From Paraburkholderia aromaticivorans (lineage in GTDB: Bacteria; Pseudomonadota; Gammaproteobacteria; Burkholderiales; Burkholderiaceae): 64,000 nt of DNA. Location: contig NZ_CP051516.1 in assembly GCF_012689525.1 (NCBI RefSeq), positions 1,860,001 to 1,924,000 of the forward strand, read 5' to 3'. The notes beneath the pieces were generated by a model. It was given only the letters and a program-made list of their open reading frames with translations, searched no databases and was not told the DNA's origin. Below are positions 1 to 64,000 of the stretch, piece by piece. The position numbers and the translations under genes are program-made. How positions within the stretch are numbered: the first letter of the stretch is position 1; each line of letters begins with the position of its first letter.

Positions 1-1083
1 TTCTACAACAATCAGTCCGTTGCAGTGAACTTCGCGCAGACGGGCGCGGCTACATGCAAGTCATACAACGCCAGTTTGTCACCCGCAACGTCGACGGAAT
101 GGACGGCAGGCGGCGCATGCAACGTGCCGCCAACGCAAGGCGTGAACCAACCGTCAATGTTTGTCGGCCCATGGATTCCGGTGTATCCGCAGGAATCGGT
201 GGACGATCCGGGAACGTTCCCGGTCATGGTGTACGCCTACCTTGATCCGTCGCAGGCCAATTACTCGAACAACAGCTATGACCTCTCGTGGATGGAGTCC
301 GAGGCCAAGGCAAGCGGCGGTTACTGGGCGCAGCGAAATCAGTCAGGTGATCAGGCGACGAACCCCGGCACGTTTTCGAGCTCGACGATCCAGTTGCGCG
401 GTGCGATCGCCGGCATCGAGGCGCTTTGTGAAACGCAGAGCGGCGTCAGTTTCATGCTGGGCGGCGACAGCATCGCGGCCGGCGCGGGGCAAACATTGCT
501 CGGCAAGACGGACGTCTATCGCGCAATGCAGGCAATCAATCTGACGAAGCCGACGCTACCTCTAGGCTATATCGCGGCGGGCTGGGGCGGCCAGAACTCG
601 GCGACCTACCTTGCGCGCATGCTTTACATGCTGCCGATCATCAAGCCCGATGTGCTTGTGCTTACGGTCGGAACACCGAATGACGGCGTGCCTTCCTTGC
701 CCGGTCAACGCTCCAATCGTTTCCTGATTGATCAAGTGACCGCGCTCGCACTGAGCCTCGGGATTCGTGTTCTGTTGCGCGGATGGGCGCCGCACTCGGT
801 AGTCGCCGACAACTGGCAACAAGGCACGCTGACGGCGACGCCTACAGGAACGGTCCCGGGCGACGTCTACCGGCAGGATCAGAACCTGCGCATGTCCCGG
901 CTCGATGGCATAAGCAATCTCACGTGGTCACTCGGCATGGCCGGATTGGGCGACGGCGCAAGACCGGAGCGTTATTTGACGATCTATACCACCGATACGA
1001 ATCACCCGAACGATGTCGGCTGGCCAAAGGCCGCAACTATCATCCAGCCAGACATGCAACGCATGCTAGGAGGCTTCAAATGA
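1..1083 (+). CDS. Phage tail/fibre protein with SGNH (GDSL) hydrolase domain, 5' truncated by window
   Basis: The frame is open from base 1, so this is the C-terminal 360 residues of a longer protein. An SGNH esterase fold is indicated by GDSIAAG (nt 463-483, block I with the nucleophilic Ser), GTPNDG (nt 673-690, block III Asn) and DTNHPND (nt 994-1014, block V Asp/His). Such domains in phage tail fibres or spikes remove acyl groups from host surface polysaccharide during adsorption. The stop overlaps the next start by 4 nt (ATGA), so the two are translationally coupled. The esterase fold is well supported; the tail role is inferred from context. Confidence 0.75.
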   Translation, partial: FYNNQSVAVNFAQTGAATCKSYNASLSPATSTEWTAGGACNVPPTQGVNQPSMFVGPWIPVYPQESVDDPGTFPVMVYAYLDPSQANYSNNSYDLSWMESEAKASGGYWAQRNQSGDQATNPGTFSSSTIQLRGAIAGIEALCETQSGVSFMLGGDSIAAGAGQTLLGKTDVYRAMQAINLTKPTLPLGYIAAGWGGQNSATYLARMLYMLPIIKPDVLVLTVGTPNDGVPSLPGQRSNRFLIDQVTALALSLGIRVLLRGWAPHSVVADNWQQGTLTATPTGTVPGDVYRQDQNLRMSRLDGISNLTWSLGMAGLGDGARPERYLTIYTTDTNHPNDVGWPKAATIIQPDMQRMLGGFK

Positions 1084-1295
1084 GCACCGTCGAATTGGGA
1101 TCGAGCATCGCGATTCGCGTCGATGCAAATACGGTTGCATTGGGCATCGTAGGCAGCGTTCACGATGACGGCACCGTCGACGGGCTCATGTATGCACCCG
1201 GCGCCGCGCCGACCAGCTTTTCAGGTTTGCAGGTTTCGGACACAGCCAGCGTGGTGATCGGGGCCGCGTGGTCGCCTCCGGACGGTTTGACGTAA
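1080..1295 (+). CDS. Small phage protein of unknown function (71 aa)
   Basis: A 71-residue protein starting MSTVELGSSIAIRV, coupled by ATGA overlap to the tail/hydrolase gene. No signal peptide, membrane segment or known motif was found. It may be a small accessory of the tail fibre, but that is only positional inference. A terminator follows it. Confidence 0.6.
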   Translation: MSTVELGSSIAIRVDANTVALGIVGSVHDDGTVDGLMYAPGAAPTSFSGLQVSDTASVVIGAAWSPPDGLT

Positions 1296-1327
1296 CACGT
1301 TTGCGCTGAGTCTCATCACCCCACATG

Positions 1328-1351
1328 ACCGCCTTCGGGCGGTTTTGTCGT
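1328..1351 (+). terminator. Rho-independent terminator after tail genes
   Basis: Perfect 6-bp stem ACCGCC/GGCGGT with a TTCG tetraloop, followed by TTTTGTCGTTT. It separates the tail genes from the lysis-type genes. The tail motif after the stem recurs after hairpins in the 36.9-51.7 kb element. Confidence 0.75.
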
Positions 1352-1405
1352 TTACCGACTGCATTCACTTCGCCGCAATCGTGTGGCATTACCTAGGAGA
1401 GCATC

Positions 1406-1720
1406 TTGAATTCGACTCAGTTATTGAAGTTCGCGGCTGCCGTGCTTCTGTTCGGCGCATGGCTCGCGCTTGTGGTCATCGGTAAAGCGCCCGCTGATCA
1501 GCTCATTGGCGCTATCGCGCTGACGATTACCGGACTCGGGATCCACGGCGCCACGATGTCGACGCCTGGCGTCACGCTTTCCGGAGGTGCCTCGAGCGCG
1601 GAGGCGTTTTTGCAGCCCGCCGTGATCGACCCTCCTGCCGTAGCTGTTTCTTCGCCGGCAGCAACTGCGCCAGCGGCGACTGCGCAGGCGTCGGCGGCAA
1701 CGCCAGCGACGCTGCAGTGA
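1406..1720 (+). CDS. Holin-like small membrane protein
   Basis: 104 residues with two hydrophobic stretches (about residues 5-27 and 32-50) and an Ala/Pro/Thr-rich soluble tail. The start is TTG, chosen because AGGAGA lies 6-8 nt upstream and no better ATG is available. Size, two membrane spans and position between tail and lipoprotein genes fit a phage holin. No endolysin gene is visible beside it, so the lysis role remains an inference. The stop overlaps the next start (GTGA). Confidence 0.55.
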   Translation: MNSTQLLKFAAAVLLFGAWLALVVIGKAPADQLIGAIALTITGLGIHGATMSTPGVTLSGGASSAEAFLQPAVIDPPAVAVSSPAATAPAATAQASAATPATLQ

Positions 1721-2049
1721 TTCGCGTCGCGATCGCGCTGACCGCATGCGCGGCCCTGCAGGGTTGCGCATCGCTCTGGTACGCCGGTACCGCGCGCTAT
1801 GACATCGAGCCAATCATCAACTCGAGCGGCGTGGCCACCAGCTGCTGCGTCCTGAAGGTCTGGAACGGCAAACAGATGGCCACGGTCGACGCGACCTTCA
1901 CGCGCACGGCCGCCGGCGACTACAGCATCTCGCTCCGGGAGACCGACGTACAGGCCTTCCAGGGGCAAGCAACCGCCGCAGCCGCGGCATCAGACGTCGC
2001 AGCGGCGGCCGCTTCGGCAGCCGTTACGGCAATCAAAACCCTCAAGTAA
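1717..2049 (+). CDS. Phage-encoded lipoprotein (110 aa)
   Basis: GTG start overlapping the holin-like gene by 4 nt. The N-terminus is a short hydrophobic signal ending in a lipobox (LQGC, Cys about residue 17), so the mature protein should be lipid-anchored. The C-terminus is very Ala-rich (about residues 86-105), probably helical. A spanin-type role in outer-membrane disruption is possible from the position after a holin-like gene, but no spanin family is recognised. Confidence 0.6.
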   Translation: MIRVAIALTACAALQGCASLWYAGTARYDIEPIINSSGVATSCCVLKVWNGKQMATVDATFTRTAAGDYSISLRETDVQAFQGQATAAAAASDVAAAAASAAVTAIKTLK

Positions 2050-2059
2050 GAGATCCCTC

Positions 2060-2569
2060 ATGAAACGTTTATCCATGCTGCTTGCGGCAGGCCTCGTCGC
2101 GGCTGTCGCCCTCGTTGGTTGTTCTTCCACGCCTACCGAGAAGCCTTCCGATCCTACCCAGACGCCGGCGCAGATTCTTGCCGCGGTCAAGGCGAACGTG
2201 ACGAAGGCGTGCAACATTGCGCAGCCCACGCTCGCATCCGTTAAGGCCATGACGCCGACGAGCGCAACTGGCCAGCAGGCGGTGCTCGCTAAGCTGACTG
2301 GCGGCGCGAGCGATATCTGCTCGGCCAACGCGGCGGCGGATCCGTCGAGCGTCCAGAACTTCGTACAGTCGATCGTCCCCGATGCGATCGCCGCGCTCGA
2401 GCAGTTGAAGGCCGGCGCCGACTCCGTAACCGCCGCGAAGTATCAGACGTGGCAGATCGCGATTATCGCGTTTCAGACGACGCTGTCGGCCGCGATCCAG
2501 CAATACGGCACGTCGACGGCACCAACGTCGCCGGCGCCCGTGGCGGCGAGCGGGACGGTCGCATCATGA
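2060..2569 (+). CDS. Phage-encoded lipoprotein (169 aa)
   Basis: Begins MKRLSMLLAAGLVAAVALVG followed by a lipobox Cys at about residue 21, a clear lipoprotein signal. The mature part is Ala/Thr-rich with two Cys (about residues 51 and 93) and a Pro/Ala/Thr C-terminus. It follows the previous lipoprotein by 10 nt with GAGATCCCT upstream of its ATG. The function is not recognised; two tandem lipoproteins beside a lipase gene suggest an envelope-directed module. Confidence 0.6.
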   Translation: MKRLSMLLAAGLVAAVALVGCSSTPTEKPSDPTQTPAQILAAVKANVTKACNIAQPTLASVKAMTPTSATGQQAVLAKLTGGASDICSANAAADPSSVQNFVQSIVPDAIAALEQLKAGADSVTAAKYQTWQIAIIAFQTTLSAAIQQYGTSTAPTSPAPVAASGTVAS

Positions 2570-3393
2570 GCAATCGGATCCGCGTCGCGTTGAGCGGATC
2601 CGGCTTTCGCCTCGGCGCGCACCTTGGCGCGCTGCAGGCGATCGTCGACGCTGGATTCGACGTGGTCGAGCTGGCCGGGACGTCCGGCGGCTCGATCGTC
2701 GCTTCGATGTTTGCCGGCGGCATGAAGCTCGCGGACATGCACGAGCTGTGCATGCAGATGGACTGGTCTCCGATGATGCGGTTCTCGCCTTGGGCGGTGG
2801 TGCGCCATCAGTCCCTGTGCACCGGCACCGCTCTGCAAGCCTTCCTCGAGCAAAGCACGCGAGGCAAGACGTTCGCCGATACGGCGATCGATCTGAAGGT
2901 CATCGCGGCTGATCTGCTGACCGAAAGGGAATTCCTGTTCAGCCGGCAAACCACGCCGAACGTGCCGATCGCGGTGGCGGCGCGTGCGAGCGCATCAATC
3001 CCGATCGTGTTTCCGCCGGTCGCATGTTCCGGCGCATTACTCGTCGACGGGGGCACCTGCGATAACGTGCCGGCGAGTGATCTGACCGTCGACGACGTGC
3101 CGCGGGTTGGGATTTACCTCGTGTCGGATGACACGCCGCTCCGGCCGGGCAACTATGGCTTGAGCACGCTGGCGCCGCGGATCATTGACTTGATGCTCGC
3201 CGCCAACGAGGCGGCGCACGTCGAGCTCGACACGAAGAACGGCGCGACCATCGTGCGCGTGTCCACCGGCTATGCGAGTTCGTTTGATCGAAACATGCCA
3301 GCAGCGGTACGTCAGAGGCTCTATGACGACGGCTATTCAGCAGCGAAGACTGCGCTCGAGACAGTCTGTGTAATGGGATATCCGCCGGCGTAG
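2566..3393 (+). CDS. Patatin-like phospholipase carried by prophage
   Basis: 275-residue protein with the patatin fold signatures: a glycine-rich oxyanion segment (SGSGFRLGAHLG, residues 9-20), the nucleophile elbow GTSGGS (about 40-45, GxSxG) and the catalytic Asp in VDGGTCDNVP (about 162-171). Family members are Ser-Asp dyad acyl hydrolases that cleave membrane phospholipids. The ATG overlaps the preceding lipoprotein stop (ATGA), so it is in the same operon. The upstream in-frame extension to nt 2449 lies inside the lipoprotein gene and was not used. It could act in lysis, as a lysogenic conversion factor, or in phage-phage competition; the sequence does not decide. Confidence 0.85.
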   Translation: MSNRIRVALSGSGFRLGAHLGALQAIVDAGFDVVELAGTSGGSIVASMFAGGMKLADMHELCMQMDWSPMMRFSPWAVVRHQSLCTGTALQAFLEQSTRGKTFADTAIDLKVIAADLLTEREFLFSRQTTPNVPIAVAARASASIPIVFPPVACSGALLVDGGTCDNVPASDLTVDDVPRVGIYLVSDDTPLRPGNYGLSTLAPRIIDLMLAANEAAHVELDTKNGATIVRVSTGYASSFDRNMPAAVRQRLYDDGYSAAKTALETVCVMGYPPA

Positions 3394-3501
3394 CCAGTCG
3401 GGCAGCGTATCCTGTGCCTGCAGCGCGAACAGCCGGCGGTGCTCTGCCCGAAAGGCGGCCGCCGGCGCTGCGAAGGTCATCCCTTCCACTGTGCACATCA
3501 A

Positions 3502-3798
3502 CTATCCCGCCTCGCTAGTCGGGAATTGATTTAGCCGGTCCCGCAACTCAGGCCTGACGCTGAATTTCGGTTCCGCTGTCCACTCTGACAGATACTCCTC
3601 CCAATCTTTCCAGAGGCCATTGTCAAGGTCGAACTCATAGTCGATTAGGTCGGTATCGTCATCCAGATAGCAGTAGACGACCCGCTGCCCATCCCAATAG
3701 GCAATGGCGTTGTCCGTCAAATCCGCGGATGTGCATGGCATTAGATCGCGAAGAAACTCTGCCAGTTGGGTTTTGAATTGATCGATGGTCAATTGCAT
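3502..3798 (-). CDS. Hypothetical acidic prophage protein (98 aa)
   Basis: Start at MQLTIDQF was chosen because an AGGAG Shine-Dalgarno lies 5 nt upstream; an in-frame ATG at 3825 has none. The protein is acidic and rich in Trp, Tyr and Asp (YCYLDDDTDLIDYEF), with no membrane segment. It is transcribed opposite to the late genes, as expected of a lysogenically expressed or moron-type gene. Function not recognised. Confidence 0.6.
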   Translation of the reverse strand: MQLTIDQFKTQLAEFLRDLMPCTSADLTDNAIAYWDGQRVVYCYLDDDTDLIDYEFDLDNGLWKDWEEYLSEWTAEPKFSVRPELRDRLNQFPTSEAG

Positions 3799-3906
3799 GC
3801 TCGCTCCTGTTGATTTGAAGAGCAAGCCGCAATCAGTGGGCCTGATGAATAGGTGACCGGCGGGCTCGGCTTTGGGTACAACTTTCCTTCGCGCCGCTGG
3901 CGCACA

Positions 3907-4218
3907 TCAATCTCTCCGGCCGTTCTTCCGCCATTCGTCAAGGCGGCGCATCGTTGCCTCGATCCTCTTTTCCTGCCTCGGCGTGCGCGGATCCGTCAAG
4001 CACGGCTCCTCATCCAGTTCCCGCTCGAAGCACTCCCACACAGTTCCGGCCACGTACGCACTGCCGTGCTTGCCAATCATCCGGCGGATCTGGTCCGCGC
4101 GAAGGATCGTCGATCGCAGACGATGGATCTCCTGAAGCGGGCGAAGCACGGTCTCGGTCGGCTCGCGATCGTAAATCTCGGCCAGGTCGGCGGCGGTTAA
4201 AGGGCGGCGGTGGCGCAT
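3907..4218 (-). CDS. SOS-controlled hypothetical prophage protein (103 aa)
   Basis: A basic 103-residue protein with many charged helices and the run ADLAEIYDREP near the N-terminus. I do not recognise the family. Its ATG lies 16 nt from a near-consensus LexA box that overlaps a TATACT-type -10, so it should be expressed on DNA damage. Position between the last prophage genes and the attachment site suggests a phage induction or accessory function. Confidence 0.65.
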   Translation of the reverse strand: MRHRRPLTAADLAEIYDREPTETVLRPLQEIHRLRSTILRADQIRRMIGKHGSAYVAGTVWECFERELDEEPCLTDPRTPRQEKRIEATMRRLDEWRKNGRRD

Positions 4219-4233
4219 GGCAGAACGACAAAA

Positions 4234-4253
4234 TACTGTATGGATGAACAGTA
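4234..4253 (-). promoter_or_regulatory. LexA (SOS) box
   Basis: CTGT-N8-ACAG flanked by TA on both sides (CTGT 4236-4239, ACAG 4248-4251), matching the classical LexA operator at every conserved position. On the minus strand it overlaps a TATACT -10-like element just upstream of the 103-aa gene. The window's own lexA promoter carries two boxes of the same form. Confidence 0.85.
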
Positions 4254-4438
4254 TAGCGCCGCTTCGAAAACCGCCTTTTATTCCCGAAATGGACTTTCCT
4301 GAGTCCGTTTAAATCATGTCTAATTTCGGAACGGGCGCCCGGAGAACCGCATAAAACCGTGAGGTCAAACCTATTTTTTGTTCCGAATCCTGAAGGCAGG
4401 ATGCTTGCTGGTAAAGGCTCGACGCGGTTTTGACGGCT

Positions 4439-4486
4439 GGATTGTGATTCCTGTTGTCGTGGGTTCGAGCCCCATCAGCCACCCCA
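4439..4486 (+). other. Prophage attachment site: 3' half of tRNA-His(GUG)
   Basis: The segment contains the anticodon loop with GTG (GGATTGTGATTCC), the T-arm (GTGGG TTCGAGC CCCAT) and the acceptor 3' strand CAGCCAC followed by C and CCA, as in bacterial tRNA-His. The D-arm and 5' acceptor strand are missing, so it cannot be a functional tRNA. A 3' partial tRNA at the edge of phage genes is the usual footprint of tyrosine-integrase insertion. Confidence 0.85.
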
Positions 4487-4513
4487 AAGAATTCAGGCAG
4501 TAAAAGTTTTGCG

Positions 4514-4550
4514 AACGGCGTTGTGAGAAATCACAGCGCCGTTTTTATTT
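4514..4550 (+). terminator. Terminator downstream of the tRNA-His attachment site
   Basis: 12-bp stem AACGGCGTTGTG/CACAGCGCCGTT (one G-T pair) with a 6-nt loop and a TTTATTTT tail. It would originally have ended tRNA-His transcription and may now also stop read-through leaving the prophage. Confidence 0.8.
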
Positions 4551-4563
4551 TGGGTTTGCGATT

Positions 4564-4911
4564 TCAACGCCCACGGCCGCCACCGCCGCTGCTCCACGAA
4601 CTTCCCCCGCCGCTAGCGCTGCTGCCGCCGTGAGATCCGCCATATCCGCCGCCATGCCAGCCGCCACCGCCACCGCCGTGCCACCCATGGCCGCCATGCC
4701 AATACCCGCCGCCGTGATAACAGCAGGATCCACCCCAGCCGCCATAGATGCCGACGCTGCCATAAACCGGCGCATACGGTGGCCCGTACGCATAGCCATA
4801 GCCAGGGTAATAAGGTTGCGCGTAGCCATAGTCGTATCCCGGTGCGACCACGCATCCGGTCAAACTGGCCGTCACCGCCAACAGTGCCATTGATGCAATG
4901 AGCCTGCTCAC
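4564..4911 (-). CDS. Gly/His/Tyr-rich lipoprotein
   Basis: 115 residues beginning MSRLIASMALLAVTASLTGC, a lipoprotein signal with the lipid-accepting Cys at residue 20. The mature part is low complexity: Tyr/Pro/Gly repeats (about 25-60), then a Gly/His/Trp block and a Gly/Ser tail. It should be an envelope lipoprotein; His-rich stretches could bind metal, but nothing specific shows that. It is the first chromosomal gene past the prophage and has AGGAGA 9-14 nt before its ATG. Confidence 0.7.
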   Translation of the reverse strand: MSRLIASMALLAVTASLTGCVVAPGYDYGYAQPYYPGYGYAYGPPYAPVYGSVGIYGGWGGSCCYHGGGYWHGGHGWHGGGGGGWHGGGYGGSHGGSSASGGGSSWSSGGGGRGR

Positions 4912-5262
4912 GATTTTCTCCTTCGTATGTGATTGAGAAAAAACGCACGCTCAAGAGTTCAGCAGCATTTGTGTCCGCAAATTACGGCTTGCGCATGCGA
5001 TGGCGCGTCGATCGGACACGCATGGCGATCGAAGGCCATGGCAGTGAGGCGCGGCGACAAGCTTTCCAAACCTTACCCCTACACCGCGCTGTAACAGTTA
5101 GTTAAATTTTCGAAACGAAACTGTAGGGCGCGGCTGTTAAGTTCCCTTCAGACAATTACCTTCGACTCCCGACCGTGTGCCGCTTGCCGGGCTGGATGAA
5201 AAGATCGCACTCGCTTACTGTCAGGACCGCTCGATGCGAAGCCTGCAAGAATCCAGCCGTCA
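4912..5262. other. Intergenic region upstream of the sulfotransferase gene
   Basis: About 350 nt between divergent genes. An A/T-rich patch lies at 5095-5122. I could not fix a promoter with confidence, and I see no RNA gene. Confidence 0.4.
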
Positions 5263-6852
5263 ATGAAGCAAGATCCACAGCCGGCTGCCGCATCGGAATG
5301 GCGCGCCGAAGGCGACGCCTGCGCCGCACGCGGCGAACTCGAGGCCGCGCTCCAACGTTGCGAAACCGCCCGTGCGCTCGACCCCGCCGACGCGCTCGTC
5401 CAGCAGCGCCTAGCGGCCACGCTCGCCGCGCTGAACCGATTTCCCGAAGCCGTCGTTCGCTATCACGAAGCGATCGCGCTCGATCCGCGCGACACGGATT
5501 CGCATCATGGCCTCGGCTGGACGCTTGAGCAGATGCATCGGCTCGAACAGGCAGTGGACGCCTATCGCGAGGCGACGCGCGTGAATCCGCAAGCCGACGG
5601 CTCGCACAACAACATGGGCAACTGCCTGCAGGCACTCGGCCGTTTCGACGAAGCGCACGAAGCGTATCGCCGCGCAATCGAGGCCGCGCCGCAGGTGCTG
5701 CTGTACTACCGCAACTTCGTGCAATCCAAGCGCCTTGCCGCTGACGATCCGGTCTTCCTCGCGATGGAGCGTCTCGTCGACGATGCCGCTTCGCTCACGC
5801 CGGCCAATCAGGCGGAGCTTCACTTCGCGTACGGCCAGGCGCTGTCCGATGCGGGCCGCAACGACGCGTCGTTCGATCACTTCCTGAAGGGCAATGCGCT
5901 GCACCGCGCCGGCGTGCGTTACAACGAAGCGGAAACGCTCGGCCTGTTCGCACATCTGCCCGAACTGATGACTTCCGATCTGCTGGCGGCGAAGCGCGGT
6001 CTGGGCGACGCATCGCAGGCGCCGATTTTTATCGTCGGCATGCCGCGCTCGGGTTCGACCTTGATCGAACAGATTCTCGCGAGCCATCCGCAAGTCTTCG
6101 GCGCAGGCGAGCGCACGGAATTCGGCGAGGCGCTGGTGAACTGCATCCGCCGCGATCCGGGCGATCCGTTGCGGATCGACATCGAAGCATTGGAAGACGT
6201 CGGCGCCGCGCCGTTGCGCACGCTCGGCGCGGACTATCTGCGTCGGATGCGCAATGCGTTGCCGGAACTCCAGAGCCTGGCGCAAAACGACGAACGCAAT
6301 CCTGCGAACTACACGCACTTCACCGACAAGTATCCGTTCAACTTCATCAACCTCGGCCTGATCCATCTCGCGTTACCGAACGCCCGCTTCATTCACAGCA
6401 GCCGCGCGCCGTTGCCAACCTGCCTGTCGATTTTTTCGCGGATCTTTCACGACGTGCCGTTCAGCTATGATCTCGGCGAACTGGGCCGCTACTACCGCGC
6501 GTACGACGAGTTAATGGCTCACTGGCAACGCGTGCTCCCCGAAGGTGTGATGATCGAAGTCAAGTATGAAGAACTGGTCGACGATTTCGAAGGTAATGTG
6601 CGCCGCGTGCTCGCGCATTGCGGGCTCGACTGGGACGAACGCTGCCTGTCGTTTTATCAGACCACGCGCCAGGTGAATACGGCCAGTTCCGCGCAGGTGC
6701 GCCGTCCGCTGTATAAGACGTCGCTGCAACGTTGGCAGCCGCAGCACGCGTTGCTGCAACCGCTGTTCGATGGCCTCGGCGCGGAGTTGGCGCCGGCGCA
6801 TCGCCGCGAGGCTGACGAGGTCGCGGCAAGCGGCACGGAGCATCGCTCATGA
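5263..6852 (+). CDS. TPR-repeat sulfotransferase
   Basis: 529 residues. The N-terminal half holds tetratricopeptide repeats (about 10-150; for example [18 protein letters not shown] and [16 protein letters not shown]). The C-terminal half is a PAPS-dependent sulfotransferase: the 5'-phosphosulfate loop is [10 protein letters not shown] near residue 260 and the second conserved segment is [12 protein letters not shown] near 378. Such enzymes transfer sulfate from PAPS to a protein, glycan or small acceptor; the acceptor here is unknown. The stop overlaps the APS kinase start by 4 nt, so a PAPS-forming kinase is made together with the enzyme that uses PAPS. Confidence 0.85.
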
Positions 6853-7388
6853 GCGCATCGCGTGGCGCCGTGATCTGGATGACGGGGCTTTCCGGCGCCG
6901 GCAAATCGACGCTCGCCAACGCCTTGCATCAGCGTCTGAAGGAAGCGGGACATGCCGCGATCGTGCTCGATGGCGACGTGCTGCGGCGCGGACTGAACGC
7001 CGATCTCGGCTTCACGCCCGAGGACCGTACTGAGAACTTGCGACGGGTCGCGCACGTCGCGGCGCTCTTCATGCAGCAGGGCTTCGTCGTGATTGCCGCA
7101 GTGATTTCGCCGGAGCATCGGCATCGGCGTTCTGCTCGTGAAATCGTCGGTGACGGTTTCGTCGAAGTGTTCGTGAATGCGCCGCTGAACGTCTGCGAAG
7201 CTCGCGATGCCAAAGGGCTTTACGCTCGCGCAAGGCGCGGCGAGATCCCGCATTTCACCGGCATTTCCGGACCTTTCGAAGCACCGCTCGCGTCGGATGT
7301 CGTGATCGAGAGCGACCGGATGCCGGTCGACGAGTCAGTGGGCCGCCTGCTCGCGCATCTGGCCGCGATGGGGCGTCTGAGCAGTTAG
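6849..7388 (+). CDS. cysC: Adenylylsulfate (APS) kinase
   Basis: 179 residues with the Walker A motif GLSGAGKS (13-20), the APS-contacting [15 protein letters not shown] segment (about 38-52) and a [12 protein letters not shown] segment typical of CysC. It phosphorylates adenylylsulfate to PAPS. No ATP sulfurylase genes (cysD/cysN) are adjacent; instead it is translationally coupled to the sulfotransferase gene, which argues that its PAPS is meant for sulfate transfer rather than for assimilation alone. Confidence 0.92.
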
Positions 7389-7573
7389 CGCTTCGTCCTG
7401 AAGCGCGGCGAGTCACGCGCAGCGCGTAACCGTACACGCAGATTTTTCGCCCCGCCCGCGACGTTTCACCATACCGTTTCGATTTCTCGGGGGACAGAAG
7501 GGGTGAAGCGTCGATGCGTGTGCGTCGACGGTAGACACACGCACATGCGCACGCGCATCGAAGCCGCTTCGGG

Positions 7574-7819
7574 TTACCGCAACAACCCGGCCGAATGATG
7601 CAAAGCCGGATACACGCCGATGATGAACGCCGCATAGATCGCGGCCATCGTCACGCCGGCGGCGGTGCCCCAGATGTCGCGCGATGCGGCGCCCTGGCGG
7701 AAATGCACCGGCAGTCCGACGATGAGGTAGCCGATCAGGAAGAAGACGATGACCGCCCTCACGGGCGAGAGGTCGTGGCCGATAAATTCGAGCAGCGCGG
7801 ACAAGCTGAATTCAGACAT
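7574..7819 (-). CDS. Small membrane protein (81 aa), unknown
   Basis: Two predicted membrane segments (about residues 21-38 and 51-70) separated by a short polar loop. No family recognised. It stands alone, reading toward the sulfotransferase/cysC operon. Confidence 0.6.
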   Translation of the reverse strand: MSEFSLSALLEFIGHDLSPVRAVIVFFLIGYLIVGLPVHFRQGAASRDIWGTAAGVTMAAIYAAFIIGVYPALHHSAGLLR

Positions 7820-8025
7820 GGACAGACAGGCAAGATGACATGCGGATGATGGCGCGAACCATGGAATTCGCGCGAAGACCTACGTGGATTAAAGTCCATT
7901 CAGCGGGCAAGGTACAAGCAAAAGACTGTATAAATTTGTACAGGCTGACATTGCTTGCACAATGCCTACAGGGCAACTTTCATCCGTGCTTCACGGCGCT
8001 TCACACGGCTTTCACCGCGAGGCGA

Positions 8026-8238
8026 TCAGCGCTTGCGCAAAGGCTCGAGCAGCGGCTTCAAACCGTTGTGATCGATCTCGTGCATTAACGCCAGCAGCCG
8101 GCCGATTTCGCCCGGCGGAAAGCCCTGGCTAGCAAACCAGTTTAGATAATGACCGGGCAGGTCCGCAATCACGCGGCCTTTATATTTCCCGTAAGGCATG
8201 ATGCGCGTGACCAGCAGTTCGAGGTGTTCGGGATTCAT
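8026..8238 (-). CDS. DUF3820 family protein
   Basis: About 70 residues matching the compact DUF3820 pattern: MPYGKYKGRVIADLPGHYL, then WFASQGFPPGEIGRLLALMH and a C-terminal LKPLLEPL. The start at MNPEHLELL was chosen because the family domain begins there; an in-frame ATG at 8316 would add 26 residues outside the usual length. Neither start has a strong Shine-Dalgarno. The role is not known beyond the family name; some members are labelled quorum-sensing-related factors without mechanism. Confidence 0.75.
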   Translation of the reverse strand: MNPEHLELLVTRIMPYGKYKGRVIADLPGHYLNWFASQGFPPGEIGRLLALMHEIDHNGLKPLLEPLRKR

Positions 8239-8394
8239 GGCAGACAGGTCGACGCAGGGAAACCGCAGCGAAACATTTCGCGCGGAAAAAACGGGTGACG
8301 CGCGCTGGAACCGCATTTTAGCGCGCTAAGCAGAGGTCGGACGGACATGGTACCGTCGGCGCTTTTCGTTCAACCAATCAACAGGACAAGTTCG

Positions 8395-9447
8395 ATGGAA
8401 TACCGCAGACTCGGCGACTCCGATGTGCAAGTTAGCCTGATCGGTCTCGGCACCATGACGTGGGGCGAGCAGAACACGGAACAGGAAGCGCACGCGCAGA
8501 TCGATTACGCACTCGATCAAGGCGTCAACCTGATCGACGCCGCTGAAATGTACCCGGTGCCGCCGCGCGCCGAGACGCAGGGTTCGACGGAACGCTTCAT
8601 CGGCACATGGCTCGCGCAGCATCGCAGCGCGCGCGAGAAAATCGTGCTTGCCACCAAGATTGCCGGCCCGGCGCGTCAGCCGCACAACCCGCGCCATATT
8701 CGTGGCGAGGGCAACCAGTTCGACCGCAAGAATCTGACCGAAGCACTCGACGACAGCCTGAAGCGCCTGCAAACGGACTATGTCGATCTGTATCAGTTGC
8801 ACTGGCCGGATCGCAGCACGATGACGTTCGGCCGCCCGGCGTATCCGTGGGTCGACGACGCCTATACGGTGCCGATCGAAGAAACGCTGTCGGTGCTCGC
8901 TGAATTCGTCAAGGCGGGGAAGGTGCGCCACGTCGGCGTGTCGAACGAAACGCCGTGGGGCGTCGCGCAGTTTCTGCGCGCGGCTGAAAAACTCGGGTTG
9001 CCGCGCATCGTCAGCATTCAGAATCCGTACAGCCTCGTCAATCGCACTTACGAAGCGGGGCTGTCCGAGTACGCGCATCGCGACAACATCGGCTTGCTGG
9101 CTTATTCGCCGCTGGCCTTCGGCTGGCTGACGGGCAAGTATGAAGGCGGCGCGCGTCCGGCTGGCGCTCGTATCTCGCTGTTCGAGCGTTTTCAGCGCTA
9201 CAGCAAGCCGCAAGCCGTCCAGGCGATCACGCGTTACGTCGAGTTGGCGAAGCGTCACGGCTTGTCGCCCGCGCAATTCGCGCTTGCGTTCGTCAATAGC
9301 CGGCCGTTCGTGACCAGCAATCTGATCGGCGCGACCTCGCTCGATCAATTGAAGGAAAACATCGCCAGCGTCGAGGTGAAACTCTCGCCGGAAGTGCTCG
9401 CGGAAATCGATGCGCTGCATGAGTTGCAGCCGAATCCGGCGCCTTGA
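8395..9447 (+). CDS. tas: Aldo/keto reductase, Tas type
   Basis: 350 residues closely resembling E. coli Tas throughout, including DAAEMYPVPPRAETQGSTE and the C-terminal ending at NPAP. The catalytic tetrad is visible: D48, Y53, K88 and H136 (QLHWP). It is an NADPH-dependent reductase of a (beta/alpha)8 barrel fold; the physiological substrate is unsettled. The start was placed at MEYRRLG, which has AGGACAAG upstream and matches the family N-terminus, rather than at the ATG 48 nt earlier. Confidence 0.9.
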   Translation: MEYRRLGDSDVQVSLIGLGTMTWGEQNTEQEAHAQIDYALDQGVNLIDAAEMYPVPPRAETQGSTERFIGTWLAQHRSAREKIVLATKIAGPARQPHNPRHIRGEGNQFDRKNLTEALDDSLKRLQTDYVDLYQLHWPDRSTMTFGRPAYPWVDDAYTVPIEETLSVLAEFVKAGKVRHVGVSNETPWGVAQFLRAAEKLGLPRIVSIQNPYSLVNRTYEAGLSEYAHRDNIGLLAYSPLAFGWLTGKYEGGARPAGARISLFERFQRYSKPQAVQAITRYVELAKRHGLSPAQFALAFVNSRPFVTSNLIGATSLDQLKENIASVEVKLSPEVLAEIDALHELQPNPAP

Positions 9448-9668
9448 TGCGTGAGTGTTGAGCGTGTGGTTCTAGTGCGGCTCGAATCATGCGAACGTTT
9501 GATTTGCCCCGGCTGCACGGCCGGGGCGTTCGCAAGGGGATTCGCGCTTCGCTTCTGCGACGCTGTCGCGTCGGCAGACGTGCTCAGCCGGTACTCCACT
9601 TCCCGCGTATGCCGTGATGGCGAGCAGCTTCGCCACGGCGCTCTAGGCGAGTCGGCATTCCCGTGTCC

Positions 9669-10952
9669 TCAGCGGATCATCAACTTCCTCCGCACCGCGT
9701 AGAGCGCGAACAAACTCGCCACTGCACAGAACATCAGATAGAGACCCGGCGCGAGCTTATTACCGCTTGCATCGATCAGCCACGTGATCACGAACGGCGC
9801 AAAGCCGCCGAACACCGTCACGCCGATGTTGTAGCTCACCGCGAGGCCGGTCGCACGCGTCTGCGTTGGGAAAATCTCCGACATCAACGCGGGCAGCGCG
9901 CCGAAATACGTGGCCTTCAATACGCCGATCCAGATCAGCGCGAGCAGCATCGTCGCGAACGACGGATGCGCGTTCATATACACAAAAGCCGGATACACCG
10001 TCACCAGCATCAGCACGGCGGCCGTCGCCATGATGCGGATGCGTCCGAGGCTGTCGGACAGATGACCCGCGAACGGCGTCAGCACCGTGAGCACCACGCC
10101 GGTGGCGAGCGTCGCCGCGAAGCCGGTCGAGGCGGGCAAGTGCAGTTGCTTGATCGCGTAAGTCGGCATGTACAGGATCATGTAATTGGCCGCCGTCGAA
10201 ATGATCAGCGAGCCGACCGCCAGCAGCATGCGGACCTTCTGCGTGCCGAACAGGTCGCGCAGCGGCGTGCGGGCTTTGGACTCGGCGTTGAACTCGGCGC
10301 CTTCATCCACGTAACGGCGGATATAGAAACCCACCGGACCGATCGCGAGGCCGAACAGAAACGGCACGCGCCATCCCCATGATTCGAGTTGCGCGCTCGT
10401 GAGCTGGCTCGTCAGCAGCGCGCCGAAACCGGAGGCGAGCAACGTCGCCATGCCTTGGCTCGCGAACTGCCAGCTACCCATGAAGCCGCGGCGCTCGGGC
10501 GCATGTTCGACCAGAAACGCGGTGGACGCGCCGAACTCTCCGCCCGCCGAAAAACCTTGCACGAGGCGCGACAGCATGATGCCCGCGGGCGCCCACAGGC
10601 CGATCGCCGCATACGGCGGCATCACGGCGATCGTCAAGGTGCCGATCATCATCAGCGCGATCGACAGCAGCAGCGACGCCTTGCGTCCGGCGCGATCTGC
10701 GAGCGAACCGAGTACGAGTCCGCCGAGCGGCCGGATCATGTACGAGATGCCGAAGGTGCCGAGCGTGAGCATCAGCGAAATCGCTTCGGTGCGTGCCGGA
10801 AAAAACAGCTTCGCGATGGTCACCGCGAAGAAACCGTAGACGACGAGATCGAACCATTCGAGCGCGTTGCCGATCGACGCCGCGAGAATGATGCGATGGA
10901 CCTTCGCGGCGGACGGCCGCGCGGCGCTGGCTTGCAGAATGGACGTGCTCAT
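9669..10952 (-). CDS. MFS transporter, metabolite:H+ symporter (MHS) family
   Basis: 427 residues with about 12 membrane segments. The N-terminal GNALEWFDLVVYGFFAV and the loop SLADRAGRKASLLLSIALM are hallmarks of the MHS family (ProP, KgtP, ShiA relatives), proton-driven importers of organic acids, betaines or similar. The substrate cannot be named from sequence. It lies just downstream of an M20 peptidase gene on the same strand (75 nt gap), suggesting uptake of a compound that the peptidase cleaves. Confidence 0.85.
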   Translation of the reverse strand: MSTSILQASAARPSAAKVHRIILAASIGNALEWFDLVVYGFFAVTIAKLFFPARTEAISLMLTLGTFGISYMIRPLGGLVLGSLADRAGRKASLLLSIALMMIGTLTIAVMPPYAAIGLWAPAGIMLSRLVQGFSAGGEFGASTAFLVEHAPERRGFMGSWQFASQGMATLLASGFGALLTSQLTSAQLESWGWRVPFLFGLAIGPVGFYIRRYVDEGAEFNAESKARTPLRDLFGTQKVRMLLAVGSLIISTAANYMILYMPTYAIKQLHLPASTGFAATLATGVVLTVLTPFAGHLSDSLGRIRIMATAAVLMLVTVYPAFVYMNAHPSFATMLLALIWIGVLKATYFGALPALMSEIFPTQTRATGLAVSYNIGVTVFGGFAPFVITWLIDASGNKLAPGLYLMFCAVASLFALYAVRRKLMIR

Positions 10953-11027
10953 CTTGGACGTGCCTCGTGACGGATGCGGATGACGGCGTGTTGCGCCCGA
11001 TTGGTTCGGGCGTCGTTCAGATTGCGC

Positions 11028-12431
11028 TTAGGATCCGCTGACGGTTGTCGCGCGCGGCGAGTTCTCGCCGAGATCCCAGAAGAGGCCCGCCATGATCTGC
11101 AGGCCTTCGCGCACGACCGGTCCAAGCAGATGCTCGTTCGGCGCGTGCTGCGAACAGGCCGGATACGAATGCGGCACCCAGATGGTCGGCAGGCCGAGCG
11201 TGTCGGCGAACACTTCGTTGGGCAGCGTGCCGCCCAGATTCGGCAGCACAGCGGTCTTCTTGCCGGTGGTCTGTTCAAGCGAGGCGATCGCCCACGTGAC
11301 CCACGGATCGTCCGGGTTCAGGCGCGTGGCGGGCGCGCCGCGCTCGACGTCGATCTGCACTTGCGAGAAGCCATGCGCATCCAGATGCGTGCGCAGATAC
11401 CGTTCGAGGTTGTCCCAATCGGTGCCGACCACGAAGCGCAACTGGCAATGCGCGAACGCCGACGACGGAATCGCATTGACCGGGTTCTCCGGATTGCCGG
11501 CCTTGAACGCGAGTATTTCGAAGCTGTTCCAGCCGAACACGCGCTCGGGCGCGGTAAGGCCAGGCTCGCCCCAGTTGTCGTCGACGGCCGGATCGCCCGG
11601 GCCGCCGCCTACCGAGATATCGGCGAGCGCACGGCGCACCGCCTCGGGAATCGGCGGCGGGCGCAAACCGTCGACGGCGATCACGCCGCGCGCGTCGACG
11701 AGGCTCGCCAACGCGTTTGCCAGTACCGTGGCCGGGTTGCGCAGCAGACCGCCCCAATTGCCCGAATGATGCGCGCCGTCGCGCAGATTCAACGACAGCT
11801 TGAAGTTCACCGAGCCGCGCGAGCCGAGGAACACGGTGGGGCGGCGCGCGGCAAGGCGCGGGCCGTCGGAGGCGATCAGCACGTCGGCGGCCAGTTCTTC
11901 ACGGTGCGCACGGCAGACCGCGTCGAGTCCGGGCGAGCCGGTTTCCTCGCCCATCTCGATCAACAGCTTCGCGTTGAAGCCGAGCTTGCCGTCGCGCGCG
12001 GCCAGCACGCTCGCCAGCGCGGCCAGGTTGATGCTGTGCTGGCCTTTGTTGTCGGCGGTGCCGCGGCCGAACCAGCGCTCGCCTTCGATGGTCACGGCCC
12101 ACGGCGTCAGCGGCGCGCGCCACTGGCTGTCGTAGCCGCGCACCACGTCGCCGTGACCGTAGATCAGCACGGTCGGCAGATGGTCGCCCTCGTGGCGCTC
12201 CGCGATCAGGAACGGCCCGAAGCCGTCCACCGGGTTCGCGACGATGCGCGTGGTGAAACCGATGCCTTCGACTTCAGGCGTTATCTCGTCGGTCAGATAC
12301 GACCGCAGCGTCGCGGCGCGATCGTCCTCCTGACTTTCGGTGCGAAAACCAACGCGGCGGTTGAGCGTTTCGAGAAAGGCGCCGGATTCGAAATGGTGGG
12401 TGGCGTGATCGATGGCCTGGGTGCGGCTCAT
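11028..12431 (-). CDS. M20 family metallopeptidase
   Basis: 467 residues. Metal-binding segments of the M20/ArgE/DapE family are clear: IYGHGDVV (His/Asp), RGTADNKGQ (bridging Asp), EMGEETGSPG (catalytic Glu pair), with a dimerisation insert and a C-terminal His in VPHSYPACSQHAPNEH. It should be a di-zinc hydrolase of a peptide or acylated amino acid. The start at MSRTQAIDHA was chosen because GGAGACACC precedes it; the longer in-frame ORF lacks a site. It forms a likely operon with the MHS transporter and is divergent from a LysR gene. Confidence 0.87.
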   Translation of the reverse strand: MSRTQAIDHATHHFESGAFLETLNRRVGFRTESQEDDRAATLRSYLTDEITPEVEGIGFTTRIVANPVDGFGPFLIAERHEGDHLPTVLIYGHGDVVRGYDSQWRAPLTPWAVTIEGERWFGRGTADNKGQHSINLAALASVLAARDGKLGFNAKLLIEMGEETGSPGLDAVCRAHREELAADVLIASDGPRLAARRPTVFLGSRGSVNFKLSLNLRDGAHHSGNWGGLLRNPATVLANALASLVDARGVIAVDGLRPPPIPEAVRRALADISVGGGPGDPAVDDNWGEPGLTAPERVFGWNSFEILAFKAGNPENPVNAIPSSAFAHCQLRFVVGTDWDNLERYLRTHLDAHGFSQVQIDVERGAPATRLNPDDPWVTWAIASLEQTTGKKTAVLPNLGGTLPNEVFADTLGLPTIWVPHSYPACSQHAPNEHLLGPVVREGLQIMAGLFWDLGENSPRATTVSGS

Positions 12432-12657
12432 GGTGTCTCCAATGCGGGCGAATGTGGGGGCGGGCGGCGCGTGGTTTTCTGTCTGATTACGCTCGGACGC
12501 GGCCTGCAGCTTCAAACCGATTCTAGGAGGCCGTTTTTTTTGTCACAATGATCGTCTTTCGAAGCTTGCGTTGCCGAAAAGGCAAAGCTCACGATAGGCG
12601 AAGAGGCGCTTGCGGACATCGGCTCGCCGGCGCTGACCGTTGAATGGGACATCACAC

Positions 12658-13620
12658 ATGGCACTTTCGCTGCATGGCATCGCGCTGCGCTATTTCGTCG
12701 AAGTCGCGCGCACCGGTTCGCTCAGCGACGCGTCCGCGCGGCTGCATGTCGCCGTGTCGGCCATCAGCCGGCAGGTGGCGCGGCTCGAAAGCGATCTCGG
12801 CGTCGCGCTGTTCGAGCGGCGTCCGCGCGGCATGGCGCTCTCCGAAGCCGGTGAGCGCCTGCTCGCTTATGCGCAGCGCAGCCTGCTGGAGGCCGAGCAT
12901 GTGATGAAGGAGATCGGCGGCCTGGAGACCTTGCACGGCAGCATGATCAAGGTGACGAGTTCCGAAGGTTTCGCCGCCGACTTCCTGCCTACCGCGATGG
13001 CGAGCTTCAGGGTTCAGTATCCGGGCATCGACTTCACGCTCTCGGTCATGTCGCCAGGCGAGGCGACCCGCCAGGTGCGTGACGGCGACGCCGATCTCGC
13101 GTTGACGTTCAGCCTCGCGCCGGAAAAGGGCGTCAAGGTCGAGCACACGGAGCGCGCGCCTGTGCTGGCGCTGCTGCGCGCCGATCATCCGTTGGCCGCG
13201 CGCGCGAAGGTGTCGCTCGCCGACTTGCAGCGCTATCCGCTCGTGCTGCCGGAGCCCGGCACGACGATTCGTCAGTTGATCGACATTACCTGCGCGCTCG
13301 AAGGCGTCCTGCTCGAGCCCGAGCTGACCTGCAACAACAGCGGCGCCATGTATCGCTACGCGCAGAAGTCCGGCGCGATCATGTTCACGGGTCTGCTGTC
13401 CGTGCGCGACCGCTACGCCGGCGATGGTTTCGTCGTGATGCCGCTGACACATCCGCAGATGCGCCAGCGCAGCATTCAGGTGCAGACCATGGCGGGGCGT
13501 GAGCTGCCGCAGTCGGTGAGGGCGTTCCGGGATCATCTGATCGCGGAAATCGCGGGTGCGAAGCCGGCTGATGCGACTGCCTCGAAGGCCGCGCGAAAGC
13601 GCAGCAGAAGCACGCGCTGA
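12658..13620 (+). CDS. LysR-family transcriptional regulator
   Basis: 320 residues with an N-terminal winged helix (LRYFVEVARTGSLSDASARLHVAVSAISRQVARLES) and a C-terminal effector-binding domain. It is divergent from the M20 peptidase/MHS transporter pair with about 225 nt between, the standard layout for a LysR activator and its target. The start was placed at MALSLHGI, the usual LysR N-terminus; an in-frame ATG 18 nt upstream is possible. Confidence 0.85.
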   Translation: MALSLHGIALRYFVEVARTGSLSDASARLHVAVSAISRQVARLESDLGVALFERRPRGMALSEAGERLLAYAQRSLLEAEHVMKEIGGLETLHGSMIKVTSSEGFAADFLPTAMASFRVQYPGIDFTLSVMSPGEATRQVRDGDADLALTFSLAPEKGVKVEHTERAPVLALLRADHPLAARAKVSLADLQRYPLVLPEPGTTIRQLIDITCALEGVLLEPELTCNNSGAMYRYAQKSGAIMFTGLLSVRDRYAGDGFVVMPLTHPQMRQRSIQVQTMAGRELPQSVRAFRDHLIAEIAGAKPADATASKAARKRSRSTR

Positions 13621-13961
13621 TGGCAGCAGGGCCTGGAAAATCCACGTGGCATCAAGCCGGCGAGACAACGTTTGCGATCGCCCGCGCGCCACGAACCAGG
13701 CGGGCTGCATGCGTGCGATAGCGATCCATTCGCGACCAATTGAAAGGCAAATGTCCCAGCCGGATCGCGAATCACGACCTAAACTGTGGTGGACGGGGCG
13801 GCTGAGGGCGCGAACTGCACGGCGGGCAATGCTGCAGTGCACGCGCCGATGGAAGTCCTTTTGAGGACACCAATGGTAGGATTCAGCCCGAAAAATGGAG
13901 AGCGGCGCGCGCTCGAATTTGCGCGCCATCCACAACAGAGCGATAGGACTCAGGACATCGA
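13621..13961. other. Intergenic region without recognised gene
   Basis: About 340 nt. No convincing open frame, tRNA or terminator was found. Confidence 0.4.
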
Positions 13962-14384
13962 ATGGCGCAACAAAAAACAAACCCAAAACTTGAGCAGGCG
14001 CTGACGCGCGGGGATCTGGCAATCCGTCAGGCGAATTCGGCGCGGGCCACGGCATTGCTGCGCGCGTTGGGCAAGATGATCGTGGACGCGTCGGCGACGA
14101 TCGGCGTGGAAGCCTTCACACTGATTCCCGACGGCGACAAGATCTACGATCCGGCCGATGGGCTGTGGCCGCAGGAACTGCAAGTCTCGCTCGATGGTCC
14201 CGTCGAAGAAGCCGATCCGGATGAAGTGCGCACGGTCCGCCTGATCTCCGACGATCCGGGCACGGTGTTCCGGGTCGAGTGGCAACGCGCCGACGGTAAG
14301 ATCGGGCGTCAGGACGGTGGTCCGTTCGCCACGGTGGCGTTTATCTCCGACGTGGACATTCCGTGGACGGATGACGAGGACTGA
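13962..14384 (+). CDS. Conserved-type hypothetical protein (140 aa)
   Basis: Soluble, acidic toward the C-terminus (VDIPWTDDED). N-terminal 45 residues are helical and polar, followed by a beta-rich part (LWPQELQVSLDGP, TVRLISDDPGTVFRVEWQRADG). No family or active-site motif recognised. It stands between a LysR gene and the convergent nodJ-like gene. Confidence 0.65.
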   Translation: MAQQKTNPKLEQALTRGDLAIRQANSARATALLRALGKMIVDASATIGVEAFTLIPDGDKIYDPADGLWPQELQVSLDGPVEEADPDEVRTVRLISDDPGTVFRVEWQRADGKIGRQDGGPFATVAFISDVDIPWTDDED

Positions 14385-14470
14385 GCGAGCCCGGTTAGCG
14401 GCAGGCGCTGATGCTTTGTTGATTGCGCGTATCAGCGCCTGCGGTCCGCTGTTTTTGCACGCCGGAAAAC

Positions 14471-15298
14471 CTACTTCATCATCCGGCGGCGAAATAGAAT
14501 CGCCGACACGATAAACCCGCCCACCGCATACGCCGCCAGCACGGCCACATGCAACACCACATTATCGACGGGCCGACCCAGCATGGCCGGCCGCATCAAC
14601 TCGACGGCATGCGCCAACGGCAACACCTGGGTGACGCCTCGCGCAACGGCAGGCAACTGCGACACCGGAAAGAACACGCCGGATAGCAACAGCATCGGCG
14701 TCAACACCAGCGTCTGGTAAAACATGAAGAAGTCGTACGAAGGCGCGAGCGCCGTCACGACCATCGCGATGCTCGCGAACGCGAGCCCGGTCAATACGAT
14801 GACTGGCAACGCCAGCAGCATCGACGGAAAATTCGCGTAGCCCAATGCGCCTGCCACCAGCATGATCGCCGCGCCCGAGAGCACAGCCTTGCTGGCTGCC
14901 CAGATCACCTCGCCGAGCACGATGTCGCCGAGCGTCAGCGGCGTATGCATGATCGCTTCCCATGTGCGTTGCACGTGCATGCGCGAGAAGCCCGAATACA
15001 TCGACTCGAAACTCGCCGACATCATCACGCTCGAGGCCACCGTGCCCGCCGCGAGAAACGCGATATACGACACGCCGTCGACATGGCCGACCATCAGCCC
15101 CAGCCCGAAGCCGAGGCCGAACAGATAGATCATCGGATCGGCCAGGTTGCCGAACATCGAGGCGATCGCGAGTTTTTTCCACACCAGATAGTTGCGGCGC
15201 CACACGGCGATCCAGTTGCTGGCGTTCGCGGGAAAGGCGGCGAAGGTTTCCTGTTTCGATGGCGTATCGCCCGGCGTTTCGTAAGTGCGTGCGTCCAT
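14471..15298 (-). CDS. nodJ: ABC-2 type permease, NodJ family
   Basis: 275 residues with about six membrane segments and the ABC-2 permease pattern ([36 protein letters not shown]). It pairs with the ATPase gene upstream on the same strand (89 nt gap). In rhizobia NodIJ exports lipochitin oligosaccharide Nod factors; Burkholderiaceae carry NodIJ-like pairs without nodulation genes, so the substrate here is open. No nod biosynthesis gene is in the window. Confidence 0.8.
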
Positions 15299-15313
15299 TG
15301 CGTGTCTCGTGCG

Positions 15314-15340
15314 GTGTCCCTGAACGGGACTTCCTTTGGG
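15314..15340. repeat. Short dispersed repeat, copy 1 (GTGTCCC...GGGAC hairpin)
   Basis: GTGTCCCT, a 4-nt loop, then GGGACTTCCTTTGGG. A second copy with a different 3-nt loop is at 27743-27768. Each sits just 5' of a minus-strand gene. Conserved stem with variable loop suggests a structured small repeat. Confidence 0.7.
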
Positions 15341-15387
15341 TCTGTTATAGCGCGCGCGTTGCGTGCGATACCGGTCTCGATGCGCCT

Positions 15388-16302
15388 TTAATCCTGCATC
15401 TCGCGGCCCGTGAGCCGCAGGAACACATCCTCCAGATTCGCCGGTCGATGCAGATAGCGCAGATCCGCGCGCTGCTTGAGCCGCGCATGCACCGGCTGCG
15501 CGTCGTTGACGTAGCAGAACAGCGTCTCGCCGCTGATCTCCGTGCGCTCGACGAACGGCGCCAGTTCATCGCGCAAGGCCACCGGATCGGGTCCGAAGAT
15601 TTCGATCACATCGCAGCCGATCTCGGAAGCGATCAACGCGCTCGGCGCGCCTTCGGCGATCTTGCGTCCTTCTTCGATCACGCACAGCCGGTGGCAGAGG
15701 CGTTCGGCTTCTTCCATGAAGTGCGTGGTCAGCAAAATGGTTTTGCCGCGTGCAAGCAACGAGCGCAGCCGCTCCCAGATGAGATGCCGCGCCTGAGGAT
15801 CGAGGCCGGTGGTCGGCTCGTCCATGATCAGCACGTCGGGATCGTTGACGAGCGCGCGCGCCAGCGTGAGACGCCGCTTCATGCCGCCGGACAACTCGCT
15901 CACGCGCGCGTCCGCCTTGCTCTCCAGACGCGCGAATTCGAGCAGCGACGGCACCATGGCACGGCATTGCGCGGCGCTCAAACCGAAGTAGCGGCCGAAT
16001 ACCAGCAGGTTCTCGCGCACCGTGAAGTCGGGGTCGAGGTTGTCGAACTGCGGCACCACGCCGACGCGCGCCCGCGCCACGCGCGCGCGGCCGGGGATCG
16101 GCTCGCCGCACAGACGGATCACGCCCGCGTCCGGCGCAGCGATGCCGAGCAGCATGCGCAACGTGGTGGTCTTGCCCGCGCCGTTGGGGCCGAGCAGGCC
16201 AAAGCATTCGCCGGCGTTGACATGAAACGACAGTCCATCGACGACCGTTTTTTCGCCGTAGCTTTTTTTAACCTGATGAAATTCGATGGCGACTTCGGGC
16301 AT
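15388..16302 (-). CDS. nodI: ABC transporter ATPase, NodI family
   Basis: 304 residues. Walker [10 protein letters not shown] (about 38-46), signature LSGGMKRRL, Walker [14 protein letters not shown] and a C-terminal extension ending RLTGREMQD, as in NodI/DrrA-type exporters. It energises the NodJ-like permease encoded downstream. The pair is a complete exporter by architecture; the cargo is not evident. Confidence 0.85.
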
Positions 16303-16590
16303 GGATCGAACGAGACTCCGGGAAAAGACGTGAATGACGCGAATGGCCGGGAGAGGCCGCCTATTCTAGGGCATCGGCGGGACGGTGTCGGTTCGAGGCC
16401 GACAGCCCGAAGCGGGTTTCTTGCACTGCGGCATCGGCCCGCGGAGGATCCCCGGGCGGCTTGCGCACCTGTTTAGGGCGGCGTTAGGGCGCAATTAGCG
16501 CGCAGTTAGCGTTTTCCATCCCTTGCAACCTGAATTGCGGCGCACCATGATTAATTCAGATCGCGCGTCCCGCGCGAAGGGAGAAAAATC

Positions 16591-17055
16591 ATGGCGAGCT
16601 ACCAGAAAATCCTGCTGTGCTACGACGGCTCGCGCGAAGGCCGCAAAGCACTACGTTGCGGCGCCGACCTGGCGTTGGATCTGAAAGCGGAAACGCATTT
16701 GCTGTCGGTCGTCGACATGCGTTCGAGTATTGCGCAAAGCGCGGGTCTGCTGACCGACGTGGCCTGTGGCAGTTTCGAAAAGACGGCGCGCGATATTCTG
16801 CAGGAAGGCGTGGACTGGCTCACGGAGCGAGGCGTGACCGCCCAAGGGCACTTTGCGTTCGGTCATCCGATCGATGAGATCGCCAACCTCGCCAATGAAC
16901 TGCATGTCGACCTGGTCGTGGTCGGGCACCGCTGCCGCACGGGCTTGTCACGATGGTGGATGGGCGCGGGTAATACGCCGCTGCTCGACCGTGTCTCGTG
17001 CAGCATTCTGGTGGCGTGTTCTTCGGCGCAGGAACAGCAGCAAGCGGCGGCGTGA
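16591..17055 (+). CDS. Universal stress protein (UspA family)
   Basis: 154 residues. Starts KILLCYDGSREGRKAL, typical of the Usp fold, and ends with the nucleotide-binding pattern VVVGHRCRTGLSRWWMG...S.ILVA. Family proteins act in stress tolerance, often ATP-binding. A GAAGGGAGAA site precedes the ATG. Single gene with no partner. Confidence 0.88.
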   Translation: MASYQKILLCYDGSREGRKALRCGADLALDLKAETHLLSVVDMRSSIAQSAGLLTDVACGSFEKTARDILQEGVDWLTERGVTAQGHFAFGHPIDEIANLANELHVDLVVVGHRCRTGLSRWWMGAGNTPLLDRVSCSILVACSSAQEQQQAAA

Positions 17056-17104
17056 GGCCTAGTGGTCACGTGACCGGCCGCCTCGGCCTGACGGCATCAG
17101 GTGA

Positions 17105-17767
17105 TCACTCGCTCAGGTTGACCGCGGCCAGCTTCCACGTGAATACCCCTTCGCGCTGAAAGATCGCCGAGTAACGCGCGTCGCCGGCGCCATGCTGGTA
17201 CGTGACGACGAACTCGTTGAGGCCGCGATAGCCCGCCGTGGTTTGCGGCGGCTCCGGGGGCGTGGCGTTGGCATTCCCATTCACTGCGTTACCGGCGGGG
17301 GGCGCTGCCGGCGCCGGTGAAGTCGCCGTGGCGTCGGGCGGATTGTTCGCGGCCGCCGGCGCGGGCGGCCGCTCACCCGGATCGCCGCGCGGCGGCATGC
17401 CGTTCAGCAAGGCCGCCACACCGTCCGGTGTGGCATAGGCATCCACGAGCGGGCCAATCAATGCGACGCCGATCATCGCGCCAATGGCGGCCAATGGATT
17501 GCCGTTGCTGTGCGCGCCAAGCCGGCGTGTCAGCAAACCGGCGACCTGTTCCTTCAGGCTCTCACGCAACGCAGGGAAGTCGACGTACTGATTGACGGTT
17601 TGCGCGTCGCGCGCATCGGCCGCGCGTTTGAGATTGTTCAGCGCGATGTACGGTGACGCGTAAGCAAAGCCCAGTGCGGCGATTACCACGATCACGATTA
17701 GCGTGACGATCAGCGGCTTTGTGGCGCCGCCTCTGCTGCCACGTTGGGTACGTTTTGGAACTGCCAT
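17105..17767 (-). CDS. DUF2939 domain membrane-anchored protein
   Basis: 220 residues: one N-terminal membrane helix (about 20-40), then the DUF2939 pattern SPYIALNNLKRAADARDAQT and FPALRESLKEQV. A long Pro/Ala/Asn linker (about 125-170) precedes a C-terminal beta-rich part. Probably periplasmic, function unknown. Confidence 0.75.
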   Translation of the reverse strand: MAVPKRTQRGSRGGATKPLIVTLIVIVVIAALGFAYASPYIALNNLKRAADARDAQTVNQYVDFPALRESLKEQVAGLLTRRLGAHSNGNPLAAIGAMIGVALIGPLVDAYATPDGVAALLNGMPPRGDPGERPPAPAAANNPPDATATSPAPAAPPAGNAVNGNANATPPEPPQTTAGYRGLNEFVVTYQHGAGDARYSAIFQREGVFTWKLAAVNLSE

Positions 17768-17875
17768 CGAGTGGGACTCTCTATCAGGTGTGATCTAACG
17801 TGGACCGCGGCCACGCGAAAACGATCCCACGCAATGCAATCTCTCGCCGCCCCGATCAAGACCCGACAAAGCCCC

Positions 17876-18220
17876 TCAAGACTCGAACACCGCGCCGTGC
17901 ACGTTGGCTTCATCGGCGATGCAGCGGTCGATCATGCGGCAAACCGCGTCCATCGTGCCGACCATGATGAGGCGTGACGGCCCGTGATAGACCCGCACCG
18001 GTGCGCGACGCGCCGGTTCGGCCGTATTCAAACCCGAATTCAACGACACGCGCGCAAACGCCGGCAACGACGACGGCAAGCTCGACGCAGCCTCGGGCGA
18101 GTCGAACAGCGACGGCGTGCTGAGCGTGGCGGCCTCGATCAATGAGCAGGGCACCAGCTTGCGAAGATGACGCAGACGACCGAACTGGCGAAAGGGCAGC
18201 AGGCGGGCAAGACGTTCCAT
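17876..18220 (-). CDS. Hypothetical protein downstream of lexA (114 aa)
   Basis: A basic protein with no membrane segment or known motif. GGAGAGTCTC precedes its ATG. It begins 71 nt after the lexA stop on the same strand, so it may be co-transcribed from the SOS promoter, but I do not recognise SulA, ImuA or any other SOS family in it. Confidence 0.55.
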   Translation of the reverse strand: MERLARLLPFRQFGRLRHLRKLVPCSLIEAATLSTPSLFDSPEAASSLPSSLPAFARVSLNSGLNTAEPARRAPVRVYHGPSRLIMVGTMDAVCRMIDRCIADEANVHGAVFES

Positions 18221-18291
18221 GAGACTCTCCAGACGATGCGACGTTGATGCGGCGTTGGCGCGGCTTTTATTCTGTCGAACGGGCGAGAGGG

Positions 18292-18942
18292 TTAGAACTC
18301 GCCGGGGCGAATCAGCCCCACGGCGATGCCCTCCAGCGCGAACTCCGCACTGCCGGTTTCAACGAAGATGTTTTCGTAATCGGGGTTCTCGGCGATCAGT
18401 TCGAGCCCGTTCGGCCGGCGCTTCAGGCGCTTGACTGTGACGTCGTCACCCAGCCGGGCAATGATGATCTGGCCGTCTTTCGCTTCGCTTCGCTTTTGCA
18501 CCGCGAGCAGGTCGCCGTCGAAGATGCCCGCGTCGCGCATGGACAGCCCGCGCACCTTCAGCAGGTAATCGGGCTTGCTCGAGAACAGCGCCGGGTCGCA
18601 GACGTAGTGCTGCGAGATATGTTCCTGCGCGAGGATCGGGCTGCCGGCGGCAACCCGCCCGATCAGTGGCAGCGACAGTTGCATGATGCTGGCGTGCGGC
18701 AGGGTGAACTGGTGCGGCGAGTCTTCCGGGCCGGCCAGTAGGCGAATGCCGCGCGATGCGCCGGCCGCGAGTTCGATCACGCCCTTGCGAGCCAGCGCGC
18801 GCAGATGTTCTTCTGCCGAGTTGGCCGAGCTGAAACCCAGTTCGGCGGCGATCTCCGCGCGGGTGGGCGGAAAGCCGGTGCGTTCGATAGCCCTGCGGAT
18901 CAGATCGAAAACCTGCTGCTGTCGTGCGGTGAGTTTGGTCAT
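18292..18942 (-). CDS. lexA: LexA repressor, SOS response regulator
   Basis: 216 residues. N-terminal winged helix ([33 protein letters not shown]) and C-terminal latent protease. Cleavage site A99-G100, catalytic S134 (GLSMRDAGI) and K171 (VKRLKRR) are all in place. It represses SOS genes until RecA-stimulated self-cleavage. The start at MTKLTARQ is the family N-terminus; an upstream in-frame extension runs through the operators and was rejected. Two operators upstream show autoregulation; the 103-aa prophage gene carries a matching box. Confidence 0.96.
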
Positions 18943-18949
18943 GGCGCCA

Positions 18950-18985
18950 CTGTATGTATGAACAGGTGACTGTATTTTTATACAG
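18950..18985 (-). promoter_or_regulatory. Tandem LexA boxes in the lexA promoter
   Basis: Two CTGT-N8-ACAG operators at 18950-18965 and 18970-18985, 20 bp apart start to start, directly upstream of the lexA ATG. The second box is nearly symmetric (CTGTATTTTTATACAG). Double boxes are known for autoregulated lexA genes. Confidence 0.92.
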
Positions 18986-19109
18986 TATTCGGCGCAATTC
19001 AAGCTTTACTTTAAGTTCGGGGCGAAGGGTGGCGTTGCAGCGCCGTCAAGCGATGCTCAAACACCCGTTTTCACGCCGCAACGCCTTATCCAGCTGTCAT
19101 TACCACTTT

Positions 19110-19160
19110 TGAGTATTAAAGAATGAAGAAACATTATTTTTAATGATGAAAGCCCTTCGA
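19110..19160 (+). promoter_or_regulatory. Probable sulfate-regulon promoter region with CysB-type A/T-rich site
   Basis: A markedly A/T-rich stretch in a GC-rich background, including CATTATTTTTAATG, ends about 100 nt before the sbp start. CysB activates cys promoters through A/T-rich sites upstream of -35, and a CysB-type gene closes this operon. Assignment is inference from position and composition. Confidence 0.45.
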
Positions 19161-19255
19161 TAGACTGGCCTCCAGTTGGCGCTCATGTGCACGTGACCGC
19201 GACGCAAGAAAAGACACCACACGCTGTTTCAGCGGACAACGCGGAGAAAGTTGAC

Positions 19256-20296
19256 ATGATTCACCAAGGTACGGGGCTGGCAGGCAGGACGAAGAAACTG
19301 ATCGCGGCGCTCGCATTGGGCGCGGCGGGCGCGCTCGGCGTGATGGCGCAGGCGCACGCCGCCGACACGACGCTGCTGAACGTGTCCTACGACCCGACGC
19401 GCGAGCTGTATCAGGACGTCAATCAGGCGTTCGGCAAGGAATGGAAGGCGAAGACGGGCGAGACGATCACCTTCAAGCAGTCGCACGGCGGCTCTGGCGC
19501 GCAGGCCCGCTCGGTGCTCGACGGTCTGCAGGCCGATGTCGTGACGCTGGCGCTGGCCTATGACATCGACGCACTGGCCGGTAAGGGTTTGCTGGACAAG
19601 GGCTGGCAGAAGCGTTTGCCGGATAACGCGTCGCCGTACACGTCGACGATCGTGTTTCTGGTGCGCAAGGGCAACCCGAAGCACATCAAGGATTGGGACG
19701 ATCTGACCAAGCCGGGCGTGTCGATCGTGACGCCGAATCCGAAGACGTCGGGCGGCGCGCGCTGGAACTACCTCGCGGCCTGGGCGTATGCCGAGCATCA
19801 ACCTGGCGGCAATGATCAGAAGGCCAAGGAATTCGTCGGCAAGCTGTACAAGAATGCCGGCGTGCTGGATTCGGGCGCGCGCGGCGCGACCACCAGCTTC
19901 GTGCAACGCGGTATCGGCGACGTGCTGATCGCATGGGAAAACGAAGCGTTCCTGTCGCTGAAGGAATTCGGTCCGGAGAAGTTCGAGATCGTGGTGCCAT
20001 CGGTCAGCATTCTGGCTGAGCCGCCGGTCGCGGTGGTGGACAAGGTGGTCGACAAGCACGGCACGCGCAAGGAAGCCGAAGCGTATCTGAACTTCCTGTA
20101 CAGCGAGCAAGGGCAGGAGATCGCGGCGAAGAACTTCTACCGTCCGCGTTCGAACAAGGTGCCGGCCGAGCTGACCGCCAAGTTTCCGAAGCTAAAGCTG
20201 TACACGGTGGACGATTCGTTCGGCGGCTGGGCCAACGCGCAGAAGACGCACTTTGCCGACGGCGGCGTGTTCGATTCGATCTATCAACCGCAGTAA
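19256..20296 (+). CDS. sbp: Sulfate ABC transporter substrate-binding protein
   Basis: 346 residues. Start at [10 protein letters not shown] with GGAGAAAG upstream; the signal peptide (about 1-36) ends at AHA before [17 protein letters not shown]. The conserved sulfate-binding segments [16 protein letters not shown] and [15 protein letters not shown] are present. It captures sulfate or thiosulfate in the periplasm and delivers it to CysTW. First gene of the uptake operon; a strong hairpin separates it from cysT. Confidence 0.94.
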
Positions 20297-20358
20297 CTAT
20301 TGAGCCGTTGCCTTCACCGGCATAGGCAACGAAGCGACGCGGCAACGCGTCACTCCCG

Positions 20359-20384
20359 AGCGCGCCCCATGGGGCGCGCTTTTG
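20359..20384 (+). terminator. Intercistronic stem-loop between sbp and cysT
   Basis: Self-complementary AGCGCGCCCC/GGGGCGCGCT with essentially no loop, then TTTTGG. In a transporter operon such a hairpin usually reduces read-through or protects the 5' message, giving more binding protein than permease. Confidence 0.7.
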
Positions 20385-20439
20385 GCCGCCAGGGCCCGGC
20401 GGCCGGCAACACGAGCATCAACCTGAACGAGTAACGAGC

Positions 20440-21342
20440 ATGACGACGTTGACCTTCCGAAAACCGAGCGCGTTGCCTGGTTTTGGCCTGACACTCGGCA
20501 TCACGGTGGCTTATCTGAGCCTCGTGGTGCTGATTCCGCTTGCGGCGACCTTTCTCAAGACAGCCACGCTCGACTGGAGCCAGTTCGTGCGCGCGGTGAG
20601 CTCGCCGCGCGTGCTCGCGTCGTATCGGCTCACATTCTTTTCCGCGCTCGGCGGCGCGCTGATCAACGCGGTGTTCGGCTTTCTGGTGGCGTGGGTGCTG
20701 GTGCGCTACACGTTCCCGTTCAAGCGCATCGTCGATGCCGTGGTCGATCTGCCGTTCGCGCTGCCCACCTCGGTCGCCGGCATTTCGCTCGCGGCCGTGT
20801 ACGCGGGCAACGGCTGGATCGGGCAGTTCCTCGAACCGCTCGGCCTGAAGATCGCCTTTACGCCGGCGGGCGTGCTGGTCGCGCTGACGTTCATCGGTTT
20901 GCCGTTCGTCGTGCGTACGGTGCAGCCGGTGCTCGAAGAGTTCGAACGCGAACAGGAAGAAGCGGCGGCCTGCCTCGGCGCCTCGCGCTGGCTGACGTTT
21001 CGCCGCGTAGTGTTGCCGGCGGTGTTTCCGGCTTTGCTGACGGGCTTCGCGCTGGCTTTTGCGCGCGCGCTCGGCGAGTACGGTTCCGTGATCTTCATCG
21101 CCGGTAATGTGCCGATGAAATCGGAAATCACGTCGCTGCTCATCATCACCAAGTTGGAGCAATACGACTATGCGGGCGCTACGGCCATCGCGGTCGTGAT
21201 GCTGGTCGTGTCGTTCCTGATGCTGCTTTTCATCAATACGTTGCAGTGGTTTTTGCAGCGCCGTACGAGCCGCGGTGGAGCGGGTCCGGCGCCTGCCGCC
21301 GCGAGTGTCGCCGCGATCGGCGTTGGCGGAGGTGCGCAATGA
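20440..21342 (+). CDS. cysT: Sulfate ABC transporter permease CysT (CysU)
   Basis: 300 residues, about six membrane segments, with the permease coupling loop [21 protein letters not shown]. Starts [18 protein letters not shown], typical of CysT. Forms the membrane channel with CysW; ATP hydrolysis by CysA drives sulfate import. The stop overlaps the cysW start (ATGA). Confidence 0.94.
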
Positions 21343-22358
21343 GCCGCGATTCCGTGAAGAATGCCGGTGCAGCAGCCACCGTAGCCGTGGCGCCGCGCGC
21401 GCCGCTGAACGTTGCGCGCCGGCCCGATCCGGTCACCGAACCGCCCCTCGTGCGCTGGCTTCTGACCGGCGTCGCACTGCTGTTTCTCGCGCTGTTTCTC
21501 GTCGTGCCGCTCGCCGCCGTGTTCTATCAGGCGTTGAACAAGGGGCTCGGTTTTTATCTGGAATCGCTCGCCGATCCGGACGCGCTCTCGGCGATCAAGC
21601 TCACCGTGATCACCGCCGCGATCGCGGTGCCGCTGAACCTCGTGTTCGGTCTCGTGGCGTCATGGTGTATCGCCAAGTTCGAGTTCCGCGGCAAGGCGCT
21701 GCTGACCACACTGATCGATCTGCCGTTTTCGGTGTCGCCGGTGATCTCGGGCTTGATCTATGTGCTGATGTTCGGCGCGCAGGGCTGGTTCGGCCCGTGG
21801 CTGCAAGCGCACGACGTGCAAATCATTTTCGCGGTGCCGGGCATCGTGATGGCGACGGTCTTCGTCACGTTCCCGTTCGTCGCACGAGAACTGATTCCGC
21901 TGATGCAGGCACAAGGCAACGACGAAGAAGAAGCCGCGCACGTGCTCGGCGCGTCGGGCTGGCAGATCTTCCGCCGCGTCACGCTGCCCAACGTCAAATG
22001 GGGCCTGCTGTACGGCGTGATCCTGTGTAACGCGCGGGCGATGGGCGAGTTCGGCGCGGTGTCGGTGGTATCGGGCCATATTCGCGGGCAGACCGACACG
22101 ATGCCGCTGCACGTCGAAATTCTCTACAACGAATACAACTTCTCGGCGGCGTTCGCCGTGGCGTCGGTGTTGGCACTGCTTGCACTCGTGACGCTCGGCC
22201 TGAAACTGCTCGCCGAGCGTCATATGTCGGCGGAACTGTCGGCCGCGCGCGACGTGCCCGCGTACGCCGGTCCCGTCACGCCGCCGGCTATCGCAACACA
22301 CGCCACGCGCGCCACGCATGCATCGCAGCAACACCCGCTCAAGCAAGGAGAGCTGTAA
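21339..22358 (+). CDS. cysW: Sulfate ABC transporter permease CysW
   Basis: 339 residues with about six membrane segments and the loop [21 protein letters not shown]. The start is the ATG overlapping the cysT stop; the longer upstream frame is internal to cysT. The C-terminal tail is Ala/Thr/His-rich and ends at TAATG, overlapping the cysA start by one base. Confidence 0.94.
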
Positions 22359-23416
22359 TGGGTATCACCGTTCGTAACCTGCAGAAGCGCTTCGGCGATT
22401 TCGTCGCGCTCGATAACGTCTCGCTCGACTTTCCGCCGGGTGAACTGGTTGCGCTGCTCGGGCCATCGGGTTGTGGCAAGACGACCTTGCTGCGCGTGAT
22501 CGCCGGCCTCGAATACGCCGACGGCGGCCAGGTCGTGCTGCAAGGCCAGGACGTAGCGACGGTCGGCGCGCGCGAGCGGGAAGTGGGCTTCGTGTTCCAG
22601 CATTACGCGCTGTTCCGCCATATGACGGTGTTCGAGAACGTGGCGTTCGGCTTGCGCGTGAAGCCGCGCAAGGAGCGTCCTTCGGAAGCGGTGATCCGCG
22701 AGAAGGTGCATGAACTGCTCAAGCTCGTGCAGCTCGACTGGCTCGCGCAACGCTATCCGTCGGAATTGTCGGGCGGCCAGCGGCAACGTATCGCGCTCGC
22801 TCGCGCGTTGGCCGTCGAACCGAAAGTGCTGCTGCTCGACGAACCGTTCGGCGCATTGGATGCGAAGGTGCGCAAGGAATTGCGCAGCTGGCTGCGTCGT
22901 CTGCATGACGATCTGCATATCTCGACGATTTTCGTCACGCACGATCAGGAAGAGGCGCTCGAAGTGGCCGACCGTATCGTCGTGCTGAATCGCGGGCACG
23001 TGGAGCAGGTGGGTAGTCCGCAGGACGTGTACGACCATCCGCAGACCTCGTTCGTCTATGAGTTTCTCGGTGCGGCGAACCGTCTGCACGGCAACGTCGA
23101 CGCGAGCGGTTTCGTGGTGGACGGCGCGGCGCTGCCGGTTTCCATCAAGGCCGATTTCAGCGGCCCGGCGTTCGCCTATGTGCGTCCGCACGATCTGCAG
23201 TTGTATCCGCAGGCGTCGGGCCATCGCGAAGGCATCGTCGTCGATGTGCGGCGCGTGGTGACGCTGGGCGGCTCGGTGCGGGTCGAACTCGCGGGCCGCG
23301 AGGGCAATCTGCTCGAAGCCGAACTCGATCGCGAAGCGTGGCGCGATCTGCAACTCGCCATCGGCGACGGCGTGACGGCGGTGCCGCGCGCTTTGCGCGT
23401 TTTCCCGGCGCAGTAA
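22358..23416 (+). CDS. cysA: Sulfate ABC transporter ATPase
   Basis: 352 residues. Walker A GPSGCGKT (35-42), signature [15 protein letters not shown], Walker [13 protein letters not shown], switch His in FVTHDQEE, and a C-terminal TOBE-type regulatory domain from about residue 240. It hydrolyses ATP for sulfate/thiosulfate import through CysTW. Confidence 0.95.
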
Positions 23417-23499
23417 GCGCGGTCAAACGCGTAGCAATACAACTCGGTGTTTCAATCAAACTCAAATAACTCAACTCTGGCCGAACCGGAGACATACAG

Positions 23500-24426
23500 A
23501 TGAATTTTCAGCAATTGCGCTTCGTGCGCGAAGCCGTGCGTCAGAACATGAATCTGACCGAGGTGGCGAACGTGCTGTACACGTCGCAGTCGGGCGTATC
23601 GAAACAGATCAAGGATCTGGAGGACGAACTCGGCGTCGACATTTTCATTCGACGCGGCAAGCGTCTGACGGGCCTCACCGAGCCGGGCAAGGCGGTGCAT
23701 CAACTGATCGAGCGGATGCTGCTCGACGCCGAGAATCTGCGCCGCGTCGCGCGCCAGTACGCCGATCAGGACAGCGGTCACCTCGTCGTGGCGACCACCC
23801 ACACGCAGGCGCGCTACGCGTTGCCGAAGGTGATCCGTCAATTCACCGAGGTGTTCCCGAAAGTGCATCTGGCGCTGCGTCAAGGCAGTCCGCAACAGAT
23901 CGCGCAGATGATCATCAACGGCGAAGCGGACATCGGCATCTCCACCGAAGCGCTCGACCGTTTCCCGGATATCGTCACGTTCCCGTGCTATTCATGGCAT
24001 CACGTCGTGGTCGTGCCGAAGGGGCATCCGCTGGTGGGCCGGCCGAATCTGACGCTCGACGAGATCGCCGAATTCCCGATCGTCACGTACGACCAGGATT
24101 TCACGGGCCGGTCGCATATCGACCAGGCATTCGCGAAAGCGGGCGCGTTGCCCGACGTCGTGCTGACCGCGATCGACGCCGACGTGATCAAGACCTATGT
24201 CGAACTCGGCATGGGCATCGGCGTGGTCGCGGCGATGGCCTACGATCCGAAGCGCGACACGGAACTGGTCGCGCTCGACACGCAGCATCTGTTCGAGGCG
24301 AGCACGACGCGGGTCGGTTTGCGCAAGGGCGCGTTCTTGCGCGCGTACGCGTACCGGTTGATCGAGATGTTCGCGCCGCAGTTGAACGAAGCGGATATCG
24401 CCGCGCAGTTGCGCGAAGCGGTCTGA
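23500..24426 (+). CDS. cysB: CysB-type LysR regulator of sulfur assimilation
   Basis: 308 residues starting MNFQQLRFVREAVRQNMNLTEVANVLYTSQSGVSKQ, the distinctive CysB/Cbl N-terminus. The effector domain has the anion-binding TTHTQARYALP segment. It activates sulfate-uptake and cysteine-synthesis genes in response to acetylserine or sulfate status. Located 83 nt after cysA, on the same strand, so part of or next to its own target operon. Cbl cannot be fully excluded. Confidence 0.9.
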   Translation: MNFQQLRFVREAVRQNMNLTEVANVLYTSQSGVSKQIKDLEDELGVDIFIRRGKRLTGLTEPGKAVHQLIERMLLDAENLRRVARQYADQDSGHLVVATTHTQARYALPKVIRQFTEVFPKVHLALRQGSPQQIAQMIINGEADIGISTEALDRFPDIVTFPCYSWHHVVVVPKGHPLVGRPNLTLDEIAEFPIVTYDQDFTGRSHIDQAFAKAGALPDVVLTAIDADVIKTYVELGMGIGVVAAMAYDPKRDTELVALDTQHLFEASTTRVGLRKGAFLRAYAYRLIEMFAPQLNEADIAAQLREAV

Positions 24427-24647
24427 CGGATGCGCCGGATCGTGGCGGTCCGGCGCAGGGCACGAACGGCGCCGCGTGAACTCATCGCGATGCCAGTGCG
24501 AACTTCATATGCGCTGCGGCTGGCCTCGATACAAACGTCAGGTCAGCTCGTGGCGCACTGAGCGCCGGCCTCATCCAGCTTCAAAACGAACGGACATCCG
24601 TTTTTTCACGCATGGCGGCGCGCGGCGCATCGCTTACAATCGCCGCC

Positions 24648-25691
24648 ATGAATACTTCGACTTCTTCTTCCGCCGCGCCTTCAGACGAAAGCGCGACGCC
24701 ACCGTTGCCGCGCATCGCCGTGCTGGCGACCGGCGGCACGATCGCCGGCGCGGCCGCGAGCGCCACCAACACATCGGGTTATCAGGCTGGTGTGATCGGC
24801 GTCGAGCAACTGCTGGCCGTGGTGCCGGCCTTGTCCACGGTGGCGCGCATCGCGCCTGAGCAGATTGCCAGCGTCGACAGCAAGGACATGGCGATGCCGC
24901 TATGGACCACGCTCGCGCAACGCATCAACACGCTGCTCGCCGACGATGATATCGACGGCGTGGTGGTCACGCACGGCACCGACACGCTCGAAGAAACCGC
25001 CTACCTGCTGCATCTGACCATCAAGTCGGACAAGCCGGTCGTGCTGACGGCGGCCATGCGCCCGGCCTCGGCGCTCTCCGCCGACGGTCCGCTGAATCTG
25101 CTGAACGCCGTGACGGTCGCGGCACAGGCGAGTTCGCGCGGGCAGGGCGTGCTGGTTGCCTTCAACAACAAGATCCACAGCGCGCGCGACGTGGTCAAGA
25201 CGAGCACCTATGCGGTCGATGCGTTTCATTCGCCCGAGATCGGCGCGCTCGGCTGGGTGCAGGACGGCCGCGTCGAATTCCAGCGCAGCGTGGTGCGTCC
25301 GCATACGCTCGCAACCGAGTTCGTGATCGGCGCGAAGTGGCCGCATGTGGAAATCGTCGTGAGTTACGCGGGCGTTTCGCGCATTGCCGTGGATGCGTTG
25401 GTCGCCGCTGGTGTGCGGGGAATCGTCGTGGCGGGCACGGGCAACGGCTCGATTCACGCCTCGCTGCAGCAGGCACTTGCCGATGCCGCCTCGCAAGGTG
25501 TCGCGGTGGTGCGTGCGTCGCGCGTGGGTTCGGGACACGTGATGCGCAACGGCGCGGCCGCCGACGACGCACTCGGTTTCGTCAGCGCGGGTTCGCTGAA
25601 TCCGTACAAGGCGCGCGTGCTGCTGATGCTGGCATTGGCCGCGGGCGCCACGGGGCCGGTGGCGTTGCAGAAGTTATTCGATACGTACTGA
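24648..25691 (+). CDS. L-asparaginase family protein
   Basis: 347 residues. The first active-site block ATGGTIAG (T31) and the second VVVTHGTDTLEETAY (about 105-119) hold the two catalytic Thr, with a Lys in TAAMRPASALSADGP region typical of type II enzymes. Hydrolyses asparagine to aspartate and ammonia. No signal peptide, so probably cytoplasmic despite the type II-like sequence. A TACAAT element lies only 13 nt before the ATG, so the message may have almost no leader. Confidence 0.88.
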   Translation: MNTSTSSSAAPSDESATPPLPRIAVLATGGTIAGAAASATNTSGYQAGVIGVEQLLAVVPALSTVARIAPEQIASVDSKDMAMPLWTTLAQRINTLLADDDIDGVVVTHGTDTLEETAYLLHLTIKSDKPVVLTAAMRPASALSADGPLNLLNAVTVAAQASSRGQGVLVAFNNKIHSARDVVKTSTYAVDAFHSPEIGALGWVQDGRVEFQRSVVRPHTLATEFVIGAKWPHVEIVVSYAGVSRIAVDALVAAGVRGIVVAGTGNGSIHASLQQALADAASQGVAVVRASRVGSGHVMRNGAAADDALGFVSAGSLNPYKARVLLMLALAAGATGPVALQKLFDTY

Positions 25692-25851
25692 TCGATTCAG
25701 CGAGGACAGGCCCGGTTCAAAGTCAGAACCGTGTCCCGCTCATGAAGCTTGAATGACAACGCGGCGCCCAGGTCATCGACCGGAGCGCCGCGTTGTCGTT
25801 TCAGCTTGAGGTTTATCGCTATCGCCGCAACGAGGCGACGTCGGCGAGCAG

Positions 25852-26253
25852 TCAGTTTGCCAGATCCGGCGGCAACTTGCCGCCGTTCGCCGCCAGTGCT
25901 TGCATCACCTGCTTGTGCAGCCAGATGTTCATGCTCGCCGAATCGTTCGTGTCGCCGCTGTAATTCAGTTCCTTTGCGAGCTCCTTGCGATGATCGAGGC
26001 TGCTCTCCACGCCGAGCGCTTTCAGCGTATCGACGATCGACGTGCGCCAGTTCAACGTTTGACCGCTCTCGCTCACGAACTGGTCCATGACGGCAGCGAC
26101 GTCGACATCAGCCAGCGGCGCGGGCGCCGGTGTAGCCGCCGGTGCGGCAGCTTGCGCCGCTGCCGGATCCGGTGTCGCCTCAACCGCGGGAGCAGGCTGG
26201 TCGGGCTTCGCTTTGCCGAAGAGCTTGTTGACGATGGTACCGAAGATGCTCAT
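25852..26253 (-). CDS. DUF3597 domain protein
   Basis: 133 residues: N-terminal SIFGTIVNKLFGKA, a Pro/Ala linker (about 20-45), then the DUF3597 domain (VDVAAVMDQFVSESGQTLNWRTSIVDTLKALG... to LPPDLAN). Small, soluble, LysM-free; role unknown. Single gene. Confidence 0.82.
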   Translation of the reverse strand: MSIFGTIVNKLFGKAKPDQPAPAVEATPDPAAAQAAAPAATPAPAPLADVDVAAVMDQFVSESGQTLNWRTSIVDTLKALGVESSLDHRKELAKELNYSGDTNDSASMNIWLHKQVMQALAANGGKLPPDLAN

Positions 26254-26808
26254 TCTGAATCCTTTGCAGATGGGTTACTGGCGCAAGCACGTTCCGCTTA
26301 CGGGTTGAACACCGGTTGGAATCGGGCGAATGATGCAGAGGACATGCGTTGCCTTGATCGGCAAGCCGCACTTGAACGCTGACACGCCCGCAACCAGACT
26401 CAACGAGTGTAGGAGAAAAGCGCGGACCGATGTGTCAAAAAAGGTCGAGCAAAGGGGACGGAGTTGCAAGCAAATGCAAGCGGACTTGCGAGCACGCGTA
26501 CGAGGGGAACTGCTAAGAGAGGTGCCGGCGAGTGGCGTGCGTGATGCACCCGCTGCGAGAGTTTGGCCGAAAAAGCATAAGCATCGTTAAACATGAAATC
26601 CGACAGCCGGACACCCGACGACGACGTCTGACCGACCAAGGCTTCCCCGGCGCCGCCGGGTGCCGCTGCGGACCCCACTTGCCGCTCTCAGCCCAGAGCG
26701 GCACGATTTGCCCGTTCCGCCATGCCTACCGCACGACGAACCGGGCGCCCCACCTGCGACTGCCATGACGTTGATCATGCAACGATCACGGCAGTCCGTA
26801 TTGCTTCC
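26254..26808. other. Intergenic region with one strong hairpin
   Basis: About 550 nt without a convincing gene. It contains a perfect 9-bp stem TGCCGCTCT/AGAGCGGCA with a 6-nt loop at 26680-26703, without a T-run, and a CATGAATGC-type purine-rich tract. I see no tRNA or other RNA gene. Confidence 0.4.
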
Positions 26809-27717
26809 TCAAGCAGCCTTGGCTTCGCTACCCGGCGCTTGCGCGACTTCGAAATTCGCCATGATTTCAAGCGCCCGCACCATCGCGGAGTGATCCCATG
26901 CCTTGCCACCGTTCGCCGCGCATACGCTGAACAGTTGCTGTGCGCTCGCCGTATGCGGCAGGGCGATGCCGAGCTTGCGCGCGCCGTCGAGTGCGAGGTT
27001 CAGATCCTTCTGGTGCAGTTCGATGCGGAAACCCGGATCGAATTTGCGCTTGGTCATGCGCTCGCCGTGCACTTCGAGAATCCGCGACGAGGCGAAGCCG
27101 CCCATCAAAGCCTTGCGCACGCGTTCCGGATCGGCGCCCGAGCGCGACGCGAACAGCAGCGCTTCGGCCACGGCTTCGATGTTCAGCGCGACGATGATCT
27201 GGTTCGCGACCTTGCAGGTCTGACCCGCGCCGTTGTCGCCGATCAGCGAGATGTTCTTGCCCATCAGTTCGAACAGCGGCTTGGCCGTGGCGAACGCCTT
27301 TTCCGGGCCGCCCACCATGATCGTCAACGATGCTTCACGCGCGCCGACTTCGCCGCCGGAGACCGGCGCGTCCAGGTAGTCGACGCCGAGAGCGTTGATC
27401 TTCTTCGCGAACGCTTGCGTGTCGAGCGGCGAGATCGAGCTCATGTCGATCACGAGCTTGCCTTGCGAGAGGCCGGCGGCGACGCCGTCATCGGCGAACA
27501 GCACGTTGGCGACGTCAGGCGTGTCCGGCACCATGATGATGACGATGTCGGCGGCCTGCGCGACAGCGGTCGAATTCGCGACGACGCTCGTCGTCTTGCT
27601 CAGATCTTCCGGCACCGGGTACGCGCCATTCACGAACAGCGTGTGGCCGCCCTTGATGAGGTTGCGCGCCATGTGCGCGCCCATGATGCCGAGGCCGATG
27701 AAACCGATCTTTGCCAT
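26809..27717 (-). CDS. glxR: Tartronate semialdehyde reductase (2-hydroxy-3-oxopropionate reductase)
   Basis: 302 residues of the beta-hydroxyacid dehydrogenase family: dinucleotide motif GFIGLGIMG (4-12), substrate segment DAPVSGGEVGA and catalytic Lys in GQTCKVANQI (about 171). It reduces tartronate semialdehyde to glycerate, the third step after Gcl and Hyi, which are encoded just upstream on the same strand. The set converts glyoxylate to glycerate. Confidence 0.93.
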   Translation of the reverse strand: MAKIGFIGLGIMGAHMARNLIKGGHTLFVNGAYPVPEDLSKTTSVVANSTAVAQAADIVIIMVPDTPDVANVLFADDGVAAGLSQGKLVIDMSSISPLDTQAFAKKINALGVDYLDAPVSGGEVGAREASLTIMVGGPEKAFATAKPLFELMGKNISLIGDNGAGQTCKVANQIIVALNIEAVAEALLFASRSGADPERVRKALMGGFASSRILEVHGERMTKRKFDPGFRIELHQKDLNLALDGARKLGIALPHTASAQQLFSVCAANGGKAWDHSAMVRALEIMANFEVAQAPGSEAKAA

Positions 27718-27742
27718 GTGTCTAAATCTCCAGTGTTGTTAG

Positions 27743-27768
27743 GTGTCCCTCTAGGGACTTCCTTTGGG
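27743..27768. repeat. Short dispersed repeat, copy 2 (GTGTCCC...GGGAC hairpin)
   Basis: GTGTCCCT, 3-nt loop CTA, then GGGACTTCCTTTGGG, between glxR and hyi. Matches the copy at 15314-15340 except in the loop. Confidence 0.7.
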
Positions 27769-27812
27769 GCGTCGAGCGCCTGATCCCGCCCGGCAATCAG
27801 GCAATGCGGCGC

Positions 27813-28622
27813 TCAGGCGGCGGCGTGCGCCGCGCCGCGGGTTTGCCCGGCCACGCTCTGCACCCAGCCGAGGCCGGCGGTGGTCGTCGTGCGCGGTTTG
27901 TATTCGCAGCCGACGTAGCCGTCGTAGCCGAGCGAGTCGAGCAGCTCGAACAGAAACGGGTAGTTGATTTCGCCGGTGCCCGGTTCATTGCGGCCGGGGT
28001 TGTCGGCGAGCTGGATGTGCGCGATCTGCGGCAGATTTTTCTTGATGGTCGCCGCGAGTTCGCCTTCCATCCGTTGCATGTGATAGATGTCGTATTGCAG
28101 GAACAGATTGTCCGAATCGACCGCGCGAATCACATCGAGGCCTTCGCCCGAGCGGTTCAGTGCGAAGCCCGGAATATCGTAAGAGTTGCACGGCTCGACC
28201 AGCAGCTTGATGCCGGCCTTCTTCAGTTCGCCCGCGGCGAAGCGCAGGTTGTCGACGATCGTCGAGCGCGCCTTGTCCGCATCGACGCCGGCCGTCGGAA
28301 TGCCGACGAGGCAGTTCAGTTGCGGCACCTTCAGTGCTTTCGCGTATTCGATCGCGCGGCCGACGCCTTCCTGGAACTCGCTCACGCGATCCGGCAGGCA
28401 CGCGATGCCGCGTTCGCCCGCTTCCCAGTTGCCCGCGGGCAGGTTGTGCAGCACCAGCTTCAGGCGGTTCTGCTGCAGACGCTCGCTCAATTCAGCGATC
28501 TGATACGGATACGGAAACAGGAATTCGACGGCGTGAAAGCCCGCGTCCGCCGCAGCCGCAAAGCGGTCGAGGAACGGGACTTCGTTGAACAGCATGGTGA
28601 GATTCGCTGCGAATTTCGGCAT
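27813..28622 (-). CDS. hyi: Hydroxypyruvate isomerase
   Basis: 269 residues of the AP endonuclease 2/xylose isomerase-like barrel family: starts MPKFAANLTMLFNEVPFLDRF, with metal-binding segments LLVEPCNSYDIPGF, QYDIYHMQ and GCEYKP. It interconverts hydroxypyruvate and tartronate semialdehyde. Start chosen at MPKF, the family N-terminus, rather than an ATG 27 nt upstream. Sits between gcl and glxR. Confidence 0.92.
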   Translation of the reverse strand: MPKFAANLTMLFNEVPFLDRFAAAADAGFHAVEFLFPYPYQIAELSERLQQNRLKLVLHNLPAGNWEAGERGIACLPDRVSEFQEGVGRAIEYAKALKVPQLNCLVGIPTAGVDADKARSTIVDNLRFAAGELKKAGIKLLVEPCNSYDIPGFALNRSGEGLDVIRAVDSDNLFLQYDIYHMQRMEGELAATIKKNLPQIAHIQLADNPGRNEPGTGEINYPFLFELLDSLGYDGYVGCEYKPRTTTTAGLGWVQSVAGQTRGAAHAAA

Positions 28623-28735
28623 GGTGCGTCTGTCTCTCTGGTCGGTCAATGGAATAACTTCGTGAGGCGGTTCGGTGTTGGAGAACCGCGCTCACGTGAT
28701 GCTCATCGGTACAGCGCGTCAGGCAACTCAGCAAA

Positions 28736-30511
28736 TCAATCGAGCATGCTGATCGCGGTCGGTGCGTCCTGGCGCTTCTCAGCCAGTTCTTCGAACTCGT
28801 TGATCGCGTCGATTTCGGTGCCCATCGAGATGTTGGTCACACGTTCGAGAATCACTTCGACGATCACCGGCACGTTGAACTCGGAGAGCATCGACTGCGC
28901 CTTCAGCAGCGCGGGCTTCAGTTCTTCCGGCTTGAGCACGCGGATTGCCTTGCAACCCAAACCTTCCGCAACCGCGACGTGGTCCACGCCGTAGCCGTTC
29001 GTTTCCGGCGCGTTGATGTTCTCGAAGCCGAGTTGCACGCAGAAGTCCATATCGAACGCGCGCTGTGCCTGGCGGATCAGGCCGAGGTACGAGTTGTTCA
29101 CCACCACATGCACGTACGGCAGCTTGAATTGCGCGCCCACAGCCAGCTCTTCGATCATGAACTGGAAGTCGTAGTCGCCTGAGAGCGCCACGATCGGACG
29201 TTGCGGGTCAGCCACACGCACGCCGAGCGCTGCCGGAATCGTCCAGCCGAGCGGGCCGGCCTGACCGCAGTTGATCCAGTTGCGCGCCTTGTAGACGTGC
29301 AGGAATTGCGCGCCGGCGATCTGCGAGAGACCGATCGTGCTCACGTAGCACGTGTCGCGGCCGAACACCTGATTCATCTCTTCGTAGACGCGCTGCGGCT
29401 TCATCGGCACGTTGTCGAAGTGGGTCTTGCGGAGCATCGTCTTCTTGCGTTGCTGGCAGTCGGCGACCCACGCGCTACGATCCTTCAGCTTGCCGGCGGC
29501 CTTCCATTCCTGCGCCACTTCCACGAACAGTTCGAGTGCGGCCTTCGCGTCCGATACGATGCCGAGATCCGGGCCGAATACGCGGCCAATCTGCGTCGGC
29601 TCGATGTCGATGTGCACGAACTTGCGGCCCTTCGTGTACACCTCGACGCTGCCCGTGTGACGGTTCGCCCAGCGGTTGCCGATGCCGAGCACGAAGTCGG
29701 AGGCGAGCATCGTCGCGTTGCCGTAGCGGTGCGAAGTTTGCAGACCGACCATGCCGGCCATCAGCGGATGGTCGTCGGGAATCGCGCCCCACGACATCAG
29801 CGTCGGGATCACCGGCACGCCGACGGTTTCGGCGAACGTGACGAGCAGGTCTTCAGCGGCTGCGTTCAGCACGCCGCCACCCGAGACGATCAGCGGCTTG
29901 TCCGAGTCGTTCAGCAATGTGAGGGCGGCTTCGATCTGTTTGCGCGATGCTTTCGGCTTGTAGACCGGCAGCGGTTCGTACGTGTCGATGTCGAATTCGA
30001 TTTCGGCGAGCTGCACGTCGATCGGCAGGTCGACCAGCACCGGACCCGGACGGCCCGAGCGCATCAGGTGGAAAGCCTGCTGGAATACGCGCGGCACCAG
30101 CGCCGGCTCACGCACGGTGACGGCCCACTTGGTGACGGGCTTGGCGATCGATTCGATATCGACAGCCTGAAAATCTTCCTTGTACAGACGCGCACGCGGC
30201 GCCTGCCCCGTGATAGCAAGAATAGGAATGGAGTCGGCCTGAGCCGAGTACAAACCGGTGATCATGTCGGTGCCGGCGGGGCCCGACGTGCCGATACACA
30301 CGCCGATGTTGCCCGGTTGAGCGCGCGTATAGCCTTCGGCCATATGCGACGCGCCTTCGACGTGGCGGGCCAGCACGTGGCTGATGTTGCCTGCCTTGCG
30401 CATGGCCGAGTAGAACGGGTTGATCGCTGCGCCCGGAACGCCGAATGCGGTGTCGATGCCTTCTTTTTCGAGCACCAGCACGGCTGCGTCGACGGCTCTC
30501 ATCTTGGCCAT
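28736..30511 (-). CDS. gcl: Glyoxylate carboligase
   Basis: 591 residues, almost colinear with E. coli Gcl (593). ThDP enzyme: [35 protein letters not shown]...NNSYLGLI for cofactor binding. The usual catalytic Glu of ThDP enzymes is replaced by V51, as in known Gcl. It condenses two glyoxylates to tartronate semialdehyde with CO2 release. The start has GGAGACATTC upstream; the longer frame to 31753 is antisense to the LysR gene and not used. Confidence 0.96.
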
Positions 30512-30715
30512 GAATGTCTCCTGAATGTCTGGGAATGGGCGAATTAAAAGTGTTGAGTGAACTTTAGGCCTGACGGAAAGGTTTGATAAGATCAGTTCGG
30601 GTCGCTTATTTCGAAACAAAAAGTATCGAGTGGCCCGCAGCCTGACATCGGAGCGCGCTGCGTGGGATCGGAGTAAGCGCTGAAGCGCCAACTCCGATCG
30701 ACATAGGAGACACCA

Positions 30716-31630
30716 ATGGATCGCTTCAAACAGATCGAAACTTTCGTGCGCGTCGCGGACGCGGGCAGCCTCGCGGCGGCCGCGCTGGAGGAGGGCGTGT
30801 CGCCGGTGATTCTCGGCCGCCGCATCGACGCGCTGGAAAAGCGCCTCGGCGTGAAACTCATGTATCGCTCGACGCGGCGGCTGGTGGTCAGCGAGGACGG
30901 CGCCGCGTTTCTGGAGCGCTGCCGGGGCCTGCTCACCGAATGGGATCAGGCGGAAAACGAACTGAGCGCCGGGCGGCGCGCGGTCAACGGCCATCTGATC
31001 GTGTCGGCGCCGGCCGCGTTCGGGCGCAAGCACGTCGCGCCGCTTGCGCCGGTGTTTCTCGCCGACAAGCCGGAACTGCAGGTGTCGTTCAATCTGACCG
31101 ACCGGGTGGTGGATCTGGTGCGCGAGGGTTACGACCTGTCGATCCGCATCGGCGGCGCGGTCGATCCGAACTTCGTGGCGGTCAAGCTGGCGTCGAACCG
31201 GCGCGTGGTGTGCGGCACGCCGGAGTATTTCCACCAGCACGGCAGGCCGAAAACGCTCGAAGACCTGCCGCAGCACAACTGTCTCGCGTTCAATCTGCAA
31301 GGGGGCCAGAACCGCGGCTGGTATTTCCGCCGCAACGGCAAGCTGGCGACGGTGCGGGTGGGTGGCACGCTCGACTGCAATGACGGTGAATTGCTGCACC
31401 GCTGGGTGTCGGAAGGGCTTGGGCTCGGCTGGCGCTCCACGTGGGAAATCCAGCAGCAACTCGCGCGCGGCGAGCTGGAAACCGTGCTCGACGAGTTCGC
31501 GCTGCCCGACTACGACATTCTCGCCGTCTACCCGCAGCAGCGGTATGTGCCGGCCAAGGTGCGGTACTTCATCGACTATCTGAAAGACGTGTACGCCAGC
31601 GAGGACTACTGGAACCGCCCGGCTTACTGA
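30716..31630 (+). CDS. LysR-family regulator divergent from gcl
   Basis: 304 residues: winged helix [37 protein letters not shown] and a LysR effector domain. AGGAGACACC precedes the ATG. The 204-nt divergent spacer with gcl contains the symmetric TTTCGAAA, a plausible part of a regulator site. Likely controls gcl-hyi-glxR in response to glyoxylate or a related effector, by position. Confidence 0.85.
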
Positions 31631-31770
31631 CGGCCGGCGGAGGCCCGATGGGATTTTTTTGCAGATTCCGCGCGGCGTCGGGAATAAACTCGGCAAATCG
31701 CCGGTTATCCGCTGTAGAGAGTGTCCCGACGAGCTACATCGCATAGCCCGCAATGCCCTGGAGGGCCGAG

Positions 31771-32505
31771 GTGGTCCAGACCGATTCAGAACCTGTCCGC
31801 GCGCACGGCGAGTCCGAAGCAGCGAGGAGCCGGCGCTTTCAGCAGATGGCGCTGCCGCACCTTGATGCCGCGTACAACCTTGCGCGCTGGTTGTGCGGTA
31901 ACGCCAGCGATGCCGACGATGTCGTGCAGGAAGCGTTCATGCGCGCATTCCGCTTCTTCGACACGTTTCGCGGCGACTCGGCGCGGCCGTGGCTGCTGGC
32001 GATCGTCCGACGCACCTGGTACACGGAATGGCGACGACGAGCGTCGTCGCACGAGACGGTGGAGTTCGACGACACCATGGACGACGCCTCGTTCGAAGGC
32101 TGGAGCGTCGGCGGCGCCGACCCGCAGGCGCTGCTGATCCGCGACGAGGACACGAAGCTCGTGCACGAGGCGCTCGCGCAGTTGCCGGTCGAATATCGGG
32201 AAGTGCTGATGCTGCGGGAACTGGAGGAAATGGGCTACAAGGAGATCGCGGCGGTGGCCGACGTGCCGATCGGCACGGTGATGTCCCGGCTCGCTCGGGG
32301 GCGTCGCAAGCTTGCCGCGCTGCTCATGGAGAATCAGGGGGGCGGAACTGCATCGCACAGGTCGTCAGCGTGCGCGGCGCCCGGCCCCGGCAGATCGGCC
32401 ACGGCGAGCGTGACCCCATTGCGGGCGTCCGCCAACGGCCGGCCACTCAACACGCCAGGCGGCACGGCCGCCGGCAGCGCTCAGGAGACGCCAGATGGAC
32501 TGTAA
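31771..32505 (+). CDS. ECF-family RNA polymerase sigma factor
   Basis: About 244 residues. Region 2: [22 protein letters not shown] with [13 protein letters not shown]; region 4: [23 protein letters not shown]...[17 protein letters not shown]. The start is put at GTG 31771 because GGAGGG lies 6 nt upstream; an ATG 18 nt earlier has no site. A Gly/Ala/Pro-rich C-terminal extension of about 55 residues follows region 4, unusual for ECF factors. The stop overlaps the anti-sigma start by 11 nt. Confidence 0.85.
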
Positions 32506-33430
32506 CGAAGCGCGGCCGCTCCTCGACGCGAACGCCGATCACGAATTGCCCGCGCCGGATGCCCGGCGCGTCCAGCAGCATATCGAGAGCTGCGACGCCT
32601 GCCGGAGCGAAAGCGAGAACCTGCGGGCCTTGAGCGGCGCGGTGCGCGCGGCGCCTTACCATCGTGCGCCGCAGTCGCTGCGCGAGCGGATCATCGCCGG
32701 ATTGCCGTCCGTCGACGAGCCGGTTGCGGCGGCCGAGGCGCCGGTTACCAACGTCAAGGCGGCACCGCGCGAGCGTGCGCGGCGCGGCTGGCTCGATCGT
32801 TTGCTGGACGGCTGGCGCGCCCCGCAAGGCGGCTTCGGCTGGCCGACGGGCGCGGGCGGCTCGGGCGGCGGCGCGGTGGGCTCAGGCGGCGTGTTCGGGC
32901 GCGGCTGGCTGACGGTGCTGGTGGTCGCGCTGTGCGCGGCGGCGGCGGGTGTGGCGCTGAACCTGCGCCGGCCGGCGGACTTCGGGCCATTCACCGACGA
33001 GCTGATAGAAAGTCACGTGCGCGCGCAGGTCTCGGGACGCGACATCGACGTGATTTCGACGGATCGGCATACGGTCAAGCCGTGGTTCAACGGCCGGCTC
33101 GACTATTCGCCGCCGGTCGAGGATCTCGCGGCGAACGGCTTCGCGCTGGAGGGCGGGCGTCTCGATTACCTCGCGCATCAGCGGGTGGCCGTGCTGGTGT
33201 ACCGCTACCAAAAGCACGTGATCGACGTCTACGTCTTTCCGCAGACCGGCTCCGGCGGCACGGTGCCGGCGACGCTCGGCCGCGAAGGCTACTCGATTGC
33301 GCACTGGAACGCGGAAGGCATGACTTGGTGGGCGATTTCGGACGCCGCGCCGGATGCGCTGAAGGGGCTGGAGGTAGCGCTGAAGGCGCGTCTGCAAAGC
33401 GGCAGTGAGCGCACGGAAACCGGCTCATAG
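32495..33430 (+). CDS. Membrane anti-sigma factor with zinc-binding (ZAS) domain
   Basis: 311 residues. N-terminal ZAS motif H29-x3-C33-x2-C36 (HIESCDAC), a low-complexity Gly/Ser region, one membrane helix (about 138-157) and a C-terminal periplasmic domain of about 150 residues. It should hold the ECF sigma factor inactive at the membrane; overlap of the two genes supports the pairing. The inducing signal is unknown. Confidence 0.85.
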   Translation: MDCNEARPLLDANADHELPAPDARRVQQHIESCDACRSESENLRALSGAVRAAPYHRAPQSLRERIIAGLPSVDEPVAAAEAPVTNVKAAPRERARRGWLDRLLDGWRAPQGGFGWPTGAGGSGGGAVGSGGVFGRGWLTVLVVALCAAAAGVALNLRRPADFGPFTDELIESHVRAQVSGRDIDVISTDRHTVKPWFNGRLDYSPPVEDLAANGFALEGGRLDYLAHQRVAVLVYRYQKHVIDVYVFPQTGSGGTVPATLGREGYSIAHWNAEGMTWWAISDAAPDALKGLEVALKARLQSGSERTETGS

Positions 33431-33615
33431 ACTGCAAACGGCCGCGGCGCGGCCCTGGCGGCCCGCAGGCCGCGGGGCCGTGCGGGTTGGCTGCTCCGGC
33501 TTCACTGACCGTTTCAGGCTGCCCGGCGCGAGAAGCTGTGTCCATTCACTTCGCGGCGCCACCGCCTAAACCCTTGAAAACACACCCGATTCGCGCGCCG
33601 CAATAACGGGATATC

Positions 33616-33644
33616 TTGCAACCCGGCCCTAATCGGGTTACACT
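33616..33644 (+). promoter_or_regulatory. Promoter of the rpsF operon
   Basis: TTGCAA (33616-33621), 17-nt spacer, TACACT (33639-33644). Close to sigma70 consensus with ideal spacing and about 70 nt of leader before rpsF. Confidence 0.7.
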
Positions 33645-33660
33645 CTTTGGCTTCTCACTT

Positions 33661-33687
33661 GCCACACCGGTTCGACGCCCGGGTGGC
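33661..33687 (+). promoter_or_regulatory. Leader hairpin before rpsF, possible S6-S18 regulatory motif
   Basis: Bulged stem GCCAC-A-CCGG paired with CCGGGTGGC in the rpsF 5' leader. rpsF leaders in many bacteria carry a hairpin bound by the S6-S18 complex for feedback repression. Assigned by position and general shape only. Confidence 0.45.
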
Positions 33688-33718
33688 TTTAATCCATAAG
33701 TCAGCACAAGGAGTGAAT

Positions 33719-34093
33719 ATGCGTCATTACGAAATCGTATTTATCGTGCACCCGGATCAAAGCGAGCAAGTGCCCGCCATGATCGAGCGTTACAAGGGCA
33801 CGATCACCTCGCACGGTGGCCAGATCCACCGCATCGAAGACTGGGGCCGTCGCCAACTGGCCTACATGATCGAGAAACTCGCGAAGGCTCACTACGTCTG
33901 CATGAACATCGAATGTGACCAAACCACGCTCGACGAGCTGGAACACGCATTCAAGTTCAACGACGCTGTTCTGCGTCACCTGATCGTCAAGCTGAAGAAG
34001 GCCGAAACCGGCCCGTCGCCGATGATGAAGGAAGTGCAGCGCGAAGAAGCCAAGAAGTCGGCTGCTACGCAACCGTCCGAAGCGCAGGCTTAA
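33719..34093 (+). CDS. rpsF: 30S ribosomal protein S6
   Basis: 124 residues starting [25 protein letters not shown], followed by [18 protein letters not shown]. Start chosen with AAGGAG upstream. S6 binds S18 on the 30S platform. First gene of rpsF-priB-rpsR-rplI. Confidence 0.97.
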
Positions 34094-34143
34094 GACACAC
34101 TATTAAGCTACCAGATCAAAGCGTCGTTCTCGTCGAAGGCTAC

Positions 34144-34443
34144 ATGAATCGGCTGCAACTTACGGCCAGCGTCGTCGAACGCGAACCGGTGCGGTATACC
34201 CCCGCCGGCGTTCCGATTGCAGGCTGCACGTTGCACCACCGCACGGAAGTCGTCGAAGCGGGCATTGCCCGGCAAGTCGAACTGACCATGCAGGCGGTAG
34301 CCGCAGGCGAGGCGAGCGGTAAGCTGGAAAGCTGTCAGATGGGCGTGGAAACGCTCTTCACAGGCTTTCTGGCAAAAAAGCACCGCAACGCACGAACTCT
34401 GGTATTTCACATCACAGCATTGCAGGACATTGGAAAGGACTGA
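34144..34443 (+). CDS. priB: Primosomal replication protein N
   Basis: 99 residues, single OB fold: [41 protein letters not shown]. PriB helps restart stalled replication forks with PriA and binds ssDNA. Its place between rpsF and rpsR is the conserved beta/gamma-proteobacterial order. Confidence 0.95.
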
Positions 34444-34445
34444 AC

Positions 34446-34721
34446 ATGCCCCGCCCGACTGGTAAGAAATTCGACAAGCGTCGTCAGCAACAAAATCCGC
34501 TCTTCAAGCGCAAGAAGTTCTGCCGTTTCACGGCCGCTAACGTCGATCATATCGACTACAAGGACCTCGAAACGCTGAAGGACTTCATCGGCGAAAACGG
34601 CAAGATCACGCCGGCGCGTCTCACGGGTACGAAGTCGCACTATCAACGCCAGCTGGACACGGCAATCAAGCGCGCACGCTTCCTCGCGCTGGTGCCGTAC
34701 ACCGACCAGCACAAGGCCTAA
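34446..34721 (+). CDS. rpsR: 30S ribosomal protein S18
   Basis: 91 residues with the S18 core [17 protein letters not shown] and [22 protein letters not shown] segment. Starts 2 nt after priB. Binds S6 on the 30S subunit. Confidence 0.97.
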
Positions 34722-34748
34722 CCCGACGACGCGATAAGGAGTCTCCGA

Positions 34749-35201
34749 ATGCAAATTATTCTTCTGGAAAAAGTCGTCAATCTGGGCAACCTGGGCGATA
34801 TCGTGAAGGTCAAGGACGGTTACGCACGTAACTTCCTGATCCCGAACAAGCAAGCTCGCCGTGCAACGAAGGAAGCCCTGGCTGAATTCGAAGTGCGTCG
34901 CGCAGAACTCGAAAAAGTCGCCGCTGAAAAGCTGGCTGCAGCTCAAGCTCAAGGTGAAAAGCTGGGTGGCTCGACGGTTCAGATCAATCAGAAGGCTGGC
35001 GTCGACGGCCGTCTGTTCGGTTCGGTGACGAACGCGGACATCGCTGACGCCCTGGTCAAGCAAGGCTTCGCAGTGGAAAAGGCGCAAGTGCGTCTGCCGG
35101 AAGGCCCGCTGAAGCTGGTTGGCGAGCACGCAGTTCAAATCTCGCTGCACACCGACGTTCTGGTCGATGTGACGGTGGCTGTGATCGGCGAACACGTCTA
35201 A
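34749..35201 (+). CDS. rplI: 50S ribosomal protein L9
   Basis: 150 residues: [30 protein letters not shown] is the L9 N-terminal domain, then the long helix and C-terminal domain. Last ribosomal gene of the operon; a strong terminator follows. Confidence 0.97.
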
Positions 35202-35239
35202 GCATCAGGTAGTATTTGCCAGGACGTTGCTGGCGAAAG

Positions 35240-35272
35240 GCAGGGGCCGGGTAACCGGCCCCTGCTTTTTTT
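35240..35272 (+). terminator. Terminator of the rpsF-rplI operon
   Basis: Perfect 11-bp stem GCAGGGGCCGG/CCGGCCCCTGC with GTAA loop and a run of seven T. Confidence 0.93.
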
Positions 35273-35335
35273 GTGCCCGTTTTTTTTGTTTTTCCCGCTC
35301 GCCGCGGCCGCCTGATTACCCGATAATTCCTCTCC

Positions 35336-36724
35336 ATGAACGCACCGTCCAAAGATCCCCAACTCGAGTCGCTGAAAGTCCCGCCGCATTCGATCGAGGC
35401 CGAGCAATCGGTGCTGGGCGGCCTGCTGCTCGACAATGCCGCGTGGGACCGCATCGCCGATTTCCTGTCGCAGAGCGATTTTTACCGCTACGACCACCGC
35501 ATCATCTTCGAGCACATCGGCAAGCTGATCGCGGCCACGCGTCCGGCCGACGTGATTACGGTGTACGAGGCGCTCGGCACCGCCGGCAAAGCGGAAGAGG
35601 TCGGCGGCCTCGCGTATCTGAATGCGCTGGCGCAGAACACGCCTAGCGCGGCCAATATTCGTCGCTATGCGGAAATCGTGCGCGATCGGGCGGTGCTACG
35701 CCGGCTGGTATCGGTCGCCGACGAAATCTCCGCCGACGCCTTCAATCCTCAGGGCAAGGAAGTCCGTCAGTTGCTGGACGAGGCCGAGTCGAAGGTGTTT
35801 TCGATCGCAGAAGACGGCGCGCGCGGCACGCAAGGCTTCCTCGAAATCGGGCCGCTGCTCACGCAAGTCGTCGAGCGGATCGACACGCTCTATCACACCG
35901 CCAATCCGAGCGACGTGACTGGCACGCCGACCGGCTTCGTCGATCTGGACCGCATGACGTCGGGCATGCATGGCGGCGAGTTGATCATCGTCGCCGGTCG
36001 TCCGTCGATGGGTAAAACGGCGTTTTCGATGAACGTCGGCGAATACGTGGCGGTCGAGTACGGCTTGCCGGTCGCGGTGTTCTCGATGGAAATGCCGGGG
36101 TCGCAGCTCACCATGCGTATGCTCGGCTCGGTCGGGCGGCTGGATCAGCACCGTATGCGAACCGGGCGTCTGACCGACGAGGATTGGCCGAAGCTCACGC
36201 ATGCCGTGCAGAAAATGAGCGAGGCGCAAATTTTCATCGACGAAACCGGCGGTCTGAACCCGATGGAATTGCGCTCGCGTGCGCGCCGGTTGTCGCGCCA
36301 GTGCGGCAAACTGGGGCTGATTATCATCGACTATTTGCAGCTCATGAGCGGGTCGTCGTCGGCAGGTGAAAACCGCGCGACCGAAATCTCGGAAATCTCG
36401 CGTTCGCTGAAGAGTCTCGCCAAGGAACTCGACGTACCGGTGATCGCCTTGTCGCAGCTCAACCGGGGTCTTGAACAGCGCCCGAACAAGCGGCCGATCA
36501 TGTCCGACTTGCGCGAATCCGGCGCTATCGAACAGGATGCCGACGTGATCCTGTTCATTTACCGCGACGAAGTGTACAACCCGGACAGCCCGGACAAAGG
36601 CACGGCCGAGATCATCATCGGTAAGCAGCGGAATGGTCCGATCGGCCCTGTTCGGCTCACGTTCCATGGTCAATTCACGAAGTTCGACAACTTTGCCGGC
36701 GCGCAGAATTTCTACAGCGACTAA
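35336..36724 (+). CDS. dnaB: Replicative DNA helicase
   Basis: 462 residues: N-terminal DnaB domain (PPHSIEAEQSVLGGLLLDN), RecA-like motor with Walker A GRPSMGKT (about 222-229), IIIDYLQLMSG and the SDLRESGAIEQDADVI arginine-finger region. Unwinds DNA at the fork. In this bacterial group dnaB is typically followed by the DUF47-pit pair; here the element at 36851-51654 separates them. Confidence 0.96.
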   Translation: MNAPSKDPQLESLKVPPHSIEAEQSVLGGLLLDNAAWDRIADFLSQSDFYRYDHRIIFEHIGKLIAATRPADVITVYEALGTAGKAEEVGGLAYLNALAQNTPSAANIRRYAEIVRDRAVLRRLVSVADEISADAFNPQGKEVRQLLDEAESKVFSIAEDGARGTQGFLEIGPLLTQVVERIDTLYHTANPSDVTGTPTGFVDLDRMTSGMHGGELIIVAGRPSMGKTAFSMNVGEYVAVEYGLPVAVFSMEMPGSQLTMRMLGSVGRLDQHRMRTGRLTDEDWPKLTHAVQKMSEAQIFIDETGGLNPMELRSRARRLSRQCGKLGLIIIDYLQLMSGSSSAGENRATEISEISRSLKSLAKELDVPVIALSQLNRGLEQRPNKRPIMSDLRESGAIEQDADVILFIYRDEVYNPDSPDKGTAEIIIGKQRNGPIGPVRLTFHGQFTKFDNFAGAQNFYSD

Positions 36725-36850
36725 GCGAAGAAGTGAAGCGATAACTGGAGCGCCGTTGTAACGGCGCTTTCCAAAGTGCGGCTTGGGTCTCGCAACGGTA
36801 CAATGTGGCGGTTTTATGTCAGCCATATGTGACCAATTTTCGGGATCCCA

Positions 36851-36879
36851 ATGTTCGGTCGATTCATGCCCACCGAGGG
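36851..36879. repeat. attL: left 29-bp direct repeat of the element
   Basis: Perfect match to 51626-51654, beginning exactly with ATGTTCGGTCGATTC. Bases on both sides differ between copies, so 29 bp is the exact core of identity. An integrase gene begins 177 nt inside. Confidence 0.93.
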
Positions 36880-36901
36880 AAAAATTGCTGGTGTCATATA
36901 G
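36851..36901 (+). pseudogene. 16-codon remnant of DUF47 gene start, left by element insertion
   Basis: The first 29 bases are identical to the start of the intact DUF47 gene at 51626, so the frame reads MFGRFMPTEGK and then leaves the homology, ending at a stop after 16 codons. It stays behind dnaB with the original upstream sequence, while the gene body is now beyond the element. Confidence 0.85.
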
Positions 36902-36987
36902 TTTCACCACGTTCCACAGACATGATTTAAGTCGTTGAAAACACAGTGTTTTTGGTTCATGTTGTTTCGTGTGATTCCACGATGCTT

Positions 36988-37010
36988 TTTCGTACAGCGT
37001 TCGTACGAAA
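36988..37010 (+). promoter_or_regulatory. Inverted repeat in the integrase promoter region
   Basis: Perfect TTTCGTAC/GTACGAAA with a 7-nt spacer, 45 nt before the integrase ATG and next to a GTATATTCC -10-like stretch. Likely operator or integrase arm-type site. Confidence 0.6.
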
Positions 37011-37055
37011 CGAAAAATCGGGCGTATATTCCGGTCACACCAACCGGGAGCCGAC

Positions 37056-38186
37056 ATGGCCGACAGCATCAAAACCAAGACCTCACGCGCCAAACTGACC
37101 GCACGCCGCGAACCGTATTTCGAAGCGATCCGCAAGGGCGTGTTCGTTGGGTTCCGCAAACTCGAATCAGGGGCCGGGACGTGGATCGGTCGCTATCGGT
37201 TGGCCGATGGTAAGCAAACCTTTAAATCCTTTGGTGATGACTTAGCCGAATTTGACGATGCGCGCAAAGCGGTCGAAAAGTGGGCGGAAGCGCTCGACGG
37301 CGGCGTACAGAATAAAAGCACCACCGTAAGCGATGCGTGCGAAGCCTACGTTAAGAAACTGCTAGTCGATAATTCCCCCGCCAGTTCCAAAGATGCTGAC
37401 TATCGCTTTAAGCGGTTGGTGTACGGTCATCGCTTCGGAACGCTCGACCTGTCGAAGTTGCGCGCGTTTGAAGTCGAAGGCTGGCGCAATGGTCAGCTTG
37501 ACGCTGACGACCCCGACGACGAAGAAAGCTACAACCGGGCGAAGGATTCAGCCAACCGCAACTTGGCATCGTTGAAGGCCGCGCTCAACTACGCGTTGAA
37601 GTGCCAGCTTACGGCAACCGATACGGGATGGAAGGGCGTCAACAAGTTTCCGAAGGTAGGCGCACGCCGGGAAGGGTTGTTGACGGTCACGCAGCGCCGC
37701 GCACTACTGGAAGCCATGCCGATTGAAATGCGCGCACTGTCAACCGCGCTTCTGATGACCGGCGCGCGACCGGGCGAAGTAGCCAACGCGAACGCGTCGG
37801 ACTACGACCGCAACACCGGACGGCTTTGGCTCGACGGCAAGACAGGACGCCGGGAAGTGCCGTTGTCTACGGCGGCGCGCGGATTCTTTGACGAACAATC
37901 GAAAGACAAGATCGGCAATGCGCCGTTGCTGACGAACGCGTTTGCAAGCCGCTGGACGGCGGCGCAATGGGGCAAGGCATTCCGGGAAGCGCGCGATGCG
38001 GCAAGTCTGCCTGACGCGGTTTTGTACTGCATGCGTCACACGTACATTAGCGAAGCCATCGCCCAAGGCATCGACGTTTTCACGGTCGCTAAGCTGACCG
38101 GTACAAGCGTTGCCATCATTCAGAGCAATTACGGGGCGTTGACAGATAACATCGTTGAACGGCTCGACCGCGTTGCCGTCATGTAA
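37056..38186 (+). CDS. Tyrosine recombinase (integrase) of the element
   Basis: 376 residues. N-terminal arm/core-binding region to about 190, then the catalytic domain: Arg in LMTGARPGE, Lys in DGKTGRR, HxxR box as MRHTYIS, and the nucleophile Tyr in QSNYGAL near the C-terminus. All catalytic residues are present. GGGAGCC precedes the ATG. It should integrate the element at the 29-bp core in the DUF47 gene start and, with an excisionase, excise it. Confidence 0.93.
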   Translation: MADSIKTKTSRAKLTARREPYFEAIRKGVFVGFRKLESGAGTWIGRYRLADGKQTFKSFGDDLAEFDDARKAVEKWAEALDGGVQNKSTTVSDACEAYVKKLLVDNSPASSKDADYRFKRLVYGHRFGTLDLSKLRAFEVEGWRNGQLDADDPDDEESYNRAKDSANRNLASLKAALNYALKCQLTATDTGWKGVNKFPKVGARREGLLTVTQRRALLEAMPIEMRALSTALLMTGARPGEVANANASDYDRNTGRLWLDGKTGRREVPLSTAARGFFDEQSKDKIGNAPLLTNAFASRWTAAQWGKAFREARDAASLPDAVLYCMRHTYISEAIAQGIDVFTVAKLTGTSVAIIQSNYGALTDNIVERLDRVAVM

Positions 38187-38208
38187 CCCCCGCTCGCCAC
38201 AAAAGACT

Positions 38209-38236
38209 AAGCCCGCTGCGTGCGGGCTTTTTTGTG
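38209..38236 (+). terminator. Terminator after integrase
   Basis: AAGCCCGC/GCGGGCTT stem with a 5-nt loop and TTTTTT tail, 23 nt beyond the integrase stop. Confidence 0.88.
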
Positions 38237-38484
38237 CGTGCAGCAAACCGAGTATCACCATGCCACGCGGTTTGACCCTAAGGTCACAATGTCCCTTACT
38301 TGCCATCAGTGGGCAGGATCAGAGCCCGTCAGTGCTGGTTTACGGGCGACATACGAACGTGGATACGGAAACACTTGAACTATAGAAATACTCTAAAAAA
38401 TGATTTTTGTAGCAAAATCAATGCGTTATCTGAATATGCACACAACTTTGGACGGCTGGGAACAAAAAGGAACGCAAAAGGTTG

Positions 38485-38513
38485 TTGACGGCCCCGACCG
38501 ATTCCACTATCAT
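38485..38513 (+). promoter_or_regulatory. Sigma70-type promoter for the first AlpA/initiator operon
   Basis: TTGACG (38485-38490), exactly 17 nt, TATCAT (38508-38513). Expected transcription start near 38520, leaving an untranslated leader of about 160 nt before the first gene at 38684. The preceding 250 nt hold no gene that I recognise and are A/T-rich. Confidence 0.75.
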
Positions 38514-38519
38514 TCAGCT

Positions 38520-38668
38520 ACCGTGGTTTTTGACGCCTAGACAAAAGTAGTCCGAATCACGCCGCAAGCCGCCTTACTGGAAACAGTGGGCGGCTTTGTC
38601 GTTTACGATGCGCAGTACCACACCTGACCCGCACAGCCGCGCAACCGGCCTGCGGGTTTTTCCGTTTA
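38520..38668 (+). ncRNA. Structured leader RNA with two terminator-like hairpins before AlpA-1
   Basis: Hairpin A at 38566-38596: AAGCCGCC/GGCGGCTT closing an inner ACTG-GAAA-CAGT, followed by TTTGTCGTTT. Hairpin B at 38627-38657: ACCCGCA/TGCGGGT followed by TTTTTCC. Both lie between the promoter and the first start codon, so most transcripts could end early. This resembles transcription-termination control of P4-type satellites; the RNA itself is inferred. Confidence 0.55.
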
Positions 38669-38683
38669 CCCGACAGGAACGCC

Positions 38684-38875
38684 ATGAAGAACCAACCCCA
38701 GCCAGCTTTTTATTCCGTCCGTGAAGTCTGCCAAGTCCTTGGTATCGGCAGAACAACCCTGCATCGCTTGATCGAGGGCGGGCAGTTCGTGCCCAAGGTC
38801 AGCTTGTCCGCTCGCCGTGTCGCGTTCAGCGTGCCCGCTGTACAGACGTGGATCGAGACGCGGGGCGCGGCATGA
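38684..38875 (+). CDS. AlpA-like transcriptional regulator/excisionase 1
   Basis: 63 residues: FYSVREVCQVLGIGRTTLHRLIEGGQFVPKVSLSARRVAFSVPAVQTWI, the MerR-like helix-turn-helix and wing of AlpA. AlpA proteins regulate integrase genes or act as excisionases in satellites and prophages. CAGGAACGCC precedes the ATG. The stop overlaps the next start (ATGA). A paralogue is encoded at 43331. Confidence 0.82.
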   Translation: MKNQPQPAFYSVREVCQVLGIGRTTLHRLIEGGQFVPKVSLSARRVAFSVPAVQTWIETRGAA

Positions 38876-39093
38876 GCGGCCACCTAATGGTGATGGCAGG
38901 GCCAGAGGCGGGCGCGGTTGACGGCTTGGTAGTCGCCAGGCTCGAAACCTTGGCGCGCGAGTCGAGTATGTCAGTAAAGACGCTTCGCAGGCATATCGCT
39001 ACAGCGGAGCGGGGCGGCTGGCTTAAGGTCGTCCGATTTCATGGCGACTGTTACGGGTTCATCCCGACAATCCCCGAGGGGCATCAGGCATGA
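38872..39093 (+). CDS. Small winged-helix DNA-binding protein
   Basis: 73 residues. LETLARESSMSVKTLRRHIATAERGGWLKVVRF is a helix-turn-helix with wing, as in phage replication or regulatory proteins. Coupled by ATGA overlaps to both neighbours, so it is made with AlpA-1 and the initiator-like protein. Confidence 0.7.
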   Translation: MSGHLMVMAGPEAGAVDGLVVARLETLARESSMSVKTLRRHIATAERGGWLKVVRFHGDCYGFIPTIPEGHQA

Positions 39094-39824
39094 CAGTGCT
39101 TGCATTTCACAACGCGGTCCTAGACTCAGACTTGCCGATGGGCGTAAAGATGGCGCTGATAACCATAGACCGCCATCGCAACAAAGAAGGTGAAGAGGTA
39201 TGGCCTGGCATTGAGCGCCTGTGTCACTTGTCGTCCAGTAAGAAAACCGCCTTCATGGGTTACTTGAGGGTGGCCGAAGATTTGGGTTGGCTTACCCGCG
39301 AGCGCCGTTTCAATCGCTCAAATGTTTTTGACTTGTGCATCCCGGCAATGCCCAAACGGTTAGCGGATGCGGAAACGCCGATGGTTCGGAATCTGAACCA
39401 TCAAACGGCTGATAGTTCGGAATCTGAACTTCCAATGGTTCGGAATCTGAACTTTGAAGTAACCAAGGAAGTGACCACCAACCTTGAAGTGACCAATATT
39501 ATTTTCGCGAGCGCAGAAAAGCGGGAAATCGAGCAACCCGAACACGCTGCCGAAGTCGTTGCTTCTGCTGAACTGGAAGTTGCTGCTGTTGCTGCCGAAC
39601 CGGTTGCCGCTGCTGAACCTGTCATTCTGCCTGATGCGGTTTGCTTCCTCACTGACGACATGCGGTCGCGTCATTCGCATAGCGGCCTGCCCGCCGACTC
39701 GCTGACGCGCTTCAACGTTTGGTACGCAGAACGCACGCACCTTTACCCCGACCCGGAAAAGGCGTTCGTGAAGCATCTAAACACTGAGCGCTCGCGGTTG
39801 ATGAAACACGGCTTGGCGCACTGA
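39090..39824 (+). CDS. Replication-initiator-like helix-turn-helix protein
   Basis: 244 residues. N-terminal HTH_36-like domain (about 10-85: GVKMALITIDRHRNKEGEEVWPGIERLCHLSSSKKTAF...). A central variable segment encodes repeats of VRNLN, because three DNA iterons lie there; then an Ala/Val/Glu-rich linker and a C-terminal domain (DDMRSRHSHSGLPADSLTRFNVWY...). Domain order with iterons inside the gene resembles lambdoid O-type initiators. I did not find a helicase or primase in the element, so it would depend on host DnaB. Family name is by resemblance only. Confidence 0.65.
   Translation: MTVLAFHNAVLDSDLPMGVKMALITIDRHRNKEGEEVWPGIERLCHLSSSKKTAFMGYLRVAEDLGWLTRERRFNRSNVFDLCIPAMPKRLADAETPMVRNLNHQTADSSESELPMVRNLNFEVTKEVTTNLEVTNIIFASAEKREIEQPEHAAEVVASAELEVAAVAAEPVAAAEPVILPDAVCFLTDDMRSRHSHSGLPADSLTRFNVWYAERTHLYPDPEKAFVKHLNTERSRLMKHGLAH
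39384..39452 (+). repeat. Three iteron-like repeats inside the initiator-like gene
   Basis: Identical 15-mers GTTCGGAATCTGAAC at 39384-39398, 39415-39429 and 39438-39452 (starts 31 and 23 bp apart). Each is an imperfect palindrome. They are followed by TGAAGTAACCAA/TGAAGTGACCAA direct repeats and a short A/T-rich AATATTATTTT. Candidate replication origin. Confidence 0.75.
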
Positions 39825-40075
39825 ACCCGCGAGGGAAGTGCGGGGAACACCTAGCGAAGTAGGGGCATTTGCCGTAAGGGGGCAGCGAACAATTAAGCGG
39901 GATGGGGCTTTGCGCCCTGTGTACGAAGTGAATACGAACGCGGTGCCGATTTGCTGCGTGTTGCGTTAAGACAGCGCGAACAAGCGCCGGTAAAATATAG
40001 ATGTTGAATTAATAGCTCGTGCCGAATATCCACATGCTACCTAGATAGTAGCGAAAAATCAACAGGAAAACATAA

Positions 40076-40273
40076 ATGACTGCCCCATACGAAAGGCTTC
40101 TGGCGGCGCTGGCAGCCTACCCGGCAGGCGAACCGGGCGTAAAAGCGCCGACCGATTGGCCGAAGGATAAGGCGCACGTCCACGCGCTGCCGTTCAGTTT
40201 CAGCGAGGAACCGCGCAAGAATGCGGGCAAGCCAATCAAATCGCGTGCAGCGCTGCGGGGGTTGGCAGCATGA
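40076..40273 (+). CDS. Hypothetical element protein (65 aa)
   Basis: Basic, Pro/Lys-rich small protein, no motif recognised. CAGGAAAAC precedes its ATG, and TAAAATATAG about 85 nt upstream could be part of a promoter. The stop overlaps the next start (ATGA). Confidence 0.55.
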   Translation: MTAPYERLLAALAAYPAGEPGVKAPTDWPKDKAHVHALPFSFSEEPRKNAGKPIKSRAALRGLAA

Positions 40274-40671
40274 GCGTTCAGCGTACCTTGGAGCATGCCT
40301 ATCACGCACTGGCGACACGCGGCGCTGTGCGGATCGCTGGCTACTCCGCAGTAAGCACGGCATCGACGGCGCAGCAGCTTTCGACCGGCGAGCGGTTTTT
40401 ACAGGCTTTGTGGGTGATTCAGGCGACCCAAGTCGCACTAGACGCCATCGGTAACGCGTTCGTTATCGCAACGTATGACGGGCACGGCGAGGCGCGTCAG
40501 GCGGCAATCGACATTCTGACGGCGCACCTGATGACGGCGAAGGCGAACCCGGATCTGTTGCGGGCAGTGATCGAGCGCGAGCTAGTCATCGGGGGAAGCC
40601 TACTGCAAATCGACGGCCCGTATCGCGAAGCAACATGGCGTTTCGCAGTCATCGGCGTGGCGGCTTGCTGA
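40270..40671 (+). CDS. Hypothetical element protein (133 aa)
   Basis: Mostly helical, no clear membrane span despite a hydrophobic C-terminus (WRFAVIGVAAC). Coupled to the 65-aa gene. Not recognised. The 230 nt after it hold no convincing gene. Confidence 0.55.
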   Translation: MSVQRTLEHAYHALATRGAVRIAGYSAVSTASTAQQLSTGERFLQALWVIQATQVALDAIGNAFVIATYDGHGEARQAAIDILTAHLMTAKANPDLLRAVIERELVIGGSLLQIDGPYREATWRFAVIGVAAC

Positions 40672-40903
40672 GCGGGTCCGACTGGCGATGCGGGAGTTAG
40701 GCGAACGGGTGCATTCGTCGCTGAAACCAGTGTTCGAACAGCGCGGGTATGCCTAAGGATGTGTGGGAATCGATTTCTAGGCATACGGAAGGCACCTGGG
40801 CGGCCTTTGTAGGGGCGGCTGGCTAGGCAGGTGTAGGCCGAAGTGCAGAAGGCGGCTGTACGGCCTGTAGACAAATTAACCCAAGATAAACAATAGCACG
40901 AAA

Positions 40904-41584
40904 ATGAACGACGCGAAAACGAAAGTGATTTATCTAACGAATGGTGGCTTGGCGCTGGTTGACGCGCAAGACTTTGAATCGCTGAGTGCGCACACTTGGC
41001 ACGACCGGGAGGGCTACATTTGCCGATGGGAAGGCCGGAAGCTGGTTCGCATGCATCGGGAAGTGCTTGGACTCACGAAACACGACCCGCGCCGCGTGGA
41101 CCACGAAAACGGCAAGCGTTACGACAATCGGCGCTCCAATCTGCGGATCGCAACCAGCGTGCAGAACGGGGCCAACCAAGCCGTCAAGGCGAACAGCACT
41201 ACCGGATTGAAGGGCGCGACGTATCACAAGCGCGTCGGTAAGTTTCAGGCATCGATACGTGTTGATGGCAAGCGTCGCCACCTTGGATATTTTGCGACGG
41301 CGGAAGCTGCGCATGCTGCGTACGTTGCTGCGTCACAGGAAGGTCATGGCGAATTTCATCGGCCTTGCGAGCCGTCCCCGCATTGGTGGGAAGGCCACGC
41401 ATACCGAAGCCTTCGCCTTGCCATGCGGAACAGTACAAAACGATTGAAGGCGCTGTTGGGCGAGCCGCGAACAGCGGAGAACGGCGCAGCACTGGAAGTG
41501 GAAATGAAGGTAAGCGCCGAACGGTCGAATGCGCTAGGGCGCTTTGTTCTCGACGCAACGGCTCAATACGGATACGGGAATTGA
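40904..41584 (+). CDS. HNH endonuclease with AP2 DNA-binding domain
   Basis: 226 residues. HNH core about 48-85 (MHREVLGL...RRVDHENGKRYDNRRSNLRIAT, with the DHENG and DNRRSNL signatures). AP2-type domain about 95-140 (GLKGATYHKRVGKFQASIRVDGKRRHLGYFAT). This pairing is common in phage homing-type endonucleases that cut at specific sites. The C-terminal 80 residues are not recognised. It might be a free-standing homing enzyme or assist packaging, as HNH proteins do in some phages. Confidence 0.85.
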   Translation: MNDAKTKVIYLTNGGLALVDAQDFESLSAHTWHDREGYICRWEGRKLVRMHREVLGLTKHDPRRVDHENGKRYDNRRSNLRIATSVQNGANQAVKANSTTGLKGATYHKRVGKFQASIRVDGKRRHLGYFATAEAAHAAYVAASQEGHGEFHRPCEPSPHWWEGHAYRSLRLAMRNSTKRLKALLGEPRTAENGAALEVEMKVSAERSNALGRFVLDATAQYGYGN

Positions 41585-41585
41585 A

Positions 41586-41807
41586 ATGACGACGAACACG
41601 AAACAGGTATTGGAAAAGGCGCTGAACAACTTGCAATCGGCGCGCGGACGACTCAAGGGGCAACCCATCGAAGCGCACTTCACGCCGCGTATGTTGGCGT
41701 TGACGGATGCTTATCACAGCGCGTTGTACGCGCGGATTGAGGAACTGAAAGCGCAACGGAAAGCGCTGAAATCGGAACAATCCGACGCGCTGCGCGGTAG
41801 CGCGTAA
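41586..41807 (+). CDS. Hypothetical element protein (73 aa), helical
   Basis: Begins 1 nt after the HNH stop; predicted all-helical with heptad-like LxxxxxxLxxxxxxL pattern. Start at MTTNTKQVLE chosen from spacing to the HNH gene. Function unknown. Confidence 0.55.
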   Translation: MTTNTKQVLEKALNNLQSARGRLKGQPIEAHFTPRMLALTDAYHSALYARIEELKAQRKALKSEQSDALRGSA

Positions 41808-41939
41808 AGCTTGCTCGCATGAGCCAAAGCAAAACAACTATGCGAGCCGTGGAAATATTTTTCTGCGGCTTGTTTGCAAAACGGACCGCCTGACGCGCAG
41901 GTGACGCGCGCGAGGCAGAACGAGTGTGGATGGAGTGAC

Positions 41940-42566
41940 ATGAATCGACGTGAAGAAAAAGAAAAATGTGTACCACCTGTAGAACGACCGCAAGACGGGC
42001 GCACGCGGGCGCGACAAAAACAGCGCTGCGGCGCGCACACGCGGGCAGGCAATCCCTGCAACGCGCCAGTAGTGCCGAACAGCAACCGATGCCGCAGACA
42101 TGGCGGGGCAGGCGGCGCACCATTGGGCAACTGCAATGCCATGAAGCACGGCATTTACTCGAAATACCGCACGCCCGACGAAGCCGCCATGCTTCCTGCT
42201 GTACGTGCGGCGACTGGTGGCATCGATCAGGAATTGGAGCAAGCGCGCTTCGAGTTGATCCGCTTGCAGGCCGCACGCGACGACGCAGCATCGAACGCCC
42301 ATGGCGGGCTTGAACTGCAAAAGCGGCACGACCGGGAATCTAGTGAATACGGGCCGGGTGACGAAGTGGTTTATGAGCGCGTGGACTACTCGACAAAGAT
42401 CATCGCGGCTTTGCGGCACGTCGCGCAACTCGAAAAGGATCGTGCAACGCTGTTGCTGGCGGCGATCGAGCGCGGCGAGATTGGCGGCGATGACGACGGC
42501 GGGATAACTCGCACAGACACATTCATTTCGCCCGATGAGCCGGGACCTGAAAACCCAATTCTGTGA
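41940..42566 (+). CDS. HGG-motif protein resembling phage small terminase subunit
   Basis: 208 residues. Zinc-ribbon-like N-terminus CGAHTRAGNPCNAPVV...NRCRRHGGAGG then GNCNAMKHGIYSKY; this HGG pattern is common in small proteins encoded near packaging genes of phages and often annotated as terminase small subunit. The middle is a long helix (EQARFELIRLQAARDDAAS) that could mediate oligomerisation. No large terminase is present, which in satellites is expected when packaging is redirected. The stop overlaps the next gene by 4 nt. Confidence 0.6.
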   Translation: MNRREEKEKCVPPVERPQDGRTRARQKQRCGAHTRAGNPCNAPVVPNSNRCRRHGGAGGAPLGNCNAMKHGIYSKYRTPDEAAMLPAVRAATGGIDQELEQARFELIRLQAARDDAASNAHGGLELQKRHDRESSEYGPGDEVVYERVDYSTKIIAALRHVAQLEKDRATLLLAAIERGEIGGDDDGGITRTDTFISPDEPGPENPIL

Positions 42567-42778
42567 CGGGGCGCACGATGGCGAAATCAACGAATGAAGC
42601 CGGGACCGGTTGCATACGCGCACGGCTAACGGCGCGCATCGTGCGGGCTTGCCGTGCCGCGTACATACCGCATAGTCGCCGGTACGGCGCGAAGGCGCTG
42701 GCAACGCTATACGGCGTTTCTCATAACGCCGTGTGGTGCGCAGTCACCGGCAGGACATGGAAGCACCTGGGTAGGTAG
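42563..42778 (+). CDS. Small helix-turn-helix protein
   Basis: 71 residues from a GTG overlapping the previous stop (alternatively 66 from ATG at 42578). ARIVRACRAAYIPHSRRYGAKALATLYGVSHNAVWCAVTGRTWKHL is a homeodomain-type HTH seen in many phage regulators. Co-transcribed with the HGG protein. Confidence 0.6.
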   Translation: MTGRTMAKSTNEAGTGCIRARLTARIVRACRAAYIPHSRRYGAKALATLYGVSHNAVWCAVTGRTWKHLGR

Positions 42779-43067
42779 CGGACATTTGATACTTGCCTTT
42801 GCAGCGCAAGCCGTACTCAAGCGGGGCGGGCCTTTGCGGGCAGATACTAAAAACTATACGGAAAACTGCCCCTTCCCGGCGTGTCGGCGAATCGTTCCGA
42901 CCTTTCACGCATCTTTACTGTGCGCTTGCATCGTGTGGTGGCGTCTGGATGGCTGGCGACACAATGCGTGCAATTCCTGCGAATTATTTTTAGTTGCTCA
43001 ATCAACGACTTAGCTATAAAACGCCTTGTTTGATAGGCTTTTCGTGAGTTTTTGTTCGTCGGAGCGC

Positions 43068-43096
43068 TTGACTGGATGAATAGATAGGAGTACTAT
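43068..43096 (+). promoter_or_regulatory. Sigma70-type promoter for structured RNA / AlpA-2
   Basis: TTGACT (43068-43073), exactly 17 nt, TACTAT (43091-43096). It faces the second AlpA gene 230 nt downstream with hairpins between. No gene was found in the 290 nt before it. Confidence 0.72.
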
Positions 43097-43102
43097 TCGG
43101 CT

Positions 43103-43236
43103 AGTGGTGGAAATCCGTCAAAAATCGTTTCAACCTTACGGCGGATTTGCTGCAGGGCGGAAAGCATTTTAGTGTTGTCATTCTGAGTAGCATTGGGTTA
43201 GGCGCACACCTTCATAGGTGTTGCGCCTTTTTTTTC
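43103..43236 (+). ncRNA. Candidate small RNA/leader ending in a strong terminator before AlpA-2
   Basis: From the predicted start near 43103, a stem AAATCCG/CGGATTT (43111-43148) is followed by a 12-bp terminator stem AGGCGC-ACACCT/AGGTGTTGCGCCT (43200-43228, one bulge) and eight T. No open frame with a ribosome site lies inside. A free RNA of about 130 nt is therefore expected, in the same arrangement as before AlpA-1. Confidence 0.6.
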
Positions 43237-43291
43237 GCCCGCTGCGGACACGAACGAACACGAATAAACACGTGCCGCCATCCACCTTCAC

Positions 43292-43319
43292 AAGCTCGCT
43301 ACATGGCGGGCTTTTTTTA
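43292..43319 (+). terminator. Second hairpin terminator just before AlpA-2
   Basis: AAGCTCGC/GCGGGCTT (one G-T pair), 6-nt loop, TTTTTTT. It ends 12 nt before the AlpA-2 ATG, so AlpA-2 expression must pass two terminators unless an unseen promoter lies between. Confidence 0.75.
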
Positions 43320-43330
43320 TTGAGCCAACC

Positions 43331-43651
43331 ATGACCGATCAACCCGCAAGGCTGCTGACGATGGCCGAAGTCGTCAAGCGCACAGGTATTTGCCGCACAA
43401 ATATTTACAGGCTAATCGCACGCGGCGAGTTTGCGCCCGTAGTTCGATTAAGCCCTTCCCGGATCGCCTTCCTTGAATCCGATCTAGCCGCATGGTTGCA
43501 CTCAAGACGTGAAGGCAGCGCCGCGTTGCTCGCGACGCTCGAAGCAAGCCGCAAGACGCCTTCCAAGCCTACCTACGCACCGATTCACTTAAACCAACTC
43601 AGGCATGCGCCTGCAAACGATGCGGGCGATTTATACGGGAACACCAAATGA
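43331..43651 (+). CDS. AlpA-like transcriptional regulator 2
   Basis: 106 residues. MAEVVKRTGICRTNIYRLIARGEFAPVVRLSPSRIAFLESDLAAWL is the AlpA helix-turn-helix; the remaining 45 residues form a basic tail absent from AlpA-1. Overlaps the next gene by 4 nt. Likely controls the downstream tail-fibre/accessory operon or excision. Confidence 0.8.
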   Translation: MTDQPARLLTMAEVVKRTGICRTNIYRLIARGEFAPVVRLSPSRIAFLESDLAAWLHSRREGSAALLATLEASRKTPSKPTYAPIHLNQLRHAPANDAGDLYGNTK

Positions 43652-43839
43652 CTGAACCGATTAAACGCGCTATCGACGGTAGTGCCACCGAGCTTGATGG
43701 CGTCGAGCGCTCAATAGACTTGCTGCGCATCTGCGCTTATGGAGGCGGTATCGGCTACGCGCGTTCGTCCGACCTCGCCGGCGAACAGGCTTTGCCGTCC
43801 GACAACCCGCAAATGGGGCCTGCCGAGGGCGCAGCCTGA
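43648..43839 (+). CDS. Hypothetical element protein (63 aa)
   Basis: Short acidic protein coupled by ATGA to AlpA-2. No motif recognised. Confidence 0.5.
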   Translation: MTEPIKRAIDGSATELDGVERSIDLLRICAYGGGIGYARSSDLAGEQALPSDNPQMGPAEGAA

Positions 43840-43938
43840 TTTTTTTAATGACGCGGTTCATAAGAGCCGCATCCCCCACAACAGTGATTGCAACCCGGCC
43901 AAAGCAGCGCTTAGGCTGGGTCAATATGGAGAATTTTT

Positions 43939-45666
43939 TTGGATCGACAACTAGTGTATCCCGGTCAAGTCCCGCTTGAAACGGACTTGCTGAACACAAA
44001 CCGCAATATCATGTTGGCGCTCGGCGGTCTGATTGGCGACATTTTCGGCACTGGCAACACTTACAGCGGATTGAGTTGCGTCCCGACAATCCCGGCAACG
44101 CTCAACGTTACCGTGAATCCGGGTGGCGTCTATTCGCAACAGAATATCGACAACACCGCGTATAGCTCGCTGCCGTTGAACACGGCACAGCAGACGATGA
44201 AGCAAGGCATTCTAGCGACTGCCGTCAACCTCGCAACGCCCGCCCCCGCGACCAATGGATTTTCTGTCAACTACCTAATTTCGGCGGCGTTCCTCGAAGC
44301 CGACATTAACGCGGTCGTGCTGCCGTATTACAACGCGAGCAACCCGCAACAGGCGTGGAGTGGTCCGGGTGGCTTGGGTGCGCCTAACACGACGACCCGC
44401 CAAAACACGGTTTCGCTGACGCTTACGGCGGGCATTGCTGCGACGACCGGAACGCAGACAACCCCAGCAACGCCAGCGGGTCAAACGGCGCTTTATGTGG
44501 TCACGGTTGCCTATGGGCAAACGACCGTAACAGCCGGGAACATCACGAAGGTATCGAGCGCCCCAACGTTGCCGTCTAGCCTTCTGGCCGCGATCCAAAC
44601 CGCGACTACCTCGACTGCGAGCGATACCGGGACCGCCAACGCGTACGCCCTGACGTTCTCGCCCCCGCTCGGCGCTCCTGTAGCTGGTGCGCCGTTCTGG
44701 ATGAAGGTAAAGACGACCAATACGGGCGCATCAACGCTCAATGCGACGGGCACCGCTTACCCGCTGGTTGGTGGCGCTCATTCGCCGCTGCAAGGTAACG
44801 AACTTGTCGCAAACGGCTGGGCACTGATCGACTGGAATGCGACGCTGAACAGCTATGTTGTGTTGGAGTGTACCGGCGCATCGGTGCAGGTCGGCGCTGC
44901 CGTTTCTAGCGGGCAAGCGGTTCAGTTCGGGCAGGTTTCGGGTGTTGTGGGCCAAGTGCGCAACCTCGCAATGAACGTCTCGGCTGCGAGTGCTTCGGCC
45001 ACCGCGACCGCTGATGAAATCATTGTCGAAAGCGCGTTGGGCGGATTGCGCTACTGCATTCCGAACTTCAACAAGACGATCAACCTCGCCACGACTGGCG
45101 CAGGCGGCATGGATACGGGCACGCCGCCCGCATCTGGCTTCGTCGCTCTGTACGCGATCTACAGCCCCGCGACTGGCGCAAGCGCGCTTCTGGCTACCAA
45201 CGCGACAAGCGCAGTTCAGCCGGAAGTGTATGGCGGCGCAAACATGCCTGCTGGCTACGCCGCGTCGGCGCTGGTGTCGGTCGTGCCGACGAATGCGAGC
45301 GGTCAGTTCGTCATTCTGAATCAGCAGGACCGCACGGTGTCCATGCTGGGCGTAGCGATGTTTAGCACATCGACCACGGCGGGCACGCCGACGATAGTCA
45401 ACAATTTGGCTGTCCCGCTGAACGCGCGCTTCTGCTCTGGCTTCATGCAGCCGGGCGCTAGCGCGGCTGGCAACATCGCGCTCAGTCTTTACGCCACATC
45501 TGCGGGCGGGGGCGCGAAAATCTTGGCTCAAACCATCTCGGGTTCTGGATCGATTGCAGTGCCATTCGAACGGCTCCGAATCGTCACCGCGCAACGTGCG
45601 TACTACACCGGCAGCGGATCGGGCACTGTGACCCTGGGCGCAACCGTCAACCAATACGAGTTCTGA
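43939..45666 (+). CDS. Tail-fibre-like structural protein
   Basis: 575 residues from a TTG start with GGAG 9 nt upstream; no in-frame ATG fits as well. The N-terminus (YPGQVPLETDLLNTNRNIMLALGGLIGDIFG) is typical of phage tail-fibre/baseplate-attached proteins. The rest is Thr/Ala/Gly-rich beta structure, ending in a beta-rich FERLRIVTAQRAYYTG...TVTLGATVNQYEF. A tail-fibre gene in an element without other virion genes could alter the host range of a helper phage. Confidence 0.75.
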   Translation: MDRQLVYPGQVPLETDLLNTNRNIMLALGGLIGDIFGTGNTYSGLSCVPTIPATLNVTVNPGGVYSQQNIDNTAYSSLPLNTAQQTMKQGILATAVNLATPAPATNGFSVNYLISAAFLEADINAVVLPYYNASNPQQAWSGPGGLGAPNTTTRQNTVSLTLTAGIAATTGTQTTPATPAGQTALYVVTVAYGQTTVTAGNITKVSSAPTLPSSLLAAIQTATTSTASDTGTANAYALTFSPPLGAPVAGAPFWMKVKTTNTGASTLNATGTAYPLVGGAHSPLQGNELVANGWALIDWNATLNSYVVLECTGASVQVGAAVSSGQAVQFGQVSGVVGQVRNLAMNVSAASASATATADEIIVESALGGLRYCIPNFNKTINLATTGAGGMDTGTPPASGFVALYAIYSPATGASALLATNATSAVQPEVYGGANMPAGYAASALVSVVPTNASGQFVILNQQDRTVSMLGVAMFSTSTTAGTPTIVNNLAVPLNARFCSGFMQPGASAAGNIALSLYATSAGGGAKILAQTISGSGSIAVPFERLRIVTAQRAYYTGSGSGTVTLGATVNQYEF

Positions 45667-45667
45667 T

Positions 45668-45853
45668 ATGCAAACGATTTGGCTAATGTACTCAGATGCG
45701 ATCGAGGCGACTGTGGTCGGCTGGTCGAATTGGGAGCAAGCCCGCGAAACGTGGCCGACGCAAGAAGAGATGACGACCTCAGATTCTCGTTATGCGGCTT
45801 TCTATGCTGCCGCTCCGGATTGGGCGAAGGGCGGCATGCCAACGCCGGAATGA
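45668..45853 (+). CDS. Small protein following the tail-fibre gene (61 aa)
   Basis: MQTIWLMYSDAIEATVVGWSN..., Trp-rich. The ATG begins 1 nt past the tail-fibre stop. Position fits a small tail-fibre accessory, but no family is recognised. Confidence 0.6.
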   Translation: MQTIWLMYSDAIEATVVGWSNWEQARETWPTQEEMTTSDSRYAAFYAAAPDWAKGGMPTPE

Positions 45854-45976
45854 CAACGGCGTCATTGAACAACTCGCCGCCCAAGCCGCTGACACACTGA
45901 CCCGCTACCTACGCACTGATTCACCTAAGCAAACCCTGCACGCGCCCTGCAAACGATGCGGGCGCACACAACCAAC

Positions 45977-46486
45977 ATGACACAGGAACACAGCAGCATG
46001 ACCACGACCCAACACGCCATCGAACGCGCATCGCAAGCCGCTTTTGACGTTTCCCAAGCGCATGCACGCCTTGCGGCACTCGAAGCCGACAACACGAAGC
46101 GGGGCAATACCTGCACGCTGATTTGCAACGAGCACGCACAAAAACGCGCTTGGGGCGCTGCGCAAGCTGACCTTGACGCGCTCGAAGCGGGCTTGCGCGC
46201 CGAAGTGGTTGCGATCAACGCCAACAAGGCGGAAATCGAAAACCTGAATCGCGTGGAAATCCCGCGCCTGAATACACAATCGTTCGCCATGCAGGTTGCG
46301 GCTGTGAGCGCATCGAACCGCAGCGCAGAAGTTGAATTTGAGGCCGCAACGCTGGCTTGGCTCGACGTGATTGGCGGCGAAGTTGGCGCGGCAGCAAAAC
46401 GACTTCAAGACGCGTACAAGGCGATTGGCAAAACGTCCGGCCTTCGCCTTGACCATACGCCGGTTTCCGCAGTGAGCGCCGCCTAA
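45977..46486 (+). CDS. Coiled-coil hypothetical protein (about 169 aa)
   Basis: Almost entirely helical, Ala/Glu-rich, with long heptad stretches (ASQAAFDVSQAHARLAALEAD; ALEAGLRAEVVAINANKAEIENLN). An alternative start at 45998 has AGGA 10 nt upstream. The following hairpin (CCCC..GTCAGC/GCTGAC..GGGG, about 46499-46530) could end the transcript. Scaffold-like shape, but no function can be assigned. Confidence 0.6.
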   Translation: MTQEHSSMTTTQHAIERASQAAFDVSQAHARLAALEADNTKRGNTCTLICNEHAQKRAWGAAQADLDALEAGLRAEVVAINANKAEIENLNRVEIPRLNTQSFAMQVAAVSASNRSAEVEFEAATLAWLDVIGGEVGAAAKRLQDAYKAIGKTSGLRLDHTPVSAVSAA

Positions 46487-46555
46487 AGAGTAATACCCCG
46501 CGTACCTGTCAGCAATCCCGCTGACGGGGCGCAAAACACTTTGGAGTAACACACT

Positions 46556-46912
46556 ATGCCGACCATGAGCCAAGCCGACAAGGCAGCACTCGAAGCCCGT
46601 CTTAAAGCCGCCTACGCTGAGAACGGTAACGCCGAAGCCAACGCCGCAGCGCGGGCGCGCACCAAGGCAGCAAGCGCAATCGAATATGAGTCGCTGAAAC
46701 GCGAAGCTATCCGCAAGGCGCAAGCACGCCGCTATGAAGCCCGCGCCGACCAACCGGAAACCGACAGCGTAGCGGGTCAGGATAATCGGCTGGAAGTCCT
46801 CGCTAAGAACTTGAGCGCGGGCGATTACGAGGCGGCAAAGCGCGACCTGTTGCGCAAGCCTTATCGTCCGGCGCGTGATACGAAGCTGGCAGGCGTCCAC
46901 GCATCGGAATGA
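46556..46912 (+). CDS. Charged helical hypothetical protein (118 aa)
   Basis: Ala/Arg/Glu-rich, helical. GGAGTAAC lies upstream of the ATG. Not recognised. The roughly 300 nt after it contain only a terminator at 47140-47180. Confidence 0.6.
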   Translation: MPTMSQADKAALEARLKAAYAENGNAEANAAARARTKAASAIEYESLKREAIRKAQARRYEARADQPETDSVAGQDNRLEVLAKNLSAGDYEAAKRDLLRKPYRPARDTKLAGVHASE

Positions 46913-47139
46913 TACCTGGCTGAACACAGGACATTGCGCGCCAGCACGCGGTTTTTAGTACCGTTTTACGGATGGGCGACGTTTGGCATGATTGCCGCCT
47001 TCGATGCGCCTGATTCGTAAAGCTATTTTCCTTCTGTCCACCAACGATCACACGCCCATCAGGGGCAAGTCCACACAACCGCACCGCTTTGCGCAGTTGC
47101 CCGCGTAATCACCTGGCGGGAAAGAGGGCATTGAGCAAC

Positions 47140-47180
47140 GGCGGCGCGGCACTCTTAACCGGGTGTTGCGCCGCCTTTTG
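47140..47180 (+). terminator. Terminator with TTTTGTCGTTT tail
   Basis: GGCGGCGC (47140-47147) pairs with GCGCCGCC (47168-47175) around an inner stem, followed by TTTTGTCGTTT, the same tail as at 1344 and near 38595. It ends the rightward operon before the convergent HEPN-like gene. Confidence 0.7.
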
Positions 47181-47220
47181 TCGTTTCTGGCTCGTCTGAT
47201 TGCTGCCACGAAGGCGCGGT

Positions 47221-47649
47221 CTATGGCGGCCCGTCTTGATGCTGCTGAACCCAAACCGCGAACGCCTTCATTTCGTCCGTATCCGTTACGCCTAGCTTTT
47301 GAGCCATCGGTACGGCTCGCATGAGTAGATACGCGGGCTCCCACTCGCTAACATCAAGTTCTGTTTCTAGCGGGTCGTTTGCGTGCTTCGCTTGGTTGCG
47401 CGCCTTGTTCAGTATGTCGGCGATTAACGTTCGATGTTGCTTGTCTGTAAGCGCCGGGTCTGTATCGCCCCTGTGAAATTCTGCAACTTCATCAAGTGCG
47501 ACCGGCAAGCCCGCACGCAATGACAGCTTCCCGAAAATTTCTTCCGCAGCGCCTGCAAGCGTAAGCGACGACAGGTAATCACCTTCGAAAAACAGCCGGA
47601 TCGACGTGTTTAGCTGACGCTCTGCGGCTTCCTGTTTGGTGTATCGCAT
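47221..47649 (-). CDS. Possible HEPN-domain protein
   Basis: 142 residues; start at MRYTKQEAA has GAGGGG 5 nt upstream. Helical. The segment DYLSSLTLAGAAEEIFGKLSLRAG followed by NKARNQAKHAND carries R-x4-H (RNQAKH), the catalytic signature of HEPN ribonucleases, at the right place in a helical bundle. HEPN proteins act as toxins in toxin-antitoxin and anti-phage systems. Divergent from the RHH gene with about 155 nt between. Assignment is by motif and helix pattern only. Confidence 0.55.
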   Translation of the reverse strand: MRYTKQEAAERQLNTSIRLFFEGDYLSSLTLAGAAEEIFGKLSLRAGLPVALDEVAEFHRGDTDPALTDKQHRTLIADILNKARNQAKHANDPLETELDVSEWEPAYLLMRAVPMAQKLGVTDTDEMKAFAVWVQQHQDGPP

Positions 47650-47804
47650 GCTGCCCCTCATTGTTTGACGCGCTGCGTGAAGTTGCGCGCCAAACCAGCA
47701 TAGCAGGGCGCAAAGTTGCCCGCGAATTGCCGCTCTACGCCGCTGCTTTGCTCAAACACTCAAATGATGCGATGATGCGCAGAACCAACGAAGCAGGGCA
47801 TGCC

Positions 47805-47984
47805 ATGACCACGAAGAAACCCAGTGCAAAGCCGTCAAGTGCGGCAGTCGAACCCGCAAAGATGGTGCGAGTCAATTTCGAAGTGACGCCAGAAGAACAC
47901 CGGCGGTTAAAGATTCACGCCGTTACCCAAGGCCGCACCATATCGGACATTTTGCGCGAGTACATCGCCACGTTGCGCGACTGA
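47805..47984 (+). CDS. Ribbon-helix-helix DNA-binding protein
   Basis: 59 residues; the C-terminal MVRVNFEVTPEEHRRLKIHAVTQGRTISDILREYIATL is a CopG/ParD-type ribbon-helix-helix. Start placed at MTTKKPSAK; earlier in-frame ATGs at 47769-47775 are possible. RHH proteins often repress toxin-antitoxin operons; this one lies next to the HEPN-like gene, transcribed away from it. Confidence 0.7.
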   Translation: MTTKKPSAKPSSAAVEPAKMVRVNFEVTPEEHRRLKIHAVTQGRTISDILREYIATLRD

Positions 47985-48142
47985 CGAACAGCGCCGGAAC
48001 TGCACCGCACTAGCCGCGCACTGACGGGGCTTTTTTACGGCTGTACGCGGATTTGCCTACTTAGGGCGACGAACGACCAAGCGGGGCAGGGCTTCGAGCG
48101 TCGCATACGGAACGCTGTACGGAAAAACATCCGTGTTTGAAG

Positions 48143-48177
48143 AAATGAGTAAATGATGTATTGATCAAATGAGTAAA
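48143..48177 (+). repeat. Direct repeat pair AAATGAGTAAA
   Basis: Identical 11-mers at 48143-48153 and 48167-48177, 24 bp apart start to start, in an A/T-rich patch upstream of the 59-aa gene. Spacing of about two helical turns suggests an operator; RHH proteins bind such arrays. Confidence 0.55.
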
Positions 48178-48249
48178 ATAGTTCATAGTTCGGTCACTGG
48201 CTCACGGCGAGCCTCAACGAACCGGATACGCGCACATGAGGGAATGACC

Positions 48250-48429
48250 ATGCAAAAAGACGCCAACCGGCGCAAGCCGTACGCGCTGCGTCGTATTAGC
48301 GCCGCTGTTGATCGCTTGATTCTGGCGACTTCGGCGGCAGACAAGATGCGCGCCGCTAAGTGGGCAAATGCTTGGGCGGCGATTGCTGGCCTACCGGAGG
48401 GTGTATCACGTTCGCATCCGGCCAAATAG
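48250..48429 (+). CDS. Small basic hypothetical protein (59 aa)
   Basis: Start at MQKDANRRK with GAGGG 7 nt upstream. Helical and basic; no family recognised. Confidence 0.5.
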   Translation: MQKDANRRKPYALRRISAAVDRLILATSAADKMRAAKWANAWAAIAGLPEGVSRSHPAK

Positions 48430-48541
48430 GCCGTTTTTCACCCGGTTTTCGCGGCTTAGAGTGCCGCGCGACCGATTGATAATCAGGGCGCGCAGTGCGG
48501 GCGACGCACCAGCCGCCAATTTACCTAACTGCACTGAATAC

Positions 48542-48769
48542 ATGAAAACCACTATCGCACTTCTGCTGACTGTTGCCACGCTTGCCGGTTGCGCCGGCTC
48601 GCCCCTCGAAACGCGCCTGACTATGGCGAAATCCCGCGACGCCTACAAAGCGTGCTTGATGGCGAAGGCGGGACCGTGCGACGCGGAGCGGGAAGCGTAC
48701 AGCGCCGACCGCGAAGCCGCTGGCTTGTCCCCGATGATGGCCCCGCGCCCCGTTGTCGTCGTGCAGTAA
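48542..48769 (+). CDS. Small lipoprotein (75 aa) carried by the element
   Basis: MKTTIALLLTVATLAGC is a complete lipoprotein signal; the mature part has two Cys (KACLMAKAGPCDAE), possibly disulfide-linked. Envelope lipoproteins of mobile elements can block superinfection, but there is no direct evidence. Confidence 0.65.
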   Translation: MKTTIALLLTVATLAGCAGSPLETRLTMAKSRDAYKACLMAKAGPCDAEREAYSADREAAGLSPMMAPRPVVVVQ

Positions 48770-48834
48770 CGAATTTGCAGGACCGCGCCGGAACGGGGTT
48801 CCCGGCATCACATCAATGACTGGACCGTAGAAAA

Positions 48835-48972
48835 ATGAACGAACAACAAGCAAACATCGCCGCCATGACAGAACAAGACTTCGCAGTAACGCTGACGATG
48901 TTCAAGCCGGAAGAACGCGCCGCATTGATGGAGGCGATGCGCGCAGCGGTTAAGGATGCCGCTACCGCCTGA
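48835..48972 (+). CDS. Very small hypothetical protein (45 aa)
   Basis: Open frame MNEQQANIAAMTEQDFAV... ending DAATA, predicted helical and acidic. A clean terminator follows at once (48996-49019), which supports a real short gene. No strong Shine-Dalgarno. Confidence 0.45.
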   Translation: MNEQQANIAAMTEQDFAVTLTMFKPEERAALMEAMRAAVKDAATA

Positions 48973-48995
48973 AGTACCGCAGCACGCGTGACAAG

Positions 48996-49019
48996 GCCCG
49001 CCATCGAGCGGGCTTTTTT
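48996..49019 (+). terminator. Rho-independent terminator
   Basis: GCCCGC/GCGGGC stem with 6-nt loop and TTTTTT tail, ending the lipoprotein/small-gene transcript. Confidence 0.88.
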
Positions 49020-49076
49020 GCGTCTCTACAGTCTCTACAATCAGCAGCGGCCTTATGAACGCGAAGCAAACGCGGT

Positions 49077-49664
49077 TTAGCCTGCCACGCCGTGCGCCAA
49101 ATCTCTACCCATGCACACGCGCAGAACCGCTGCCTTCATGCGTTTTGACGACATGTGACGAATGTCGTCATTCTCGAATATGTCACGCGCCGCTGCGCCA
49201 ACGCTGCGCATGACATCAGGCGATGCGCCTGAGTTTGCAGTGACTGCCATTGCGACGAAATCATCTTCATCCGTGTTTGACGATAGCGATTCTTTCATTG
49301 CGACGGAGCCAACAGCCAGAAGCGAGCATGCCGTTCGATCGTGCGCATCGTTTGGATTCATGTCTCCGACCAACCCTTGCACCGCTTCGTCATCTTGCTG
49401 GTTGCGCGTGAGCGGCTTTGCAGGCGCTTCAATGACGGGAGAAGATACTGGCGCGGGCGTAGCATCAGGCGGGGCCGTGGCGACACTTTGGGGCGATGCA
49501 GTTGGCGTATCAGGCTGGTTTGAGATGACTGCAATGCATCCGCCAACGAACAGGAAGCCAATGAGCACGATTACCGTTGCTGTTTTTTTTGCCTTGAGCT
49601 TCTGTTCGTGCTGCTTGTTCATGCGCGCTGCGTAAATCTCGGCTTGCGTCTGCTCCGTGTTCAT
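49077..49664 (-). CDS. Single-span membrane protein of unknown function (195 aa)
   Basis: Start at MNTEQTQAEI with GGGGGATC upstream. A cytoplasmic coiled N-terminus, one membrane helix (about 29-48), a Pro/Ala/Thr linker and a periplasmic C-terminal domain with two Cys. No family recognised. Divergent from the next gene. Confidence 0.6.
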   Translation of the reverse strand: MNTEQTQAEIYAARMNKQHEQKLKAKKTATVIVLIGFLFVGGCIAVISNQPDTPTASPQSVATAPPDATPAPVSSPVIEAPAKPLTRNQQDDEAVQGLVGDMNPNDAHDRTACSLLAVGSVAMKESLSSNTDEDDFVAMAVTANSGASPDVMRSVGAAARDIFENDDIRHMSSKRMKAAVLRVCMGRDLAHGVAG

Positions 49665-49756
49665 GTGATCCCCCGAATGCGTTGTAGTTGGTAGCGTTGC
49701 CGCGACACAATATCCGGATTGGGCGCGGTATACAAGCATCAATCTAGGAAGGTGCG

Positions 49757-50293
49757 ATGACTAAAGCCAATGACGTAAAGCGGCAATGGCTGTACGACGA
49801 AGTGTGGCGCGTTCCGATGGCAGAAGTTGGCGAGAATCTAGGCATTTCACGCGAAACAGTGAGGTGGGCGTGTATCAAGCTGGGCATACCACGTCCACCG
49901 CAGGCCTACTGGGTTCATCTTTGGAAGGGGCATCCGCGCGACCCGCGCCCGTCGCTACTGCCGCTTGCAAGAGGGCAGCGTAGCTCAATCACTCGGGCGG
50001 ATTTGTTGAAGCAGGAGCGTCCCAAGCGACGAAAGAACCCCGAATTGGAGAAGCGGCGTGCAGATGAGCGGAGGCGAATCCTTGATGAGTATCTTGAGCT
50101 TGAGCAGTTAAATCAGGAAGTTGACGATTGGCACCGCGCCGAACTGATGCGAGGCTATCTCGCCGAACTGGACCGCCGTCTCAGTGATGGCGGGCGGCAG
50201 GGAAGTGGTTATGAGGATTGGCGTATTAGGGCAGAGGCAGCAATTGTAGAACTAGACAAATCCAATTTGCGTGTGAAGATGTCAAAACGATAG
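49757..50293 (+). CDS. Hypothetical protein with N-terminal HTH-like domain (178 aa)
   Basis: The first 50 residues (WLYDEVWRVPMAEVGENLGISRETVRWACIKLGIPRPPQAYW) match a small recurring domain seen at the N-terminus of bacterial proteins of unknown function. The rest is charged and helical (about 95-150 coiled coil). Predicted DNA binding only. Confidence 0.6.
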   Translation: MTKANDVKRQWLYDEVWRVPMAEVGENLGISRETVRWACIKLGIPRPPQAYWVHLWKGHPRDPRPSLLPLARGQRSSITRADLLKQERPKRRKNPELEKRRADERRRILDEYLELEQLNQEVDDWHRAELMRGYLAELDRRLSDGGRQGSGYEDWRIRAEAAIVELDKSNLRVKMSKR

Positions 50294-50353
50294 TTGTGCC
50301 ACTGTCTTGCTCCTGACGGCGCAATGTCGTAGGTGGGCCGCGTTTGAATCAGG

Positions 50354-50842
50354 CTAATGAAAGCTCTGTGCAAATGCAGCATCAAAAACACCTTGCAGGT
50401 TCAAGAGAACTGCATTATCCGGCCCTGTTAGATAAAGTGCTAACTCGCCTGTCGGAGTGCACAGTAAAACCGCCTTGGTAGGAGGTTTTTTCCCGACTGC
50501 CCCGGCTTGACCAAATGGAGTTACATCAGCGAACCCATTGTTGTTTAAGTAGCCTACTGCCCAAGTTTGGCAGACCCCCGGATTGGGGAAGCGTTGTGGA
50601 TGCATACCAAAAATGACGTGAGGACCCTCGCTCATCTCTGTCTGCAAGGCCTGCAACGCAGCCTGCGCAGTGGTCAGTTGATTCCTCAGGTCAGAAACTT
50701 GGTTAGCAAGGCATTGTAAGTTTTGTCGTACGTCGGCCGCTTTATCATTGTCCAAGAGCACTGATCGGCAGTCTGCAAGCGCAGGGATTGATGTGACAGT
50801 CGCCAAAACGAGAACGTAGATATTCCGTTGCAATTTTTTCAT
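50354..50842 (-). CDS. Secreted coiled-coil protein (162 aa)
   Basis: Signal peptide MKKLQRNIYVLVLATVTSIP ending ALA, then a coiled coil (VRQNLQCLANQVSDLRNQLTTAQAALQALQTEM) and a C-terminal Gly/Pro-rich domain with Cys pairs. Probably periplasmic. Overlaps the upstream membrane-protein gene by one base (TAATG). A/T content is higher than in neighbouring chromosome. Confidence 0.6.
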   Translation of the reverse strand: MKKLQRNIYVLVLATVTSIPALADCRSVLLDNDKAADVRQNLQCLANQVSDLRNQLTTAQAALQALQTEMSEGPHVIFGMHPQRFPNPGVCQTWAVGYLNNNGFADVTPFGQAGAVGKKPPTKAVLLCTPTGELALYLTGPDNAVLLNLQGVFDAAFAQSFH

Positions 50843-51168
50843 TATCGGCAAACGATTGGTTGATCTTCTTTTGGGCCAGAGCATGGATTAGGCGGAGCGG
50901 CCTCAGCGGGCGCGACAGTTTGATGAGAGATCGGCGCGCTGCTGTCGGCTGAGTAGGTCATTACGGGGAACCACCCGCCATACCAAGAAACCTTAAATGG
51001 CAAGAACGCCTGTCCCAACGTAGCGAAAATGTAATAAACGACAATCACGACTATTAGCAGCCGACCAAACAGACTGCCGAGCAGCAGCTTTACAAGGGCA
51101 ACAATCCAGTGGTCGCTTGCATTGTTTGATGAGTTGCCCCGGGCGGGCGTTCCTGTGTCTTCGGCCAT
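50842..51168 (-). CDS. Small membrane protein (108 aa)
   Basis: Start at MAEDTGTPAR with GGGGAGAGG upstream. One strong membrane helix (about 26-50), then an aromatic stretch and a C-terminal tail with two Cys. Pairs with the secreted coiled-coil gene; the two probably act together at the envelope. Unrecognised. Confidence 0.6.
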   Translation of the reverse strand: MAEDTGTPARGNSSNNASDHWIVALVKLLLGSLFGRLLIVVIVVYYIFATLGQAFLPFKVSWYGGWFPVMTYSADSSAPISHQTVAPAEAAPPNPCSGPKEDQPIVCR

Positions 51169-51625
51169 CGTCCTCTCCCCGCGCAACTTACGTAACGTGT
51201 GACCTCTAGAGCATCTCAATTCAGAATAGGTCAAGTCTGATTGACAGTGCGAATTCGAAAAGCTCCGGACCGCCGAAACATAGACCATTCGACCGACCCA
51301 CGTAGCGGTTCAGCGCCCTATAGCGGGGGGGCGGCGGAATGATGTAGAGGCATGCCAGCCAATGACTTTGGCGTCGAAGAACCGTAGTGCGCACCGAAAT
51401 GTCCGAACGGAGTCGGCGCGTACGGAGTTTCAATGACCCTAGGGATTCAGCTGACAGGCAGGGAGGGACGTCGAGCGGGACCATTTCCGATAGAATCGCG
51501 ACTGTCATCGTCCGGTCACATTGTCGCGACCGCGCAACACCGGGCAAATTATTTTTCGTCCCGATTTAGTACAAGCATTCTAGGCAATAACTAAGTGCTT
51601 GATTCTAATGAGAAAAAAGGCATTT
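51169..51625. other. Right-end non-coding segment of the element
   Basis: About 450 nt without a convincing gene, between the last element gene and attR. It now supplies the upstream region of the DUF47-pit operon. AAAAAAGG lies 7 nt before the DUF47 ATG and can serve as ribosome site. A CAAGCA/TGCTTG inverted repeat (51572-51602) may be an integrase arm site. Confidence 0.45.
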
Positions 51626-51654
51626 ATGTTCGGTCGATTCATGCCCACCGAGGG
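51626..51654. repeat. attR: right 29-bp direct repeat of the element
   Basis: Perfect copy of 36851-36879. Here it is the true start of the DUF47 coding sequence, continuing in frame. Confidence 0.93.
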
Positions 51655-52252
51655 CAAGTTCTTTGAAATTTTCAATGCACACGCAACGTGCATCGTCTCG
51701 GCAAGCCGCGAACTCGAGCTGCTGATCGACAACCTGCAGGACGCCGAGACCCACAAGCAAAACGTGCAGAAAGCCGAGAAGGCCGCTGACAAGCTCACGC
51801 ACGAAACCATCGACCTGCTGCACAAGACGTTCATCACGCCGCTCGACCGTGACGAGATCCACAAGCTGATCACCACGATGGACGACATCCTCGACCTGAT
51901 GGAAGACGTCGCCACCGCCATTTCGCTGTACGACGTGCAGGCCGTGACCTCCGAGGCGAGCCAATTGGCGCACATCTGCACGGCAACCTCCGAGCGTGTG
52001 CAGTTCGCCGTGAGCCTGCTGTCCGACATGAAGCAGGCGAGCCAGATCCTGAAGGCCTGCGAGGACATCGACCGTCTGGAATCGGAAGCCGACCGTGTGC
52101 TGCGCTCGGCCATGTCGAAACTGTTCCGCGAAGAAGACAACGTCAAGACCCTGATCAAGCTCAAAGCGATCTACGAATTGCTCGAAACGATCACGGACAA
52201 GTGTGAAGATGTAGCGAACATCATCGAAGGCATCGTGCTGGAAAACGCATAA
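51626..52252 (+). CDS. DUF47 (PhoU-like) phosphate transport accessory protein
   Basis: 208 residues, all-helical PhoU-like fold: MFGRFMPTEGKFFEIFNAHATCIV, later DRDEIHKLITTMDDILDLMEDV, a family metal-binding-like segment. Members are encoded beside Pit transporters and modulate low-affinity phosphate uptake. The stop overlaps the pit start. Its first 29 bases are the element's attachment core, so the gene is restored but with a new upstream region. Confidence 0.92.
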   Translation: MFGRFMPTEGKFFEIFNAHATCIVSASRELELLIDNLQDAETHKQNVQKAEKAADKLTHETIDLLHKTFITPLDRDEIHKLITTMDDILDLMEDVATAISLYDVQAVTSEASQLAHICTATSERVQFAVSLLSDMKQASQILKACEDIDRLESEADRVLRSAMSKLFREEDNVKTLIKLKAIYELLETITDKCEDVANIIEGIVLENA

Positions 52253-53262
52253 TGCAATCGATACAACTCTCAATCTGGGTCGTCGCCGGCCTGGTCGCCG
52301 TCGCGCTGATTTTCGACTTCATGAACGGCTTCCACGACGCGGCGAATTCGATCGCCACGGTCGTCTCGACCGGCGTGCTGAAGCCGCAGCAGGCGGTGGC
52401 TTTCGCGGCGGCCTTCAACGTCATCGCGTATTTTGTGTTCCACCTGAAAGTGGCCTCAACCGTCGGCAAGGGCACAATCGACCCGAACATCGTCGACCAT
52501 TACGTGATTTTTGGCGCGCTGGTCGGCGCAATCGGCTGGAATATCATCACTTGGCATTACGGCATTCCGTCGAGCTCCTCGCATGCGCTGATCGGCGGCC
52601 TGGTGGGCGCGGCGCTCGCCAAGTCGGGCTGGGGCTCGCTCAATTTCGACGGCCTGATGAAGACGGTGGCCTTCATCTTCATTTCGCCGCTGCTTGGCTT
52701 CGTGCTCGGCTCGTTCTTCATGCTGGCGGTGTCGTGGATCTACTTCCGCACGCCGCCGAGCAAGGTCGACCGGCGTTTCCGGCGCCTGCAACTGGTGTCG
52801 GCGGGCTTGTATAGCCTCGGCCACGGCGGCAACGACGCGCAGAAGACCATCGGCATTATCTGGATGCTGCTGATTGCGACCGGCTATGCGTCGTCTTTCG
52901 CGGATGCGCCGCCGCTGTGGGTGATCGGCGGCTGCTATCTCTCCATGGGTGTCGGCACGCTGTTCGGCGGCTGGCGCATTGTCCGCACGATGGGCCAGAA
53001 GATCACCAAGCTCAAGCCGGTCGGTGGTTTTTGCGCGGAGTCGGGTGGCGCGATCACGCTGTTTACCGCCTCGTGGCTCGGCATTCCGGTGTCCACCACG
53101 CACACGATTACCGGCGCGATCGTCGGTGTCGGCGCGACGCAGAAGCTGAGTGCGGTGCGTTGGGGCGTGGCCGGTAACATTGTGTGGGCCTGGATTCTGA
53201 CGATCCCGGCTTCCGCCGCGCTCTCCGGCGCTGCCTGGTGGCTCGGCCACCGTTTCCTGTAA
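52252..53262 (+). CDS. pit: Inorganic phosphate transporter, Pit family
   Basis: 336 residues with about ten membrane segments. The two PiT signatures are present: FDFMNGFHDAANSIATVVSTGVL (N-terminal) and SLGHGGNDAQKTIGIIW with GIPVSTTHTITGAI (C-terminal). Imports metal-phosphate with protons. Overlaps the DUF47 gene by one base, so co-translated. Confidence 0.94.
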   Translation: MQSIQLSIWVVAGLVAVALIFDFMNGFHDAANSIATVVSTGVLKPQQAVAFAAAFNVIAYFVFHLKVASTVGKGTIDPNIVDHYVIFGALVGAIGWNIITWHYGIPSSSSHALIGGLVGAALAKSGWGSLNFDGLMKTVAFIFISPLLGFVLGSFFMLAVSWIYFRTPPSKVDRRFRRLQLVSAGLYSLGHGGNDAQKTIGIIWMLLIATGYASSFADAPPLWVIGGCYLSMGVGTLFGGWRIVRTMGQKITKLKPVGGFCAESGGAITLFTASWLGIPVSTTHTITGAIVGVGATQKLSAVRWGVAGNIVWAWILTIPASAALSGAAWWLGHRFL

Positions 53263-53320
53263 AGCGCGCGGCGGCGCTGCCTGCCGCGCTATCAAACTGT
53301 CTGGGTTCGAAGCGCGCCGT

Positions 53321-54130
53321 CTAGATCAGCGGCGCGCTGCCTCCATCCATCGGGACGATTGCGCCCGTCACATAGCTCGCGCGGCGGCTCGCCAGGAACA
53401 GCGCGACGTCGGCGATTTCCTCCGGTTTGGCATAGCGTCCGAGCGGCACTTTGGCCTGCCCGCGCGCGAGCGCTTCCGCGCTCTCGATGCCTTGCTGCGT
53501 CGCTTCGAGCTTGACCGCTTCCTCGACACGCTCGGTCAGCGTCGAGCCAGGGTTGATCGCGTTGATGCGGATGCCATAGCGCGCGTAATAGTGGGCGAGG
53601 CCGACGGTGGCGAGCATCAGCGCGGCGTTCGCGGCGCCGCCAGCAATATGGATATCGCTCGCTATCTTGCCACCCATGCCGATGATGTTGACGATCGTGC
53701 CGGGCTCGCCGCCGCTGCTGGCCTTGGCGCGCTCGGCCATACGGCGCAGCACTTCCTGTTGGGGATAGATGTAGGGGAAGTATTTCGCTTCCATGGTGGC
53801 GCGGAACGCGTCGGCGTCGAGCGTTTCCGGGTCGTAGCGGCGCGCGGCGCCGGCGCTGTTGATCAGTATGTCGATCGGGCCGACCGCGGTGCTGACTTCT
53901 TCGACGATGTCGGCGGCGCTGTGCGGTTCATGCAGATCGGCTCGGGTCCGGTGTACATGCAGGCCTTCCTGCTTCAACTGCTCGTAAGCACGCGCGAGGT
54001 TGGCGGGATCGCGCGACACGATCGCGACTTTCGCGCCCTCGAGCGCAAACGCCCGGGCGCACGCGAACCCGATTCCCTTGCTGCCGCCCGTGATCAACAC
54101 CACCTTGTCTTTAAGCCCGAGATCCATCGT
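53321..54130 (-). CDS. SDR-family oxidoreductase lacking the YxxxK motif
   Basis: 269 residues with the SDR cofactor motif TGGSKGIG (about 13-20), NSAG (about 91-94) and C-terminal GGSAPLI. Where YxxxK is expected the sequence reads HIAGGAANAALM, so both Tyr and Lys are replaced (Gly and Asn). This belongs to an atypical SDR branch; catalysis may differ or be lost. Start at MDLGLKDK; an ATG 6 nt earlier is equally possible. Confidence 0.85.
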   Translation of the reverse strand, partial: TMDLGLKDKVVLITGGSKGIGFACARAFALEGAKVAIVSRDPANLARAYEQLKQEGLHVHRTRADLHEPHSAADIVEEVSTAVGPIDILINSAGAARRYDPETLDADAFRATMEAKYFPYIYPQQEVLRRMAERAKASSGGEPGTIVNIIGMGGKIASDIHIAGGAANAALMLATVGLAHYYARYGIRINAINPGSTLTERVEEAVKLEATQQGIESAEALARGQAKVPLGRYAKPEEIADVALFLASRRASYVTGAIVPMDGGSAPLI

Positions 54131-54356
54131 CATCACCCGCTGTCGGAAGAATATCGATGACGATAGCAGATCGGCGGCGTCGCTGTGGTGTGTGGGTTAG
54201 TGGTCAGGCGCAGGATAGCGAGCGGCTGGGTGTTGGTGTCCGGCGCGTGCGGTTATGGCCGGCCTGGGCCGCGAAGCATGACGCCGAGCCAGGGTGCTCC
54301 GAGGCTGTTGGCGTGCTGATCCGGGACGCGTCGACGGTCAGGCCGGCGTCGCGGCG

Positions 54357-55610
54357 TCAGAAATTGCCGTTGGCGAAGCGGGCGATCGGGTCGTCGTTGG
54401 TTTGCGTGGGGGCCGGCATGCCGCGCGAGCCTGTCGAAGCCCGCATGATCTGCACGCTGCCATTCTCATCGGCTTGCTGCGCCTGCCGAGCTTGACGCGC
54501 GGCAACGGACGCGGGCGGCGGTGGCTCGAACGCCTCGGCGGCGGCGTCGATTGGATCGGGCGCGCGGGAGGTCGCCATCGGCGGAGCCGTGCGTGAAGCG
54601 GCCGACTGTTGTTGAGCGGGTGCGCCGGCGTTGGCGTCATAGGCGCTGGCTTGAGCGGCCGGAACCGGCGTCGGCGACACCGCGCCTGCCGCACGCGCCT
54701 GCATCTGCGCCGCGCTCAGGCCCGGCGGTGGTGGTTCGAACGGATCGGTTTGCGGCGTCGCCGCGGTCGTTGTCGGTTGCGCCTCAGTGGTCAACGGCGA
54801 GCGTGGTGTCGCCACGACGCGGGCTGTCTGTTGCGATTGCGATTGGGGTTGCAGCGCGCCTGCGGCATAAACCGGCGGCTGTGTAGCTGTCTTCGCCGAC
54901 GTCGGCGCCACGGTCGCCGCCTTACCTGCATACGCCGGCGCACCTGCCGTCCCCGCGGCACCCGCCACCCCCGCATACGTTGGCGCCGCCGTCTGCGCCA
55001 CCGGCGCGACGCGTTCAGGCTGCGGCGTCGCCGCCTGATAGCTCGGCGTATCGAACGGCGCCGGTGTCGCGGCCGGCCCGGCCACGCGGCGGATCCCGTC
55101 GAAACGCTTGGCCCAATACGGATTGGTCAGATAGTCGAGCCGCACCGTGCCGCCGGTCGACGGCGCGTTGACGAAGCGCAGCTTGCCCACATAAATGCCG
55201 ACGTGCGAATGCGCGCGCCCCGTCGTATTAAAGAAAATCAGGTCGCCCGGCGCGATCTCTTCCGGTTCGATCGATTCGCCGCGCCCGCTCATGTCCGCCG
55301 TCGTGCGCGGCAGATTCACGGACGCCGCACGCGAAACCACATAGCGAACCAGTCCGCTGCAATCGAAGCCACTATCCGGCGTATTCCCGCCCCAACGATA
55401 TGGAATGCCGACGAGACTCATCGCCTGAATCGAGATTTCTTCGCGGCCGATGCTGTGATCGACGAAATTCGGGAAGCCGGGCGGCGGAGCATGATAAGCG
55501 CCGTTCGCCACCACGACCGAACTGCCCGAGCGCGACGACGTCTTCTGCGGTGTGCCGGCACAGGCGGCGAGCAGCAGAACGGTCAGCAGCGAAAAGGCGA
55601 GTCGGCGCAT
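54357..55610 (-). CDS. NlpC/P60-family cell-wall hydrolase, lipoprotein
   Basis: 417 residues. Lipobox Cys 17 (LLAACAG). The C40 domain spans about 55-165 with catalytic C84 (GFDCSGLV) and H136 (HSHVGIYVG). A 240-residue Pro/Ala/Thr-rich tail follows, unusual for the family. Hydrolyses peptide stems of peptidoglycan, anchored to the outer membrane. Single gene. Confidence 0.88.
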   Translation of the reverse strand: MRRLAFSLLTVLLLAACAGTPQKTSSRSGSSVVVANGAYHAPPPGFPNFVDHSIGREEISIQAMSLVGIPYRWGGNTPDSGFDCSGLVRYVVSRAASVNLPRTTADMSGRGESIEPEEIAPGDLIFFNTTGRAHSHVGIYVGKLRFVNAPSTGGTVRLDYLTNPYWAKRFDGIRRVAGPAATPAPFDTPSYQAATPQPERVAPVAQTAAPTYAGVAGAAGTAGAPAYAGKAATVAPTSAKTATQPPVYAAGALQPQSQSQQTARVVATPRSPLTTEAQPTTTAATPQTDPFEPPPPGLSAAQMQARAAGAVSPTPVPAAQASAYDANAGAPAQQQSAASRTAPPMATSRAPDPIDAAAEAFEPPPPASVAARQARQAQQADENGSVQIMRASTGSRGMPAPTQTNDDPIARFANGNF

Positions 55611-55756
55611 GAAGACGAGGAGAGCGGTAAAAGCCCATTTAACGGCGAACGATGTCGGGATGGTAGCCCTTGGGCCCTTCCTCCGGCAAGAATTCTTGAC
55701 AAATTACTTGAAGTTCGTGCGCTAAGTGTTGCCCGGCGGGAACGCGCGGCCAAGAA

Positions 55757-55792
55757 AAAAGCCGCGTCCGGACTACTCCGGACGCGGCTTTT
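55757..55792. terminator. Bidirectional terminator between phoH and nlpC-type gene
   Basis: 16-bp stem AAAAGCCGCGTCCGGA/TCCGGACGCGGCTTTT with CTAC loop; A- and T-runs on the two sides allow termination either way. Confidence 0.9.
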
Positions 55793-55815
55793 GCTTAAAG
55801 CTAGCTAACTGAAAC

Positions 55816-57666
55816 TTAAAGAATTTCCGACGCGTAGTCGGCAAGGCGCGAACGCTCGCCACGCGCCAGCGTCACATGTCCGCTGTGCGCCCAACCCTTG
55901 AAGCGATCGACCACGTACGTCAGGCCCGAACTGCCTTCCGTCAGATAAGGCGTATCGATCTGCGCGATGTTGCCCAAGCAGATGATCTTCGTACCGGGAC
56001 CCGCGCGCGTGACCAGCGTCTTCATCTGCTTCGGCGTCAGGTTTTGCGCTTCGTCGATAATCAGATACTTGTCCACGAACGTGCGGCCACGCATGAAGTT
56101 CATGCTCTTGACCTTCAGGCGCGAGCGAATCAGTTCCTGCGTCGCGGCGCGGCCCCATTCGCCGGCTGCGTCGTCGGTTTTCTGCAGGACTTCGAGGTTG
56201 TCATCGAATGCACCCATCCACGGCTGCATTTTTTCCTCTTCCGTACCCGGCAGGAAGCCGATGTCTTCGCCGACCGGCACCGTCGCGCGCGTCACGATGA
56301 TCTCGTTGTAGCGCTTGTCGTCCAGCACCTGTGCGAGGCCGGCGGCGAGCGCGACCAGCGTCTTGCCGGTGCCGGCCTGACCCAGCAGCGTGACGAAGTC
56401 GATCTCCGGATTCATCAACAGGTTCAGCGCGAAGTTCTGCTCGCGGTTGCGCGCCGTGATGCCCCACACGTTGTTCTTGTGGTGGCCGTAGTCGCGCAAG
56501 GTTTGCAGCAGCGCCGTCTTGCCGTTCAGCTCGCGCACCAGCGCGTGAAACGCCGGCTCGCCGTTTTGCGGCTCGAGATAGACGAACTCGTTGACCAGCA
56601 TCGAGGCGCACAGCGGACCTGTGACACGGTAGTACGTCGTACCGGTCTTGGTGTCCTGCCAGCTCTCCATGCCCTTTGCGTGCTTGGTCCAGAAATCCTG
56701 CGGCAGCGCGCGGATGCCGGAATACAGCAGATCGCTGTCTTCGAGCACCTGGTCGTTGAAGTAGTCTTCAGCGGGCAGGCTGAGCGCATGCGCCTTGATG
56801 CGCATGTTGATGTCTTTCGACACCAGCACGACCTGGCGATCCATCCGGTCGCGCTGCAACGCGCGCACCACGCCGAGGATCTGGTTATCGGCCTTGCCTT
56901 CCGGCAGGCCTTCCACCGGCTCGATGGCGTTGAGCGTGGTCTGGAAGTACAGACGCCCGGAAGCCTCGCGGCTGCCCAGACGGGCCAGCGAAATGCCGTC
57001 GGATATGTTGCCGGCGTTCGCCACCAGCGCGTCGAGCGTGCGGCTCACCTGGCGAGCGTTGCGCGCGACTTCCGACATGCCTTTCTTGTGGTTGTCGAGT
57101 TCCTCCAACGTCATCATCGGCAGATAGACGTCGTGTTCCTCGAAACGGAACAGGCAGCTCGGGTCGTGCATCAGCACGTTCGTGTCGAGCACGAAGAGCT
57201 TCTGGATTTCAACCGGCTCGGTGCCCGCGCCGCGTTTCTTGGTGGTGCCACGCGTGCTCGGCGCGGCAGCCGTGGGCGTGCTTGCTTCAGCCTGCTTCGC
57301 GCTCGGCGCGCGGGCGACGACAGGCTGCGCAGCCGGCTCGGCTTGCGGACGGCTAGCGGGAACCGGTTGCAGCAGTGCGGCGGTCTGCTTCGTTTTGCGA
57401 CCACGCGCCGGAGCAGCTTGTTCAGCGGATGCGGACGCAACTGCGGCAGCCGACGATGCCGGCACAGGCCGCAAGGTGGTCGCGGCATTGGCGGCGTGCG
57501 CCATCGGCGTGGCGACGTTCGCGCGGCCGTAATCGGCCGACTCTGCGGATTCCCCTTCGACAGCCTGCTTCTTCGCGGCGGAGCGCGCCGGGCTGGCGGC
57601 TTTGGCCTTGTATTCGTCAGGCGGCAGGAGATTGCCGAGCTTGCTGGGGGGGGTAGGCAAAGGCAT
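55816..57666 (-). CDS. PIN-PhoH fusion ATPase (PhoH2 type)
   Basis: 616 residues. A low-complexity N-terminus (about 1-150), a PIN RNase domain (from FVLDTNVLMHDPS about 160), then the PhoH ATPase with Walker A GQAGTGKT (about 427-434) and Walker B IIDEAQNLT. PIN-PhoH proteins are ATP-driven RNases/helicases. Start at MPLPTPPSK, preceded by GAGGGAAACC. Confidence 0.88.
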   Translation of the reverse strand: MPLPTPPSKLGNLLPPDEYKAKAASPARSAAKKQAVEGESAESADYGRANVATPMAHAANAATTLRPVPASSAAAVASASAEQAAPARGRKTKQTAALLQPVPASRPQAEPAAQPVVARAPSAKQAEASTPTAAAPSTRGTTKKRGAGTEPVEIQKLFVLDTNVLMHDPSCLFRFEEHDVYLPMMTLEELDNHKKGMSEVARNARQVSRTLDALVANAGNISDGISLARLGSREASGRLYFQTTLNAIEPVEGLPEGKADNQILGVVRALQRDRMDRQVVLVSKDINMRIKAHALSLPAEDYFNDQVLEDSDLLYSGIRALPQDFWTKHAKGMESWQDTKTGTTYYRVTGPLCASMLVNEFVYLEPQNGEPAFHALVRELNGKTALLQTLRDYGHHKNNVWGITARNREQNFALNLLMNPEIDFVTLLGQAGTGKTLVALAAGLAQVLDDKRYNEIIVTRATVPVGEDIGFLPGTEEEKMQPWMGAFDDNLEVLQKTDDAAGEWGRAATQELIRSRLKVKSMNFMRGRTFVDKYLIIDEAQNLTPKQMKTLVTRAGPGTKIICLGNIAQIDTPYLTEGSSGLTYVVDRFKGWAHSGHVTLARGERSRLADYASEIL

Positions 57667-57850
57667 GGTTTCCCTCGAATTAATCGGGTCACATATCGTG
57701 CGCCGCCTGTCGCATTCTGCCGGTGCCAGTGAGTGCGCACGCAGATTGCGCCCGGAGGCGCGCATTCGGTCTAGAGATGCCGGTTCGCCTGGTCTTCGAT
57801 CGGCTCCTTAACGGATGCGCGTGGCCGAGTGAACGAACGGCTGCGCGCAA

Positions 57851-57892
57851 TTAAAAAAGCCGCCGCCCCGGCGTACGGGGCAAGCGGCTCGC
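57851..57892 (-). terminator. Terminator after the peroxiredoxin gene
   Basis: On the minus strand AGCCGCTTGCCCC pairs with GGGGCGGCGGCT, followed by TTTTTTAATT, 130 nt past the bcp stop. Confidence 0.8.
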
Positions 57893-58019
57893 CTACAGTG
57901 CTCGCGTTGCACCTCGCGACTCCGACGGAACCCAGGAAACGGGAAGCGGCCGTCAAGTCTGGCGCAGCGGCAAAAATTTGGGGTGTACAGGCACTCATTG
58001 CAACCCAATATAACGCGCC

Positions 58020-58481
58020 TCAAAGCGCTTGTACAGCCTCCAGAATATCGTCGACGTGGCCCGGCACTTTCACGCCGCGCCACTCCTGGCGGAGCACGCC
58101 TTCAGCGTCGATGAGGAACGTGGAGCGTTCAATCCCCCGTACTTCTTTGCCATACATTTTCTTCATTTTGATGACGTTGAAGAGCGCGCACAGCGTTTCC
58201 TCGGGATCCGAGATCAACGGGAAGGGCAATTCGAGCTTTGCCTTGAAGTTGTCATGCGAGCGCAGGCTGTCGCGCGACACGCCGAGGATTTCCGCGCCGG
58301 CCTTCTTGAACTTCGGATACAGATCGCGGAACTGCAGACCTTCGGTCGTGCAGCCCGGCGTGTTGTCCTTCGGATAAAAATACAGCACCACCTTCTTGCC
58401 CCGCAGCTTGGACAGCGTGATCTCGCCACCGGTAGCGGGGGCGGTGAAGTCGGGGATGGGTTGGTCGACTGCAATGGGCAC
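58020..58481 (-). CDS. bcp: Thioredoxin-dependent thiol peroxidase (BCP-type peroxiredoxin)
   Basis: 153 residues from a GTG start (CCGGAG upstream), reading VPIAVDQPIPDF. Peroxidatic Cys is C44 in NTPGCTTEG. The position of the second Cys of E. coli Bcp (C50) is Leu here, so resolution must use another Cys or an external thiol. Reduces peroxides. Confidence 0.9.
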   Translation of the reverse strand: MPIAVDQPIPDFTAPATGGEITLSKLRGKKVVLYFYPKDNTPGCTTEGLQFRDLYPKFKKAGAEILGVSRDSLRSHDNFKAKLELPFPLISDPEETLCALFNVIKMKKMYGKEVRGIERSTFLIDAEGVLRQEWRGVKVPGHVDDILEAVQAL

Positions 58482-58622
58482 GAGGTTCTCCGGTTGTGAT
58501 GGCCTGCGCCGGATGAGTGCGGCGGCGTCGGCCTGGCATCGAGACTTGGGGGAGGGGCGGCCGGCGCGCGGCATGCTCTCGCGCGGCGGCGGGTCTGTCA
58601 GGGCCGGCTGCGGATCGACCAG

Positions 58623-59516
58623 TCAGGGCTGGACAATCAACTCGCCGGAGCGCCCTGGAATTTCGCCCCATGTAACAGGGTACGATGGCAGCGTGCTGCG
58701 GTCTAGCGTCGCGTAGTAATCACCCATCGTCGCGAAGGTGTGGCCTTGCGCGCGCCAGCCTTCCAGAAGCTGCTCGAAGATCGGCGCGAGCTTTTGCCCT
58801 TCGAGTTCCGCGTGCAGCGTGAACACCTGGTCGTGCGGATTGTTTTCCGTGTGCTTCAACATCCATGCGGCGACGTTGTGCGCTTCGACACCGTCCACGC
58901 CGAGCACTTCGTCGAGCGTGGGCAGCGTGGTGGGCATCTGCACATGCGAGAGCGTACGGCCGTCGAGCACCGGCAGATACGGCGAGTGGCCCCGTCCGTC
59001 GGACGCGTAGTGCATGCCCCAGGCGTCGATCTGTTCGAACGCATGGCCGTTCATTTGCCAGCCCGCCGCGCCATGGGTGACCGGCGGCGCGCCGAACACC
59101 TCGACAAAACGGTCGTGGCTTTGCTGCATCTGCGCCGCCGTCCATGCGCGATCTTTCGTGCGCACGTTGTCCTGCCAGTAGACGTGATCCCACGTATGAA
59201 TGCCGCATTCGAAGCCGGCTTCATGGATCGCGCGCATCTCCGCCGAGGCCTTGGCGCCGATGTCCGGACCGGGCAGCAGCACGCCGTACATCAACTGCTT
59301 GACCCCGTAGTGTTCGACCACCGAAGTGCGCGACACTTTCTTCAGAAAGCCCGGCCGCAGCACGCGGCGCATTGCCCAACCGGTGTGGTCGGGCCCGAGG
59401 CTGAAGAGGAAGGTGGCGCGCGCCTTGAAGCGGTCGAAAATGCGTGCGAGGTTCGGCACGCCTTCGCGGGTGCCGCGCAGCGTGTCGACGTCGATCTTCA
59501 GGACGATGCGAGCCAA
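58623..59516 (-). CDS. arnD: 4-deoxy-4-formamido-L-arabinose-phosphoundecaprenol deformylase
   Basis: 297 residues, NodB-type polysaccharide deacetylase fold: LKIDVDTLRGTREGVPNL, GIHTWDHVYWQD, FGAPPVTHGAAGWQMN. Removes the formyl group from the lipid-linked sugar. Last gene of the arn cluster seen here, 10 nt after the decarboxylase gene. Confidence 0.92.
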   Translation of the reverse strand: MARIVLKIDVDTLRGTREGVPNLARIFDRFKARATFLFSLGPDHTGWAMRRVLRPGFLKKVSRTSVVEHYGVKQLMYGVLLPGPDIGAKASAEMRAIHEAGFECGIHTWDHVYWQDNVRTKDRAWTAAQMQQSHDRFVEVFGAPPVTHGAAGWQMNGHAFEQIDAWGMHYASDGRGHSPYLPVLDGRTLSHVQMPTTLPTLDEVLGVDGVEAHNVAAWMLKHTENNPHDQVFTLHAELEGQKLAPIFEQLLEGWRAQGHTFATMGDYYATLDRSTLPSYPVTWGEIPGRSGELIVQP

Positions 59517-59526
59517 GGATCAGCCC

Positions 59527-60573
59527 TTATTGCTGTTCGACGAGCGCGCGCGCTTCGCCGACGTGGCCGCGATACGCTTCGAAAATCTTGCGCAGTGCTT
59601 CGTCGAAGGTCGACTTCGGTGCCCAGTCGAGTTCCTGCATCGTGTTGTCGATCTTCGGCACGCGGTTCTGCACGTCCTGATAGCCCGCGCCGTAGTACGC
59701 GCCCGACGAGGTTTCGACCAGTTGCACCTGCTTGGCCGTTTCCGCGTATTCCGGGAATTCGGCGGCGAGCGTCAGCATCTTGTGCGCGAGTTCACGCACC
59801 GAGAAATTGTTGGTCGGGTTGCCGATGTTGTAGATCTTGCCCGTGGCGATGCCGTCCTTGTTCTCGATGATCTTCATCAGCGCGCCGATGCCGTCGTCGA
59901 TATCCGTGAACGCACGCTTTTGCGCGCCGCCGTCCACGAGGCTGATGTTCTCGCCGCGCACGATATGGCCGAGGAACTGCGTGACCACGCGCGAGCTGCC
60001 TTCCTTCGGCGTGTAGATCGAGTCGAGGCCCGGGCCGATCCAGTTGAACGGACGGAACAGCGTGAAGTTCAGGCCTTCCATGCCGTAACCCCAGATCACG
60101 CGGTCCATCAACTGCTTGGAGCAGGCGTAGATCCAGCGCGGCTTGTTGATCGGGCCGTACGTCAGTTGCGATTCTTCCGGATCGAACTGCTCGTCCGTGC
60201 ACATGCCGTAGACCTCGGAGGTGGACGGAAACACGAGGTGCTTGCCGTACTTGACGGCCGAACGCACGATCGGCAGGTTCGCCTCGAAATCCAGTTCGAA
60301 CACGCGCAGCGGCTGCTTCACGTACGTGGCGGGCGTGGCGATCGCGACCAGCGGCAGGATCACATCGCACTTCTTGACGTGATATTCGACCCACTCCTTG
60401 TTGATCGTAATGTCGCCTTCGAAGAAGTGCATCCGTTCATGATTGATGAGGTCGCCCAGACGTTCGGTCTGCATGTCCATCCCGAACACTTCCCAGTCGG
60501 TCGTTTCGAGAATGCGCTTGGACAGGTGATGGCCGATGAAGCCGTTCACACCCAGAATCAGGACTTTTTTCAT
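59527..60573 (-). CDS. arnA: UDP-glucuronate decarboxylase (ArnA C-terminal half as separate protein)
   Basis: 348 residues, SDR/epimerase fold: [71 protein letters not shown]. Corresponds to the decarboxylase domain of E. coli ArnA, which oxidatively decarboxylates UDP-GlcA to the 4-keto sugar. Here it is a separate gene, coupled by ATGA to the formyltransferase. Confidence 0.9.
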
Positions 60574-61505
60574 TGATGACGGGGAGTTTGGATGAGCTGG
60601 GCAAATTCGGCCGGAGTGACGACAGCCTCGCTGCCGTCGTGCTGGTGCCGCAATTCGTGGATGGCGATCGCGCGGCCGTCGCCGCATATCGCGAAAACGG
60701 CATTATCGCTTACGTGCAGGCCCGGGGGCAAATCCGAACGAAGCGCGCCGGGCGCGGCCAGCCGCGCGCGCGTGACGATGAAACGCCGCTCGCCGAGGTC
60801 CGTAAAAGCGCCGGGATAGGGCGGCGCGACCGCGCGGATCAGGTTGTAGACCTGCTGCGCCGATTGCGTCCAGTCGATGCGGCCGTCTTCCGGCTTGCGT
60901 CCGCCGTAGTAGCTGCCGTGCGCGAGATCGTTCGGCAGACGCGGCGCCTCGCCCGCCAGCAGGGACGGCAGCACGCGCCACAGCGTTTGCTCGGCGGCCA
61001 CCGTGACCTTGTCGAACACTTGCGCGGCGGTGTCGTCGGGCAGGATCGGCACCGGCGTTTGCGCGAGGATCGCGCCCGCGTCCGGCTTGGCGGCCATTTC
61101 GTGCAGCGTCGCGCCGGTTTCCGTTTCGCCGTGAATCACCGCCCAGTTGGTCGGCACACGGCCACGGTATTTCGGCAGCAGCGAGCCGTGCATGTTGTAA
61201 GCGCCCCGTGCGGCGAGCGCCAGCACGTCGACCGGCAGCATGTGACGGTAGTAGAACGAGAAGATGAAGTCCGGATGCGCGGCGCTCACCGCGGCGCGCA
61301 GTTCGGGGCTCTTCGGATCGTTCGGCGTGACGACCGGAATGCCGTGCTCGGCCGCGACCGAGGCGACGCTGCCGAACCAGATGTTTTCGGTCGGGCTGTC
61401 TTCGTGCGTGACAACGAGCGCCACGTCCACGCCGCGCGCGAGCAGCACCTGCAGGCAGCGCACGCCGACGTTGTGATACGCGAATACGACAGCGCGTGGC
61501 TTCAT
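60570..61505 (-). CDS. arnA: UDP-L-Ara4N formyltransferase (ArnA N-terminal half as separate protein)
   Basis: 311 residues, formyltransferase fold: [35 protein letters not shown] (catalytic Asn/His), [14 protein letters not shown] (Asp). Formylates UDP-4-amino-4-deoxy-L-arabinose. In enteric bacteria it is fused to the decarboxylase; here the genes overlap by 4 nt, as does the boundary with arnC. Confidence 0.9.
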
Positions 61506-62545
61506 GGATTCGGGCCCTGATCGAGGAGCGGCGCGGCCTGCACGGCCTGCACGACGGCCTGGCGCGGCGCTTCGGTCACGGTCGTGCCGTCGCGCTGTTC
61601 GAGAATGGTCTGCACGAGGTAGCGCGGACGCGCGCGCACCTGCTGATAGATCCGGCCGATATATTCGCCGAGCAGGCCGAGCGCGAAGATGATCACGCCG
61701 AGCAGGAAGAAGGTGATAGCGAACAGCGTGAACACACCTTGCACTTCCGCGCCGATGATGAAGCGCCGAATCAGCAGCAGCACGAACAGCGCCGCGGAGC
61801 CGAGCGACAGGATCACGCCGATGAACGACAGCCATTGCAGCGGCACGACCGAGAAGCCGGTCACGAGATCGAAGTTCAGGCGGATCAGCGAATACAGCGA
61901 GTACTTCGATTCGCCGGCAAAACGCTCCTCGTGCGCGACCTCGATTTCGACCGGATTCTGCGCGAAGGTGTAGGCGAGCGCCGGGATGAACGTGTTGATT
62001 TCGCCGCAGCGATTGATCGTGTCGATGATGTGCCGGCTGTATGCGCGCAGCATGCAGCCCTGGTCGGTCATCTTGATGCGGGTGATGCGCTCGCGCAGCC
62101 GGTTCATCGCGCGCGACGCCTTGCGGCGCCACAGGCTGTCCTGGCGTTGCAGGCGAATCGTGCCGACATAGTCGTAGCCTTCGCGCATCTTGTTGACCAG
62201 CTTGCTGATTTCTTCCGGCGGATTCTGCAGGTCGGCGTCGAGCGTGATGACGATCTCGCCGCGCGATTGCTCGAAGCCCGCCAGAATCGCCATGTGCTGG
62301 CCGTAGTTGCCGTTCAGCAGAATCACGCGGGTCGTGTCGGGACGCGCGCGGAACTGTTCGGCGAGCAGGGCGGCGGATTTGTCGCGGCTGCCGTCGTTGA
62401 TAAAGATCACTTCATAACCGGTGCCGAGGGCGTCGAGCGCCGGATACAGGCGCGCGAACAGTGCAGCCAGACCGGCTTCCTCGTTGTACACCGGGACGAT
62501 GACCGACACTTCCGGTGCGGCAGCGCGATGTTCCGAATAAATCAT
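61502..62545 (-). CDS. arnC: Undecaprenyl-phosphate Ara4FN transferase
   Basis: 347 residues, GT2 glycosyltransferase: VSVIVPVYNEEAGLAALFARL, ITLDADLQNPPEEI and two C-terminal membrane helices (about 230-300). Moves the formylated sugar to the lipid carrier. Overlaps the formyltransferase gene; 6 nt from arnB. Confidence 0.92.
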   Translation of the reverse strand: MIYSEHRAAAPEVSVIVPVYNEEAGLAALFARLYPALDALGTGYEVIFINDGSRDKSAALLAEQFRARPDTTRVILLNGNYGQHMAILAGFEQSRGEIVITLDADLQNPPEEISKLVNKMREGYDYVGTIRLQRQDSLWRRKASRAMNRLRERITRIKMTDQGCMLRAYSRHIIDTINRCGEINTFIPALAYTFAQNPVEIEVAHEERFAGESKYSLYSLIRLNFDLVTGFSVVPLQWLSFIGVILSLGSAALFVLLLIRRFIIGAEVQGVFTLFAITFFLLGVIIFALGLLGEYIGRIYQQVRARPRYLVQTILEQRDGTTVTEAPRQAVVQAVQAAPLLDQGPNP

Positions 62546-62551
62546 TTCCGC

Positions 62552-63703
62552 TTATTTTCCGTATTGTTCGCAAATTTCATTGACCGCGCGGCACACCCGC
62601 TCCACGTCGCCTTCGTTCATCAACGTGAAGAGCGGCAGCGTGACGTTGGTCGCGCCGAACTTCTCCGCATGCGGGAACATGCCTTCCTTGAAGCCGCGCG
62701 CGCGGTACAGCGAGAACAGGTGGATCGCCGGGTAGTGCACGCCCGAACCGATGCCGCGTTCTTTCAATTGACCCATGAAGCCGGCGCGGTCGATCGACAG
62801 TTTGTCGAGCGGCAGCGTGATCTGGAACATGTGCCAGTTGCTGTTTTCATGGTCAGCAAACGGCAGGCCGACTCCCAGTTTCAGCGCCGCGCCGCCTTCC
62901 AGACCCGCGAAATACGCGCGCACGAGCTTTCTGCGCTGCGCGAGGAAGCGCTCCAGATGCGGCAACTGGCCGAGGCCGACACGCGCGGCGACATCCGTCA
63001 GGTTGTACTTGCCGCCCAGCACGTCGCAGTCCATACCGTCGAAACCGGTGCGCGTGATGCCTTGCAGCCGGTATTTCTGCGCGAGGATCGCTTCTTCCTC
63101 GTTGTTCAGCACCAGCGCGCCGCCTTCGATCGAGGTCAGGTTCTTGTTCGCGTGGAAGCTGAACGAGACCATGTCGCCCAGCTTGCCGATGCGCTCGCCT
63201 TTCCACGTCGAGCCGAACGCCTGCGCGGCGTCTTCGATCACGCGCAGCTTGTGGGCGCGGGCGATCTCGTACAGACGGTCCATATCCACCGGCAGGCCCG
63301 ACAGATACACCGGAAGCAGCGCCTTGGTGCGCGGCGTGATGGCTTTTTCGAGCAGGTCGAGGTCGATATTACGGGTGGCCGGGTCGATGTCGACGAACAC
63401 CGGTGTCGCGCCGACTTCATAGATCACGTTGCTGGTCGACACCCACGAGGCCGGTGTCGTGATGACTTCGTCGCCTTCGCCCACGCCGGCGATACGCAGG
63501 CCGATTTCCAGCGTCGCCGTGCCGGAGTTGAACGTGCGCACCGGACGGCCGCCGCAGAACTCGGAAAGCGCCGCTTCGAACTTCTGGTTCTGCGGACCGG
63601 TGGTGATCCAGCCGGAGCGCAGCACGTCGGCGACGCCCTGAATCGTTTCCTCATCGATCTCGGGTTTGACAAAAGGCAAGAACGGGACTGTTGACTGGGT
63701 CAT
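62552..63703 (-). CDS. arnB: UDP-4-amino-4-deoxy-L-arabinose aminotransferase
   Basis: 383 residues, DegT/DnrJ/EryC1 fold PLP enzyme: LPFVKPEIDEETIQGV, GGRPVRTFNSGTATLE, PLP Lys in FSFHANKNLTSIEGGAL. Converts the 4-keto sugar nucleotide to UDP-Ara4N. First complete gene of the arn operon; start at MTQSTVPF. Confidence 0.93.
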   Translation of the reverse strand: MTQSTVPFLPFVKPEIDEETIQGVADVLRSGWITTGPQNQKFEAALSEFCGGRPVRTFNSGTATLEIGLRIAGVGEGDEVITTPASWVSTSNVIYEVGATPVFVDIDPATRNIDLDLLEKAITPRTKALLPVYLSGLPVDMDRLYEIARAHKLRVIEDAAQAFGSTWKGERIGKLGDMVSFSFHANKNLTSIEGGALVLNNEEEAILAQKYRLQGITRTGFDGMDCDVLGGKYNLTDVAARVGLGQLPHLERFLAQRRKLVRAYFAGLEGGAALKLGVGLPFADHENSNWHMFQITLPLDKLSIDRAGFMGQLKERGIGSGVHYPAIHLFSLYRARGFKEGMFPHAEKFGATNVTLPLFTLMNEGDVERVCRAVNEICEQYGK

Positions 63704-63951
63704 GAATGCTTCGCTCGATTGAAAGGGCGCAACCCGAAGGGCGCGAAGTACACCACACACTATGTGCGCAAACCCGGGCCGCGGCAAAAAAGGGCGCAAC
63801 CGCACAGCATACCGTGGCCAACCTTACGGATTCCTTGGGCGGGCGGGTTGTCCGCTTACGGTATCTTTTGCCGTCTGCATCTTCTCAGTCGGCGCTGGCG
63901 ATAAACAGTAATAAATTGTGTCCGGCACACCGTTGCCCCGGACCGCGGCAA

Positions 63952-64000
63952 CTAGCTGCGCGCCAGCACCACCACGCCCACCAGGATGATGCCGATGCCG
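63952..64000 (-). CDS. 3' end of small membrane protein gene (SMR/EamA type), cut by window
   Basis: The last 15 codons read GIGIILVGVVVLARS and stop: a terminal membrane helix with a short basic end, as in small multidrug resistance/EamA proteins. An ArnE-type flippase gene at this place would fit the arn operon, but too little is visible to say. Confidence 0.5.
   Translation of the reverse strand, partial: GIGIILVGVVVLARS

Follow-up and report, generated by a model that had tools for sequence, protein, structure and literature searches.

In a Paraburkholderia-type bacterium, a mobile element of 14.8 kb is inserted at the 5' end of a gene for phosphate transport. It is best explained, with a probability of roughly 0.6, as an integrated phage satellite that would redirect packaging and put its own fibre on the particles of a helper myophage. 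The window, meaning the whole stretch of DNA analysed, comprises 64,000 nucleotides, and the following features were located in it.

36799..36804, + strand: TACAAT hexamer, putatively promoter-like, left of attL and now 5' of the integrase gene
36851..36879, + strand: left repeat (attL core), 29/29 bases the same as in the right copy
37056..38186, + strand: tyrosine integrase, 376 aa (PF00589; phrog_1, E 3e-39)
38684..38875, + strand: AlpA-type regulator 1, 63 aa (PF05930 and PF12728, over cut-off)
38848..39093, + strand: small winged-helix protein, HTH_36-like (E 0.00014, below cut-off; start unsure)
39090..39824, + strand: initiator-like protein, 244 aa (phrog_270, E 6e-06; phrog_391, 'O-like', E 0.003)
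39385..39452, + strand: three iterons with a 14-bp core, within the initiator-like gene
40904..41584, + strand: HNH-AP2 nuclease-like protein, 226 aa (phrog_99, E 1.9e-37)
41874..42566, + strand: HGG small-terminase-like protein, 230 aa (NCBIfam HGG_STG, over cut-off; phrog_1889, a terminase small subunit family, E 5.6e-08)
43331..43651, + strand: AlpA-type regulator 2, 106 aa (PF05930, E 8.3e-10)
43648..43839, + strand: 63-aa protein directly 5' of the fibre gene, common to the IMG/VR sister
43939..45666, + strand: tail fibre, 575 aa (phrog_11518, tail fiber, E 3.6e-38)
45668..45853, + strand: 61-aa protein 3' of the fibre gene (phrog_20339, unknown function, E 1e-10)
45956..46486, + strand: coiled-coil-like protein, 176 aa (by eye; weak tape-measure-family match, E 0.011)
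51626..51654, + strand: right repeat (attR core), 29/29 bases the same as in the left copy
51626..52252, + strand: DUF47/PhoU_div host target gene (PF01865, E 9.4e-30)

The sequence-only reading had placed a perfect 29-bp direct repeat at both ends of the element, an integrase gene just inside its left copy and the insertion in the start of a DUF47 gene, and all of this was borne out. The repeat is too long for chance, the integrase gene starts 176 bases past the left copy, and the first codons of the DUF47 gene sit within attR. Empty dnaB-DUF47 sites in relatives had been named beforehand as a check and were found in 30 of 34 same-genus genomes. The element thus shows the satellite traits of flanking repeats, site-specific integration and empty sites in relatives.

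Both genes taken for AlpA regulators are indeed over the Pfam cut-off. The small winged-helix protein matches a stretch of G332, a sister element at the same site, at 52%. As to the initiator-like gene with internal iterons, the three iterons were found (copies of the 14-mer TTCGGAATCTGAAC ending at 39398, 39429 and 39452), and the initiator identity of the product is weakly supported, its HTH_36 match lying below cut-off. Pfam and PHROG profile scans of the element's ORFs found no primase family, only the initiator-like gene.

The virion gene set is incomplete, as in satellites. A PHROG scan of the 24 ORFs gave no match to large terminase, portal, capsid, sheath or baseplate families, which agrees with the description of a small-terminase-like HGG protein without a large terminase and of a tail fibre without other virion genes. 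Two further tail matches are weak, namely that of the coiled-coil-like protein and that of an ORF at 50357-50884 to phrog_737, a minor tail protein (E 0.0013). The 63-aa protein before the fibre had no PHROG match and matches its counterpart in the IMG/VR sister at 47% over 52 residues. Across the right-hand 5 kb all PHROG matches are weak. Among ten ORFs scanned for defence families only two weak matches appeared, both of the HNH protein, and no near-identical DNA was found in the plasmid and phage collections searched.

Relatives with the same genes inside a full-length prophage had been named as counter-evidence. The two relatives that share the phage-type genes at this site, G332 and the IMG/VR contig UViG_2928503688_000003, are sister elements of another make-up. 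Both carry integrase, initiator, fibre, hub and tape-measure genes and fall short of a full prophage, with no head, terL, sheath or baseplate markers found in either. G332 spans 18.0 kb with both repeats and also has HGG; the end of the IMG/VR contig falls inside the element, and its 15.1 kb yielded no HGG gene. Residues 1 to ~215 of the fibre in the window are 63-66% identical to the fibres of both sisters, and over the part shared by the three elements dN/dS is low (about 0.19-0.24, from dN and dS).

Similar gene sets were found in four satellite-like loci at other places (G345, G115, G205 and L271). HGG was not found in G345, and no flanking repeats, hence no bounds, could be located for G345 and G115 within the sequence examined. 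Other loci, too, have coiled-coil-like proteins encoded close to the fibre gene, a resemblance seen by eye; BLAST gave no significant match between them.

Full phages with HGG directly before the large terminase also carry fibre, hub and tape measure, and these are the closest to those of the IMG/VR sister. The first part of the element's fibre matches fibres of such HGG-type myophages, a candidate helper class that includes UViG_3300046694_000207 and the G270 prophage. A single-sequence query found no HGG relatives in IMG/VR, whereas an alignment query found 48 loci.

The same kinship could mean that the element is what remains of a full HGG-type myophage prophage after loss of the head genes and most of those for the tail, the rest not being kept as a unit. 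This is unlikely, even though its fibre and HGG each have full-phage relatives, hub and tape measure were not found beside them in the element, and the hub of G205 shares 92% identity with that of a full prophage across 153 columns. Gene order speaks against it: 20 of 20 full-prophage loci have the hub ahead of the fibre, whereas the fibre comes before the hub in three satellite-like loci, G332 (fibre, hub, tape measure, HGG), the IMG/VR sister (fibre, tape measure, hub) and G345, and deletions by themselves would not turn the phage order into that of either sister. The similar sets at other sites with unrelated integrases point the same way, as do HGG pairs between satellite-like loci, with dN/dS of 0.25 and 0.37. 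On the other side, dN/dS of satellite-phage pairs is no lower than that of phage-phage pairs and is thus not by itself a sign of selection in satellites.

The DUF47 site is a hot spot where integrases 62-66% identical place other, mostly non-phage cargo and most occupants are plain islands. In P. dilworthii (G025) the same integrase family accompanies a gene for an FhaB-like exoprotein, and in LB400, P. phenazinium and BL9I2N2 it accompanies genes read by eye as non-phage. That the element, too, is a genomic island moved by other means, with phage genes as cargo and no satellite packaging, is quite improbable: HGG, initiator, AlpA and fibre stand together in the window and partly in the two sisters and in loci elsewhere, and this recurrence argues against chance cargo. 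A full prophage at the site was rejected, as all three elements are without head, portal, large terminase and sheath genes.

Under the satellite reading, the integrase would recombine a core that falls within the opening codons of the host DUF47 gene, the AlpA proteins may regulate excision and induction, and the putative iteron-bearing initiator would replicate the excised circle using host proteins. During growth of a helper myophage, the HGG protein might replace the helper's small terminase subunit and guide both the large terminase and the heads of the helper towards the DNA of the element. If the element's fibre is mounted on helper baseplates, the receptor bound by the particles would be set by the element. 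The sisters would additionally supply hub and tape-measure protein.

A wider proposal is put forward tentatively, in which a Burkholderiales satellite group repeatedly captures recipient-facing tail parts from different helper myophages and so gains its own host range and entry route. The captured parts might be the fibre, often the hub and sometimes the tape measure, with heads and sheaths made by the helper, a division that is likewise conceivable rather than probable. In the hub tree, built by a quick method without bootstrap (identical rows, hubs <300 aa other than satellite rows and the partial L076 hub left out), four satellite-like rows fall at four separate places and need 4 changes, as did 500 of 500 shuffles; this placement suggests repeated capture. 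The fibre tree, restricted to rows with the motif and at least 190 residues, needs 5 changes for 6 rows, at least 3 of them forced (shuffled mean 5.9). For HGG, compared with 21 phage rows picked for an adjoining large terminase (that of L277 judged by eye), 3 changes for 5 rows were needed (shuffled mean 4.7; 23 of 500 shuffles as low), and a single satellite clade was not rejected (p-AU 0.061). A single origin of the satellite tail genes was set aside, as the hub rows show no clustering, with the HGG result as just given.

A search of the window's own genome for a helper found none, and one family used in that search was matched in 6 of 14 control genomes. The resident prophage, whose right end lies at the window's left edge, had been suggested as an inducible helper and probably is not one: its fibre is without the first 200 residues of the element's, and its large terminase (phrog_15) did not match that of the HGG-type prophage in G270 in a search run without a positive control. 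On this weak evidence it is an unlikely helper. The genome contains another element in which hub and fibre keep the phage order, hub first, and this counts against the satellite reading, as does the failure to find a helper.

Satellites are known to take tails from helpers. P4 genes include psu, sid, delta and alpha, and none of these families was found among the element ORFs scanned. The element in the window resembles Gram-negative PICIs, some of which carry a small terminase subunit, in integrase, AlpA, size and lack of head genes; it differs in its tail fibre and in that no primase, the replication gene type of PICIs, was found. SXT/R391 elements are likewise inserted in a host gene start, that of prfC, and supply a new start, but they are conjugative and use another gene. 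At the DUF47 site the element likewise carries a start that the host gene could use.

PICMIs, as described in PMC10803314, combine int, alpA and primase at fis, unlike the present element in DUF47 without a primase. According to the data given in PMC10111431, 0 of 923 fis islands matched the two tail families tested. Like cf-PICIs, some of which have putative tmp genes (PMC12987554, Extended Data Fig. 10), the sisters and the element would be satellites with virion genes of their own, but cf-PICIs make their own heads, and capsid, portal and large terminase are absent in the window's element. The Streptomyces satellite MiniFlayer shares a tail-fibre gene; by the account in PMC10690885, its fibre binds the helper's neck, and it encodes head and packaging proteins of its own but lacks an integration module. 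The closest precedent is the Vibrio PLEs, by which satellites with tail genes are already published. PLE11 of Vibrio cholerae is described as having a tape measure, a tail chaperone and a hub of its own that go into chimeric tails, reported in 2026, with fibres proposed to be the helper's and the benefit left open (PMC12987554). The sisters resemble it in carrying tape-measure and hub genes, both absent from the window's element; host and genes are different, with a fibre and an HGG protein here.

The satellite reading stands as the best supported, with a published precedent for tail genes in satellites and a site that mostly holds plain islands. In the open-licence papers searched, no description of such satellites or of the DUF47 site was found. 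They would form a second, unrelated group beside PLEs, with the receptor-binding fibre as the recurrent part, a pattern that suggests host range or entry as the benefit, in a form open to test. If so, a satellite could enter bacteria beyond the infection range of its helper.

Promoter and terminator scans gave a signal no higher than in shuffles. The TACAAT hexamer lies <=130 bp from the gene start at 25 of 26 empty sites, versus 0 of 4 occupied right ends.

On re-check of the window, the repeat, bounds and genes that the sequence-only reading had described for the 14.8-kb element (36851..51654) at the start of the DUF47 gene were borne out. Family searches identified an integrase, two AlpA proteins, an HNH-AP2 protein, an HGG small-terminase-like protein and a tail fibre, the last directly followed by a phrog_20339 protein. 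Two HTH_36-like proteins are also encoded, of which the second is initiator-like, and its gene contains a 14-bp iteron three times; lambda O likewise has iterons within its gene. The element is a real, site-specific mobile element and, in all likelihood, a phage satellite that brings a packaging adaptor and a fibre of its own; relatives at the DUF47 site widen this set of own genes to hub and tape measure.

DUF47 (PF01865) is present in all 34 genomes of the same genus. As dnaB is the immediate upstream neighbour in 26 of 29 loci and in four of five further ones, the comparison among relatives proposed by the sequence-only reading found the site empty in 30 of the 34. The remaining four carry inserts: 36.5 kb between perfect 29-bp repeats, with a 63% identical integrase, in P. 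dilworthii (G025), 22 kb up to a contig end without dnaB (G007), about 2.5 kb containing part of an integrase gene (G030) and about 2 kb (G008). In G008, the DUF47 gene was matched as two pieces that overlap but differ in frame, and dnaB is about 2 kb away from the core. One empty site (L018, G032) shows a partial duplication of the core that an imprecise excision may have left behind.

An integrase search of genome contigs gave five matches, four of them at the DUF47 site (P. xenovorans LB400, P. phenazinium LMG 2247, P. sp. BL9I2N2 and P. dilworthii WSM3556) and one in Actinomyces (27%). In the 10 kb that follow each of the four integrases on its right, where the cargo was judged by eye, the other genes of the element were unmatched, save for a resolvase of the kind found in sister element G332. 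Integrase relatives at 1e-60 occurred in 12 of 398 family genomes. In the stretches around seven of these (a set without G182, G197 and G372), the core was present only in G332; the other six relatives are 48–53% identical. The DUF47 site is a hot spot for one integrase subgroup.

The element of G332, from another genus of the same family, measures 18.0 kb and encodes a 65% identical integrase, AlpA-like and winged-helix stretches, an initiator, a resolvase, a PrtN-type activator, an HGG protein (44–48% to that of the window), an 845-aa fibre and a 390-aa hub (phrog_52, E 7.7e-21). Its 706-aa protein had no match in PHROG and Pfam searches and was named tape measure because its relatives sit between sheath and an N-type gene in 16 loci. 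The IMG/VR sister (UViG_2928503688_000003) has dnaB, the core and a 66% identical integrase, together with an initiator, HNH, AlpA, a 63-aa-type protein, a resolvase, a 461-aa fibre with a fibre-assembly protein (phrog_1348), a 624-aa tape measure (phrog_28, E 4.6e-27) and a 389-aa hub, 56% identical to that of G332. In L042 (G028) and L063 (G332), dnaB was matched as two pieces whose query ranges overlap, the pattern that an intein-like insert would produce.

G197 and G372, which belong to the genus of G332, share the core ATGTTCGGTCGATTCATGCCCACCGAGGG and the left flank with G332 attL. The attR core of G332 differs from attL by three synonymous third-position changes (bases 6, 12 and 15), which places strand exchange right of base 15, so that on the attR side the gene opens with element-derived codons. 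The right end of G030, and that of G182 if its site is occupied, likewise has its differences confined to the first part, some altering the protein, and the last 13 bases in common. From these sequences, we conclude that these elements bring along a usable host-gene start. A TACAAT hexamer upstream of the DUF47 gene is found at 25 of 26 empty sites and at none of four occupied right ends, including that of the window, where it remains at the left end of the element, directed toward the integrase. We infer only that insertion may swap the promoter of the DUF47 gene; a promoter scan gave nothing exceeding shuffles.

It was considered whether such elements are decayed prophages. Among 23 hub-bearing loci of family genomes, 20 have phage baseplate neighbours, with the hub preceding the fibre in all 20; the other three are G332, G345 and G205. 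In IMG/VR, at least two helper-only markers (head, large terminase, sheath or baseplate type genes) occurred in 114 of 123 loci found via one of three tail genes, for fibre, hub and tape measure (some contigs counted repeatedly), so the usual carriers of these genes are full phages, and loci of the satellite-like kind are few. Of the nine others, two are the sister contig, five carry one marker and two none, the contig ending within about 1.1 kb of the fibre in the latter. Deletion alone from phage order yields neither the order of G332, which is fibre, hub, tape measure and HGG, nor that of the IMG/VR sister, which is fibre, tape measure and hub. In the hub tree, four satellite-like hubs take four separate places, their nearest phage hubs being 84%, 73%, 58% and 92% identical (the last over 153 columns). 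Hub dN/dS was 0.08–0.16 for satellite-like versus phage, a value that cannot be ascribed to the satellite side, and 0.12–0.20 for phage pairs, one of them saturated. Pairs among satellite-like loci gave 0.25 and 0.37 for HGG, and the first part of the fibre about 0.19–0.24 (computed from dN and dS) among three elements at the DUF47 site.

Satellite-like loci at other sites are stretches without fixed bounds:

G345, adjoining tRNA-Leu: integrase, DnaB-like helicase, fibre, hub and a PrtN-like gene (below cut-off); HGG was not found in this locus
G115, adjoining an apparent icd gene: integrase, fibre and HGG
G205, at a contig end: hub, then HGG
L271 (IMG/VR), partly read by eye: integrase, fibre and two HGG proteins

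PrtN-type pyocin activators (PF11112) lie on the minus strand at L064:2641-2916 in G332 (over cut-off) and at L244:8124-8414 in G345 (below it), and could tie late expression to DNA damage.

A precedent is given by the PLEs, which are reported to build a tape measure of their own, and in the case of PLE11 also a hub, into their tails (PMC12987554). The paper describes PLEs as the first such satellite family, presents putative tmp genes for both PLE-like elements and cf-PICIs, and calls for further work on the benefit of own tail parts.

The helper is likely a myophage of the HGG type, judged by gene similarity: two full myophages (UViG_3300046694_000207 and 3300013306_000006) carry HGG immediately before the large terminase, and their fibre, hub and tape measure are closest to those of the IMG/VR sister. 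In the window's own genome, neither a match to the large terminase of G270, a genome with such a prophage, nor a second fibre sharing the first part of the element's fibre was found. A resident myophage-type prophage (G000:C3 from about 1824000, right end at window 1-3393) encodes large terminase (phrog_15), portal, sheath, tape measure and hub. The same genome holds a second element of 21.8 kb (C3:3232543-3254353; L107, L108), located at tRNA-Pro(ggg) and bounded by perfect 32-bp repeats. Among its listed ORFs, only part of which were scanned, none was recognised as a head or sheath gene; it encodes an integrase and, in phage order, a coiled-coil protein, a hub (phrog_177) and a fibre, the hub being 46% identical to that of the resident prophage.
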